NCBI RefSeq assembly: GCF_009905375.1
Contig: NC_133649.1
Location: 231,669,792 to 231,733,791 of the forward strand
Origin: Apium graveolens
Taxonomy: Eukaryota; Streptophyta; Magnoliopsida; Apiales; Apiaceae
DNA: 64,000 nucleotides
Direction: 5' to 3'
Position numbers and translations under genes: made by a program. Positions 1 through 64,000 of this stretch are shown in pieces; position 1 is the first letter of the stretch, and each line of letters starts with the position of its first letter. The notes beneath the pieces were generated by a model, which saw only the letters and a list, made by a program, of their open reading frames with translations, was not told the origin of the DNA and searched no databases.

Positions 1-89
1 TCTAATATATATAATTTATTTTTAACAAGAAAAATATACTCGTAAGTCATATTTGGTTCGGGTGATTATAATTGCGGATAATAATCGGA

Positions 90-189
90 NNNNNNNNNNN
101 NNNNNNNNNNNNNNNNNNNNNNNNNNNNNNNNNNNNNNNNNNNNNNNNNNNNNNNNNNNNNNNNNNNNNNNNNNNNNNNNNNNNNNNNN
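90..189. other. Assembly gap of 100 N
   Basis: This is a run of N of round length 100, which usually marks a scaffold gap of unknown size. Reading frames crossing it are artefacts. Sequence on its two sides need not be adjacent in the genome. Confidence 0.98.
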
Positions 190-1048
190 AAGAGTCCGAA
201 AAAATTCCGAAAATGGGAACTGAGGCACATGGTGATCAGTGGAGCGATCAGCGAGTCAATTTTGATTCTAAAAATTATTTTAACTATAAAAATGATTATG
301 TGCTTATGTGCTTATGTGTATTATGTGGTTAATCGGGTCTTATCTGCTAATATGTAATATACAAGTCAGTCATAAACGCATGAGTAGATAATAGGAACGA
401 TGTGAAGCCGATTCAAGATGCCATTGAAGTACGGACTAACTTAACCAGTCCATTTGTGCTAACAGAAGCTAAGCCCACAAGGCAGGTTGAGTAGGTGATA
501 GACGAAGGTGATTTAATTGCAGTGAGTCGCGCAGAAGGCAAGTTTCTCTCCTATTTTATTTTCAGAATAGTGATATTTCCTTCAAATTCTTATCGCGCTG
601 GCACTCTTTTGACTTTCTTGTTCATATTTCATTTCGACTCTTAATTTATCCTTTTCATTTGACTTTATTATTCATATTCCAATTGCTACTCACAATTGTT
701 GATATATTCTGGTGATTAGAATATATCAAATCATACTGATTGTTCCGATTGCTATTCTAGGGACTGGATAATAATACTTTGGGGATTAAGTTTACTTAAT
801 CCTAAGGACCGGGACATAACCAGTGCCTTGAGATGGGCCGTAGTGCCTGGGTACCCGACGGGATAAAAAATTATTAATAATTATAATTATTTTACATTCT
901 TCTAAATTTTTAACACTTTATTTTTAAAATTAATTTATTATCGTAATATTTTCTCAAAATTTCTTTTCTGACATATTTTTCTAAATTTTCCATCTTTTTA
1001 TTTTCTTTAAAATTTCTCTTTGACTACCTTCCAAAAATATGATATGAT
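190..1048 (+). repeat. Gypsy-LTR-like fragment, cut by copia-1
   Basis: No coding sequence is seen. An AAG|GCAAGT site at 535-543 matches the motif shared by the gypsy LTRs in this window. A GC-richer stretch near 800-870, with repeated gtgcctgggtaccc-type words, resembles the middle of those LTRs. The fragment stops at the copia-1 target site and probably continues at 8246. Its own LTR ends are not visible, so family and orientation are inferred. Confidence 0.4.
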
Positions 1049-1053
1049 AATAC
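1049..1053. repeat. Left target-site duplication of copia-1 (AATAC)
   Basis: The 5-bp AATAC immediately before the 5' LTR is repeated exactly at 8241-8245 after the 3' LTR. This shows that both element ends belong to one insertion. Confidence 0.93.
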
Positions 1054-2613
1054 TGTTAGTGTTTGACCCTAGAGACAACACTATGATATTTTAGTTTAAG
1101 ACATTAGGATTATTAATGTTTTGTTCTATCGATTATTCTATTTATAATTTAGTAATTTTTTATTTACTACGATATAAATGTTAGATTAATAAATGTCCTG
1201 GGAATATGATATGCAATTCTATATCTCTTAGTACGTGACTTAGAAATGAGATTATGAGAATAGTATCAATATTCCTAAAGGTCCCTAGTCGAGTATTATT
1301 ATTAAGGGACAATAATAATGCGTTAAGACTGGTGTATTTTTTGACTGATGATCACATCTCATTGATCATAGGTATAGTGATACTAAAGTCAAAAACACAG
1401 GCAGATGTATATGTATATGGTGCTGGACAGACCCAATGTGAGATTCTACATGTCTGTTGTGTCATAAGTAATTCTCACAGTGATAATGATGTAATGGTCC
1501 TTAGACTTGAAGTCATTATATTTCTATACGAGAATTAATATACATTGATTCCATTAAAAGTTATCCTTGACCGGGTAATGATAAAAGTGGACATTAGGTA
1601 TATTATGAATCGTATGAGAAATATGAATGATCTAGATGAGATTTAACCCTCCTATTTTAGGAGTAATATTATTGGCCTTTTGTGTGAGCTAGACTATGAA
1701 ATGCGTGGCCACGCTCAAATGTTGATTTGATATGATAGTCTACTCATTGATCAAGTAAACTTGGATTAAACTATGATGAGGATGACACATTACATGCCTC
1801 TAGTCTAGTCTATAATATTTGGTTAAAAGGGATTATATTACATTGTACATTATTCACAAACGGTTTAATCGATCACCGATTCAATTATTATTACTTGGGT
1901 AGCAATGATGTATTACTAGATGCCACTCATTGTTTACGATTTTAAATTAGATTTAAAATTTGTTGCGAACGTAATAATAACCTATAGGGTCACACACTAA
2001 GAATGCTTGAAGGATTATTTAATTTAAATTGGATTTAAATTATATTAAAGTAATTCGAATTATTTATAATATTAATTAAGTATGACTTAATTAATTAAAT
2101 AAATATTGATATTCGAATTTACTAATATTAATTATTAAATTTATTTGTTAAATAATTAAGTGAGACTTAATTATAATACAAATAGGATTTTCAAATTAAT
2201 AATAACTCCTAATTAGTTAAGAGTTATAATTCGTTTTTCTACTCTCTATATAATATCTCTTGTGTGGCTGATTTTTGTAAGAAAAAGGACTTTTACTAAA
2301 ACTCTAGCCACCAAGATAAAAGAGGGAGAGAGCAAGAAGAAACGAGTTTGTGCTAGTACACATCCAATCCTTGAGTTCAAGCATTCGTGTGGATACCGAT
2401 AGAGCGTAGATCGTGAGAGCGGGATGCGTGGTGATTGAACAAGCTTTGGATCTCCATTAATCAACCAATTGGTAAAGCTTCTTAAGGTAAACAATCTGAT
2501 CTACACATTAAATATATGTTTTTCGCATGGATCCTGCGGCGAGTTTCGAAAATTCTGTTTTTTTACACTTTTAATTACTGTTTCCGTTACGTTTATGTGG
2601 TCGAAACCCTTCA
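1054..2613 (+). repeat. 5' LTR of copia-1
   Basis: It begins TGTTAGTG and ends CTTCA. It aligns along its whole length with 6686-8240, with only scattered differences. A TATA-like TATATAAT at about 2247-2254 is a probable promoter, also present in the 3' copy near 7874. The LTR is about 1560 bp and has no coding content. Confidence 0.93.
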
Positions 2614-2614
2614 A

Positions 2615-2626
2615 TGGCATCAGAGC
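2615..2626 (+). other. Primer-binding site of copia-1, tRNA-iMet type
   Basis: TGGCATCAGAGC starts two bases after the LTR end. It differs by one base (C for T) from TGGTATCAGAGC, the usual complement of the initiator methionine tRNA 3' end in plant LTR elements. Confidence 0.88.
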
Positions 2627-4580
2627 TACTTGCGAAAAGTGTTTAATTCGTTTATGTGTTTACCAGTTTTATGATGATAACATGTATACAATATTTCATG
2701 AATGTTATGTATGCGATTTTGTATGTTTTACATGTTGTTATGTATATATATATACGTATGTATATATATTTTGAATATATGATATTCATTAGAGTTGTAT
2801 AATAATATGATGATTATATAATCTGTATATATACTGATATATACATGTTTTGTGTTTGTTCTTATTATAAGAATCGTATTTGATACGATTTTGAATCGGA
2901 TGCAAGTAAATTTGATGAAATCTGGGCCTGTTGTCCGATTTTTGCGAACGAATATGCTATTTCATATAGAATCGAGCGTCTGAGTAAAACTGATAACTAA
3001 ATCTATCATCGACTGATCTGTAAGACGTTTGACGTCGTTTAGACCCTGTAATCTGCGATTTAATGTTATCAGATTTAATTTCGAATTTTCTGATTTTTGC
3101 TATATTTAGTTTTTATGATTAGATCATGATGGGTATGATATGTTAAGATCATGTTATGTGTTTTAACATGTTATTATGTGTTAATTGAGCATGGTGGATG
3201 GTTATGGCTTATGACCTTAGGTTAATGGTTTTGTTTTTTTTTTAAATACGGCTTGCATGTCGTTTCATCTTTTAATTATTAAATCTCGAATGTAACTCGA
3301 GTTCTTAGTGTAAGTATATTAGATTGGTTTTTATTTTTCATTCGTGTAATGTACATCAAGACATGAAGATTTGAAGATCAAGGAAGGGTAATCTCACATG
3401 GAGGTCATCCAAGGAAGCATAACAAGAAATAAGACATGTAATAGTTAGCCTGTATTTATTTTTCACCTTAGATTGACCTTGATCTTTTTCATTAGCTTGA
3501 TGAAGATCACATAGGATAAAGCCATAACCAACCACGTTTATTTATTGTACTTTACATATATATGAGCATATGATGAATGTATGTGTAGAGTAGTTTATAA
3601 AGATGCACACTTAATTAGATTGAGGATATATGTATTAGATACGACACCCATGCCATGCTTTCTAAACAAGATAAAATCTGTAACGACTCAAGATTTTAAA
3701 ATGAATAAACGATTATGAGATTCTCGTGTTTATGAAACACGGAATAAAAAAAAATTCTTTATTTCTGCCATGGGGCGATTTTGCCAAAAGCGAGTTCTTT
3801 GAACTTGTAAGGTTGTGGGTTTTAAGCGAGACCAGTTGTGACTCCCTCACTACCTGGAAATCAAACCATTGAAGAATATTGATTTGAAGTATTTTATTCA
3901 AGGAAAAATTGGGAATCTCTTTATGATGGGATCATGATCGTTTTAAAATTAACAAAACCCTAAAGTTAATATTAAGTTGATCAGATGCCTTCCAATGAGT
4001 CCAATGCGTTAACCCCTAGATCGACCAGGAGTGGGTTCGCCAAAGCGAAGTACTCCTATCTATCGTGGGAGATGTGTTGAAGTATATTGATACTTTTTGA
4101 CTATTGGATTTGACTTAACTAAGTTATCACAATAGGATTGTGAACTTAGAGGCATAGAGTTTGGCTAGATTTATTAGATAAATATGAACAAATGTTGCTC
4201 CACAAAGCTATCCAAGAGTTATATAGTTGATATAATTGACAAATGTTGTCTACCTAAATAATCATGTTTTAGGAGAAAAGCCAAAGCTGACCTAACGCGT
4301 GGTGAAATATGGATCTTGGCTCACTAGAAAGGATACAGAAGATATTTTTTCCGAATTAATAGTTAGGGCTATTGATTTGATAAAAATAGTGGGAGATATA
4401 TATTGTGAATATATATATATATATATATGAATAATCACTTGAACATAATTTAATGATCATATGTAGATTAATTCATTTTATGCACTTTAATATTGTAGAT
4501 ATCAAATGACAAATAACTTCTCTATGTAATAGTCCTTGAGAAGGACAAGCTGACATTAAATAATTTCCACAATTGACACG
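2627..4580 (+). other. Copia-1 untranslated leader, no recognisable gag
   Basis: About 1.95 kb between the primer site and the first pol remnant is AT-rich and has no long reading frame. I could not find a gag domain, zinc knuckle or protease active site. A (TA)n microsatellite lies near 4410-4430. Either gag has decayed beyond recognition or it was deleted. Confidence 0.6.
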
Positions 4581-4589
4581 AGAACTTGA

Positions 4590-5057
4590 GGACTGTCCTC
4601 AGTGGAATAGAGATTCTGAGAGGAGAAATCGTACCTTGTTGGACATGGTGCGATCGATGATGAGTCAAGCGGATCTTCCAATCAGTTTCTAGGGTTATGC
4701 TCTAGAAACGGCTGCATATACACTTAACCAAGTTCCAACCAAAGCGGTTCAAAATACTCCGTATGAGATATGGACTGAAAAACGTCAAAGCATGTCATTT
4801 ATGAAAATTTGGGGACGTGAAGCGTTTGTAAAATGTTTAGCCTCTGACACGACCAAAATTAGATAGATGCTATTTTGTGGGATACCCAAGTGAGACTACG
4901 GTATAGTTTTTATAATCCTTCCGAGAACAAAGTGTTTGTTGCTCGAGCCGCTGTATTTCTTCAGAGAGAACTACTTTCTAAGAAAATCAGTGGGAGGATA
5001 ATACATCTCGATGAAGATCGAGAACCACATGATAACATTGAACCAGAGTTGGAATAA
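4590..5057 (+). pseudogene. Copia-1 integrase C-terminal remnant
   Basis: One reading frame, with stops and small shifts, gives SERRNRTLLDMVRSMMSQAD, then ALETAAYTLNQVPTKAVQ and TPYEIW. These are hallmark motifs of the core and C-terminal part of Ty1/copia integrase. The last part (4875-5057) reads FYNPSENKVFVARAAVFL, the linker before reverse transcriptase. The HHCC zinc finger and the first catalytic Asp are not visible upstream. It is non-functional. Confidence 0.8.
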
Positions 5058-5165
5058 GATCAGGATGTACATCAAAATGTTGAAAGTAATCATTTCCAAG
5101 AATCACATGTTATTCTTAGATCTAGTAGGATTCACCATGAGCCCGGGAGAAATTATGAATTTCTT

Positions 5166-5814
5166 TTGACTCAAGATGGTGATATGATGCTTACGGATAA
5201 TGATAAGCCTCTCACCTACCAAGATGCTATAAACAGTTCAGACTCCAAGAGATGGCTAGAGGCCATGAAATCCGAGATGGAATCCATGTATCAAGTTAAA
5301 GTACTGACTTTAGTTGATCCACTCGAAGGGGTAAAACATATAGGGTGCAAGTGGGTTTTCAAGAAGAAAACTGACATGGATGGTAAAGTACAGACTTATA
5401 AGACGCGACTTGTGGCAAAAAGGTTTCAAACAAATTCATGGTATAGAGTATGATGAGACATTTTCATCGGTTACTATGGTCAAGTGTATAAGGATTTTGT
5501 TAGCAATAGTTGTTTACTTTGACTATGAGATTTTGCAAATGGATGTCAAAACTGCTTTCTTAAATGGGAGCCTTGAACAAGATGAATATATGATACAACC
5601 TGAGGGTTTTATCGATCCAAAGTTTGTTAAGGTAGTTTGTAAGTTGCTTCTATCTATTTATAGATTGAAGCAAGCCTCAAGGAGAATGAATATTCATTTT
5701 GATGAAACGGTCAAAGAGTTTGGTTTTATTCAAAATGAAGATGAACCATGTGTTTACAAGAAGGTTAGTGGGAGCCATGTGATATTCCTAATATTATATG
5801 TAGATGACATATAA
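5166..5814 (+). pseudogene. Copia-1 reverse transcriptase remnant
   Basis: This is the palm and fingers of a Ty1/copia reverse transcriptase. The first part reads YQDAINSSDSKRWLEAMKSE and GCKWVFKKK. An extra A in the A-run near 5420 shifts the frame, and the second part continues with FDYEILQMDVKTAFLNG, the SIYRLKQASR segment (canonical LYGLKQAPR) and LYVDDI. The active-site YVDD near 5797-5808 is intact, but a stop follows two codons later. The frameshift and terminal stop make it inactive. Confidence 0.88.
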
Positions 5815-6670
5815 CAAATATGGAATGACATACCTTCTCTACAGGCTGTTAAGACTTGGTTGAGAAATAGTTTCTTGGTGAAAGACTTATGCGATTCTAT
5901 CTATATATTAGGGATCAAGATCTATAGAGATAGATTGAAAAGATTAATCGACCTAGTCGGAGTACATACATTGATAAAGTATTACATCATTTTATGATGA
6001 AAGAGACAAAGAAAGGATATGTTTCGATGTCTCATGGGATAGTGATCTCAAAAGATAATTGCCCCCTAAATCATTAGATGATAATGGCCGTTTGAGAAAG
6101 TTCCAGATGCATCAACAATTGGATCTATAATGTGTACAATGATATGTATTTATCCTGATGTTTTGTATGCTTTGAGCATGACGATCAGATACCAGTCTAA
6201 TCCAGGTGAGGGTCACTTGATAGTTTTCAAGAATATTCTTAAGTACTTAAAGAGGACTAAAGATTTATTTTTTGAAGTATGGAGAAGATAGGGAACTGGT
6301 TGTAAAGGGTTACACTGATACTAGTTTCTGAACCTAATTTTTGGAAAGACAAGGATGATTACGAATTTATGTATGTTTTGTGTTTTGTCTAAATATAATT
6401 GATGTTAGCTTGAATAGTTCACAGCAAGAACATTGATGATTCTATGGAAGCCGAATATATTGATATTTTTTTTAAAATAGCCATGAAGACTGTTTAGACA
6501 TGTCCTTAGGCAATATCGCCTTATTAATGAGATTAATGATTAAGGAGATATAAATGTAAAGTGCATAGTAATGATAGTGTTGCAGACCCACTGACTAAGG
6601 CTTTGTCACAGCAAAAGTACAATGGTCATACTAGTTCCATGAGTATTACATACATGGGTGATTGGCTCTA
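5815..6670 (+). pseudogene. Copia-1 RNase H and pol 3' remnant
   Basis: Short pieces in changing frames recall the end of copia pol: VVKGYTDTSF near 6300 (canonical GYTDAS) and SSQQEH near 6420 (canonical KSSKQE). There are many stops and indels. The region ends at the polypurine tract, as expected. Individual domain limits are approximate. Confidence 0.7.
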
Positions 6671-6674
6671 GTGC

Positions 6675-6684
6675 AAGTGGGAGA
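6675..6684 (+). other. Polypurine tract of copia-1
   Basis: AAGTGGGAGA immediately precedes the 3' LTR (one T between), the standard position for second-strand priming. Confidence 0.85.
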
Positions 6685-6685
6685 T

Positions 6686-8240
6686 TGTTAGTGTTTGTGT
6701 CCTAGAGACAACACTATGATATTTTAGTTTAAGACATTAGGATCATTAATGTTTATGTTCTATCGATTATTCTATTTATAATTTATTAATTCTTAATTTA
6801 CTGCGATATAAATGTTAGATTAATAAATGTCCTTGGAATATGATATGCAATTTTATATCTCTAAGTAGGTGACTTAGAAATGAGATTATTAGAATAGTAT
6901 CAATATTCCTAAAGGTCCCTAGTCGAGTATTATTATTAAGGGACAATAATAATACGTTAAGAATGGTGTGTTTGTTGACTGATGATCACATCTCATTGAT
7001 CATAGGTATAGTGATACTAAAGTAAAAAACACAGACATATGTATATGTACAAGGTGCTGGACAGACCCAATGTGAGATTCTACATGTCTATTGTGTCATA
7101 AGTCTCATAGTGATAATGATGTAATGGTCCTTAAACCTGAAGTTATTATATTTCTATACGAGAATTAATATACATTGATTCCATTAAAAGTTATCCTTGA
7201 CCGGGTAATGATAAAAGTGGACATTGGGTATATTATGAATCGTATGAGAAATATGAATGATCTAGATGGGATTTAACCCTCCTATTTTAGGAGTGATATT
7301 ATTGGCCTCTTCTGTGAGCTAGACTATGAAATGCGTGGCCACGCTCAAATGTTGATTTGATATGATAGTCTACTCATTGATCAAGGAAACTTGGATTAAA
7401 CTATGATGAGGATGACACATTACATGCCTCTAGTTTAATCTATAATATTTGGTTAAAGGGATTATATTACACTGTACATTATTCAGAAATGGTTTAATCG
7501 ATCACCGATTCAATTATTATTACTTGGTTAGCAATGATGTATTACTAGATTCCACTCATTGTTTACGATTTTAAATTAGATTTAAAATTTTTTGCCAACG
7601 TAATAATAACCTATAGGGTCACACACTAAGAATGCTTGAAGGATTATTTAATTTAAATTGGATTTAAATTATATTAAAGTAATTCGAATTATTTATAATA
7701 TTAATTAAGTATGACTTAATTAATTAGATAAATATTGATATTCGAATTTACTAATATTAATTATGAAATTTATTTGTTAAATATTTAAGTGAGACTTAAT
7801 TATAATATAAATAGGATTTTCGAATTAATAATAACTCCTAATTAGTTAAGAGTTATAATTCATTTTTCTACTCTATATAATATCTCTTATGTGGCTGATT
7901 TTTGTAAGAAAAAGGACTTTTACTAAAACCCTAGCCACCAAGACAGAAGAGGGAGAGAGCAAGAAGAAACGAGTTTGTGCTAGTACACATCCAATCCTTG
8001 AGTTCAAGCATTCGTGTGGATACCGATAGAGCGTAGATCACGAAAGCGGGATGCGTGGTGATTGAACAAGCTTTGGATCTACATTAGTCAACCAATTGGT
8101 AAAGCTTCTTAAGGTAAACAATCTGATCTACGAATTAAATATATGTTTTTCGCATGGATCCTGCGGCGGGTTTCGAAAATTCTATTTTTTTACGCTTTTA
8201 ATTACTGTTTCCGTTACGTTTATGTGCTCGAAACCTTTCA
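6686..8240 (+). repeat. 3' LTR of copia-1
   Basis: It begins TGTTAGTGTTTG and ends TTTCA, followed directly by the right AATAC duplication at 8241-8245. It matches the 5' LTR closely, with scattered substitutions and short indels, so the insertion is not brand new. Confidence 0.93.
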
Positions 8241-9433
8241 AATACAGGCAAATAAAAAGTTCCTTATTAATATTTTTCAGAATTTTCTATTCAATTCAAA
8301 AAATACTTTAATTCACCTTTCAAAAATTTGCTACTTTCTAAACTTTCTCTTAAGCCAAAAAATAATTTATATTTTAATTTATCTTTCAAAGATTTATTAG
8401 TTTCTAAACTTCTTTTTGAAGTCAAAAAATATTTCAATTTACCTTTCAAAGATTTACTAATAGAATGAAAGTAAAAATTCTAGTTTACAACTTTCCTAAA
8501 CTTTCTTCGAGTTTAATTTTTTTTAGGGTGGTCAAAAAAATAATTAATCTTGCACAACAAGTCAAAAAACAATTATAAAGTCATGTATATGAATCATTAC
8601 ATCGAAATATAAAATTATAAAATGAGGAGTTTATTATTGACAAAGAGTTTATACATATCGAGTGTTCCAAGTCGCCTCCTTCCATTTATTCATAAATGTT
8701 TGTATATATATGTGTATGTGTAAGTGTTGTTTCTGAATTAAACTCTTAATTTTATGATTATTTCTTAATGTATGGTGTGACTGAAGTTGTGAATGTACTA
8801 ATTTTTGTATTTTATGATTTGTATTTCAGCTTGCAAGTCAAAGGGGTCTGGTGTTAGGCTTCATTTGAAGGTACTACTGGCTCAAAATTAATAGTTTCGA
8901 TGACAAGAAAATCGTAGAAGAGTTAAGTAAAAGCTGATAATTTTTCTCCAAAGTCGTCATCATCTTCTCATGCTAACTCTAGGTTGACAAATATGATTCT
9001 CGAAGATGATTTTCTCGCCTGCTATCAAGTGTATATCGTCTGCTATCAGTTGCTAACTTTTAAACATTTTAGATTCAAAAAAAAATTAAATTTGTTCGCA
9101 AAAAGGACAAAACAAATAATTTTTCAATTTAAACTATTGTATTTATGTAATAAACAAATAAATATTATATAGTTCATTCTATATATATTAATTATTTTTG
9201 TAAAGAAAAATGGGATATAATCGGATATTTTAAAGAAAAAAATAATATCAATTGAGGGCCCACGAGCCACTAGTGTTTTATGCCTTTGAACTCCAATTCG
9301 ATAAAATCCCATAATATTTTTGTTAGGGTATCAAATTAATCTAGCTTATTTGTGTATTTGTTAATTGTAATTAGTTATTATATGTTGTATTTCAAACTAT
9401 AAAATCTATACATATGCTTGTACACAAATATTA
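8241..9433. other. AT-rich intergenic or old LTR DNA, no gene seen
   Basis: The first five bases are the copia-1 target duplication. After that there are loosely repeated blocks of roughly 60 bp built on ttcaaagatttacta and ttctaaact words (about 8290-8520), then AT-rich sequence without a coding signal. It may be the continuation of the 190-1048 LTR-like fragment. The short open frames here have no recognisable content. Confidence 0.5.
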
Positions 9434-9655
9434 TGAAAAATATCAAGAGAAAATGCACTACATTTAATATATTACTATAATATATATAATATATGTAAGA
9501 AAAGGGACTAGATGCAATAGAGGAGAATACTAAGAAGTATCATTTTATTTAAAGTATGTCTTAAGCATATACAAAAAGCCTTTTTATAGGCCATCAAATA
9601 TGAGTTACTAGGCAATTGAAAAGTCAAAGGTCATCCATCTTTTCATTTCATAACA
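9434..9655 (-). repeat. 3' LTR of an Ale-like Ty1/copia element
   Basis: On the minus strand it begins TGTTATGAAATG directly after a polypurine tract (plus-strand ctcccccttgg, 9656-9666). A TATA-box-like TATAAAAA lies near 9581-9588. Its 222-bp length suits the short LTRs of Ale/Retrofit-type copia elements. The inner end (9434) is placed by the TG/CA rule and is less certain than the outer end. Confidence 0.75.
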
Positions 9656-9770
9656 CTCCCCCTTGGATGACTTATATCAACATCATGCCTTGTTAAAATC
9701 TTATTAGGAAAAATTCAGGGGCAAAAACCCTAGTGAAGGAAAAAGAGTACATGAATTGTACAAATAAGAG
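9656..9770 (-). pseudogene. 3' internal end of the Ale-like copia element
   Basis: Minus-strand sequence between pol and the 3' LTR includes the polypurine tract CCAAGGGGGAG. It is cut at 9771-9775 (TATAC) by gypsy-1. The same element resumes at 18667 with the RNase H tail. Confidence 0.72.
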
Positions 9771-9775
9771 TATAC
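9771..9775. repeat. Left target-site duplication of gypsy-1 (TATAC)
   Basis: TATAC precedes the 5' LTR and is repeated exactly at 18662-18666 after the 3' LTR. Confidence 0.9.
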
Positions 9776-11957
9776 TATAACAACTCATATATCTTTATAC
9801 TATTTAAATGTGTCATTGTTGATTAATAACCAAATAAAATATGTGTATTGGTTTTGACCGCTATGTGTTATTTTTTTATAATCTATGTGTGATTTATGGT
9901 GCACAGGGTTGTTCGCTTAATTAATTATTGAGTAGTACTGAATTGTTTTCACCTTTAAAAGTCGATTTAATGCAACTTGATTTGCATAAATATTTGGAAT
10001 GTCTCTAAAATATTTTTTATGGTTTTATAATTATAAAAATTATTTTTGGGATTTTATAAAAGTTAGAAATCAATATTTCATCAATTATTTAGCCATGTAT
10101 GATTTTATGATTGCATTTATATGTAAAATCCGTACTTAATTCCAGAATTCTTCAAAAATTATGAAACTCATATTTATTTAAGTTTGGAATATTCCGAGAA
10201 TTTTAAAATTATTTTAGAAATTTCGGAATGGTGATTTATTGTAGTTGTTGTTGTTGTGAAATTTATGTTGTGATGTCGAATTGCTTCGACTGGTTAGACG
10301 ATAAACAAAGGAAGTGCTGCCCGATTTCCGGGAAATCAAACTACAAAAATACGGAAGCGTATCCGGTAATTATCGGGAGGTCGAGCAAATATATAGATAT
10401 ATATACCTTTTATACGAAACTCGATTGTATGTTGTGGTGGAATAATTTTCTAAAATCGATAACCCTGATTTCGTAAAATTACGAGACGTATTTTCTGGAA
10501 ACGAACACCGAACCGATTTTCGGGAACGTGAGCCCTAATTGTTGTGTGTGTTATTATAATATAAATAAGTACGAGTCGGGATGTGTTATTGTATGGGTAG
10601 GTTGTTAGTGAAGATACGTTAAGCATACCTGGTCATCTAATGTAGGGTATCTGGACTCTGTAGGTTCTAGTTGAAGGACTCCAGAAGTGATATCGAAATA
10701 AAGCTGACCTAGTGATCGGTCGATAAGTCGGATCCAGGATAGTCTGATAGTAAGGCGATAAAGCAGAGCGTCCAAGTCAGTCTAAGGTCAATCGGTATTA
10801 GTTGTAAAGCTCTGCAAGGCAAGTACCCCTGACCATACTCTTGTGGTTCAGTATATATGAGTAATTGTTTTTTTATTCTCGTAATGGAACAGAAACATTT
10901 TAAGGTACGTATCCCCTGTATTTGAAAATGTTGTTTAAAATTATGTTTTGGGGAAAAGTAACTTCTGGAAGCACCTACCTCTAAACGTGATTAAAATGGA
11001 AAGAAGTTTTGAATAGTGTGTTGTGACAGAATGGTTTTAAAAAGAGATATGTGACAGTGATTTTGGAAACTGGATAAGAGAAGGTTTTGATCCACCTATG
11101 TCGTGGAATGTTTTTATCCACCTATGTCGTGGAACTTTGGAAAGAGTAAAAAGGGAATTCAGTTGATCTATTGGAATTGAGTAGGTGTAAGTGGCTAATT
11201 CGGTTGGGCGCTATATTTGACCGATTAGTCCATCGCTGGGGAAAAGACCTAGCTAGTCTTTTCCCAAGTTCCGGAACACATTCTTTATTCTGGATGACCG
11301 TTAGTCGCTGTCCGGTGAGGGTAGACTAATCAACTATCTTCACATGTTGAACATCCAATAGATTTGATTGATTCAGTTTTAAACTTGTTTAACAAATCAA
11401 CTTGTTGAGACAGATGATTTGAAAATGAAATAGCATGCTAAGATTTAACTTTGGTATTTACACACAGCACACTACTACGTTTGTTTTGTTGATAGCATGC
11501 AAGTTTTGAATATCTAGTTTATAAATTTTTACCATGTGTTGCAAATGAGCTATAATCTCTGTTCATGTCACTGTTTTATCATAAACTATTTTACTTGTTA
11601 TTCATATAGTGGTATTGCTGAGCAAATGTTTGCTCACCCTGGAAGAATGTTTTATATATGTATTGCAGATGCCTAGGAGATTCTTCCGTGATAGTCGGGA
11701 AGAGTTTTTGTTACTTCCGTGTCAGGCTTCTCTGAGGTAGTTGTGTTGAACCAAAGATGGTCTATTGAGTTGTTGTATTAAGTTAGTTGTGTCAGATTGA
11801 CTTGTGTAAGTTGGTGTTGTAATAGTTGTAACCTTTATACCTAAACCTGGAAAAGATCCTGGTAAAAGGGTCGTGGTTATATTTTATCATTGAATTATTT
11901 ATCTTATGGTTGTTGTTAATGACGTCAACCCCTGACCCCGGGGTTGATGCCGTCACA
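9776..11957 (+). repeat. 5' LTR of gypsy-1
   Basis: It runs from TATAACAACTC to CCGTCACA. It contains AAG|GCAAGT (10816-10824), CTCAC (11633-11637), an acceptor-like TTGCAG before ATG at 11669, a second donor-like GAG|GTAG at 11737, a TGACGTCA palindrome (11920-11927) and a CCCCGGGG palindrome near the end. A 20-bp word ccacctatgtcgtggaa is repeated near 11095 and 11120. Compared with the 3' copy it lacks about 46 bp near 10727. It also lacks the CT-rich leader block present in the gypsy-2 and gypsy-4 LTRs. Confidence 0.92.
10819..11668 (+). other. Predicted GC-AG intron within the gypsy-1 5' LTR
   Basis: The donor is AAG|GCAAGT, the consensus for plant GC donors. The acceptor is TATTGCAG, followed at once by ATG (11669). 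A branch-point-like CTCAC lies about 32 nt before the acceptor. The following exon candidate, 11669-11736, ends CTGAG|GTAGTT. In the 3' LTR the donor persists (17519-17524) but the acceptor has become TTGCAA. This is inferred from motifs only; no transcript was seen. Confidence 0.55.
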
Positions 11958-11959
11958 GT

Positions 11960-11971
11960 TGGTATCAGAGC
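11960..11971 (+). other. Primer-binding site of gypsy-1, tRNA-iMet type
   Basis: TGGTATCAGAGC lies just past the LTR end (CACA, then GT). It matches the initiator methionine tRNA complement used by most plant gypsy and copia elements. Confidence 0.92.
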
Positions 11972-13461
11972 TACAGGTTTGAGTCCCTGATTTAGGTTAG
12001 GAATAGAGTCAAAAGAGTACGTGAAGGTTTATATCTAAATGTGAGTCAGCAACTCAATCAGAGGAGCGAGTCTATGAGTTTAGTCAAGGTTTTCAGAGAC
12101 GTAACCTTGAAATCTATTGAGGATTGGCTGGAACTACCCTAGCCTAGAGTACGGTTCCTTCGTGTATATATATATTGTTGGTAAGCTTCGATAGAGACTT
12201 TTAGTTTTCCTCTCGAGAAAAACAAGTCTGATCGCGAGAATTCAGTTTTTGTGCGGATCCTTGGTGTGTCAGATTTAGAGACACCCATATTATCCCTAAA
12301 TATAGCATTTTCGATGTCAAGGGATGTTGATGGACCAAGTGTGTGACCTCGGTGAGTTGGGACAATATGATAATAGTCGGTGGTTGCTATGACAGCCAAG
12401 TTCCGTGAAATACGGGGATCAGTACTGTTGTTATATCTTAAATCTTAAATGCATTTTTTGAGACATTTTTGTTTCCCAGAATGAATGTTTGTTTCCCGAT
12501 AAGTTGCTTATTTATCTGCAAGGAAGTCAAATTTGAAGTAAGTAACTTAGGTTTCTGTTGATCCCATTATTAATCAGATTTCTCCCTCCCTATTTGTGAA
12601 TTTTCTATTTAAACCTTGCTTCTTTCCTCGGTTATTCTATCGGATGATTGAGGCAAACAATGCACATGATTTGACTGTTTGTCTGTGTGACAAAGGGTCT
12701 GGTGGGACGCCACCGAATTATGTGTTATGACCGTATGGTACTAAGACTGGCCATCTTCTTCACGATTTCTTCTTATTTGATTCACCTGAGTTGGAAATTT
12801 CATATTCTGTAATAATGAATTTCTGCGATTAGATGGTCCTCGTTATTGAGAGCAAATAAGAGTGACTGTCGGGAAGAATGAGAGTCCTATATCAAGATCT
12901 TATTTAAGAATAATGGTAACCGCGAGAGTTCAGGATCTGACGATGGAGTTATAGCCTCGGGAAAAGTGAATCAGTGGTTGATGAATCACTTGTGGGTGAA
13001 AAGAAATCATCTCTAGAGGAATGGTTGGTTGAAATTTGGACTATGGTGCCTTGAAGAGTCCCGCTTTCCTTAATCCGACCTGATTTACCAGTTTGATCTA
13101 TGTAATTGGTGGTTGATATAGCCAGCCAAATCTTGTAGTATATCAGATTAGTGTTGATGTGGTAATAAAGCAGTGACGGGAAGTTAGTCAGTTGTTGATG
13201 TATTAAGGAGCCATGCTACGGTGATTAGTTTCTTTATATTTCAGTTTTTCTGTACTGTTGTTGATTCTGCTACTATCATTCTTGCTATTGTTGCTAGTGC
13301 TGCTAATCTAGATTTCTTTTGTAAATAGACCCCGATACTAAAGACATGGGTACTGTGATTGGGCAGCATTTTCCTGATATAGGTGCACCATTTAAATAGT
13401 GATATCTTTTGTCAAATATTTCTTTATGTTTTGAATAAACTCATTTATATCTTACAGGAAG
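11972..13461 (+). other. Gypsy-1 leader with eroded upstream ORF
   Basis: About 1.5 kb lies between the primer site and gag. Around 12170-12300 it aligns loosely with the start of the proline-rich upstream ORF of gypsy-2 (shared ctcgrgaaa and gcggayccttgg words), but no open frame remains. It ends with a pyrimidine-containing stretch and CTTACAG four bases before the gag ATG, an acceptor-like arrangement also found in gypsy-2. Confidence 0.6.
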
Positions 13462-14640
13462 ATGCCACCCAAGAAAGCTACCCAGTCTAAAGAAAATAGT
13501 AGTAGTTTTGCGGAGGATCCAACTATAAATGAAATTCTAGACTTGTTGCGCCAGCAGCACCAATAACAGTTGTAGTTAATCCAACAGGTTCAGCAACAGC
13601 AACAGCAAGGAGTGAACCAAAGTGCTAGTTTCAAATCCTTTCAGAATGTTAACCCTCCTGAGTTTAAAGGTGAATCTAATCCAATAGGTTCTGGAGCATG
13701 GTTAATGGAGATGGAGAAAGCTTTCAATCTTGTCCAAGTAAGTGATAATCTTAAGACTTATTATGCAAGCTACTTTTTAAAAAATGAAACGAGTTACTGG
13801 TGGGAGTCAACCAGATCGTTAGAAGGAGAAGGCCATGTTCCATGGGCTAGGTTTACTGAGTTGGTTTTGGAAAAGTATTTCCCAGATTGTGTGCGGAGTC
13901 AAATGGAGATTGAGTTTCTAGAATTGAAGCAAGGAGATAGAAGTGTAGCTGAGTATGAGGCTAAGTTCACAAAGTTGGCTAGGTTTATACTAGATTATGT
14001 ACGCTCTAAAGCTCAGAAGGCAAGGAGGTTTCAATAAGGATTGAAGCCTGAAATTCATAGTGGAGTGGTGGCATTGCAACTCAAGACGTATCCTTCCGTA
14101 GTTCAGGCCTCCTTAGTAATTAAATTTGATCAGAAGTTAGCTGCTAGAGAAAAAGAAGATAGGAAACAAAAGATAGATGGTATGGAAGAAGCATCAGGTC
14201 AAGAAGAATCCAGCCAGAAGTCTCAGAAAAAGGTTGGAAGGAGTAAGAATAAAGAATTTAGAGGGAAAAGTATTTCTTTAAACAGAATTAGTAACACCTC
14301 ATCCGGCCCTAATCAAGCGAAGTCGATTAAGTCGCCTATATCGGAGTGTAAGCAATGTGGTAAGAGGCATGGTGGAAGGTGTAAGGCAAATAGTGAATGT
14401 TTCAGGTGTGGATAGAAAGGACACTACGCGTCAGAATATAAGGTGGAAAATCCAGGAGTCGCCTGTTACAACTGTGGCAAGGTGGGGCATGTTGCCAAGA
14501 ACTGTAGAAGTGCTTCTCGAGATAGCATGGGAGGTGGTGCATCAAAAGGTTTGACGTCCAGTACAGCCAAGGCTAAGACTTATACTATGAGTAAAAGATC
14601 AACTACTCAAGACCCTCATAAAGAACCAGGGCAATGATTG
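13462..14640 (+). pseudogene. gag: Gypsy-1 gag polyprotein, broken by stops
   Basis: This is the structural protein of the retrotransposon particle. The ATG at 13462 starts MPPKKATQSK, like gypsy-2 gag. A short Gln-rich stretch precedes the retrotransposon gag domain (13612-14037), with PPEFKGESNP, YWWEST and FPDCVRSQMEIEFLELKQG. Three zinc-knuckle-like motifs follow: CKQCGKRHGGRC, CFRCG broken by a stop, and the intact CYNCGKVGHVAKNC (14464-14505). In-frame stops occur at 13564, 13573, 14035 and 14413. At 14035 the aligned gypsy-2 codon is CAA. Protease sequence is not recognisable downstream. Confidence 0.88.
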
Positions 14641-16410
14641 ATTACCATAAAAGCCAATAGTAAGGTAAGTTTATATGTGCAGAAGCAATATAGGAAGTTC
14701 TTCTAATCATGCGAGAAAAGGAGTAATAAGCTAAGAATATAAGGTAGATCCACCATGTGCAAAGATACGAAGAAGAAAATACCTAAGCTGAGGGAAGTTT
14801 GAGTAATAAATAAATGCCCTGGAGTCTCTGGAGGCCAGTGGAATGAAATAATTAGTTCGATAATTATAAAAGTTATTGGAAGGAGGAAAGTGAGCATACC
14901 AGTGATATTGTTGGAGAAGAGGAATGGAATTATGAGGTTGTGTACTTATTATCGGAAGTTTAATAAAATGACGAATAAGAATAAGTAACCCCTATTAAGA
15001 ATTAACTACTTATGTGACCTAATTCAAGGAGTGTGTTATTTCTCGGGGATTGACTTAAGATCCAGTCTGAGGACATATCCAAGATTGTGATTAGAATGAG
15101 TTATGAACATTGTAAGTTCTGGTGATATTACGTGGAGTAGCAAGTGTATCTGTTGTCTATAAGGAATTAAGGAACATGGTGTATAAGGAGTTCTTGGATA
15201 AGCGAATTATATTTATTGATAACATCCTCAGATATTCAAAGATTAAGAAAGTCTGTGTAGAACGTTCAAGGATTTCCCTATGAAGACTAGAAGGGAGTAA
15301 ACTATATGCTAAGTTTTCCAGTATGAATTTTAGCTGAGATAAACAAAGGATTCCGATCTTTCCATTAAAAATCACCTAAACATAGCCGATATAGTAACAG
15401 ATGCCCTGTGCAGAAGGAAATGATCGAATGTGATTAAAACCATGGAGTAGTTAATAAAAGAACCGGAAAGAGTGGAATGTGAAGTTCAAATACCTGAAGG
15501 TTGGAAGAAGTGAAAATATGAGATTACTTTCTAGCCTTAATTGATGGAAATAAGTAAGAAGTGTTCGAATGTTTGGAATTAAGTTGAAAGTGCGTACCAT
15601 CTATCATCCATAGACGAAGGGCCAAGGTGAAAAGATGACTCAGACAATATAAGATATGTAGGGAGTATATATGTTTGGATTTAAAAGGAAACTGAAGTAA
15701 TCACTTACCATTAATTGAGTTTTTCTATGTTGATAATTATCATGCTAGTAGGGGAATGCTACCTTGCAAAGCCCTATGCGGACATAAGTATGGATTCCCC
15801 TCTATTATGAGAAAGTGGGAGTAGAAATATTGTTAAGTCCTGAGCTAATTCAGTACATCAAGAGTATAGTGGTGTTGATTCAGAAAAGAGTTGAAACAGC
15901 TCGGGATAGACAGAGAAAGAAAGCGGATTTGCATCGAAAGAATATGGATATAGAATTAGGATCGTTGGTGCATGCAAAAGTTTCACCTTGAAAGAGATTG
16001 ATTAAGTTTGAATAGAAGGGACAAGTAGAGTCCTATATGTATTGAATCATTCTAGGTATATAGATATATAGGTAAAGTTGTGCTATGAGTGGATGTTGTC
16101 GCCGCAGTTGCAATATATATATATATATATATATATATAATGTGTTCCATGTGGCAATGTTAAGGCAATATATATCTGATTCGAACCAAGTCATTGATTA
16201 GGAGCCAATGGGCTCTTATCCAAATTTATTCTGCGTGGAATGACCGATCCAAATCCTAGATCGTTAAGAGTGAGTCCTTAGGAATGAGTTTATATCCCTA
16301 ATGAATATGCTTTGCATAAATCCTCGAGTCAAAGAGTCTACTTGGAAGTTAGAGTCAGATATGCTTGACAAATATCCTCATTTGTTTAATCAAATCAGAT
16401 TCTGGGGACA
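14641..16410 (+). pseudogene. Gypsy-1 pol remnants
   Basis: Fragments in shifting frames follow the gypsy-2 pol order. A reverse transcriptase piece near 15045-15130 matches IDLRSG, and FIDNILRYSK (canonical FIDDILIYS) lies near 15210-15240. Integrase pieces near 15590-15740 recall YHPQTDGQ and the following helix. A Q-K-K-A-D-L-H linker lies near 15880-15950, and a chromodomain remnant near 16200-16390. The protease, most of RNase H and the integrase zinc finger are missing. It is non-functional. Confidence 0.8.
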
Positions 16411-16420
16411 GAATCGTTTT

Positions 16421-16433
16421 AAGGGGGGAAGGA
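16421..16433 (+). other. Polypurine tract of gypsy-1
   Basis: AAGGGGGGAAGGA directly precedes the 3' LTR. Confidence 0.9.
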
Positions 16434-18661
16434 TATAACGACTCGTATATCTTTGTACTATTTAAATGTGTCATTGTTGATTAATAACCAAATAAAATAT
16501 GTGTATTGGTTTTGACCGCTATGTGTTGTTTTTTATTATCTATGTGTGATTTATGGTGTACAGGGTTGTTCGCGTAATTAATTATTCAGTAGTACTGAAT
16601 TGTTTTCACCTTTAAAAGTGGATTTAATGCAACTTGATTTGCATAAATATTTGGAATGTCTCTAAAATATATTTTATGGTTTTATAATTACAAAAATTAT
16701 TTTTGGGATTTTATAAAAGTTAGAAATCAATATTTCATCAATTATTTAGCCCTGTATGATTTTATGATTGCATTTATTTGTAAAATCCGTACTTAATTCC
16801 AGAATTCTTCAAAACTTATGAAACTCATATTTATTTAAGTTTGGAATATTCTGAGAATTTTTAAATTATTTTGGGAATTTTGGAATGGAGATTTATTGTA
16901 GTTGTTGTTGTTGTGAAATTTGTGTTGTGGCGTCGAATTGCTTCGACTGGTTAGCCGATAAACAAAGGAAGTGCTGCCCGATTTCCGGGAAATCAAACTA
17001 CGGAAATACAGGAGCATATCCGGTAATTATCGGGAGGTCGAGCGAATATATAGATATATATACCTTTTATACGAAACTTCATTGTATGTTGTGGTGGAAT
17101 AATTTGCTAAAATTCAATAACCCTGATTTCGTAAAATTACGAGTATACATATTTTCTGGAAACGAACACCGAAACCGATTTTCGGGAACGTGAGCCCTAA
17201 TTTTTTTGTGTGTTATTATAATATGAATAAGTACGAGTTGGGATGTGTTATCGTATGAGTAGGTTGTTAGTGAGGATACGTCAAGCATACCTGGTCATCT
17301 AACGTAGGGTATCTGGACTCTGTAGGTTCTAGTTGAAGGACTCCAAAAGTGATATCGAAATAAAGCTGACCTAGTGATCAGTCGATAAGCGTAGTGAGGT
17401 TCCAAGCGAAGGACCTGAACATTAAAGTCGGATCCAGGATAGTCTGATAGTAAGGCAATAAAGTCGAGCGTCCAAGTCAGTGTAAGGTCAATCGGTATTA
17501 GTTATAAAGCTCTGCAAGGCAAGTACCCCTGACCATACTCTTGTGGTTCAGTATATATGAGTAACTGTTATTTTATTCTCGTAATGGAACAGAAACATTT
17601 TAAGTTACGTATCCACTGTATTTGAAATTGTTGTTTAAAATTATGTTTTGTGGAAAAGTAACTTCTGAAAGCACCTACCTCTAAACGTGATTAAAATGGA
17701 AAGAAGTTTTGAATAGTGTGCTGTGACATAATGGTTTTAAAAAGAGATAGGTGACAGTGATTTTGGAAACTGGATAAAGAGAAGGTTTTGATTCACCTAT
17801 GTCGTGGAATATTTTGATCCACCTATGTCGTGGAACTTTGGAAAGAGTAAAAAGGGAATTCGGTTGATTAATTAGAATTGAGTAGGCGTAAGTGGCTAAT
17901 TCGGTTGGGTGCTCTGTTTAACCGATTAGTCCAGCGTTGGGGGAAAGACCTAGCTAGTCTTTTCCCAAGTTTCGGAACACATTCTTTATCCTGGATGGCC
18001 GTTAGTCGCTGTCCGGTGAGGGTAGACTGATCATCTATCTTCACCCAATAAACATCCAGTAGATTTGATTGATTCAGTTTTAAACTTGTTTAACAAATCA
18101 ACTTGTTGAGACAGATGATTTGAAAATGAAATAACATGCTAAGATTTAACTTTGGTATTTACAAACAGCACACTACTACATTTATTTTGTTGATAGCATG
18201 TAAATTTTGAATATCCAGTTTATAAATGTTTACCATGTGTTGCAAATGAGCTATAATCTCTGTTCCTGTCACTGTTTTATCATAAACTATTTTACTTGTT
18301 GTTCATATAGTGGTACTACTGAGTAAGTGATTGCTCACCCTTGCAGAATGTTTTATATATGTATTGCAAATGCCCAGAAGATTCTTTCATGATAGTCGGG
18401 CAGAGTTTTAGTTCCTTCCATGTCAGGCTTCTCTGAGGTAGTTGTGTTAGACCAAAGATGGTCTATTGAGTTGCTGTATTAAGTTAGTTGTGTCAAATTG
18501 ACTTGTGTAAGTTGGTCTTGTAATAGTTGTAACCTAAATCATACCTAAACTTGGAAAAGATCTTGGTAAAGGGGTCGTGATTATATTTTATCATTGAATT
18601 GTTTATCTTATGGTTGTTGTTAATGACGTCAACCCCTTACCCCGGGGTTGAGGCCGTCACA
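16434..18661 (+). repeat. 3' LTR of gypsy-1
   Basis: It runs from TATAACGACTCG to GCCGTCACA and is followed by the TATAC duplication at 18662-18666. It matches the 5' LTR along its length, with scattered substitutions and a 46-bp block near 17387-17432 that the 5' copy lacks. It carries the donor GCAAGT (17519-17524) and TGACGTCA (18624-18631). A (TA)n run (about 16110-16140) lies upstream in the internal region, not in this LTR. Confidence 0.92.
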
Positions 18662-18666
18662 TATAC

Positions 18667-18900
18667 CATATTTATTTCCACCTCAATCCACTATGACTAT
18701 AAAAATTAGTAAATATCTCGAAGTCTGCGCATCCCAATCACGTGCACTAATTTCTTGAAAGGAGTGGTAGGAAGCGCATTTGTAAACAGATCTGCTGGAT
18801 TCTCAGATGAAAAAAATTGACAAACATCAATCTCCTTTCTTTGTTGAAGTTCATGAGTAAAGAAGAACTTTGGGCCTATATGTTTCCGTTAGATATTGAA
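18667..18900 (-). pseudogene. Ale-like copia RNase H C-terminal fragment
   Basis: Read on the minus strand, one frame gives KHIGPKFFFTHELQ, ENPADLFTNALPT and KKLVHVIGMRRLRDIY and then stops. This is the standard end of Ty1/copia RNase H (canonical NxADLFTKALP and IGMRRL). It is the continuation of the element whose 3' end and LTR lie at 9434-9770, separated by the gypsy-1 insertion. It is truncated at 18901, where a SIRE-like LTR starts. Confidence 0.88.
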
Positions 18901-20207
18901 TGCAAAAAAATGTAATACATAAGGAGGGTGAATGTGTTTCTTAGATTTTACTTGGCTTTTAAAACTGTTTGGATTATGGTTGAACAAAGCAGTTAAGAAA
19001 TATCGAGATATTATGTTTAACAGAAATCACACAAGATACAATATATCAAAACTCACGTAATTATGTTAATTAAGTTTGTCTTGCTACAAATCTGTGTTCT
19101 TGAAAATAAGAACTCAGATTCTATCTTGAGAAAATATAAGATTTTTTAGATCTGTTTGTTGCTTCTAAACTAAGGACACGTGCATGCTTTCTAGACTAGA
19201 AACACGGGTTTACAAAACTTGCACTAAAATGTACTAAACTAATTTTTAAAGCAAACTTGTTTATTTCCTTTTCCGGTGTTAGCAAATCTGTTCATAATCT
19301 TGCAGGTCTGTGACCATCCTTTGTCCAGTGAATCTTGGCCCTTGATCTTGTATTCTTCAAGCTGCTTTTGTAGACTTTCCAATTCAGTGAATGAATTGTT
19401 TGTTGACTGATAATCTTGAATCTTGAATTTGTCTATATTCTAAATTTGAGATAGTATGTCGAGATCTCTTTTTGTTTTGTAGAGAAGTGACATATCGATA
19501 AGTAAAATGACTTATCAATATCTCAAGTTCTCGACATATGTAAATGACTTGTCGAGGTCTCCAGTTCTCGACATGTAGAATAACTTATCGACATCTCCAG
19601 TTCTCGATATAGGATTTTGACTTCTCGACATCTTGAGTTCTCTACATGAAAAATTTGACTTGCTGATCTCTTAGATCTCTACATGGAGAAATGACTTGTC
19701 GATATCTCTGAGATCTCTACATACACATTTTGACTTTTCGATATCTCTGAGATCTCTACATGAGGTATTGACTTGTCGATATCTCCAGTTCTCTATATTT
19801 TCATTGGACTTGTTGATATCCGAGATCTCTATATGCAGAAATAACTTGTCGATATCTCATGGGACTTCTCTATAAGTCATTTTGGAGTTCGTGACTGACT
19901 TCTCGATATCTCTTGATCCGTGACTTGTCGATATCTTGACTTAGAACATTTTTCTTAGAACAACATTATTCAAATCCAAGCTACTACACTTTTCTCTGAG
20001 GCATGATCAAGGATTGATCTTCTTCCATAGTTTATTCATCAGCTTGAAAACTGTTCACACAAAAATCCTCCAATCTAATCTACTAAACATATTTGTAGAC
20101 TCAAGAAATACAATTACAGAATACAAATACTGATTATCAGACAACTTAGTTTTAGGGATGTCAATATGACTTAGTATTTTTATTATACAGGCATGTCTTA
20201 CATAACA
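18901..20207 (-). repeat. 3' LTR of a minus-strand SIRE-like copia element
   Basis: On the minus strand it begins TGTTATGTAAGAC and ends TTTTGCA (plus-strand 18901 tgcaaaa). It follows a polypurine tract at 20208-20221. It is about 1.3 kb long and holds a minisatellite at about 19500-19930. The length, the polypurine tract and the adjoining env-like coding sequence support a SIRE/Maximus-type element. The inner end is placed by the TG/CA rule. Confidence 0.8.
19500..19935 (-). repeat. Minisatellite of about 37-bp units inside the SIRE-like LTR
   Basis: Roughly eleven imperfect units occur, each with GACTTGTCGATATCTC or a variant, followed by gagatctctacatg or ccagttctcgacatg. Starts at about 19509, 19546, 19582 and 19619 show a period near 37 bp. 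Units contain the palindromic words GAGATCTC and TATCGATA-like GTCGATATC. The array lies in the U3 half of the LTR, upstream of transcription. Confidence 0.85.
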
Positions 20208-20267
20208 ATCTCCCCCAATTTCTGAGAAGATTGTTTATCACAAATTAATGCTTGATAACAAGACTAA
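20208..20267 (-). other. Polypurine tract and 3' end of the minus-strand SIRE-like element
   Basis: The minus strand reads AAATTGGGGGAGAT directly before the LTR. The remaining bases are untranslated 3' sequence, cut at ACTAA (20263-20267) by gypsy-3. The sequence resumes at 32084. Confidence 0.85.
20263..20267. repeat. Left target-site duplication of gypsy-3 (ACTAA)
   Basis: ACTAA precedes the 5' LTR and is repeated exactly at 32084-32088. Confidence 0.92.
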
Positions 20268-22723
20268 TGTAATAACCCCAAAATTTTGAACTTTTTGGTA
20301 ACCCTTATGAATAGTATTTTAGCTGATATTGCTGAATAAGAAAACTGTTCATGCCACACTATGTAGGGTTTCTTTTATGGATATTATGAGATTTTATTGG
20401 TACTCTATATGGTATATAAGTGTATGTAAAGATCGTCAGAATCCAAATTTGAACCTTTTGATTTTTCCCGAAAATCCACCAGATATCGAAAGAATTGAGT
20501 ATAAGGTAACAGGATAAAAAGGATTTAAATTCAAGGATTTTAATAGAGGATCATAAAAAGGATTATAATGTATTGAGAAAGGTTAAGGGAACCTAAGTAA
20601 TAAGATCCCGGGTATGATCCCTCAAACGAGAAACGAGAACGAAAGTTAAGCGAACCGTATAACAGATCAGCGGTCATTAGGCAAACAATTAGGAAGTTAA
20701 TCAAGGAGGTTAGGGATGATGAGGTCATCCAACCATTAAGAAGAGGGCAGGTAAGGGATGATGACATCACAAAGTGACATAAGCATGACATAAGGGGAAG
20801 GAGGTGTGGTTGATTTAAAACCACACAAAGTTCAAGGTTAGAAAGGTAATTAACCAAAAACAAAAAAAAAACAACCAACCAAAATAAATCAAAGCAAAAC
20901 ACAAAAATCATTTCACTTCTTCAAGCATTTGCTCTCGGCTTTTCTTCATTCCAAGAAGAAAAATTTTCAAAATTCAAGTTCCAAGCTTCCTAAATTGGTA
21001 AGATAATTCTCTAGTACTCCTTATGCATAGTTATGGCTATTCTATAAGTTTAAGCCTCCAAATCATTCACAATCTTCTCCAAGAAATCAATGAAGAAGAT
21101 AATGAATAGTGATTTCAAGATTTTTAACTTGATTTTTCTTGTTTTTCCTTTAAGATCTAAGCATCCCTAAGACATCTCAAGGCTTCTTAAGGCTTCCTAG
21201 CTACTCACATCACTTCAAGGAAGGTATATCATCTCCAAACCCTAGATTTACTTTGTATATTAGGATGATTTTGGTTGTTATGGTAAAAGAGTAGCTTGAT
21301 GCTTGTTGGTTTAGAGTTTGGGTTGGAATGGTAGTGAATTGAATGTTGAAATCTTATTAAATGGTTAAAGTACTTAAGTATAGTTTAAATTCAAGTTTAA
21401 GAATAAGTATAATTGTTAATATTGAGTTGATTGGGGCTGTTATGATGTAGTGTGGATGGATGTTGGTTGTATGAATGAATTGGGCTTGATTGGTGATTGA
21501 ATTGGAATCGTATAAAATTGGGAAATCGTGTAAACATAGCCGTCGTAATGTCCGATTACTTTAGACTGCTTTTGTTCATAACATTAGGACCTGAGAACTC
21601 CCTGCTAGGTTTTGACCATTGCCATGTTTAGATAGTTCATGTTACGAGCTTCATTTTGATATGAGGTTCGTTTGTTTCCGATGTACGGTTTAGGAGAAAC
21701 GGCCGTTTTAAGTAACGACGTTTCGCGAACGAACCATTACCCCTTGCCTTACTTTGAAACATAGGTTAAGGACCTTAAAGGACTAATTGGAGTATGAAAC
21801 AATTATGTTAAGTGGTTTAGGCATTGTTAAGACACTCGCGAAATAATCGCCTTAAAACTCATAATGGTTAAATTATTAAAAATGGTGGAGCCGAGGGTAC
21901 TCGAGTGACTTAAGAGAATCAGTAAGCGCAAAGCGAGCGTTAGAGTCTAATTTGGTTAAAGTATAGATTTACAAGTGACTTTGATTTAATTCCAACTCAC
22001 ATGTTGTTTATAGGTTACCAGACTCGTCCCGAGCCATTTGTAACCCCCAGTCGCTCAGGCAAGTTTTCTACCCGTATAACTGTTATTGTGATGTATATGT
22101 GTATATGCATGATCTTGCGATAAATGCATATTTGTTATTAGCAAATTCTTGCGATATATTGTAGCATGTGATATGGTATATATGCATGCCTGTTTCATAT
22201 TCTTGATTTATATATCTGTTGGTTCAAATGCTTATAGTTGCATAATACCTATGCTAGAAATAAGCAGTATTTGAGTTTACCCTTAGTATAGGGGATCAAA
22301 AGGTGAACATATTTCTAAACCGGGAGTCGATGTTCCCGAGTATATTATATATATATATTAAATATATATATATATATATGGATATAGTTTTCAAAACTAT
22401 TGATCGAATAAGGTTTATTCGATAACGTTATTTTATTTAATGAATATTATTTGAATTCATTCGAGGACTTATGACTCTGTTTATTCTATTTAATGATTAT
22501 TAATTGGATATTCATTTGAGGATGTAAGACTCCGATTATTTTATTTAATGAATATTATTTATAATATTCATTCTAGGTATTATGACTCCGCTTATTTTGC
22601 TAAATAATATTCTTTATTTTATTAAAGAATAATGCTTCGATAATCAAACTTATTTTCGATTATTCAAATAAAGATAGTACTTTCATATAAGTATATCTTT
22701 GGTTATTTAATATCCATTTCAAG
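20268..22723 (+). repeat. 5' LTR of gypsy-3, truncated on its inner side
   Basis: It starts TGTAATAACCCC, as does the 3' LTR, and aligns with 28189-30655. Homology stops at ccatttcaag (22723), where the upstream ORF is joined. It keeps AG|GCAAGT (22057-22064), a (TA)n stretch near 22345-22378, and a three-unit tandem repeat at about 22432-22610. The last 1.4 kb, including the acceptor and U5 end, is missing. Confidence 0.9.
22432..22612 (+). repeat. Three-unit tandem repeat of about 60 bp in the gypsy-3 LTR
   Basis: Each unit reads tatttaatgaatattatttg, then a complementary attcattcgagg, then tatgactccg and ttatt. The first half can pair as an AATGAATATT...AATATTCATT hairpin. The same array is at about 30360-30535 in the 3' LTR. 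Confidence 0.75.
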
Positions 22724-23467
22724 AAGGATGAGATTCATATTGAGAATGTTGCGGTTGAGGATGTTATCCCAGAAGGGATGGTTGCCGAGGAGGATCTCGT
22801 GGAGGATCCTGACAAGAATGAAGAGAGGACCACTGAGGAATTGATGACCGTAGTCAGGGCGACTACCAGAGCAAGAATGGCCGCGAGGGTGGCACTAGAG
22901 GATGAAGAGTTACCAAGGGCACAAAGGTTAATGAGGGTAGAAGGAGTGGGGCCTTCCACGGCACCAATTATACCAGTATCAGACCCTCTTCCCGAGGTTC
23001 CTGAAGACATCCATGAGGTTCCACCAATTCATGTTCCCTCCCCTGTACAGAGCCCAGCACCTACTGAGGAAATGCCACCTTTATCTCCTGCACCATTGTC
23101 ACCTGATACCGTGCTTGGTTATCCATTTGGATCCCCTGGGCCTGCACCACCTGCACCCCATGGACTGCTAGATGCAACCACTCAGGCTTCTCTTATCGCC
23201 GATTATTACATGACTTTGGGTGGCCTGTCCGAGGCCCGTAATGTTAGGAGTGATCTGTTGGATCGACTTACTGCACCGAGGATTGAGGGCGGGGTACTTC
23301 CGGCAGGATTAGCTCATAGCATGGAAAGGATTGAGGCTACCACCCGTGTTACAGCTAGAGGCCATCTTGAGGGTCAGATTGATCCCGCTCTACTTGCCAC
23401 TATCTTAGACCTCATCACCTCTGTGATGGAGCAGGTTAGGGATGTCGTGCGTGCCCGCATTTCTTGA
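22724..23467 (+). CDS. Proline-rich ORF upstream of gag in gypsy-3
   Basis: This is an intact frame of 229 codons from ATG 22778, open further upstream to the deletion junction at 22724, so the original start may be lost. The N-terminal third is acidic then Arg-rich (VRATTRARMAARVALEDEE). The middle (residues about 65-125) is very Pro-rich (PIHVPSPVQSPAPTEEMPP). The C-terminal third is predicted helical and ends EQVRDVVRARIS. No zinc knuckle, protease or membrane segment is seen. It lies between the LTR and gag, like the ORF at 36798-37367 in gypsy-2, with similar composition and a similar VR-rich end. I know no function. That it stays open while gag and pol around it are shattered is notable. 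Confidence 0.7.
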   Translation, partial: KDEIHIENVAVEDVIPEGMVAEEDLVEDPDKNEERTTEELMTVVRATTRARMAARVALEDEELPRAQRLMRVEGVGPSTAPIIPVSDPLPEVPEDIHEVPPIHVPSPVQSPAPTEEMPPLSPAPLSPDTVLGYPFGSPGPAPPAPHGLLDATTQASLIADYYMTLGGLSEARNVRSDLLDRLTAPRIEGGVLPAGLAHSMERIEATTRVTARGHLEGQIDPALLATILDLITSVMEQVRDVVRARIS

Positions 23468-24129
23468 TCCATGGTAGTGTGCAGAGCCAGAGCGATCAGA
23501 CAAGGGTTTCATGTAGCACCGCTTTTGGAGGATTAGCCTAAGTTATGAATGATTAGTTTTAATGACTAGATGATTATCTATGGTAGTACTTTTGGGATAG
23601 AAGCGATCAGATCAATTGACGTAATTCTCTTTAATGTGTCCAGTTGTTGTACCCTCGAACAAATGGTTATGTATATATTCATTAATTTTAGTTCAGATCA
23701 ATTTGTTTGTGATAAGATCACATTGTTAATTGCTCTATTAATACTTAAGAGAGTGTCATGAAGTTTATCGAACTTGAGAATTCATAATTTGCAATCGTGC
23801 AAGGACATAACGAGGGAAAGACTTAAGCAAAGTAAGTAAGACAAATATCCAGAGATTCTCAAAATTTTTCCAAGTAATATGCCCCCACAAGGAATAAGAT
23901 TAGGGGCAAACCTTGAATGTGATAATCAGGGAGGTCGCAATTAAGATATAAGGAACCCAAAATATAATGAGGTGGAAAATGAAGATTTTAAACTAAAAGA
24001 TGACCCCAATTATGGGGAGTAGGAAGAAATATTTAGACTGAGAAAACAGAAGTCGAGCAAGATAGGAAGAACCAGGATGGTACTCTTATTGGGCAATCCA
24101 TGGACCTGCCTAAAACAAAACTTATACTT
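23468..24129 (+). other. Gypsy-3 spacer between upstream ORF and gag remnant
   Basis: There is no convincing coding sequence. Short open frames show no recognisable motif. A gag start cannot be placed with confidence. Confidence 0.5.
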
Positions 24130-24560
24130 TTACCCCTAACCACCACCTTGAGGAAACAATGTGGTGTGAAATTCTTTCAAGACCTTTAAGTCTCTAAGCC
24201 CTTAGAGTTCCAAGGAACAAGCTGACCCAGCCGAGGCAAGAGCCTGGCTAAAGGAAATAGAGGAATCATTTGAGATTCTGAATGATTGACGAATCACAAA
24301 AGACTGTTTTTGTCACTTACCCTCCTAAGAGAGAGACCACCCGCCGGTGAAAGGCCAAGGAAGGCACGAAGTAAGAGATTTTAATAAACTGATTTAAGTT
24401 CAGTCAATTGTTTTCAGGAAAGTACTCCCAAGGTTATGGAGATAGTGTAAAAGCTTTAGAGCCAGAACAAAGGCAGACGAGTATGATGAATTATGAATCT
24501 AAGTTGTAAAAGTTGTCAAGATTCGTTCTGAGGACACGAATCTAGAATGACGGGATGTTT
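24130..24560 (+). pseudogene. Gypsy-3 gag remnant
   Basis: Broken frames contain FKTFKSL-like text, then PLEFQGTS and ARAWLKEIEESFEIL, the start of the retrotransposon gag domain seen intact in gypsy-2 (PPEFKGEVDP, WLKEMEKAF). A later part near 24430-24530 keeps words from the gag C-terminal half. Stops and indels are frequent. No zinc knuckle is recognisable. Confidence 0.65.
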
Positions 24561-27500
24561 AAAATCAATGTTTATGTTGTGTTGGTTCATGAAATAATGA
24601 TAAGAGAAAGGAAAATAAAAAGAAACTGAAGAGGAAAGGAATATAAAGGCAATAGAGTTTGAGGAATAATAAGGAATTTGGGTATGAGGAAACCCTAAAG
24701 ACTCGTAGCAATAGAAATAGAAAAGTAAGTAATCGTCAGGATGAGGGTGATTCACCATGAGTTAAATTGATGGTTGAAGGCATAAGAGATACATATAGGT
24801 TGTACCCCCTTCAAGTTGGAAGGATTCGGGAAACCTTGAGATAGTTCGAAGGATAAATAATGAGACGCTGATAGACCGAGGAGACAAGAAAGTAAGAAAT
24901 TAGGAAAATTGGATGAAGGAAGTGACCTTCAAGAATGTGGGGTGTGAGACCGGTGGCTTGATACCCAGGAAAGAAGACGCCAGGAATGAGAGATATCCCA
25001 ACATTGAGATGACTGTTGAGATAAACAACAAAAGTTAAATACGGAATTATTAAGAAGGAGTTCAAGTTGAACACGACCAATATCTTCCAGAACATCCTTG
25101 TTATCATTACCGAATCAGGCAAGAAAAGTGGATAACTGTTATTGTCTTTTGAGGCCATATGGATTGACCTCATTTTGGATAAGGATATTATTATGAAAAT
25201 AGGCATATACTATCGAGGTGGGAATGATTGAATAAAGACACCCTCATCAGGGATATATGACTTGATTTATCCATGGAAGGATGCATGTACCTTTTTAAAG
25301 GTGGAATTAAGGATAGAACATCGGTAACTTAAAACGAATCCTAGGGGAATGCATAAAGGTCGGCATTTCACCCTTAATAGGAACAGCATGAGTTTTGACA
25401 AGTATGAATTGGAAAGGATCAAGGTAACAATAACCTTTAAAGATCAGTGGAGAAATTTTTCAGAAGTATATAGATAATGATTCTGGTATTAATAAATGGT
25501 ATCTTGATATGCCCTGTATCTAGGGAATACAGGAGGAACGATTCAAGGATAACCTTAGAGGTTTTACAAGGAGAAAGGTAATATTCAAAATTCTCAAGAA
25601 TAAAAATGTTGATAAAGGAAATATGACGTAATTATAATAATGCCAAGTGGGGCACGTGTTAAACCACGAGAAAGTATGGATCGAACCAGTAAAGGTCGAA
25701 ATTGTTCAGGGCAATTAGGACCTAAGATAAAAGATGTTATAAGTATGATTGAGAGTCAGTCGTGACAGTGATTAACCTCTAAAGACTGAGGCAATAACTC
25801 ATGGAAAAATGGTGATTTTTTTTTACTCATCAGATTTTAAAGGAAAACATCTTCACATAAGCAGTGATTGAAATGAGGTAGAAAATTTATTTTGAGGTGG
25901 TTAAAATGACATTGACTGTAAGGAAATTTTACTATCAGGAAAGGCCAAAGAGGTGGTCGACACTTTAAAGGTAAGAGGATAATTATAGGCGCTTGTGCCA
26001 AAGGAATACAGTGATGATGGTTAAAGCTGTGAAGGTTGTATTATGGTTTGGAAGATTGACATTCCTTCTGATGACTGTGCAATATCCAACCGTAATAGTA
26101 GTTGGTAAAGGTTTAATTCGTGTAATCGCCATGAGCGGGCTATCTATCTCAGAAGGTACTATCTTGAGATAAGCCATGACCATGTTTCAAAAAGGACTAG
26201 ACGAACCTTCGAGTTAAGTCTTCTATTGAAGGTATATGATTGAGAATGGGATTAACCTGCTATTGTTGCTTTGATTGAAACTCTTCTGCAATTTTATCTG
26301 CTTCATGTCATGTATGTACATCAGGATCTAGAGTGTTCTTCATGAATCATGAATGGTAATTATGTTACCTCCTTAGGAGAATTTTATACGACATGTATGG
26401 ACTCCGTATGGTTAGATATTAAGATTTCATGGAAAGTGAATTACGACAGTAGGTCAGTGGTGGACCATAGTAATGCAGCAATGATTCTGCGAGTAATGAG
26501 TCGATTACAACCATGAGAGTTGTATTGGAATGGATGTTGAGATTGAGTACCACTAATCGGGTCGTGGTGGTGTATAAGTTATCATTGATAAACTAATTAA
26601 GTAGATTTTCTACCTATTGAATATTTATTCCTTCTTATCAATAGAGAGGCGTATTACTATACGAGGAAGGTTGCAGTGCAAGCATAGAATTCTAGTAACG
26701 GTGATGTCAAGAATGAAATCCCAGATTCGATTTTCGATGATGAGGGAGTTTCAAAGGTGATTGTGTATAAGCTCGTGCAAGAGCATGGGTCCATAGAATG
26801 ATGAACGAAATAGCAAAAATATTTAGGCATGTGAAATGTGATGCGATAATACTTGATATATATACACATATGTTTTGTTCTCCTATGACAAACCTCTATA
26901 GTTCAGAGGTAGGTTCCAAGCCAGATATTTGGTGGCAGTATATTTTTTTATATATACAATTCTCTTCAATTCGTTCTTTTCTCTCATTTTCATTTCATGT
27001 AAGTTGAGAAGAACAACCCTTCCAGAAGGGGAGGTATTGCCGAATGACTATCTATCTGTGTGATAGAAGCCTAGTAGGACACCACATGTTGTTTAATTTC
27101 TTGTCAAGTACTAAAGGCTGGCCACCTTCTGTACTAACTATGCGATATAACAAGTGTTCATGATCATAGTGATCTCTCAATAAATTCTTTTACTTCTATA
27201 TGAAGGACTAAGCTTTCGAAGATAGAAGCAGCTGAAAAAGGAGTAGTAAACTTGTGGTGGTATTCGGAATGGAAACACATTCGTGATACTTAGGTTGACG
27301 TGGTTATTAAAAGGTTATAGAACGCTAACGAGCAAAAGTATAACCAATATAATATTAGGAACGGAAGGTAGTAGCGATTACGAACTGAAAAAGAATGGGT
27401 ATTGAGAAGCAAAAGCTCTAATGCTAAAAGCTATGATGAGAGCCGGTGCAATAGACTTGAAAGAAATTGGAATGATCACTTAACGCGGATTAAGTTATCT

Positions 27501-28175
27501 CACGATAATCGATCGTATGTCAATATCGAGGTATCGCCTTATGAGATCCTTGAGGGAAGACAATGTCGATCTACCTTATGTTAGGATGAAGTTGTAGAGC
27601 GCAAGATGCTCGGACCCGCAGTAGTCCAAAGGACCAGGGATATAATAGATCTAATCAGATGACGGCTGGTAGTAATCCAAGAGGGACATAAGAGGTATGC
27701 TGATTTGACTCGAAAGAACAAAGAGTATGAAATAGGGGACCTAGTGTTGTTATAGGTATTCCCTTGGAAAGGATTGATGAGGTTTGGAAAGAAAGGAAAG
27801 TTTAAGTCCACGAATTGTTGGACCCTTGAATATATTAAGACGTATTGGGAAGTTAGCATATGAGCTATCCCTACCCCCAAACATGTAGCAAGTCATAACG
27901 TGTTTCACGTATCAATGTTAAGGAAGTGTAATTCAGATGCCAGATAAATAGGGGCATATGAGCGCATAGACATGCAACCAGACATAACCTATATGGAGCA
28001 ACCAGAAAGGGTTATAGATCGAAAAGGAACAAGTGCTTAGGAGAAGGGTGATCAAACTATTCAGAGTTTGATGGAAAAACCACAATGTGGGAAGATTGAC
28101 TTGAGAGTTAGGAAGTGCAATGCTAAGAAAGTATCCCTACTCATTTTCTATCTGATTCTGGGACGGAATCCTTTT
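24561..28175 (+). pseudogene. Gypsy-3 pol remnants with chromodomain
   Basis: Recognisable islands come in the correct order. The end of RNase H near 25930-25980 is YHQGKAKEVVDTL (canonical [12 protein letters not shown]). Integrase pieces lie near 26640-26760 and at 27440-27590 (RNWNDHLTRIKLSHDNRS, SPYEILEGRQCRS). The post-integrase linker is near 27675-27810 (GHKRYADLTRKNKEYEIGDL, PWKGLMRFGKKGKF). A chromodomain remnant sits near 27985-28140 (YMEQPERVIDRK). Protease and the FIDD-type reverse transcriptase core were not found. Stops are dense. Confidence 0.75.
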
Positions 28176-28187
28176 AAGGAGGGGAGA
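28176..28187 (+). other. Polypurine tract of gypsy-3
   Basis: AAGGAGGGGAGA directly precedes the 3' LTR (one C between). Confidence 0.9.
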
Positions 28188-28188
28188 C

Positions 28189-31100
28189 TGTAATAACCCC
28201 AAAATTTTGAACTTTTTGGTAACCCTTATGAATAGTGTTTTAGCTGATATTGCTGAATAAGAAAACTGTTCATGCCACACTATGTAGGGTTTCTTTTATG
28301 GATATTCTGAGATTTCATTGGTACTCTATATGGTATATAAGTGTATGTAAAGATCGTCAGAATCCAAATTTGAACCTTTTGATTTTTCCCGGAAATCCAC
28401 CAGATATCGAAAGAATTGAGTATAAGGTAACAGGATAAAAAGGATTTAAATTCAAGGATTTTAATAGAGGATCATAAAAAGGAATATAATGTATTGAGAA
28501 AGGTTAAGGGAACCTAAGTAATAAGATCCCGGGTATGATCCCTCAAACGAGAAACGAGAAACGAGAACGAAAGTTAAGCGAACCGTATAACAGATTAGCG
28601 GTCATTAGGCAAACAATTAGGAAGTTAATCAAGGAGGTTAGGGATGATGAGGTCATCCAACCAATAAGAAGAGGGCAAATAAGGGATGATGACATCACAA
28701 AGTGACATAAGCATGACATAAGGGGAAGGAGGTGTGGTTGATTTAAAACCACACAAAGTTCAAGGTTAGAAATGTAATTAACCAAAAACAAAACAAAAAA
28801 AACCAACCAAAACAAATCAAAGAAAAACACAAAAATCATTTCACTTCTTCAAGCATTTGCTCTCGGCTTTTCTTCATTCCAAGAAGAAAAATTTTCAAAA
28901 TTCAAGTTCCAAGCTTCCTAAATTGGTAAGATAATTCTCTAGTACTCCTTATGCATAGTTATGGCTATTCTATAAGTTTAAGCCTCCAAATCATTCACAA
29001 TCTTCTCCAAGAAATCAATGAATAAGATAATGAATAGTGATTTCAAGATTTTTAACTTGATTTTTCTTGTTTTTCCTTTAAGATCCAAGAATCCCTAAGA
29101 CATCTCAAGGCTTCTTAAGGCTTCCGAGCTACTCACATCACTTCAAGGAAGGTATATCATCTCCAAACCCTAGCTTTACTTTGTATATTAGGATGATTTT
29201 GATTGTTATGGTAAAAGAGTAGCTTGATGCTTGTTGGTTTAGAGTTTGGGTTGGAATGGTAGTGAATTGAATGTTGAAATCTTATTGATTGGTTAAAGGA
29301 CTTAAGTATAGTTTAAATTCAAGTTTAAGAATAAGTATAATTGTTAATATTGAGTTGATTGGGGCTGTTATGATGTAGTGTGGATGGATGTTGGTTGTAT
29401 GAATGAATTGGGATTGATTGGTGATTGAATTGGAATGGTATAAAATTGGGAAATCGTGTAAATATAGCCATCGTAATGTCCGATTTACTTTAGACTGCTT
29501 TTGCTCATAACATTAGGACCCGAGAACTCCCTGCTAGGTTTTGACCATTGCCATGTTTAGATAGTTCATGTTACGAGCTTCGTTTTGATATGAGGTTCAT
29601 TTGTTTCCGATGTACGGTTTAGGAAAAACGACCATTTTAAGTAACGACATTTCGCGAACGAACCATTACCCCTCGCCTTACTTTGAAACATAGGTTAAAG
29701 ACCTTAAAGACTAATTGGAGTATGAAACAATTATGTTAAGTGGTTTAGGCAGTTGGTAAGACACTCGCGAAAGAATCTCCTTAAAACTCGTAATGGTTAA
29801 ATTATTAAAAATGGTGGAGCCGAGGGTACTCGAGTGACTTAAGAGAATCAGTAAGCGCAAAACGAGCGTTAGAGTCTAATTTGGTTAAAGTATAGATTTA
29901 CAAGTGACTTTGGTTTAATTCCAACTCACATGTTGTTTATAGGTTACCAGAATCGTCCTGAGCCATTTGTAACCCCCAGTCGCTCAGGCAAGTTTTCTAC
30001 CCGTATAACTGTTGTTGTGATGTATATGTGTATATGCATGAGCTTGCGATAAATGCATATTTGTTATTAGCAAATTTTTGCGATATATTGTAGCATGTGA
30101 TATGGTATATATGCATGCCTGTTTCATATTCTTGATTTATATATCTGTTGGTTCAAATGCTTATAGTTTCATAATACCTATGCTAGAAATAAGCAGTATT
30201 TGAGTTTACCCTTAGTATAGGGGATCAAAAGGTGAACATATTTCTAAACCGGGTGTCGATGTTCCCGAGTATATTATATATATATATATATATTAAATAT
30301 ATATATATGGATATAGTTTTCAAAACTATTGATCGAATAAGGTTTATTCGATAACGTTATTTTATTTAATGAATATTATTTGAATATTCATTCGAGGACT
30401 TATGACTCTGTTTATTCTATTTAATGATTATTAATTGGATATTCATTTGAGGATGTAAGACTCCAATTATTTTATTTAATGAATATTATTTATAATATTC
30501 ATTCGAGGTATTATGACTCCGCTTATTTTGCTAAATAATATTCTTTATTTTATTAAAGAATAATGTTTCGATAATCAAACTTATTTTCGATTATTCAAAT
30601 AAAGATAGTACTTTCATATAAGTATATCTTTGGTTATTTAATATCCATTTCAAGTATAAGTTTTAAAACTTCTACTTCGATTATTTTTATAAGGATTATC
30701 TTTATAAGAATATTATTTAAATTATAATATTCAGATATTTCTAATATATCGGGACTGATTTATTTTAATAAATCAGCAGTACTCCAAACATTCTTAAAAA
30801 TATTTTCGAGTCTTCAAAATGATTTTTAAAAGTTAGGGCGGATCCCAAAACTCATTTTTATATTTAAGATCCTCCTTTCAAAGGGGATTTAAATACTCGC
30901 TCAAAACCTGAGGGATCCGGCTCTGTGGTGTATTTTATATTCACAACGAGGTTGTTGTTTTGACAAATGAAATGATTACTTACCCAACGTTCGGGAAGTA
31001 AGTCCATCTAATTGAGTCGGCATAAGCGACAGGCCGGGGTACGGTCTATCGAAGTGTAAGTGGCTGGGTGGCAGTCCATCAACGCGTAAGAGGCCGGGTG

Positions 31101-32083
31101 GCGGTCCAGCACAAGGTCCTTATGTGGCCAGGGTGATGACCGGTGGGGGATTCATCCATCTACTAGTAGAAAAGGTTACTTATTGGTATCTTTGCCTGAT
31201 CAGCGAGATATCGGGTTTATGCCAAAATTCTTTTCCTTTCCAAAATTCATTAGATGTTACAAACTCTGTTCATACTTTACATAACAGAGGTTCCAGGAAA
31301 TGTTTAAGAGATATATATGTGGATATATATATCGGGACTAAATAAAGTATCTCGTAACTTTATTTCATTCAATAATATTTCAAAGATTGAATCTTTTCAA
31401 GTCTTAACTTGTGGTCTCATCTATGGGATGACCTTTTGAAACCTATAATACTTTGAACAGTGGTAGTTCAAGTAGCTTTATAAATGATATAAGTATAGTG
31501 AAGTATTTGATAACTTCATCCCTTGTTTTTACTTATATCCAGTAAGTAATTATCTTTCACCTGATAAAGGTTTCCGGAAAGTTATCTATTTAGATGCTTG
31601 CGTTATTGTTTACACTATATATTATCTTGCGAGTTGTAATGCTCACTCTTGCTTTATTTCTTCATCACATAACAACAGATAGGAAAGATGAACAGGACCA
31701 AGCTCCCGATTCGTAAGCGGTTAGAAAACGTTCCGCAGTCTTCTGGAAGCGTTGATGCCGCCGTAGCTGAGGTAGGAGCTACCAATAGGCTAGGTTTTCA
31801 ACTATTGATGAACCAGACTTATGTATAATATGAATTGTAATAATGGCAAGGAATATGTAAATTTATTCAGAACCCTTTTAAGGTGTAACAGTTTATAATT
31901 GTGGAATATAAGGACTTGTGTTATTTTTTGAGTGCTCATCTCTGAGACTATAACTTGTGGTGTGTGTGTTTATTGTGGGGTCACAGTACAGAGTAGTTGA
32001 TTATTTATTAAGATTGGGTGTTATTAAGGGAAATGGAACTCGTGACAACCCGGATCCCCGACCCCGGATCGGGGGGTGTTACA
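28189..32083 (+). repeat. 3' LTR of gypsy-3, about 3.9 kb
   Basis: It starts TGTAATAACCCC and ends GGGTGTTACA, giving short inverted ends TGTAA/TTACA, then the ACTAA duplication. Landmarks are donor-like TTG|GTAAGA near 28926, acceptor-like TTTATAG near 29943, AG|GCAAGT at 29986-29993, (TA)n near 30270-30308, the tandem repeat near 30360-30535, CTCAC at 31642-31646, AACAACAG|AT at 31671-31680, and a GC-rich hairpin (ccccggatcgggg) near 32060-32075. Nearly 4 kb is unusually long for a gypsy LTR. Confidence 0.93.
29988..31678 (+). other. Predicted GC-AG intron within the gypsy-3 3' LTR
   Basis: The donor is CTCAG|GCAAGT, and the acceptor CAACAG lies 32 nt after CTCAC. The exon candidate that follows has ATG at 31688 and 28 codons in phase 0, ending GCTGAG|GTAGG at 31771. 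The encoded start MNRTKLPIRKRLEN is basic. The upstream exon candidate would be bounded by TTTATAG|GTTACC near 29943. It is inferred from motif conservation across four LTR families. Confidence 0.5.
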
Positions 32084-33518
32084 ACTAACCCCAAGCTAAA
32101 ATTAAATACAAATAAAATTGGCAGATTGATAGAATACACTTTTTGTACATTGAAAATTTACATCAGTTCACAATTACAAATATTAGGTGAATTTCTCATA
32201 ATTAGACTCTTTTCTAATGAAATCATTGATTTTGACTAGCACTTCAAGTTCTTCAATTATCTCAGTCCCTCTTAGAGCTTCCACCAGTTTGAGCCATTAT
32301 TCCAATTTGTAATTATTGAGAAAATGAATTCTGAATCTTGAAAATCTGCCAATCTTGATATTTAGAAAGTGTCCATCCTTAGAAACTCTGCTCAGTCCCC
32401 TTGCCTTTAATTCTTTAGATCTACTTTCAAACATCTCATTTTCTTCAGTATATTTTATTTTTCTTTCCTCCCTCTCAACTTTTTCTCTTAAAAGCCTGAT
32501 ATCCCTTTCTTTCAACCTTTCAGTCGATACAGCCTTTCATATTCTTGTACTGGAATCCTTAACCTTCATCAAATTGAGCACCCTCTTCAATTCACAGTGG
32601 AAAATTTATCTAGTACTTCTCTACTCAGCAAAATGAAGGAGCCATCCTTGTAGTAGATCATGACTTCTATCAGAGAAATAACCCAAACTTTGACTATCTC
32701 CTCAGCTAGTTGTTGGTGATAATCATCATCTGTTATGCTCCTTGAAATTGGTAGAAAGTCATCCTGATTGAAACAGTTCCAGATCGCACCAGCATCAACT
32801 TGAATTTTTCTTGATTTTATTCCTGAAGTCTTAAAGTGAGTTTTGGTTGGAGGTTTGAATGAAGGTGTTTTTGATATTTTCTTTAAAAAGACTTGGTTGG
32901 TTGTGATAGGTATCTTGAGTATGGAGTTTGCAGTTGGCTTGTATAGGTACTTGGATTTTTGAGATTGGACTGATTGAGTGTCTTTTTAGCTAGATTTAGA
33001 GGTTTGAGTTTGTGAGATTTGAGTTCCATGGACATTATGTTGCTTTGTAATTCCTTCTCTGTCCTTTCTTCTTCTCTTACCATCACCTCCTTTCTTTTCT
33101 TCCTTCTCATTTTTCTTATCATCATCCAAGTTATCCTTTGTATTGATTTGAGCCAGAAGATTTTTGTTCATCTTTCTTTTGCTCATCATCATCCAAGTTA
33201 TCCTTTGTATTGATTTGAGTTCTAGGAAATATGGTTTCAGCATTCTTCAGAGATTTGCTCAAAATCGATCATTTCTTCATCTTCAAATCTCTTGTTCTTC
33301 TTGGTCTTCAAATCAGTCTCTAAAGTCATGATCAATCTCAAATTTCCCATGACACAGTGCTTAGGGATCATGAAGTGTTTGCACCTTTTGGTAGTTGAAC
33401 ATATGTAAGCCACTCCCTTGCTAGGTTGAAGGTAAGCTTATGAAAATGCAGCTACTTGTCCCTTTTTGAGTTCATTTAGCAGGAGAATGTCCTCCGGAAT
33501 CACCCTGTTGTCTTTGTT
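32084..33518 (-). pseudogene. SIRE-like env-like ORF, C-terminal part, minus strand
   Basis: This continues the minus-strand SIRE-like element from 20263. The first bases (ACTAA) are the gypsy-3 duplication. Minus-strand frames contain a long charged, Lys-rich region (32883-33243) and a segment with TGIKS-like and NQDDFLPISRSITDDDYHQQ text near 32690-32830. An Arg/Glu-rich helical stretch (KERDIRLLREKVEREERK) lies at 32430-32515, and the upstream end reads VIPEDILLLNELKKGQVAAF. Several frames are needed, so it is broken. It belongs to the extra ORF between pol and the 3' LTR of SIRE-type elements. The function of that ORF is not established. Confidence 0.7.
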
Positions 33519-34339
33519 TATAACGACTCGTGTATTTTTATTTTATTTCTAATATTTGGAAGTGTAATAAAAGTTTAAGTAAATAAATAAAAGGTGTGTA
33601 TTGATTTTGGCAGCGGTTACTGATTGTTATTTAATTATTTGTGATTTGTTGATCTGTGGGATTGGAATTATGTGATTTATTGGTGAGTTATATGATTTTA
33701 TTTCGCTTGTAAAAGTGATTTTATTGTAATTTTAATTCCATAAATATTTGGGTTGTCTTTAAAATTGGTTTTCTAATTTTATAATTTCAATAATTATTTT
33801 TAGGACTTTATAAAATTGAGAAATCAATATTTCGTTAATTATTCATTTTTAAATGATTTTATGAGCGTGTTAAATGCTAAAATCCATATTTAATTATGGG
33901 AATCTTTAAAAATTATGAAAACTATATTTTATTAAGCTCATATTATTCTGAGAATTTTAAAATTACTTTGGGAATTTTCGGGAATCGTTTCAACCGCGCG
34001 TCGTCTCGTTATTTGTTAAAAAAGCGGGTACAAACTGTATTTCAGAAATTATTTTCAAATTACGAAAGTTACATTTTTACGTACTCCGGGATATTTCTGA
34101 CATTTTAAGATTAACATGGATTTATTTTGATGTTTTTTTAACCGCACCTTGTTTCGTTCGATCGCTAAGTCCGGGTATTTATTACATTTTTAAAAATTCG
34201 TTTTAAAATTTTGAAATTTATATTTTACTAAACTTGGGATGTTTACAATATTTTATGATTATTTTGACAACATTTTGATTAAAATTTATTCTCGAGTTAT
34301 ATCATTAGCGATAGATTAAAGCGGTGGGAAGGGCTTACA

Positions 34340-34565
34340 GTCGGTCGGAATAAAAATAAAATGACACGTATCCAATAAGTTGGACACGTGCCGTGTGGTT
34401 AAGTTGGGTGTTGACTTTCTCTTTTACTCCTGATAAACATCAAATCTTTGGTCTCTCATCTCTCGGCCTCTCTCAAATTCTCTCTATTTTTCCCTCATAA
34501 AAATCTTTTCCTATCCTCTCTCCTCTACTCTCCTATTCGTGTCTCTTTCCCTCTTCCTCTAGGTG
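34340..34565 (+). promoter_or_regulatory. Putative gypsy-2 promoter: G-box and CT-rich leader
   Basis: GACACGTATCCAAT (about 34362) and the perfect G-box GGACACGTGCC (core 34385-34390) precede a leader of CTCTC and TTCTC tracts at about 34440-34560, typical of plant 5' untranslated regions. The block is conserved in LTR3 (G-box 44526-44531). No canonical TATA box is clear. Exact transcription start is unknown. Confidence 0.5.
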
Positions 34566-35502
34566 CTTTCGGTCTCCGCCGTTCTTGTTTCTCCGGATTG
34601 TTTCCTCCAGCGAGCCGCGCTTATTTGGCTTGGCTGGTTCAATTTATATATGTATATGCATGTAAATGTGTATATGATTATGTGTTGTGTGTGTGCCTTT
34701 GTGTTGTGTTTGTGTGTCTGTGTTGTGTGTGTATTGGCCGTGATGGTGGCGATGTGCTTCTCTGTTCCGTTTGTTCTGTGCTGTTGGGCTCTTTGTGGTT
34801 TGGGCTTGCAGTTTGGGCCGGATTATTCGGGCCTTTACTATTGGGCCTATTTACGCAGTTGGACTTGGTTATTATAAATTGATTTTTTATTTAATTTTCT
34901 GCAGGGAAATAAATGAGTGATATTCGTGAAATAAAATTTTTCATTGCGGGGAAATAATATTAATCGGTATAATTCATTCGGGAACCCGTATTATATCGGG
35001 CGCCAATAAATTATGCCGCCGTTGACGATGACCTTCGGTGAGTCGACGGTGGACGGTGATGACGATGTTCTGAGTCCTAAATATTTTAATAAATAAAATT
35101 TGTATAAAGTATGTTCAGGACTAAAATTTAGTTATGTGACGATTCAATTTGATTTTGTTCGGATTTGACATCGATTGATGTTTCGACGGGTAGACCTATA
35201 AACAGAGGAGTCGCTGTCCAATTTTTCTAAAGAATTACCCTAAATTATAAATCGAGTACATATATCTCGTTTAATACAAATTAAACTCTGATTATTATGT
35301 GCACCATTATTAAGTATATGTTATTGATATTAATATACTTGCGAGTCGAAGAATTATAGCATTGGGTAATTAGTTAGTGAGGAAAAGTCAAACATAATCG
35401 GTTGTCTAACCTAGGATGTTTCGATTTCGTAGGTTCGAGTCAAAGGACCCGGTAGTTCAAGTCAATTAGAGTTAAGCCAAAGTTAGTGCAAAGCTTCGCA
35501 AG

Positions 35503-36296
35503 GCAAGTACCCCTGAACTAATCTTTTACAGTTCAGTATATATGAATAGTTGTTTATTTAAAATATGTATTGGAACAGAACGTTTTAAGTTACGTATTCC
35601 CCGTATTTAAATATGTTTTGTTAACTGAGGTTTTGGGGAAAAAGTAACTTCTGAAAATGACTATCTTTAGATTATGATTAAAATTAAAAAGGGATTTTAG
35701 AATGTGTGATGTAATGGTTTAAAAAGAGATATGTGTAAATGGTTTTGGAAACTGGATAAACATAAATCAGATATTGGATGGTTAGTTGGCGTAAGAGGTC
35801 CGTTATTAGGTAACGGCCCAGCGTGTTTGCGTAAGAGGCTAAGTCCGATGCGCGCACTGGTAGTCCGCTTAGTCCAGCATGACAGAGATCTAGCTAGTCT
35901 CTGCATTCCGGAACGAAATTTGTGGTGGGATAGACTGATCAGCTGTCCCTAGAATTCATCCTCTTTTATATATCTGATAAAGGTTGAATAGTTTATAGTC
36001 CCCGTAAAGGGACCGGTGATTTATTGGTCCAGCAATGGACAGTGGTTTTGGAACGGAAATAGCATGCTAAAATTGAACTCTGGTATTTTTACACAGCACA
36101 CTACAAATGATGTTATTTTGCAAAGCATGCTAGTTTTGATATCTAGTTTATACCTATTTTACGGATTTCTCGTATATCAGTTTAATATCTGTTCCTATAT
36201 TATTTTATACAACCTGATGCTGGTTATTCATATAGAGGTACTGTTGAGCAATGGATTGCTCACCCTTGCAGTTTGTTTTGTATTTATTTATTGCAG
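35503..36296 (+). other. Predicted GC-AG intron within gypsy-2 LTR1
   Basis: The donor is CGCAAG|GCAAGT, the branch-point-like CTCAC is at 36259-36263, and the acceptor is TTATTGCAG, followed by ATG at 36297. The exon candidate 36297-36353 is 19 codons in phase 0, begins MSRRSGQRR and ends TCTGAG|GTAGTT. The same signals are intact in LTR3 (45657-46451; exon 46452-46508). It is a prediction without transcript evidence. Confidence 0.58.
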
Positions 36297-36580
36297 ATGT
36301 CTAGAAGATCAGGTCAGCGTAGAGTGTCAGCCTCCGGTCCCGGCTCCTCTGAGGTAGTTTGTATCAGGCCCTGAGGTCTGATGAGTTGCTGTAATAAGTG
36401 AGAGTGTCTGGTTTTGAATAAGTTAGTGTGTGTGTGTTGTAACCTAAATAATACTTGAACCTGTTTCGGCTCCTGGTTGGGGTCGTATATTATAATAAAG
36501 TTTATTTAGCAGTTTTTGTTATAATTTAGCATTTTTTTGGTGACGTCAGCCCCTGACCCCGGGGTTGAGGCCGTCACAGT

Positions 36581-36593
36581 TGGTATCAGAGCC
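36581..36593 (+). other. Primer-binding site of gypsy-2, tRNA-iMet type
   Basis: TGGTATCAGAGCC lies two bases past the LTR end, the usual initiator-Met-tRNA complement. Confidence 0.93.
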
Positions 36594-36797
36594 ACAGGTT
36601 CAAGTCCCTAATTTAGGTTAAGATATGAGGTAGTAAGGTGTAGGAAGTATGTCCTATAGTGTGAGTCAGCAACTCATGTCGATGAGCAACCTTAAGTGTA
36701 AGTCGAGGGTTCCGACGGCGTTACCCTGGCATCTATTAATATTTTAATAGACTTGCCCTAACCTTGTTCCGTCTTTCCTGTATATCGTTATGATTGA

Positions 36798-37367
36798 CAG
36801 TGGCCTATAGTGATCTCCAGTTCTCCTTCTCGGGGAAACCCGTCAGACTCAGATGATTCAGATTCTGAGCGGACCTTGGATGTAGTAGCCGAGGAGACTC
36901 CCATGCCTCCTCCACCTATTCCTCCAGTTGTATCAGGAGGTGTGTCAGGACCTAGTATCCATCCTCACTGGATACGAAGGTCAGTGTTGGCTGTTAGGGA
37001 TTTCCCTCCAGGATGTGGTCCTAGTTCTTCCACCTCGAGACCACCTGTTCCTCCCTCTATTCCTTCAGGTGCATCCTCCCCGATCCCTTACCATGTTCAC
37101 CGAGCGGTGAACCAGTCTTTGATCAGAGAGCAGAGCTCAGGGTTAGCAGCTCAGCTTGACCAGATTCCGGTCGGGCCTTTCTAGGGTATTCCTGCCCCTT
37201 TCCCAGATGTGCAGGAGAGAGTTCGATCCTTGACTCAGGCTGCAGTAGAGAGAGTTCGGACCATTGACTGTTTCATTAGCTCCGAGTTCAGAGCTGTTCA
37301 GTACCAGGATCTTGTGAACTGGTTGGTATTTGAGTTAGGATCCATTGGTGGCAGTGGCAGTGGCTAG
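36798..37367 (+). pseudogene. Proline/serine-rich ORF upstream of gag in gypsy-2, one stop
   Basis: The frame is open from 36798 to TAG 37182, then on to TAG 37365. It has no ATG at its start; GTG 36810 is the first alternative start codon. It starts right after GATTGACAG, an acceptor-like site whose phase suits the 19-codon LTR exon ending at 36353. Content: an acidic Ser/Asp stretch (SDSDDSDSERTL), a Pro-rich stretch (PMPPPPIPPVV), and a C-terminal part after the stop with QERVRSLTQAAVERVRT. Composition and layout match the gypsy-3 ORF at 22724-23467. Function is unknown. The internal TAG may be a decayed CAG. It could be a spliced accessory protein of these elements. Confidence 0.6.
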
Positions 37368-37796
37368 ATTAGACTTGCTGCAGTGAGATACAAAGCCCGG
37401 AGTTAGTTGCAGGAGTTCTGTAGATGCTTTTCTTATGTATATTTTCTTTGTATTGTAGTTTGTATTAGGCAGGGCTGCTATGACAGCCAATTTTGTTGTG
37501 TACTTAGTATGCTATGAGTGTTGTACTGTAGTTGTTAGATGGATTTGTACTGTTGTTGTATTATTATTTTCTGATGTTACGGTTGTCGGTTTTATTTTAT
37601 TGCACTTTTGTTATTGCTGTTATTATTATTGTTGTAATTGTTGCTGGATTGTTAAATTTGGTTATGCATCATGGGTGGACCCCAAATAAACAGGGAAGGG
37701 AATATTTAATTGTGACCGCATTCTCCTGATGCATAAAATTGTTGCTACCCGGGGGCACAATTTTCATATAAAACCTTTTTGTTGTGTTTCAGGAGA
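37368..37796 (+). other. Gypsy-2 spacer before gag with acceptor-like end
   Basis: This is a T- and TG-rich non-coding stretch. It ends TTGTGTTTCAG at 37792, four bases before the gag ATG (37797). The pyrimidine-rich run plus CAG resembles a plant 3' splice site. The equivalent position in gypsy-1 reads CTTACAG before GAAGATG. Confidence 0.6.
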
Positions 37797-39422
37797 ATGC
37801 CTCCCAAGAAAAATTTCCCGTCCAATTCCTCCAGTAGGAAGTCTGAAGGGGGCCCAGTCATGGATGGATTACTAGATTTGCTGCGCCAACAGTATAATCA
37901 GATGGCTCAGCAGCAAGAACAATTCCAGCAGCAGCAACAACAATTCCTACAACAGCAGCAACAACAGCAGCAATTTATACAACAACAACATCAACAAATC
38001 CAACAACAGTTACAGCTTCAACATCAAACCCATCCAAGAGAACTGAACCAGACTGTTAGTTTCAAGTTTTTTCAGTCAGTTAAACCCCCAGAGTTTAAGG
38101 GCGAGGTAGACCCGATTGCTGCTAGAATTTGGCTTAAAGAAATGGAGAAAGCCTTCACCCTTACTCAGGTGAGTGATGATTCTAAATCAGATTATGCTAG
38201 TTATTTTCTGAAAGGTGAAGCAAGTTTTTGGTGGGAATCTGTGTGTGCCTTAGAAGGAGAAGGCCCTGTTTCTTGGGCTAGATTCACGGAGTTGTTCCTA
38301 GAAAAGTATTTTACGGATTGTCTGCAGAGTCAGTTGGAAGTAGAGTTTTTGGAATTGAAGCAGGGAGAAAGGAGCGTGGCTGAGTATGAGGCCAAGTTTA
38401 CGGAGTTGGCTCGACTAGCCCCTGGATATGTAAACACTGAGATTCAGAAAGCTAGGAGATTTCAGCAAGGACTAAAGTCGGAAATTCGTAGCGGAGTGAT
38501 AGCCCTACAACTTAAGATGTATACCTCTGTAGTTCAAGCCGCCCTGGTGATAAATAGTGATCAGAAGTTGTCCTCCAAGGAAAGGGGTGATCGGAAAAGA
38601 AAGTTTGAAAGTGGTACAGCTAATGCAGACCAGGAGGAGTCTAGTCAGAAGTTCCCAAGGAAGTTTGGCCGGAATAAGAATCGGAGATTTAGAAGGCAAG
38701 GCATGGCTCAGACAAATTCCGCTGTCACTTCAGTTGCCTCCACCCCAGTCCAGTCAACCAGACCAGTTGTGGATTGTAAGTTATGTGGTAAAAAGCATAG
38801 TGGTCTGTGTCGGAAGGATGTCCACTGTTTTAAATGCAATAAAAAGGGTCATTATGCGTCAGAATGTAACCCAGGAAATGTCGGAGTCACTTGCTTCAAG
38901 TGTGGTAAGGTTGGGAACATCTCCAGAAACTGCAAGATGGCTACTCAGGGTAATGTAGGAGGTAATGAATCTCAAGGACCAGCAACTAGTACAGCGAGAG
39001 CCAGAACCTTTAAAATGACCAAGAAATCTAATGCTCAAGATTCAGATGTGGTTGCAGGTACGCTTTCTCTAAATTCAGTGCCTGTTAAGGTTTTATTTGA
39101 TTCGGGAGCATCTAAGTCCTTTATATCTAAAGAATGTGTAAGTAAAATGAATTTGATGTTAAAAAATTTAGATGAGCCTTTATCGATAGAGGTAGCTAAT
39201 CAGGATAAAGTCTCAGTAAACCATTTTTGCCCTAGATGTCGAATAGAAATTTGCGGGCATCTCTTTTTGGTGGATCTAATACCTTTTCAGTTAGGAGAGT
39301 TTGATATAATTTTAGGAATGGATTGGTTGTCTCGGCATAAGGCATATATTGATTGTAAGAAAAAGAAAGTTTTGTTATACTCAGAAGACAATAAAAGGAT
39401 GGTTTATCAAGGACAAAAATAG
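37797..39422 (+). CDS. gag: Gypsy-2 gag and aspartic protease
   Basis: 541 codons from ATG 37797 (MPPKKNFPS) to TAG 39420. A Gln-rich, probably coiled-coil segment covers residues about 35-90. The retrotransposon gag capsid-like domain follows (about 100-240, with PPEFKGEVDP, SFWWES and LELKQGERSVAEYEAKF). Three zinc knuckles bind nucleic acid: CKLCGKKHSGLC, CFKCNKKGHYASEC and CFKCGKVGNISRNC. In the last the His is Asn, so it is probably impaired. The protease follows, with active-site DSGA (Asp at 39099-39101) and ILGMDWL. The terminal TAG interrupts what looks like a continuous gag-pol frame: the next codons (DKQFLSI) are in the same frame. I chose the ATG because it matches gypsy-1. Confidence 0.9.
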   Translation: MPPKKNFPSNSSSRKSEGGPVMDGLLDLLRQQYNQMAQQQEQFQQQQQQFLQQQQQQQQFIQQQHQQIQQQLQLQHQTHPRELNQTVSFKFFQSVKPPEFKGEVDPIAARIWLKEMEKAFTLTQVSDDSKSDYASYFLKGEASFWWESVCALEGEGPVSWARFTELFLEKYFTDCLQSQLEVEFLELKQGERSVAEYEAKFTELARLAPGYVNTEIQKARRFQQGLKSEIRSGVIALQLKMYTSVVQAALVINSDQKLSSKERGDRKRKFESGTANADQEESSQKFPRKFGRNKNRRFRRQGMAQTNSAVTSVASTPVQSTRPVVDCKLCGKKHSGLCRKDVHCFKCNKKGHYASECNPGNVGVTCFKCGKVGNISRNCKMATQGNVGGNESQGPATSTARARTFKMTKKSNAQDSDVVAGTLSLNSVPVKVLFDSGASKSFISKECVSKMNLMLKNLDEPLSIEVANQDKVSVNHFCPRCRIEICGHLFLVDLIPFQLGEFDIILGMDWLSRHKAYIDCKKKKVLLYSEDNKRMVYQGQK

Positions 39423-42414
39423 GACAAGCAATTTCTTTCTATCTTGGAAGCGAAGAAGTTATTGAGACAAGGTTGTGAAGCATACTTAGCCCATGTTATG
39501 GACATTGAGAAGAGAATACCCGAATTGGAGAAGATTTCGGTAGTTAATGAATTTCCAGATGTGTTTCCAGATGAGTTACCAGGATTACCACCAGATCGGG
39601 AGATTGAGTTTTCTATTGATTTGATTTCGGGAGCAGAACCAGTTTCAAAGGCACCTTACCGTATGGCCCCAGTAGAAATGAAAGAACTAGCTAAACAACT
39701 TCAGGAACTTTTGGATAAAGGGGTAATCAGACCAAGTGTATCCCCGTGGGGTGCGCCAGTGTTGTTTGTGAAAAAGAAAGATGGAAGCATGAGATTGTGT
39801 ATTAACTACAGGGAATTGAATAAGTTAACCATCAAGAATGAGTACCCCTACCCAGGATTGATGATTTATTTGATCAACTGAAGGGAGCATGTTGTTTTTC
39901 CAAGATCGACTTAAGATCGGGCTATCATCAGTTGAAGATCAAGCCTGAAGATATACCAAAGACTGCTTTTCGAACCAGATATGGCCATTACGAGTTTCTA
40001 GTAATGTCATTCGGGTTGACTAATGCGCCAACAGCTTTTATGGATTTAATGAACCGGGTGCATAAGGAGTACTTGGATAAGTTTGTTATTGTATTTATCG
40101 ATGACATCCTCATCTATTCAAAGACCAAAGACGACCATGCCGGACATCTAAGGATTGCATTACAAAGGGTGAGAGAAAAACGATTATATGCTAAGTTCTC
40201 AAAGTGTGAATTTTGGTTGGTGGAAGTCCAGTTTTTAGGTCATATAGTTGGTAAGGATGGAATTAAGGTAGACCCTGCAAAGATTGAAGCGGTATCCAGA
40301 TGGGAACAACCAAAGACCCCTACGGAAATTAGAAGTTTTCTTGGATTAGCAGGCTACTACCGAAGATTTGTGAAGGACTTTGCCAAGATCGCAACCCCGT
40401 TAGCCAAGCTGACCCGGAAGAATGAGAGATTTGTTTGGACGGAGAAATGTGAAGAAAGTTTCCAAGAGTTAAAGAAGAGACTAGTGACCGCACCAGTGTT
40501 AGCATTACCCGATGAAACCGGGAATTTCGTAATTTACAGTGATGCTTCTCTTAAAGGATTAGGCTATGTGCTCATACAACATGATAAGGTTATTGCGTAT
40601 GCGTCTAGGCAGTTAAAGCCCCATGAGCAGAAATATCTAATTCATGATCTTGAGTTGGTGGCTATAGTGTTTGCTTTGAAGTTATGGCGTCATTACTTGT
40701 ACGGAGAGAAATGTGATATCTACACGGATCATAAAAGCTTAAAGTATATATTCACCCAAAAGGACTTAAACATGAGACAAAAGAGATGGTTGGAGTTGAT
40801 TAAGGACTATGACTGTTTAATTAACTACACCCAGGTAAGGCTAATGTGGTAGCTGATGCCCTTAGTAGAAAAGAAAAATTAAACATGGCCCGTATCGCGA
40901 ATGAATTAGCACAGGACTTGGGAAAGATGGAAATCGAAATTCGAGTATCAGGTGAAAACCGGGAATCGTTATACGAGATTATTTTCCAGCCAGCGTTAAT
41001 GGAAAAGATTAAAAGATGTCAAGAAGGAGTTATGGAACGAGAATTGGAAGATCTGACAGGAGAAATATTATGTACTCAAAAGGATAACCGCGGTCTATAC
41101 AAGTTTTCCTCTCGCATCTGGATTCCTAGCGTAGCAGAAATGAAGAATGAAATATTGCATGAAGCGCACAATTCTAGGTTTTCTATTCACCCTGGTAGCA
41201 CGGAGATGTACCAAGATTTAAAGAAACAATTCTGGTGGCCAGGAATGAAGAAAGAGATTGCGGAGTGGGTTAGCAAGTGTCACGTGTGTCAAAAAGTAAA
41301 AGCAGAGCACCAAAGGCCCAATGGATTGTTGCAGCCTCTAGAAGTTCCACAGTGGAAGTGGGAAGAAATTGCAATGGATTTTGTGGTAGGCTTGCCGAGG
41401 ACAAGATTGAATCATGATGCCATTTGGGTGATCATTGATAGAAGGACCAAGTCAGCGCATTTCCTCCCAATCAATGAAAAGTATTCTCTGGAAAAACTAG
41501 TTAAAATATATTTAGATGAGATAGTTTCCAAGCATGGGGTACCTGTGTCTATAGTATCAGATCGAGATCCAAGATTTAATTCAAGGTTTTCGACAAAGTT
41601 TCAAGAGTATTTAGGAACTAAATTAAATATGAGCACCGCTTATCATCCTCAAACTGATGGCCAAAGCGAGAGAACGATTCAGACGATCGAAGATATGTTA
41701 AGGGTATGTGCTTTGGATTTCAAGGGAAGTTGGGACGATCATTTACCATTAATAGAATTTTCCTATAATAACAGTTACCATGCCAGCATTGGAATGCCAC
41801 CCTACAAAGCTTTATATGGATGAAAGTGTAGGTCACCTCTATACTGGGATGAGGTAGGAGAAAAGAAAGTGTTAGGACCTGAATTAGTGCAGCGGACAAA
41901 AGAAGCAGTGGTGTTAATTCGGAAAAGATTGGAAGCCGCGCAGAATAGACAGAAAAAGAATGCAGATTTGCATCAAAAAGACATAAGTTTTGAAACAGGA
42001 TCATTGGTGTTACTAAAAGTTTCGCCATGGAAGGGATTGGTTCGATTCGGTCAGAAGGGTAAATTGAGTCCGAGATATATAGGACCATTTGAAGTTCTGA
42101 AGCAAATAGGGAAAATGGCATACGAGATAGCTTTACCCCCGCAGTGGAAGCATATCCATAATGTATTTCATGTGTCTATGTTGAAGTCGTACATTCCTGC
42201 CTCGAATCAAGTAATTGAATATGAACCGATCGAGCTTCAATCGGATTTATCCTATGTGGAGCAGCCAATCCAGATATTAGATCGTAAGGAGCGTGTACTT
42301 AAAAATAAATCTATTCCTATAGTTAAAGTACTTTGGAGAAACCCTAGGGTAGAAGAGTCTACCTGGGAACTAGAATCAGATATGCTTGCCAAATATCCTC
42401 ACTTATTTAATTAG
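39423..42414 (+). pseudogene. pol: Gypsy-2 pol: RT, RNase H, integrase, chromodomain
   Basis: Pol follows gag-protease in the same frame after the TAG. Reverse transcriptase includes [16 protein letters not shown], then a one-base loss near 39851, then [10 protein letters not shown] and catalytic FIDDILIYS (40094-40120). RNase H has [13 protein letters not shown] and [12 protein letters not shown] second one-base loss near 40832 precedes [10 protein letters not shown]. Integrase has its HHCC finger (41159-41310), [15 protein letters not shown] and the Glu in [11 protein letters not shown] 41821 replaces the Arg of ALYGRKCRSP. The last 60 residues (YVEQPIQILDRKERVL, VKVLWRN, EESTWELE) are a chromodomain, which in related elements targets integration to heterochromatin. 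Three lesions plus the upstream TAG prevent a single polyprotein. Confidence 0.93.
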
Positions 42415-42439
42415 TAAAGATTCCGAGGGCAGAATCTTT

Positions 42440-42454
42440 TTAAAGGGGGAACGA
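42440..42454 (+). other. Polypurine tract of gypsy-2
   Basis: TTTAAAGGGGGAACGA ends just before the LTR start TATAACG at 42455; the purine core is AAAGGGGGAA. Confidence 0.88.
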
Positions 42455-42933
42455 TATAACGACTCGTGTATTTTTATTTTATTTCTAATATTTGGAAGTG
42501 TAATAAAAGTTTAAGTAAATAAATAAAAGGTGTGTATTGATTTTGGCAGCGGTTACTGATTGTTATTTAATTATTTGTGATTTGTTGATATGTGGGATTG
42601 GAATTATGTGATTTATTGGTGAGTTATATGATATTATTTCGCTTGTAAAAGTGATTTTATTGTAATTTTAATTCCATAAATATTTGGGTTGTCTTTAAAA
42701 TTGGTTTTCTAATTTTATAATTTCAATAATTATTTTTAGGACTTTATAAAATTGAGAAATCAATATTTCGTTAATTATTCATTTTTAAATGATTTTTTGA
42801 GCGTGTTAAATGCTAAAATCCATATTTAATTATGGGAATCTTTAAAAATTGTGAAACTTATATTTTATTAAGCTCATATTATTCTGAGAATTTTAAAATT
42901 ACTTTGGGAATTTTCGGGAATCGTTTCAACCGC
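42455..42933 (+). repeat. Truncated 3' LTR of gypsy-2 (LTR2)
   Basis: The first 479 bp match LTR1 from 33519. Homology ends at tttcaaccgc, and the sequence continues directly as SIRE-like DNA that also exists at 32792. The two sequences share only GC at the joint, so this is a microhomology junction. Confidence 0.92.
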
Positions 42934-43658
42934 ATCAACTTGAATTTTTCTTGATTTTATTCCTGAAGTCTTAAAGTGAGTTTTGATTGGAGGTTTGAAT
43001 GAAGGTGTTTTTGATATTTTCTTTAAGAAGACTTGGTTAGTTGTGATAGGTATCTTGAGTATGGAGTTTGCAGTTGGCTTGTATAGGTACTTGGGTTTTT
43101 GAGATTGGACTGATTGAGTGTCTTTTTAGCTAGATTTAGAGGTTTGAGTTTGTGAGATTTGAGTTCCATGGACATTATGTTGTTTTGTAATTCCTTCTCC
43201 GTCCTTCCTTCTTCTCTTACCATCACCTCCTTTCTTTTCTTCCTTCTCATTTTCCTTGTCATCATCCAAGTTATCCTTTGTATTGATTTGAGCCAGAAGA
43301 TTTTTGTTCATCTTTCTTTTGCTCATCATCATCCAAGTTATCCTTTGTATTGATTTGAGTTCTAGGAAACATGGTTTCAGCATTCTTCAGAGATTTGCTC
43401 AAAATCGATCATTTCTTCATCTTCAAAACTCTTGTTCTTCTTGGTCTTCAAATCAGTCTCTAAAGTCATGATCAATCTCAAATTTCCCATGACACAGTGC
43501 TTAGGGATCATGAAGTGTTTGCACCTTTTGGTAGTTGAACATATGTAAGCCACTCCCTTGCTAGGTTGAAGGTAAGCTTCTGAAAATGCAGCTACTTGTC
43601 CCTTTTTGAGTTCATTTAGCAGGAGAATGTCCTCCGGAATCACCCTGTTGACTTTGTT
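42932..43658 (-). pseudogene. Duplicate of SIRE-like env-like segment
   Basis: This is near-identical to 32792-33518, differing at a handful of sites. On the minus strand it carries the same env-like pieces (VIPEDILLLNELKKGQVAAF at the upstream end; a Lys-rich repeat in the middle). It is followed by the same TTGTT and then an LTR start, as in the original. It is part of a tandem duplication, not a second insertion. Confidence 0.92.
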
Positions 43659-46600
43659 TATAACGACTCGTGTATTTTTATTTTATTTCTAATATTTGGA
43701 AGTGTAATAAAAGTTTAAGTAAATAAATAAAAGGTGTGTATTGATTTTGGCAGCGGTTACTGATTGTTATTTAATTATTTGTGATTTGTTGATATGTGGG
43801 ATTGGAATTATGTGATTTATTGGTGAGTTATATGATTTTATTTCGCTTGTAAAAGTGATTTTATTGTAATTTTAATTCCATAAATATTTGGGTTGTCTTT
43901 AAAATTGGTTTTCTAATTTTATAATTTCAATAATTATTTTTAGGACTTTATAAAATTGAGAAATCAATATTTCGTTAATTATTCATTTTTAAATGATATT
44001 TTGAGCGTGTTAAATGCTAAAATCCATATTTAATTATGGGAATCTTTAAAAATTGTGAAACTTATATTTTATTAAGCTCATATTATTCTGAGAATTTTAA
44101 AATTACTTTGGGAATTTTCGGGAATTGTTTCAACCGCGCGTCGTCTCGTTATTTGTTAAAAAAGCGGGTACAAACTGTATTTCAGAAATTATTTTAAAAT
44201 TATGAAAGTTACATTTTTACGTACTCCGGGATATTTCTGACATTTTAAGATTAACATGGATTTATTTTGATGTTTTTTTATAACCGCACCTTATTTCGTA
44301 CGATCGCTAAGTCCGGGTATTTATTACATTTCAAAAATTCATTTTAAAATTTTGAAATTTATATTTTACTAAACTTGGGATGTTTACAATATTTTATGAT
44401 TATTTTGACAACGTTTTTATTAAAATTTATTCTCGAGTTATATCATTAGCGATAGATTAAAGCGGTGGGAAGGGCTTATAGTCGGTCGGAATAAAAATAA
44501 AATGACACGTATCCAATAATTTGGACACGTGCCGGGTGGTTAAGTTGGGTGCTGCCTTTCTCTTTTACTCCTGATAAACATCAAATCTTTGGTCTCTTAT
44601 CTCTCGGCCTCTCTCGAATTCTCTCTGTTTTTCCCTCATAAAAATCTTTTCATGTCCTCTCTCCTCTACTCTCATGTTCGTGTCTCTTTCCCTCTTCCTC
44701 TCGGTGCTTTCGGTCTCCGCCATTCTTGTTTCTCCGGCTTGTTTCCTCCGGTGAGCCGCCATTTATTTGGCTTGGCTGGTTCAATTTATATATGCATATG
44801 CATGTAAATGTGTATATGATTATGTGTTGTGTGTGTGCGTTTGTGTTGTGTGTGTGTGTCTGTGTGTGTGTCTGTGTTATTTGTGTGTTGGCCGTGATGG
44901 TGGCGTTGTGCTTCTCTATTCCGTTTGGTCTGTGCTATTGGGCTCTTTGTGGTTTGGGCTTGCAGTTTGGGCCGGATTATTCGGGCCTTTACTGTTGGGC
45001 CTATTTACGCAGTTGGGCTTGGTTATTATAAATTGATTTTTTATTCAATTTTCTGCAGGGAAATAAATGAGTGATATTCGTGAAATAAAATTTTTCATTG
45101 CGGGGAAATAATATTAATCGATATAATTTATTCGGGAACCCGTATTATATCGGGCGCCAATAAATTGTGCCGCCGTTGACGATGAACTTCGGTGAGTCGA
45201 CGGTGGACGGTGATGACGATGTTCTGAGTCCTAAATATTTTAATAAATAAAATTTGTATAAAGTATGTTCAGGACTAAAATTTAGTTATGTGACGATTCA
45301 AATTGATTTTGTTGGGATTTGACGTCGATTGATGTTTCGACGGGTAGACCTATAAACAGAGGAGTCGCTGTCCAATTTTTCTAAAGAATTACCCTAAATT
45401 ATAAATCGAGTACATATATCTCGTTTAATACAAATTAAACTCTGATTATTATGTGCACCATTATTAAGTATATGTTATTGATATTAATATACTTGCGAGT
45501 CGAAAAATTATAGTGTTGGGTAATTAGTTAGTGAGGAAAAGTCAAACATAATCGGTTGTCTAACCTAGGATATTTCGATTTCGTAGGTTCGAGTCAAAGG
45601 ACCCGGTAGTTCAAGTCAATTAGAGTTAAGCCAAAGTTAGTGCAAAGCTTCGCAAGGCAAGTACCCCTGAACTAATCTTTTACAGTTCAGTATATATGAA
45701 TAGTTGTTTATTTAAAATATGTATTGGAACAGAACATTTTAAGTTACGTATTCCTCGTATTTAAATATGTTTTGTTAACTGAGGTTTTGGGGAAAAAGTA
45801 ACTTCTGAAAATGCCTATCTCTAGATTATGATTAAAATTAAAAAGGGATTTTAGAATGTGTGCTGTAATGGTTTAAAAAGAGATAGGTGTAAATGGTTTT
45901 GGAAACTGGATAAACATAAATCAGATATTGGATGGTCAGTTGGCGTAAGAGATCCGTTATTAGATAACGGCCCAGCGTGTTTGCGTAAGAGGATAAGTCG
46001 GATGCGCGCACTGGTAGTCCGCTTAGTCCAGCATGACAAAGACCTAGCTAGTCTATGAGTTCCGGAACGAAATTTGTGGTGGGATAGACTAATCAGCTAT
46101 CCCTAGAATTCATCCTCTTTTATATATCTGATAAAGGTTGAATTGTTTATAGTCCCCATAACGGGACTGGTGATTTATTGGTCCAGCAATGGACACTGGT
46201 TTTGGAACGGAAATAGCATGCTAAAATTGAACTCTGGTATTTTTACACAGCACACTACAGATGATGTTATTTTGCAAAGCATGCTAGTTTTGATATCCAG
46301 TTTATACCTATTTTACGGATTTCTCGTATATCAGTATAATATATGTAACCTATATTGTTTTATACAACCTGTTGCTGGTTATTCATATAGAGGTACTGTT
46401 GAGCAATGGATTGCTCACCCTTGCAGTTTGTTTTGTATTTATTTATTGCAGATGTCTAGAAGACCAGGTCAGCGTAGAGTGTCAGCCTCCGGTCCCGGCT
46501 CCTCTGAGGTAGTTTGTATCAGGCCGTGAGGTCTGATGAGTTGTTGTAATAAGTGAGAGTGTCTGGTTTTGAATAAGTTAGTGTGTGTGTTGTAACCTAA

Positions 46601-46731
46601 ATAATACTTGAACCTGTTTCGGTTCCTGGTTGGGGTCGTATATTATAATAAAGTTTATTTAGCATTTTTTGTTATAATTTAGCATTTTTTTGGTGACGTC
46701 AGCCCCTGACCCCGGGGTTGAGGTCGTCACA
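43659..46731 (+). repeat. Second full LTR at the gypsy-2 locus (LTR3, solo-like)
   Basis: It runs from TATAACGACTCG to GGTCGTCACA, 3073 bp, with no internal region following. It keeps CCG|GTGAGC (44751), TTCTGCAG (45058), AAG|GCAAGT (45654-45662), CTCAC (46414-46418), TTGCAG|ATG (46451/46452), GAG|GTAG (46506-46512) and TGACGTCA (46694-46701). A TG-rich microsatellite lies near 44830-44890. The right flank is TTTAG and SIRE-like DNA. Confidence 0.92.
44751..45058 (+). other. Predicted leader intron 1 in gypsy-2 LTR3
   Basis: The CT-rich leader ends CCTCCG|GTGAGC, and the acceptor is ATTTTCTGCAG|GG after a T-rich stretch. The interval is 308 bp, TG/T-rich like plant leader introns. Gypsy-4 has the same arrangement with a perfect CCG|GTAAGT donor. 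In LTR1 the donor is mutated. Confidence 0.55.
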
Positions 46732-49162
46732 TTTAGGATGTCCTGCTCAGATGCTCTTCTTGATTGGAGATAAGAAAAAGACACCTGCATGCACCTGTCA
46801 ACACCTGAGTCATTGATGTTTGTAACAATCCTCTTTTCCTTGAAGTTCCACTGATCACCATCACTACCCTCAAAAAATTTATATTTTTGTCCAAGGCCTT
46901 CTTGTAGGTGAAATGATTATTGTTTAGAGAGATTCTGAGAGCCTTGAGGAATTCATCAAATTCCTTGTCAAGACAAGGCCGCTTAGCTGCTGTCAAAAGT
47001 CTGCCCATTCTAACATCATCCTTCTTTTGAATTTAAATTATGGCTTGGATTGATGATTTTAGTTGTAGCTGAGACTCCATCTCCCCCTTAGTCTGGGTAG
47101 CAGGCATATTGATTGTAGGTAGAGGGATTTGGGTCCTTACTTGATTGTGGTGATTCTGGAAGGGGTATCTTCAAAGCTCCCATAATAGCTTCCAAAGATA
47201 TTGAATTATGCATCTGTAGATGTTTTTGGAAGTCTACTAGGGACTTAATGTCTTGTTGCTGGCTTTGCACTAGTAAGGTTAATTGAGAGACTTGAGCTGA
47301 GAGAGAGATGTTGGAGGCTTGAAGATCTGTAAGATGAGCTTGGAGATTCTGTATTTGAAGATTGGTTGAGGTGGATATAGGTTGTGAACTGGATGCATCT
47401 AAAGTGCCAAAAGAATTTTGAACAGCATTCTTGACCTCCTTCATGACCAAAGCTGAAGGTTCAAACCTACCCTTGTACAATTGATTCATCTTGACCTTGG
47501 AGTCATTGTATTGAGTTATCTGCTTCTGGATCACTTCATGCAAGGCTATGAAAGAGTCTCTCAACTTGGATACACTTTCCTCAACTGGTGAGAGGGAGAG
47601 AGCTTGAAGTTTGTCTGAAAACTTGTTTAACTTTGACTTGATATATGTGAATGTAGGCATCAGTTCATCAATCCTGTCATTTACCAACTTCTTGACTACA
47701 ACTTGATGCTTGTCCAGGGTTTGTTCCATAGCTTTTCCAATAAGATGAAATGCCTTTAATTGAGCTTTATACACCTCTGTCACAATATCATAAACCTCTT
47801 GAAGAGTGAGGACCTTAGCATTGCTTCCTAGAATGGTCACATACTCTTCTCTAAATTTTTCTAAGGCCTCATCCATTGTTATTGTGAAGTCTTTGAAAAT
47901 CCATGCATCCACATTACCATCTACTTCATCTACCATGTTCTCCTATTGATCCTCAACATCCTCCTTGTATGAGAGTAGAATAGCTTGATAGTCTTGGTTG
48001 GACATATCAGTGGTAAGGATTTGTTGGGTTATGTTTGCAAGTCCTGCTAGCTGGTCTACAAGAAAATTATTCATTGTAATTGGCTGATTTTGAGAATCCT
48101 GCAACCATTGAGATATGAGGTGAAAGGGTTGATGTGTTGTGTTTGAGGTTGAGGTTGATGGTTGGTCTGTTGTGTTTGAGGTGGTTGGGATGGATGTGAT
48201 AATTGTGCATATGACAGGGGTCATAGTTTGACTCACAACATGAGTTGTGGTTGTGATAGTGTGTTGTTTCACCACTAGTGAGAACTTCCATTTGAATTAA
48301 TGGGGAGTTGACCAGGTTACTATCATGTACCATGGCCTCAAACCCTTGTTCCTCTTACAAGGAACTAGCACATGAATGTGCTATACTTCCTCCTCGATGA
48401 GTGTATCATTGGCAATTGTACTACTAGCTTCAATTGGCAAAGCAATTTCGGCCAAGATTGTGAGGGGAGTTGTTCCCACTTGAGAAACCTCCAATTGAAC
48501 TGGAGAAGATTTGAGTAGCTCCGCCTCAAGAGGACTACCCTCAAACCTAGCAGTCTTTGAAGACCGTGGTGCACATGAAGGTGCTAAAGTAACCTACACA
48601 GGGTCTTTAGTAAAACTGATGAAACCCCTGTGTTTGTGATGGTGTCATCAAGGTCTACCTCAGCACGCAGCCTCTCACCATCTGAATGTAGTGTCTGAGT
48701 GGTGATCACGGTTTCTTGAACTGTGTCACTTGAGTCTGGAAAGGCTTGCGAAGTAGATTCAAGCCTTTTATTATAAGAAGAAGAAATTTGGGAAATAAGA
48801 GTAGAGATTTCATATTTGATTTTTTGTAACTCCCCTGAATGGATGAGTGAGTTTCAACAGATGTGCTCTCATGGTGTGTGCCAACCAAATTACTTCTTTT
48901 AACCTCCTGAGAGTGCTTAAGAGGTGGTGTAGACTCTTTACATGATGTAGTGAGGAGACTGCTTTGTTCAGTAGTGACACTATTAAGAATATGTTGTGAA
49001 CTTGATGATAAGTTAAACAAAACACCTTAGTAGATTTAACTTGGTGAATTTTGTAGCTCTGACAGATGTTCTTATATAGTCCCGACGGATGACAATTTGA
49101 CATCAATCGAGAGTGTAGCTTATGTAACAAATAATTACTGTAGCACATTCCTGCAAACAACA
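46732..49162 (-). pseudogene. SIRE-like env-like ORF, central part, minus strand
   Basis: This continues the element at 32084-33518 beyond the gypsy-2 insertion. Order on the minus strand: a Ser/Thr-rich low-complexity region (48365-49020), a His/Thr/Ser-rich part (47943-48333), then an intact 282-codon frame (47088-47936). That frame starts MVDEVDGNVDAWIFKDFTIT and has long helical and heptad segments (LQIQNLQAHLTDLQASNISL), so a coiled coil is likely. A further piece (46733-47008) contains LLTAAKRPCLDKEFDEFLKA. Stops and shifts separate the pieces. The N-terminal domain expected upstream is absent, because a plus-strand element starts at 49163. It is the extra 3' ORF of SIRE-type copia elements; function unknown. 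Confidence 0.72.
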
Positions 49163-51414
49163 TGTTTTAGTCTAGTAGATTCTGTAGGATTCTCTAAGTC
49201 ATGTTGACTACTAGATTGATATGCAGAATAGGTTGGCTAATTGTAAATATGAGATGTCTTGTAAATTCTGTATAAGTGAATGTTAGGCACAAATCATGCA
49301 CTAAATAATTCACACAAGTATACGCGTTCGCAAGTAATATAGAATGATTTCTAGTTCGTTCCCATAGAGACTCTGATTAATTATATCTAATTAACACTTA
49401 CTCACCAATGTATGATTGTTCTTCAATGTCAAGATAATAACAATTAAGGTTGATTAACTAATATTAACTACGAGAATTAAACACTTAAATTAACAATATT
49501 AAACACACATGAGATCATAACTTCATTACTATTTCATTCAATAGTCATTGTTATTACCCTTAGCATGTAATGGTGATGATATTAATCGAACAACACGAAA
49601 CTGATAGACGTCAACTTTCGTTGTACGGATACCATTCTACCAAGCATCCACAATTAAGATAAAAGTTGAATAGGCATCAATTATGTTGAGACCCTATATG
49701 TCTACAGAATTTGACAATATAATGATTTAAGTGCAAGTAATTCATTATGATTACATAGGGAAAGTAAAATGGTTAGAGTTACCCACTAATCATGCATACA
49801 ATACATGAACCTATGCTAGCATGACAAGTTCTAAATCTCAAGATTCAATGCCGCTTCACAAGAGATTAACAAGATATCTTATATGTTCGTGACACACATA
49901 AGACGAATAAACACAACCTATGCTAGATATCATACAATCACCACATACCAAGGTATTAAACAATTAACTAAAGAAATCCTTAGTAAATCCGCTATGATCC
50001 CATGATTACGATTAGCCCATAATAGAACTCATTGTCACCATGGGTTTATATGAAAATATGATAAAAACACAACGATATAAACTAATAAAAATATTTAATA
50101 AATAATGAAGTACATCACAAGAGTATTAAGGTTCAAAGCATAAAGAAAACTAGCATCCACTGTTACAACAAATTAAAAGAATCACAAGATAAACGTATGC
50201 TTCCTCTTCTTCGTTGTTGCGTGCTAAAATGGTCTTCTTGATCTTCTTGCCTTCGCTCCTTGTTACTTGTTGTCAAAAAAGTCTTTCAAGATTGTTTATA
50301 TAATAGCCCAAAAGAACCAGCGCTAACAGAAGCCCAATGGAACTCGAATTCTAAAAATCAGATTCTGAAAATCCGCACCCAGGCAGCCGCCTCCTTCTTT
50401 CAGGCGGGCGCTTGCTACCGGGCGGTCTCCTGCTCTCATCAGGCGGGCGCCTGCAACCCTTCTGCAAAAATTATTATTTTGCTTCTGTTTTTGCTGAATT
50501 TTTTGCACATCAACCTGGGACTGACTCCAAGCACTTCCTTAAGCTTATTTTGATGAAATCCACCTATCTAAGCAAGTTATACCCTGAAATGCAAAAACAC
50601 TCGAAAATGCGTCAAATACACAAAATACTCGAGTTCAAGACACCAATTCAAGCCGTTATGAGACGCTCTAAGTGGTATAATGTGCCACTTATCAGTGAAA
50701 TAGAGTCAAGTGACAGATAGGCTCCCGACGGATTATCTACAAGGCTCCTGACGGATGATCAACATATTCCCGACAGATGTTCAACATAATCCCGACAGAT
50801 GATCTTATTCAAAATAGCTGTTGATAGTGACAACACAGTCACATACGTCGGGTGTTTGCAAAAGGAATGTGGCAGCCTGTTAAGCAAGATTTTGAGAACA
50901 AAGAAGCATTACCATTTTCATACAACTAAGAAGATGTTCAAAGATGCTGGAATAAAGTAATAAAGTAGCATGGAGTTAGACTAGATATAGTTTTGTTTTA
51001 TTATCTTGTCTTACTTTCAAGTAAACTTGGTGATATATAAACCAAGTGTAGCAAGTAGAAGAATTAACTAACTAAGCTTATTTTCAGAGAAACATATCAA
51101 GCTGTATTCTGTAAGAATTTCTCTATAGTTTTGTTTATTCAACTTGTAAAGCAGCTGTGAGCTATTCAAAGCTTCACAGAGTTCTCAATCTGATATATAT
51201 ATCTGGTGGATACTTTTAAATCCACTAGAAAGTTTTAAAGCTTGTGTTTTATTACTTAGTATTTTGATTTCTATTACTCTTTCATTCCGCACTATTACAA
51301 ATCAAACACTGTTATATATATTAAGTTAGAACAATTTTAAAATCTCAAAAAGTAGCCAGAATTACATTCAACCCCCCCTTCTGTAATTCTTGTTGTATTT
51401 TTTAGGGAGTAACA
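49163..51414 (+). repeat. 5' LTR of the plus-strand SIRE-like element, split by a solo LTR
   Basis: It starts TGTTTTAGTC and ends GGAGTAACA just before the primer site. Without the insertion (49281-50699) it is about 0.83 kb. It contains four CCGACGGATG-type motifs near 50725-50805 and a TATA-box-like GATATATAAACC near 51032-51043. The left end is placed by TG and by the end of the minus-strand env-like sequence; no right duplication survives to confirm it. Confidence 0.75.
49281..50694 (-). mobile_element. Solo LTR of an Athila/Tat-type Ty3/gypsy element
   Basis: It is a 1414-bp unit with ends TGTTAGGCA and CACTTATCA and a perfect GTGAA duplication at 49276-49280 and 50695-50699. On the minus strand it starts TGATAAGTGG, has TATTATATAAAC (plus-strand about 50294-50305), and ends with a CTCTATGGGAACGA...ACTTGCG stretch. 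That stretch resembles the LTR end of Athila/Tat elements before their PBS. There is no internal region, so it is a solo LTR. A GC-rich patch with repeated CAGGCGGGCGC lies at about 50380-50465, upstream of its TATA. Confidence 0.85.
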
Positions 51415-51416
51415 AT

Positions 51417-51428
51417 TGGTATCAGAGC
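51417..51428 (+). other. Primer-binding site of the plus-strand SIRE-like element
   Basis: TGGTATCAGAGC lies two bases after the LTR end AACA, matching the initiator-Met-tRNA complement. Confidence 0.93.
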
Positions 51429-51474
51429 AAGCTCTTGAAGTATAAAGAGTGTAAAGATCATAACAATCAATAAG

Positions 51475-54292
51475 ATGAACAAAAAGGAAGGAGTTAAAAT
51501 TCCATTTCTGAATAAAGACAACTATCACCACTGGAAGGTGAAGACGCACCTACATCTTCTTTCTCAAGATGAAGCTTATGTGGATTGCATTAAAAGAGGT
51601 CTTCATATCCCTATGAGAGCTGTTACAAATAATGAACCGTCAGTTCCAAAATCTAGGCATGAATGGTCTGATCCAGACATTGAACAAGTCAGGAAAGATA
51701 AGAAGGCCATGAACATACTGTTTAATGGTGTTGATGGTGATATGTTTGATAACATCATTAGCTGTAAAACAACCAAATAGGTTTGGAACACAATACAGAT
51801 GATTTGTGATGGTACTGAGCAAGTGAGGGAGAACAAGATGCAACTCTTGATTCAGCAATATGAGCATTTTCACTATGAAGAAAGTGAGTCACTCACTGAT
51901 ATTTTTAGTAGGTTTCAGAAACTACTGAATGCTCTAAAATTGCATGGAAGAGTCTATCAGACAAAAGACTCTAACCTCAAGTTCCGTAGATCTCTCCCAA
52001 AGGAGTGGAAGCCAATGGCATTCTCATTGAGAAATTCACAAGATTACAAAGAGTTCACCTTGGAGAGACTGTATGGCATCCTGAAAACCTATGAGCTTGA
52101 AATAGAGCAAGATGAAAGAATGGAGAAAGGAAGAAAGAAGGGAGAATCCATTGCACTAGTTGCTGAACTAGAGAAGGAGAAAGATGTGAAGGTGAAAGCT
52201 GTTGAATCTACATCAAAGGTTTGTGAAAGCAAGGCATAGGGTTGGTAGCTGAAAATGAAGAACAGTTGAGCCAAGATGACATGGATGATATTGATGAGCA
52301 TCTAGCATTTTTATCCTGGAGATTTTCCAAGCTCAAATTTAAGAAGAATTTTGGAGCAGCCAAGCCAAACATAAACATGGTTGATAAGTCAAAATTCAAA
52401 TATTTCAAATGTGGCTTGGCAGGTCATTTTGTTAGTGAATGTAGAAAGTCTGATTCCAACAAAAAGAAGTTTGAGCTTGTTGATTATAAGCAGAAATACT
52501 TTGAGTTGCTCAAGCAAAAAGAAAGGGCTTTCATCACACAGGAGAATGACTGGGCTGCAGATGGACTGGATGAAGATGAAGATATCAACTATGTCAATCT
52601 AGCCTTAATGGTCAAGTCAGATGAAACAGAAACAAGTTCATCAAGCAATCATGTAATCACACCCAATCTAGCTCATTTGTCTAAAGCTGAGTGTAATGAT
52701 ACAATAAATGACATGTCTACTAAACTATATCACCTATGTGTTACACTTAAGTCCCTCACCAAGGAAAATGCTAAAATTAAAGAAAATAATTTGTTTTTAA
52801 GTGAGAGGAATAATGTGCTAGAATCTCAATTTATTGAGTTTGAAAAATTGAAATTAGAATGCAAGGTTGCTAAGGATGAACTTACAGAATCATTAAAGAA
52901 AGAGGAGATTTTAAGAAAGCAACTTTAACAAGAACATGAATTAATTAAAGCATGGAAATCATCTAGAGATGTTCATGCTCAAATTACTAAAGTTCAAGAC
53001 ATAGAATCCTTTTGTGATGCAGCCTGGAAAAAGACCAATGAGAAGCTTGATTCCAATATGATTGAAGGACTTTTTATAGATATGGACTCAACGGATGATG
53101 AAAATCATCCGTCAGATAATCAAAAGGATTATTTGTCGAGAGACAAGGAGCCACATTTGTCGGCTATGAGTAAACCAGTTAGAAAAGCTAAGTTAGTTAA
53201 ATTGATTAAGAAATATGGATCAGTTTCTAAAAACTTTATTCCAGGAAAATCAAGTCAAGTTAGAAAAGAAAAGAAATTTAATGTTGGTCATATGTCTATC
53301 AAGCAATTGAATGACAGACTGGAGAAGATTGAGGTTAAAACAGAAGCTAAAATAAAAAAAACAATAAAAATGGGAAGGTAGGGATTAACAAACATAATGC
53401 TCAAATTACTAAAGTTCAAGACATAGAATCCATTTGTGATGCATCCTGGAAAAAGACCAATGAGAAGTTTGATTCCAATATGATTGAAGGACTTTTTATA
53501 GATGTGGACTCAACGGATGATGAAAAGCATCCATAAGATAATCAAAAGGATTATTTGTCGAGAGACAAGGAGCCACATGTGTCGGCTATGAGTAAACCAG
53601 TTAGCAAAGCTAAGTTAGTTAAATTGATTAAGAAATATGGATCAGTTTCTAAAAACTTTATTCCAGGAAAATCAAGTCAAGTTAGAAAAGAAAAGAAATT
53701 TAATGTTGGTCATATGTCTATCAAGCAATTGAATGATAGACTGGAAAAGATTGAGGTTAAAACAGAAGCTAAAATAAAAAACAATAGAAATGGGAAGGTA
53801 GGGATTAACAAACATAACAACTACACACCTAATAAATATGCACCAAGAAAAATCTGTGTTAAGTGTGGTAGTGTTAATCACTTGTCTGTTAATTGTAAAA
53901 TTGCTATGCCTACTCCCATGCCTGCACCTTCTTCTTTTTCCAACATGACTGCCATGTCTGCAATGCCTATGAATGCAATTCCTGCTCAGAATATGAATGC
54001 ACAATTTGCTAATATGCCATTTACACCTAATCCTTATTACGCTACATTTAGAATGTCTCAAATGCCATTTAGCTTACCTTACTAGGATAACATGTTTACA
54101 AATAGCATGCCTTTTCAAGTAAACCAAAATGTGCATGATAATTCTATTTCAATGACTGGTTTCAAAGGTCAAACTCAGATGACTCAGGATGAATCTAAGA
54201 TCCCTAAATCAAATGAGGTCAAACCTAAGAAACCAAAAAAAAAGGCTAACAAGGCAGGACCCAAGGAAACTTGGGTACCGAAATCAACTTGA
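51475..54292 (+). pseudogene. gag: SIRE-like gag, broken, with internal tandem duplication
   Basis: From ATG 51475 the sequence reads MNKKEGVKIPFLNKDNYHHW, the start of a copia gag with a UBN2-type capsid domain. That domain continues to about 52100 (YEHFHYEESESLTDIFSRF, LKFRRSLPKEWKP). TAG 51778 and a frameshift near 52238 interrupt it. The first zinc knuckle reads YFKCGLAGHFVSEC; its first Cys is Tyr. A long Lys-rich, coiled-coil-like C-terminal region follows, with a stop at 52926. A 422-bp duplication (52975-53396 / 53397-53817) disrupts the frame. A second knuckle CVKCGSVNHLSVNC lies near 53860-53900. It ends KETWVPKST and a stop at 54290. Confidence 0.87.
52975..53817 (+). repeat. Direct tandem duplication of 422 bp in SIRE-like gag
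   Basis: 52975-53396 and 53397-53817 are near-identical head-to-tail copies, both beginning ATGCTCAAATTACTAAAG and ending GGGATTAACAAACATA. The length is not a multiple of three, and an A-run differs by two bases, so the copies fall in different frames. The element's consensus would have one copy. Confidence 0.93.
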
Positions 54293-54305
54293 TTTGGTTT
54301 TGATG

Positions 54306-55640
54306 TGTGCAGGGAAATAAAAAGAATCTTTGGTATCTTGACAGTGGTTGCTCAAGGCACATGACTGGAGATTCTACCTTGCTCACTGAGTTCAAGGAAA
54401 GAGCTGGCCCAAGTATCACTTTTGGAGATGACAATCAAGGGTTATACTGTGGGATATGGCTTGATTTCAAAGGATAATGTCATCATTGAAGAGGTTGCCC
54501 TAGTGGATGGACTCTAGCATAATTTGGTGAATATCATCCAGCTTTGTGATAAGGGCAACTCAGTCACTTTCAATTCAGAAGCCTGTGTTGTGACCAATAA
54601 AAGGAGCAATAAGTGGTTCTCACAGGAGTGAGAAAAGGAAATGTGTGCATTGCTGATTTCAACTCATCAAATGCAGACTCGATAACTTGTCTTCTTAGTA
54701 AAACAAGTCAAGATGAAAGTTGGCTATGGCACAAGAAGCTGTCTCATCTAAACTTCAAGACCATGAATAAGCTAGTCAAGAAAGAGTTGGTCAGAGGTAT
54801 CCCTCAAGTGGTAATTTACTAAGGATGGATTGTGTGATGCCTGCTAGAAAGGAAAGAAGATTAAATCATCATTCAGAAAGAAGCTTGATCCAACAATTGA
54901 AGAACCTTTGCAACTATTGCACATGGATTTGTTTGGACCAATCAATATGTTATCCATCTCAAGGAAAAGATATTACCTAGTAATTGTAGATGATTTCTAA
55001 AAGTTCTCTTGGACATATTTTCTAAAGTCCAAAGATGAAGCTAGTGAAATCATCATCAATCACATAAGGCAAGTCAACAATCATCCTGACTTCAAAGTAA
55101 GAAGAATGATGAGTGATAATGGAACTGAGTTCAAGAATTTTGTGATGAGATCATTTTGTGAAGAGAATGGGATTATGCATGAGTTCTCTGCAGCTAGAAC
55201 TCCACAACAAAATGGAGTGGTGGAAAGGATAAACAGATCTCTTATTGAAGCTGCAAGAACAATGCTAGAAGAATCAAAGTTACCAACATACTTTTGGCTG
55301 AAGCTGTGAACACTGCCTGCTACACTCAGAATATTTCTTTGATCAATCAAGCAAAGTGCATGACACCCTACCAATTGTTCAAGAATAGGAAGCCAACTCT
55401 AAATTTCTTACATATCTTTGGCTGCAAATGCTATATCTTAAGGAATCAAACTGATCAACATGGAAAGTTTGATGCCAAAGCAGATGAAGAAATTTTTGTT
55501 GGATATGCTATCTAAGAACCAACATTGTTATGGAATTTGTACATGTTGTGTTTGATGATAAAAATATTGAAGGACCGCAAGATGAAGATTTCCATGAAAG
55601 CCTCAATTTCGATAATGTTGAGATGGTTAGTGATGACAGT
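54306..55640 (+). pseudogene. SIRE-like protease and integrase, broken
   Basis: Protease: WYLDSGCSRHMTGD near 54327-54370 holds the catalytic Asp of the Ty1/copia protease. TAG at 54515 replaces the Gln expected in GLQHNLV-type text. Integrase: WHKKLSHLNF is the His part of the zinc finger, and the Cys part CDAC is followed by a TAG. The catalytic core includes LLHMDLFGP, MMSDNGTEFKNF and TPQQNGVVERINRS, which carry the DD-E residues. A one-base loss near 55296 shifts the frame before AEAVNTACYTQN. A deletion or shift near 55510 precedes TNIVMEFVHVVFDDKNIEG. Pol enzymes of a copia element; inactive here. Confidence 0.88.
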
Positions 55641-56120
55641 GATGATGAAATTGATTAAGAAATAGTGGCTAAGGATAATACAGAAAATCTACACCTAATG
55701 AAACACATAACTCAACATCCGTCGAGTTACATAATGCAGCATCCATCAGTAGACTAATCAGCTTTATCCGTCGAGATACAAAGTGCATCATCCGTCGGAA
55801 TAATAAGAGAAGCTGAGAGTCAAAAAAGGTCACATACTGAAAGAACCCCATCTTTAAGTCAAAGATCCACACACTCAGGGGGAGTTTCTTATGATCAAAA
55901 CTCAGTCACACATAAAGACAACAATGAGGCCTCTTCATCTAGAGCTAATCTACCACAACAGAGAAAATGGACAAAAGATCACCCTTTTGAGCTCATTATT
56001 GGTGATGCATCCTCTAGAGTTCAAACAAGGAAAGTAATTCAAGAAGAATGTCTATATAGTAGTTTTCTTTCTAAGGAAGAACCAAAGAAGGTAGAAGAAG
56101 CTCTGTTGGATCCTGATTAA
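55641..56120 (+). other. Low-complexity linker between integrase and RT in the SIRE-like pol
   Basis: This is a Ser/Thr/His-rich coding linker with stops. Its DNA holds several CATCCGTCG motifs (near 55730, 55770, 55795). It ends with WTKDHPFELIIGD, a conserved lead-in to copia reverse transcriptase. Confidence 0.7.
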
Positions 56121-56129
56121 ATTTTAGTT

Positions 56130-57605
56130 ATGCAGGAAGAGCTAAACCAATTTGAAAGGAACAAGGTATGGAAGCTGGTACCCAAACCTAAAGGAAAGAA
56201 TCCAATTGACACCAAGTGGGTATTCAGAAACAAGATAGATGAAAATGGCATAGTTGTCAGGAATAAAGGTAGATTGGTTGCTAAGAGCTACTGTCAACAA
56301 GAAGGAATAGATTTTGATGAAACGTTTTGCTCCTGTTACGAGGCTTGAAGCCATCAGAATTTTCTTAGCCTATGCAGCACATGGCAATTTCAAAGTCTAT
56401 CAAATGGATGTCAAAAGTGCCTTTATAAATGAAGATTTGGAGAAGGAAGTCTATGTCAGTCAGCCTCCTGATTTTGAAGATCGAAATTTTCCAGAATATG
56501 TCTACTATCTTTTGAAAGCACTTTATGGATTGAAGCAAGCACCTAGAGCCTGGTATGATACTTTGTCTAAGTTTCTCTTAAAAAATCACTTCACAAGAGG
56601 TACTGTTGACAAAACTTTATTCTTTAGAAATGTTAATGGCTCTAGTATACTTGTTCAAATTTATGTAGATGATATTATATTTGGCTCTACAGATGAAAAG
56701 CTTTATAAAAAGTTTGCCAAATTGATGTAAAGTAAGTATGAAATGAGCATGATGGGAGAACTAACTTACTTTCTTGGCTTACAAGTTAAGCAAGTTAGTG
56801 ATGGAGTATTCATTAGTCAAACCAAATATATTTATGATCTTTTAAAGAAGTTTGATCTAATGGATTGCACATCTGCAAAAACTCCCACGACCACTGCAAC
56901 TAAGCTTGAATTAAATACTACTAAAAAGTCTGTGGATATTTTAAGCTATAGAGGCATGGTTGGCTCACTTTTGTACGTAACAGCTAGTAGGCCAGATATA
57001 ATGTTTGCTACTTGTCTTTGTGCTAGATTTCAGGCTGATCTTAGAGAATCTCACTTATTGGCTATTAAGAGAATTTTCAGATGTCTCAGGGGAACACCAA
57101 AACTTGGCATTTGGTACCCTAGATATTTTGGTTTTGATCTAACTGGTTATTCAGATGCATATTATGCAGGTTGTAAAATAGATAGAAAAAGTACAATAGG
57201 AACCTGTCAATTTCTAGGAAATAAGCTTGTATCCTGGTTCAGTAAAAAGCAAAATTCAGTTTCCATTTCTACAGCTGAAGCTGAATATATTGCTGCTGGT
57301 AGTTGCTCTGCACATATTTAATGGATGAAAAACCAACTGTTGGACTATGATCTACAAGTGGACAGAATTCCTATTTTTTGTGATAACACAAGTGCAATTT
57401 CCATCACTGAAAATCGAGTACAACATTCAAGAACAAAGCACATAGACAACAAGTACCACTTCATTAGGGAACATGTGATGAATGGTACTGTGGAACTTCA
57501 TTTTGTTCCAAGTGAGAAGTAGCTTGCAGATATCTTTACCAAGCCGCTTGATGAATCCACCTTTTCTAGATTGGTAAGTGAGTTAGGTATTCTTAATTAT
57601 TCTTA
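56130..57605 (+). pseudogene. SIRE-like reverse transcriptase and RNase H, broken
   Basis: RT: MQEELNQFERNKVWKLVPKP and DTKWVFRNKIDENG, then an extra T near 56326 shifts the frame, then APVTRLEAIRIFLAYAA, YQMDVKSAFIN, LYGLKQAPRAWYDTL and catalytic YVDDIIFGS (56662-56690). TAA at 56728 falls where Gln is expected, then SKYEMSMMGELTYFLGLQVK. RNase H: TGYSDAYYAG (usual SDADYAG, so one acidic residue is lost), STAEAEYIAAGSC, TAA at 57319, and TKHIDNKYHFIREHV. TAG 57520 replaces Gln before LADIFTKPLDE. It completes the copia order PR-INT-RT-RH. Confidence 0.9.
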
Positions 57606-58135
57606 AATTATTTCTGATAATTTTGCAAGTTATGATGCAACCATAAACTTAATTGATTTTTCTATTTTAGATGAAATTTTGGCTAAGTCAAAATTTACAT
57701 CTCGACGGATGCTCACTATCCATTAGGTTTGATCATCCGTCGAAATAGAATAACTTAGTAAAAATTAATTACTTTTCTAGATCATTTTATACCCGACGGT
57801 TAACTGCTTTATCCTCATCCGTCGAATTGTCAAAATCTTAGCCGTTAAAAGTACTGAACATTATCCATCAGATATACTTACAGTCTGTAAGTATGACACG
57901 ACGGATAATTGACAGAATTTTGACAGTTTATTTTATTTTTAAACGGCTTATTTAGGCTATTTTGATTGGTAATTTTATTTTACTGTATTACTTTTGACAG
58001 TTTATTACTGAGATGGTATAAAAGCTAAATTCATTTTCATACTTTTCTTTTATCATTCTCAAAGCAATTTCTTTAACTCTCTTCTTCTCCAAAGAAAATA
58101 CACTCTCTCTCTCTGCAAATTTCCTCACCTTAACA
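57606..58135 (+). promoter_or_regulatory. Intergenic region and putative internal promoter before the env-like ORF
   Basis: The first part is AT-rich with CGACGGATG/CATCCGTCG motifs near 57705, 57735, 57795, 57820 and 57898. A TATA box TATAAAAG at 58017-58024 is followed after about 40-90 bases by a CT-rich leader with CTCTCTCTCTCTC (about 58100-58114). The start codon context is AACAATGGC, the plant optimum. Together these look like a complete core promoter and leader for the ORF at 58136. This is an inference from sequence. Confidence 0.6.
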
Positions 58136-60190
58136 ATGGCACCAGTAGTCAAAATTATGTCTCAGTTGGGATTCATCTATGAGAAAAATAATTTCATAGC
58201 TCTTGTGACCAAGGAGATTACGGCTTCTCAAGATTTTCACAAAATGATGGATTTTGTGAAGGGATGCAAACTCAGTTATGCTATGTTGGAATCACCCACA
58301 ATCTACTGTGAAGTTGTGGAGGAGATATGTATAACTGATGTGTACCAGTCTACTGACAAAACCATAACTTTTACTCTCAAAGGTAAGCAATACTGCATTA
58401 ACAGTGATGTAATTCAAGCATGCTTTAAGATTCCTGAGAACACTACTACTGAACCATACACAGATGCTAATTTAGTTACCATGCTTAATTTTATTGGCTA
58501 TGCTCTTCCTACCACTAAGTTAAGTGATATTAGAAGGCTAGGTCTTAGGAAAGTGTGGAGTTATTTGTGTGATGTAGTTACCAAAGTGTTTTCTGGTAAG
58601 ATAAGTAACTTTGATTCTGTCAACACTGCCATGCTTAACTAGCTTTATATGCTAGTTACTAATAAGTACCATAATTTCAGTGACATGATCATGTTTGAGT
58701 AAGGTTACAAGTTAGGGGAAATTAAAAAGAGAACTAAAAAGATCTATTATGCTAGATTCTTTATGATTCTTGCTAACCATTTTGTTGAGGATATTGTTGT
58801 TGAGAACCCAACCAACAAACTGGATTGTTGGGTTCAAGAAAGGAGAGTGCTTGCAGATCTTAACAGAGCAAGTCATCATAATGAGGTGCCCCTTTTCTAT
58901 TTTCCAATCATGGAGGGCCCTCAGGTAAGTGAGGTAAGCACCACTGTCTCTACTATTCCAACCTCTCAAATTTCTTTGCATTTGAGTGTGGTTATGGCAT
59001 CTGTGTCAATGACCAAACATATGCCTACCCAAGTCACCAAAACAAAAATTTCAAAAACCAAATCAAAGAAAACCCCCTCCGATCTCTCTCAAAAGAAGCC
59101 AGTTGAAAAATCAACCAAAACTAAAGAGGGGCAGTATGAAGGGTGGCAAGGTAGGTGAGGGACAGGGTGAACATCAAAGAAACCCCAAGGATAAGGATGG
59201 AGAGGTAAGTGTACCTAAGCCCAGCCACACCACAGTTTCCCAATAAACTGTGGTGATTAATAAGGAAATCATCTCACTTCTAGTTTCATCTTCCAAAAAT
59301 GATGTTACTATTGAAACAAGCTCCCAACCAGGAGCACAGGCCAAGAAGGTAAGGGACACAAGCTCACCCCAAACTTATGCCAGAAAGAAGAGATCAAAAA
59401 CCATTGGGGATGCACAAGGAACACACACAGTGTAAACTGAAGCTAAAGACTCGGTCACTGCACCATCTCAAATTCAGATTGATGTGACTCCAATAAATGT
59501 GGAGTCACAGACAAAATCTTTAATCAGAGAAGCACCACAAACAACAAACTCTCCCATAAATTCTATGGATGTGGATATGATCAACACATCAGTTCCTGAT
59601 TCCCCTTCTTTAACTCTGTTGGGGAAGCCAAAATCTAGTACAAGTGAGCATCATCTTTTGGATGATCTCTTGGCTCACTTTCCAATCTTTTAGGAACTAT
59701 TGAGACATCTGTGCCCAAATTTTTATCAATCTGCACAGAGTCTACAATAGTCTCCACTCCAAACTCATTCATTTCTTCTATTTTGGTGGATATTGTTCAT
59801 CCGTCGGTTAGTGATTGTATCCCGACGGATGTGCCTAACAGTAGTCATCTGTCGGCTATCCTAACTACTACCCCGATGGATGTTCCTCATCCGTCAAGTA
59901 CTCACTATACACACTGAAATTTCAACAATTATTACAGGTGTAGATGAGTTAGTAGTTGTACAATCACTCTTAGGACTGAGGGAAGGGAGTGAAGTGAGTG
60001 AGAGGCTGAGTTTCTCTCAGGCAAAAGGAGAGGAAAGGAGTGAACAAATGCAGGCTATTTCTTCCAGCCTGGCAAAAGAGAGTGAGAGGAGTTCCACCTT
60101 AGTAGGTGATGGTGAGGGTGTGAAAGTGGTAAGCTAAGGGGAGCCCTTGATGCAAAAAAAGAGAGAAAATGAGAGAAAAGTAGGTACAGC
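58136..60190 (+). pseudogene. Env-like extra ORF of the plus-strand SIRE-like element
   Basis: ATG 58136 in perfect context starts MAPVVKIMSQLGFIYEKNN. The N-terminal 200 residues (VEEICITDVYQSTDKTITF, INSDVIQACFKIPENT, KLSDIRRLGLRKVWSYLCD, KIYYARFFMILANHF, ENPTNKLDCWVQERR) form a globular-looking domain. I believe it corresponds to the putative plant transposon protein domain found in SIRE-type ORFs. A Lys/Ser/Thr-rich tail follows (KTKSKKTPSDLSQKKPVEKS), then Pro/Ser/Thr-rich text with CATCCGTCG motifs. Stops at 58640 and 58700 and a frameshift near 59150 break it. No signal peptide or membrane segment is evident at the start, so a true envelope role is not supported. Confidence 0.75.
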
Positions 60191-60683
60191 TGAATGTTAT
60201 TAATTTTGGAATATTTCGAGAATTTTAAAATTATTTTGGGAATTTTCTAGTTTTTATTTACTTGCACATCTGTTCGTTAATTTGCAAAATGCGGACCCGA
60301 TGCGCGTTATAAAAATGATTTAAAAATTTTGCAAATTTTATTTTATTAACTTCTAATTATTTCAGGATTTTTAAAATTATTTTCGTGAATTTCGAATTAT
60401 CTTACTACTAAATACTCGTTCAATTTTTAAATTTACGGTGTCAGAAATAGAAATAACATAACGAAGTGCGATAAAATCCCCTAATTCTTATCCCCTTTCT
60501 TTCCCTTATCCATCCAGCATCTCTCTCTTCCTAATCTCTATTTTCAAACCTCTCCTTTCTCGATCCTCTCTGTTCGATCTCACTCCCTCTTTCGTTTCCA
60601 TTTCTTTTTCTTTTATTCTTTCACTTCTTCTCCCTGCTTCCCCCTTGTTCTTCTCTTCGTTTCGCCGCCGCTGCAACTTTCCG

Positions 60684-61041
60684 GTAAGTCGCCGCCATTT
60701 GGTTGGTGGCTCCGGTTTGTATATATATACATAGTCTTTGTGTATATATGTATATGGTTATGATTGTTGTGGTGTTTTCTTCCCCCTTCTGTGCCACCCC
60801 TGTTCTGTTCTTGTCATTTTATTCATGTTTATTTCGGCCATTTTCCGGCCGCATGTGTGAGTCGTGTGTGTGCGTGTGTGAATCATGTGTGTGTGCGTCT
60901 GTTTGTGGCTGCTGTTGTCGCAATTTTCCGGCCACCGGTGTATTTTGCGGTGACCCTGCCTCAAGTCTTGTTTGGCTTCGATGATGTTGCCTGTTACAGT
61001 GTTGTTCTAATTGATTAAATTTTATTATTGTATTTCTGCAG
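60684..61041 (+). other. Predicted leader intron 1 in the gypsy-4 LTR
   Basis: A perfect plant donor TTTCCG|GTAAGTCG follows a CT-rich leader. The acceptor is TTGTATTTCTGCAG|GA. The interval is 358 bp and T/TG-rich. The same layout is in gypsy-2. Confidence 0.6.
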
Positions 61042-61939
61042 GATTTAATTGATTAATGTTTCGTGATTTAAATAAATTCGTGCGGGATTATAATAATTAA
61101 TCGGTGAAATTCGTGTCGGATGTCCGTTATAAACGGGAACCCGCGAATTTTACTGCCATCAGTGATGAGCCTCAGCGAGCCGACGGTGGACGGTGATGAT
61201 GTGTATCTGAGTCCTACGATTATAAATTAAATAAATTAGTTCGAGAAATTAGGTTTAAGATGAATAATAATAATTAATAACTGAATTGTATCGGTGATTG
61301 GGATTGCGAGTTGTGATTGGTTGTTGTGTTTTAAATGGATTAGTTGTGGTGGATTTGACGTCGAATTATTTCGACGGGTAGGCCGATAAACAATGGAGAC
61401 GCTGCCCGATTTTCGGGAAATTAATTCCGAAAAAACAGGAACGTAACCTATAATTATTGGAGACGTCGAACAAGGATATGTAATTGAATTTTACGAACCT
61501 AATTACGTGTTGAGACATGATATATTATAAACGATCAATTACCCTACTATTTTAAAAATAACGAGTATACGTAATTTCGGAAAATAAATACCGAACCGAG
61601 TTTCAAAGATGTGAACCATAATTGCTATGTGTATTTCAATAATATATAAATACGAGTCAGGACTTCATATCGAATGGGTAGATTTTATAATAAGGATGTG
61701 TTAAGCCTAAACGATTATCTGAATTAGGGTATTTCAACCATGTAGGTCTTAGTCAGAAGACCCGAGGATTGACATCGGACTAAGAATGATCTAGTAGTTA
61801 GTCATCGAGCTTGGCAAGGTTCCAATCAAAGAACCTGAGTGTTTGGATCATATCCAGAATAGGGTAGTGGTTTGACGATAAAACCGAACGTTCAAGTCGA
61901 ACCAAAGTCAACCAGTAATGGTGGTTAAAGCTTATCCAG

Positions 61940-62603
61940 GCAAGTATTCCTAATTTTTCTCGTAACACACTGATATTACTTCAATTCTATTCTAAGTTCA
62001 GAATAGTTAAATGTTTTATTTTTCGCTGCAATTACTCTTAATTATGCAAGTTCCTTTCATTATTATTCCTATATTATCGATTGCTCTCTTGAGCAAATAC
62101 CCATTCTTTCGGGTTATTTGCGAACCCTGAATTGGGATGTTTTGAAATCAAAATGATTTGACATCAAAATACTCTACGGGCTGGATGGTTACTGTGAGGG
62201 CCAGTGATAAGCTGGACCCTATGGGTCGAGGATGGACCGGACCCTTGGGCGATATTGCCTGGGTACCTGAATGGATCTATATAGTGAGATATAAATTTGC
62301 ACTGTATCCTAGCTGATCAGCAGGATATAAGTGTGAACTAGTGTCCAGTCTAATTTATTGTTGATCGCCATTAACAGCATTCTTTCTCGAAAGGTTTTAT
62401 GATTCCAAACCTGGATAAAACCCTGATTCAGGAGATGGATTTGGGAATTGCTCGTCACTTCTATTTTATAATTCAGGGCTGGTAACAGCCAATGTTTTTC
62501 CGGAAAAGTACTTTTGATATTGATACTTGGAAATCATTTATATACTTGCTGGGCATTTTTGGCTCACTCTTGCTTTGTAAATTCTTATTTCTTTCAGAAA
62601 CAG
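61940..62603 (+). other. Predicted GC-AG intron in the gypsy-4 LTR
   Basis: The donor is ATCCAG|GCAAGT. CTCAC (62563-62567) lies 31-37 nt before two possible acceptors, TTTCAG (62597) and AAACAG (62603). The downstream exon candidate has no clear ATG frame in this copy. The conservation with the other LTRs is the main evidence. Confidence 0.5.
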
Positions 62604-62879
62604 ATAAGGATAAAAGTGAATAGCTTTTGATAGACAGCAGAAGCTAGAGAGAACTCCGCTGTGAGAGGACGAAGATTTTAGAAAAATAAGACATGGGCAT
62701 TAGTACAAGGGTATTTAAACTTATATTCTAGTTGTTGTGAATAGTAGAAGGTTAAATTCTTGTTTCATATCATAACCTGTAAACGATCGGAATTTAAGGG
62801 GTTATTTGTATAATCATTTCAAATTATGTAAAGATTGTTAAGTGACACCAAATCTTGACCCCGGATTTGGGTTGTTACA

Positions 62880-64000
62880 GTTTTTGAGGAAATCTGGACT
62901 ACTGCAGTGTTCAGCACCAATGACAAGGCTATTACCTTCACTTTCAATGGTAATGAACACTGTATCAACTGTGATGTAATTGAAAAGTGCTTTAAATTGC
63001 TTGAAAATAACACACTTGCTCCACACACTGATACTGATGTGAGTAACATGCTAGTCTCTATGGGTTATGCTCTAACTACCACTAAGTTAGGTGAAGTTAG
63101 AAGATTAGGCCTTAGAAAAGAATGAAGTTTCTTGTGTGACTCTTTTATCAAAGTATTTTCTGGTAAAGTCAGTAATTTTGACGCTGTATCTTACTCACTA
63201 GTTAACATGCTCTATATGCTTCTTAGTGATAAGTACTTTAATTTCAGCACCTCTGTCATGTTTGAGATAGGGAGTAAGTTATTAGATATCAAGAAGAGGT
63301 CTAAAAATATCTATTATGCTAGATTTTTAATGATGCTAGCTAATTTTGTTTCTGAGAACCTCATCATTGAGAACCCAACAAATAAGCTAGATTGATGGGT
63401 CCAAGAGAGGAGAATTATTGCTGACTTGAACATGGCTAATCATCACAAGGATGTTGAACTTGTATACATGCCAATCATGGAGCAGCCTCAGGTAAGTGAG
63501 GTAACTATTCATGTCTCTGCCACAACTCAATCTATATATTTGCCTTCAACATTGGCAATGGTATCTGTGAATGTGACCAAATAGATGTCTGCCCAAGCCA
63601 CTAAACCTAAAGTTTCCAAGTCAAAATCAAAGAAAGTCCCCTCTGGTTTCTCTCAAAAGAAACTATTTACAAAATCTACCAAACACCAAGAGGGGAGTGT
63701 GAATGAGAGTGATTTGGGTGAGAGACAGGGTGAACATCAAAGAAGCCCTAAGGATAAGGTTGGAGAGGTGAGTGTTTCCCAGCCTAGCCACACTGTAGTT
63801 TCTCAACAAACTGCAGTGCTTAAAAAGGACTTAAGCTCATTACTAGTTGCATCCTCCCAAAAGTATGTGACTATTGAACAAAGCTCTTAGCCAAGAGCAC
63901 ATGCCAAGAGGGTAAGGGACACTATCTCACCCCAAACTTATGCCAGAAAGAAGAAATCTGAACCAACTGGGGATACACAGGGTGCACATACAGTGCCTAC
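62880..64000 (+). pseudogene. Second env-like ORF fragment, diverged SIRE-like family
   Basis: This starts mid-protein directly after the gypsy-4 LTR and runs off the window. It reads EEIWTTAVFSTNDKAITFTF, VIEKCFKLLENNT, KLGEVRRLGLRKE, then TGA at 63123, KVFSGKVSNFDAV, IYYARFLMMLANFVSEN and ENPTNKLD with TGA at 63393. A Lys/Ser-rich tail follows (KVSKSKSKKVPSGFSQKK). It aligns along its length with 58322-59440 but differs at many positions, so it comes from another SIRE-like family. A frame break lies near 63580. The ATG and promoter part are missing. Confidence 0.75.

Follow-up and report, generated by a model that had tools for sequence, protein, structure and literature searches.

A candidate GC-AG intron inside the LTRs of Tekay/Del-type retrotransposons of celery

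Results

Retrotransposons and LTRs of the window

The window is the whole stretch of celery (Apium graveolens) DNA that was analyzed, with a length of 64,000 nucleotides. Three Ty3/gypsy (Tekay/Del-type) elements carry the word AG|GCAAGT in their LTRs, as do two LTR fragments. The elements and their LTRs are as follows:

190..1053, + strand: LTR fragment split by the copia element E1; donor AAG|GCAAGT at 535-543
9776..11957, + strand: 5' LTR of E2 (Ty3/gypsy); TSD TATAC; PBS at 11960-11971
16434..18661, + strand: 3' LTR of E2; GC donor at 17516-17524; acceptor mutated to GCAAATG, 18361-18372
20267..22723, + strand: 5' LTR of E3, 3' part missing; donor CAG|GCAAGT at 22056-22064; TSD ACTAA
28187..32083, + strand: 3' LTR of E3, whole cassette present
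32792..36578, + strand: 5' LTR of E4 (Tekay/Del-type chromovirus), start truncated; PBS at 36581-36592
37797..42414, + strand: gag-pro-RT-RNaseH-INT of E4, with SH3_Tf2-1/chromo matches and interrupted frames
42455..46731, + strand: 3' LTR of E4 with an internal 479-nt duplication; donor at 45654-45662, acceptor at 46451
61009..62879, + strand: LTR of E5; donor CAG|GCAAGT at 61937-61945, GCTCACTC at 62562, acceptor at 62597

The clade name Tekay/Del was assigned from domains, LTR length, and the 5' additional ORF. E4 presents gag, RVP_2, RT, RNase H, an integrase zinc domain, SH3_Tf2-1, and Chromo, which is the Ty3/gypsy domain order with a chromodomain-bearing integrase, the Chromo match being weak (7.9e-4; 19.7 bits, under the 25.1 cut-off). 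The LTRs measure 2.2-4.3 kb, and in both E2 and E4 the PBS TGGTATCAGAGC starts 3 nt beyond the end of the LTR, as in the Tekay/Del type. The sequence-only reading had counted four different gypsy families. The blastn comparison gave no match of E3 and the 536 fragment to the other LTRs; those of E2, E4, and E5 form a related group that shares patches of 67-80% identity, so the four families do not amount to four independent events. The best conserved E2/E4 stretch is the first ~260 nt of intron 1 (78%), and splicing is no explanation for this conservation.

The GC donor word in the window and in the genome

AG|GCAAGT is the consensus of the GC-AG intron class of plant genes. The word AGGCAAGT was found nine times on the + strand of the window and never on the - strand, and none of 100 shuffled windows reached nine (mean 1.48, both strands). 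The sites within LTRs are:

AGGCAAGT, + strand: E2, 10817 and 17517; E3, 22057 and 29986; E4, 35501 and 45655; E5, 61938; fragment, 536
10816..10824, + strand: GC donor AAG|GCAAGT of E2 intron 1, intron start 10819

This count bore out all seven GC-donor sites already reported. The copy in the E2 3' LTR (17517) is an eighth LTR site, which had been overlooked. The ninth match, at 55067, reads by eye as copia-type coding sequence and was taken as chance. Likewise, the region at 58-64 kb, which holds AGGTAAGT and one GCTCACCC, was dropped as a GT-donor LTR family, as it reads by eye like coding sequence.

With a donor-score matrix, AG|GCAAGT was the top-scoring donor-like site in all six scored LTR copies, among 87-158 GT/GC candidates per scanned part. 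Under a Markov model of each LTR, the probability of at least one AGGCAAGT was 0.009-0.039. With a guessed TSS, the predicted intron 1 contains 22, 20, and 11 ATGs in E2, E4, and E5, and the predicted exon 1 contains two, one, and five, respectively.

The GC donor form is enormously amplified in the celery genome: AGGCAAGT has 221,163 copies against 83,517 of AGGTAAGT, that is, 2.6 times as many. The reversed AGGCAAGT has 27,967 copies, although reversed words are a poor yardstick, as AGGTAAGT reversed has 186,575. The E3-type donor context was recovered in 14,002 copies at up to three mismatches. From 60 sampled AGGCAAGT sites, which cannot show donor conservation because they were picked on that word, 27 had GCTCAC and YAG downstream (7/60 on the other strand), and 39 fell within four clusters judged LTR-like.

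Candidate branch point, hairpin, and acceptor

Downstream of the donor lies a GCTCAC branch-point-like motif, usually within a hairpin, and then a CAG. The three signals thus stand in the order of a U2-type GC-AG intron.

11619..11639, + strand: E2 branch-point hairpin TGAGCAAATGTTTGCTCA and following bases
11666..11671, + strand: acceptor CAG|ATG of E2 intron 1
29985..31678, + strand: E3 from donor CAG|GCAAGT to acceptor, with GCTCACTC at 31641-31648; the acceptor CAACAG ends at 31678
35503..36296, + strand: E4 intron 1 (candidate GC-AG, 794 nt), entirely within the LTR; donor AAG|GCAAGT at 35500-35508, hairpin TGAGCAATGGATTGCTCA from 36245, acceptor TTGCAG

The window has seven GCTCACYC words, six of them in these LTRs, and 1 of 100 shuffles reached seven. 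The CTCAC and CAG words noticed earlier are all in place, as are the acceptors, except that of E5. This one was moved 6 nt upstream, to 62597 (TTTCTTTCAG), because the homologous copies L040 and L077 suggest so. In the E2 3' LTR the acceptor is lost (GCAAATG, from 18361), and in E3 an ATG lies 9 nt past the acceptor. A copy related to the 536 fragment (L071) has GCTCACCT and CAG.

The sequence-only reading had named conservation of the GC, branch point, and acceptor above background as a check. In an alignment of 16 E3-type sequences (the window and 15 others), the branch point and acceptor showed 98% conservation against 83-84% in the flanks; GTTCAC replaced the motif in 2/16 and TAG replaced CAG in one. 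The donor was intact in 4 of 11 sequences of a small donor-unbiased set, some in doubtful register.

The hairpin set comprised 15 distinct sites (from 35), all kept in the mean, including four judged not LTR-like. Single bases of the upstream 40 nt were shuffled, and sequences with a mutated GCTCAC were ineligible. The folding z-scores ranged from -0.7 to -4.5. A stem of the TGAGC/GCTCA type formed in nine of ten folded sequences, the exception being E3 of the window.

A predicted spliced reading frame from the LTR into the additional ORF

In E4, an ATG immediately after the acceptor at 36296 opens a 57-nt coding exon (MSRR..GSSE), whose frame resumes in exon B in phase over the splice points of a second predicted intron.

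36297..36353, + strand: E4 exon A, start exon with ATG within the LTR, MSRRSGQRRVSASGPGSSE
36354..36800, + strand: E4 intron 2, predicted GT-AG, 447 nt, spanning the LTR end and the PBS
36801..37367, + strand: E4 exon B, body of the 5' additional ORF; 188 codons and a stop, with one in-frame TAG at 37182
36975..37022, + strand: SUVH-type motif RRSVLAVRDFPPGCGP in exon B

Read straight on from the LTR ATG across the PBS, the frame proved closed. E2 lacks an intact exon A frame, and exon B of E4 carries a stop.

Of 174 proteins from gene models, 18 matched exon A patterns. Eight of these 18 join exon A directly to exon B, two pieces that 447 nt separate in the E4 DNA; the LTR intron thus appears to be intron 1 of an accessory mRNA that loses the PBS on splicing. 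Residues precede the exon A Met in nine of the 18, and in seven of them the residue is not the Q of an unspliced CAG. Such gene models begin a predicted exon at the LTR acceptor; being predictions of proteins, they say nothing about exon 1 or the GC donor. At least two models are fused to host domains (P0120, PF01266; P0130, PF00153). A carrot model, P0145, starts with a similar MPRT..APIEISS arrangement.

The exon B ORF lies on the sense strand between the 5' LTR and gag, and its product is predicted to be disordered with helices, which agrees with the description of the Tekay 5' additional ORF. Additional ORFs were reportedly treated by Steinbauerova in 2011. The AlphaFold model of the ORF protein P0123 has a mean pLDDT of 65.4 and helices at 146-152, 154-161, 176-195, and 202-224; a PDB fold search with it gave no match at E <= 0.001. 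P0123 and a celery SUVH H3K9 methyltransferase have RRSVSAVRDFPPGCGP in common. In the RR.VSAVRDFPPGCGP motif, 16/16 residues are identical between P0123 and the celery SUVH-type (SRA/Pre-SET/SET) protein (BLASTP E 9e-10). P0123 gave no Pfam match of any kind at E <= 0.1, and hence none to the SRA, Pre-SET, and SET domains of a SUVH methyltransferase. The literature search found no work linking Tekay with SUVH, and RDFPPGCG appeared in none of the best 10 of 22 matches.

Gag acceptor-like sites and foreign loci

13455..13464, + strand: E2 gag acceptor-like CAG|GAAGATG; gag ATG at 13462
37771..37799, + strand: E4 gag acceptor-like TTTGTTGTGTTTCAG|GAGAATG; gag ATG at 37797

A YAG followed by G, with the gag ATG 3-4 nt on, was present in E2, E4, and the foreign locus L009. 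Residues precede the gag MPPK/MPLK in 17 models, and in nine of these the residue is R or K, which fits the E4 and E2 gag acceptors.

Plant-type DNA in bacterial genome records provided 12 loci, of which L002 and L009 were used for LTRs and L005 was scored. The top site of the Tekay-like LTR of L002 was CAG|GTAAGT with a score of 8.01 (runner-up among 109, 3.43), located 141 nt after a TATA-like word; it has GT where the celery LTRs have GC, at a comparable place. L009 and L005, in the LTR parts present, had no good donor (best 3.13 and 3.48). Three scans of viral contigs brought no usable material; two confirmed no relative, and the third yielded 22 stretches with the PBS pattern. The tblastn searches of plasmids and phages returned three distant records and none, respectively.

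Discussion

Proposed function of the LTR intron

Counts, scores, and placement confirmed the donor, branch-point, and acceptor words in the LTRs. The interpretation given by the sequence-only reading was borne out in part. A GC-AG intron inside the LTR, as it claimed, is well supported at the level of sequence by the best donor in 6/6 copies, the GT of L002, the conserved block, and the gene models; we infer its removal by splicing. With a probability of roughly 0.7, the LTRs carry intron 1 of a spliced accessory messenger joining an LTR ATG to the 5' additional ORF, and unspliced RNA serves as the genome. The basis comprises the sites, the branch-point and acceptor conservation, the in-phase spliced frame, and the gene-model junctions; from there, we infer GC donor use, the TSS, and regulation.

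Transcription would start within the LTR, upstream of AG|GCAAGT. Intron 1 (GC-AG, about 0.65-1.7 kb, all in the LTR) would be removed via the GCTCAC branch point, usually in a short hairpin, and in E2 and E4 its predicted acceptor CAG stands directly before an ATG. In E4-type elements, this ATG would open the short coding exon within the LTR, and GT-AG intron 2 would take out the LTR end and the PBS, joining exon A in frame to the additional ORF. Spliced gag messengers are probably also made from these LTR donors, by way of the acceptor next to the gag ATG. Unspliced RNA would retain the PBS and act as the genome, and the intron would therefore persist in new copies. Since a PBS-less messenger cannot be reverse-transcribed, this offers a simpler reason for an intron kept in the genomic RNA. 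A weak GC donor for regulated splicing, as proposed earlier, is possible, and the branch-point hairpin would fit it. The purpose of the intron had previously been overlooked: its acceptor would place an ATG at the exon edge, and the second intron would drop the LTR end and PBS.

Alternative explanations

Another reading, which we regard as unlikely, takes AGGCAAGT for a promoter or enhancer word, with the start downstream (TATATATG follows ~44 nt later in E2 and E4) and a later GT as the true first donor; acceptor, exon A, and intron 2 would be unchanged. It agrees with GTTCAGTATATATGA after the donor site in E2 and E4, inside the best conserved LTR stretch, and with three gene models (P0096, P0116, and P0120, by eye) that use an exon ~60 nt downstream of the GC donor. 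The E2 5' LTR also has a GT donor, AAG|GTACGT, at 10905. However, this donor is missing in the E2 3' LTR and both E4 LTRs, and neither E5 nor the 536 fragment has TATATATG. Two further points against this reading are the TATA-like words, found 141-305 nt upstream of the donor site in five of six scanned sequences (E3 has none), and the foreign Tekay-like LTR with GT for GC in an otherwise perfect donor.

Less probable still, the words would be the inherited background of related dead LTR copies, functionless now, and the gene models ab initio artifacts stringing ORF pieces. The kinship of E2, E4, and E5, the host-domain fusions in P0120 and P0130, and the broken frames in E2 and E4 would suit this explanation. 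It is opposed by the branch point and acceptor being better conserved than their flanks, by the frame in phase over intron 2, and by the carrot P0145 arrangement. Moreover, LTR-like clusters without alignable flanks repeatedly contain the donor word, several of them with the branch-point motif as well, although these were chosen on the donor. Finally, it is very improbable that the LTR donor is mainly spliced straight to the gag acceptor, giving a short-leader gag-pol messenger with the LTR acceptor and exon A as a minor alternative: the gag acceptors of E2, E4, and L009, the R or K in 9/17 models, and the 44 ATGs of an unspliced E4 leader (guessed TSS) speak for it, but the branch point and acceptor of the LTR show a conservation of their own, and exon A runs in frame into the additional ORF.

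Comparison with known elements

The preferred reading, an LTR intron 1 of an accessory messenger, was compared with GC-AG introns of plant genes, from which it differs in that many thousands of element copies carry the GC word in celery, where it outnumbers the GT word across the genome. In retroviruses such as HTLV-1 and foamy viruses, a splice donor in the R region gives a PBS-less accessory messenger beside the unspliced genome. The likeness is an analogy only, as in celery the whole predicted intron is in the LTR, the acceptor abuts an LTR start codon, and the donor is GC.

The plant retrotransposon papers compared were PMC6317226, PMC12786077, PMC5599236, PMC11728184, PMC7264820, and PMC7730604. 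The celery elements share their domain type with the described Tekay/Del elements with a 5' additional ORF (sunflower Tekay 13-2, rice RIRE3/RIRE8, and maize Tekay), as well as an extra ORF between LTR and gag that is mostly disordered with helices (in celery, by model). In celery, by contrast with these, both the start codon and the first coding exon would lie inside the LTR, downstream of an intron, and the PBS would be lost with a further intron. The sunflower Tekay paper contains no word beginning with intron or splic, the accessible portion of PMC3059260 yielded nothing under splicing terms, and the sunflower survey, as far as available, leaves the Tekay clade out of the highly expressed elements.

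According to a 2025 review, plant LTR retrotransposons are generally without introns, exceptions including Ogre and EVADE. Ogre of pea and Medicago is likewise a plant Ty3/gypsy element with a partially spliced intron; that intron separates gag-pro from RT-RNaseH-INT and makes it possible to translate the polyprotein in full (PMC6317226), whereas celery intron 1 is in the LTR. Alternative splicing also gives shorter RNAs in EVADE/BARE1 (short GAG), Bagy2 (env), and the sunflower Tyran/Varan isoforms, none of whose introns is placed within the LTR in the available descriptions, unlike in celery. The literature found described no intron contained in a plant LTR. The nearest case is MIKKI of rice (Osr29 with a BAJIE solo LTR), where a splice event uses solo-LTR sequence; MIKKI is one domesticated locus in which two different elements are joined, and the celery intron would be contained in the family LTR.

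Significance

Tentatively, and with the odds against it, these parts could form a two-state RNA programme of the clade: a rare GC donor in the LTR would be used, unspliced RNA would be the genome, and a doubly spliced PBS-less RNA would encode an accessory protein with an SUVH N-terminal motif that may interfere with or recruit silencing, the branch-point hairpin setting the balance. If the LTR intron is real, the LTRs of an abundant clade of plant retrotransposons conceal an intron, and the clade produces its accessory proteins through splicing of the retroviral kind. The annotation of LTRs, 5' additional ORFs, and gag starts would change, and chimeric gene models starting at the LTR acceptor would be explained. 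The common SUVH motif would then pose a testable host-parasite question, as in the host the SUVH-type enzyme silences jumping genes.

Elements of the window

The window contains nested LTR retrotransposons, which were placed by self-comparison and by their termini; several identifications in the analysis were made by eye.

LTR elements (E1-E5) of the window, each delimited by self-comparison and termini
1054-8246, E1, copia
9776-18661, E2, gypsy
20267-32083, E3, gypsy
32792-46731, E4, gypsy
61009-62879, E5, LTR

Judged from its domains, E4 is a Tekay/Del-type chromovirus. E3 showed no more than integrase-like remnants (27561-28149) and short gag-like ones (24173-24659). A 479-nt segment is doubled in the E4 3' LTR (42455-42933 and 43659-44137; 99.4% identical, about 1.2 kb apart), and the E4 5' LTR shows a single copy (33519-33997). 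A direct, coding-like repeat with 73% identity occupies 58312-59432 and 62879-63995, the second copy starting at the E5 LTR end; it contains AGGTAAGT, apparently by codon chance. A 422-nt tandem duplication (52975-53817; 97% identical) lies close to a copia-type gag ORF.

The GC site as a probable splice donor

The sequence-only reading had proposed a GC-AG intron within the LTRs of four gypsy families (intron 1), with a donor AG/GCAAGT, a branch-point-like CTCAC and a CAG acceptor. The donor word AGGCAAGT occurs nine times on the forward strand of the window and never on the reverse strand; eight sites are within LTRs and one is in apparent coding sequence. The donor-like sites listed in that reading are present, one E2 copy (17517) having been overlooked, and the downstream CTCAC and CAG words are present as described. 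Of the acceptors, that of E5 is better placed at 62597, and that of the E2 3' LTR has been lost.

We scored the GT and GC candidates in the scanned LTR parts with a plant donor matrix. AG/GCAAGT ranked first among 87-158 candidates in each of six LTR copies (both of E2, both of E4, the E3 3' LTR and E5), of which those of E2, E4 and E5 belong to related families. The best GT site scored at most 4.2, except for 5.6 in one E2 copy. Another LTR, in a plant-type contig within a bacterial record (L002; reverse transcriptase 69% identical to that of E4), has CAG/GTAAGT as by far its top donor site, with a TATA-like word 141 nt upstream. A GT/GC swap in an otherwise perfect donor is expected of a splice donor and not of a promoter motif, the swap being seen in this single foreign LTR, matched by layout and not by alignment. 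No good donor was found in the foreign LTR parts L009 and L005. Retrotransposon DNA of plant type is present in several records labelled bacterial (L001-L012; among them Streptomyces, Mycobacterium and a Trichormus MAG), in most of them apparently as contamination.

The best conserved E2/E4 LTR stretch (10798-11077 against 35483-35759; about 280 nt, about 78%) covers the donor and the adjoining part of the putative intron, and both copies share GTTCAGTATATATGA. Splicing alone leaves this conservation unexplained.

Genome-wide copies

In the 3.33-Gb genome, AGGCAAGT occurs 221,163 times versus 83,517 for AGGTAAGT, and, with 3 mismatches allowed, 14,002 copies were counted for the 35-nt E3 donor context by itself, versus none for reversed controls. 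We sampled the first 60 of 100 listed forward-strand AGGCAAGT sites of contig C1, all from one end of it; because they were picked by the donor word, they are informative only about downstream sequence. Downstream of the site, GCTCAC followed by YAG was present in 27 of the 60, compared with 7 when the reverse strand was read; for a primer binding site (PBS) the counts were 10 and 3. Likeness to a window LTR family extended across the donor in 21 sites. Of all 60 sites, 39 fell into four clusters (17, 14, 6 and 2 members) unlinked by blastn, which we judge LTR-like, the six-member cluster being least sure (branch-point word in one member, PBS in one); the rest were in a coding repeat (4) or single (17).

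Over 15 E3-type copies plus the window's E3, conservation was 98% for the branch-point motif and CAG, 94% for the interval between them and 83-84% for the flanks; GTTCAC occurred in 2 and TAG in 1 of the 16. A search of the remaining retrieved DNA with masked flanks located 11 donor positions, some in doubtful register; in this small donor-unbiased set, four were intact and all 11 had C at +2.

A hairpin at the putative branch point

In most cases GCTCAC supplies the 3' half of the stem in a short hairpin (E2, TGAGCAAATGTTTGCTCA; E4, TGAGCAATGGATTGCTCA; locus L036, TGAGCTAGTTAGCTCA), whose inner pairs vary between copies while pairing is maintained. Across 15 distinct sites, the mean stem was 5.6 versus 3.28 (sd 0.30) in shuffles, and 0 of 500 shuffles reached it. 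Folding predicted the hairpin in 9 of 10 sequences, the exception being the window's E3.

Predicted acceptor and exons, and the 5' additional ORF

An ATG directly follows the acceptor in E2 and E4, and its frame is short in genomic DNA. In celery gene models recovered by protein searches, the MPRR../MSRR..GSSE start encoded by exon A (36297-36353 in E4) is joined directly to WPIVISSS..; the E4 codons for the latter start 447 nt downstream, after CAG and in phase. The skipped stretch, GAG/GTAGTTT..GACAG (putative intron 2, 36354-36800), includes the LTR end and the PBS. These junctions come from gene annotations, not reads: 8 of 18 models matching exon A patterns have the direct junction, 3 place an extra mini-exon across the PBS, and the others differ. 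A carrot model (P0145) begins similarly. Residues precede the exon A Met in 9 of the 18, and in 7 of these the residue is not Q, which unspliced CAG would encode. Two such models (P0120, P0130) carry host Pfam domains, so the LTR acceptor seems to capture host genes as well.

Exon B (36801-37367) has 188 residues, with a TAG at 37182 in the E4 copy, and close relatives in celery, carrot and further contigs. One model, P0123 (LOC141678321 isoform X2, a RefSeq-style name), ends in GSGSG, coinciding with the E4 exon B end. The structure modelled for the ORF product (mean pLDDT 65.4) shows disorder over most of its length and helices toward the C-terminus. The sunflower Tekay 5'aORF is likewise reported to be disordered with helices, so Tekay elements were already known to carry an additional ORF at this place. 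A second acceptor-like site adjoins the gag ATG in E2, E4 and L009. Of 17 gene models with residues ahead of the gag start, 9 have R or K there, as expected from the E4 and E2 gag sites.

Compared with the N-terminus of a SRA/Pre-SET/SET protein of celery, a host SUVH-type H3K9 methyltransferase, the P0123 core RRSVSAVRDFPPGCGP is identical at 16 of 16 residues; the E4 copy (36975-37022) differs by one residue. A cotton relative with the motif (P0174) is named SUVH6-like by its source. The celery SUVH (G000:C7:5051793 region; L096, L101) has three motif copies, two of them diverged. Speculatively, the ORF protein might mimic the silencing enzyme or bind a partner of it.

A two-state model

We propose that a single LTR promoter would yield two RNA states. 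Unspliced RNA would retain the PBS and serve as the genome, and removal of both introns would leave an RNA that lacks the PBS and serves as messenger. The model takes its transcription start from TATA-like words, as a guess, and supposes that the GC donor is used, that the two introns are coupled, and that regulation may act through the hairpin or the weak donor. With a PBS-bearing unspliced genome and a PBS-less messenger, the LTR intron would survive reverse transcription.
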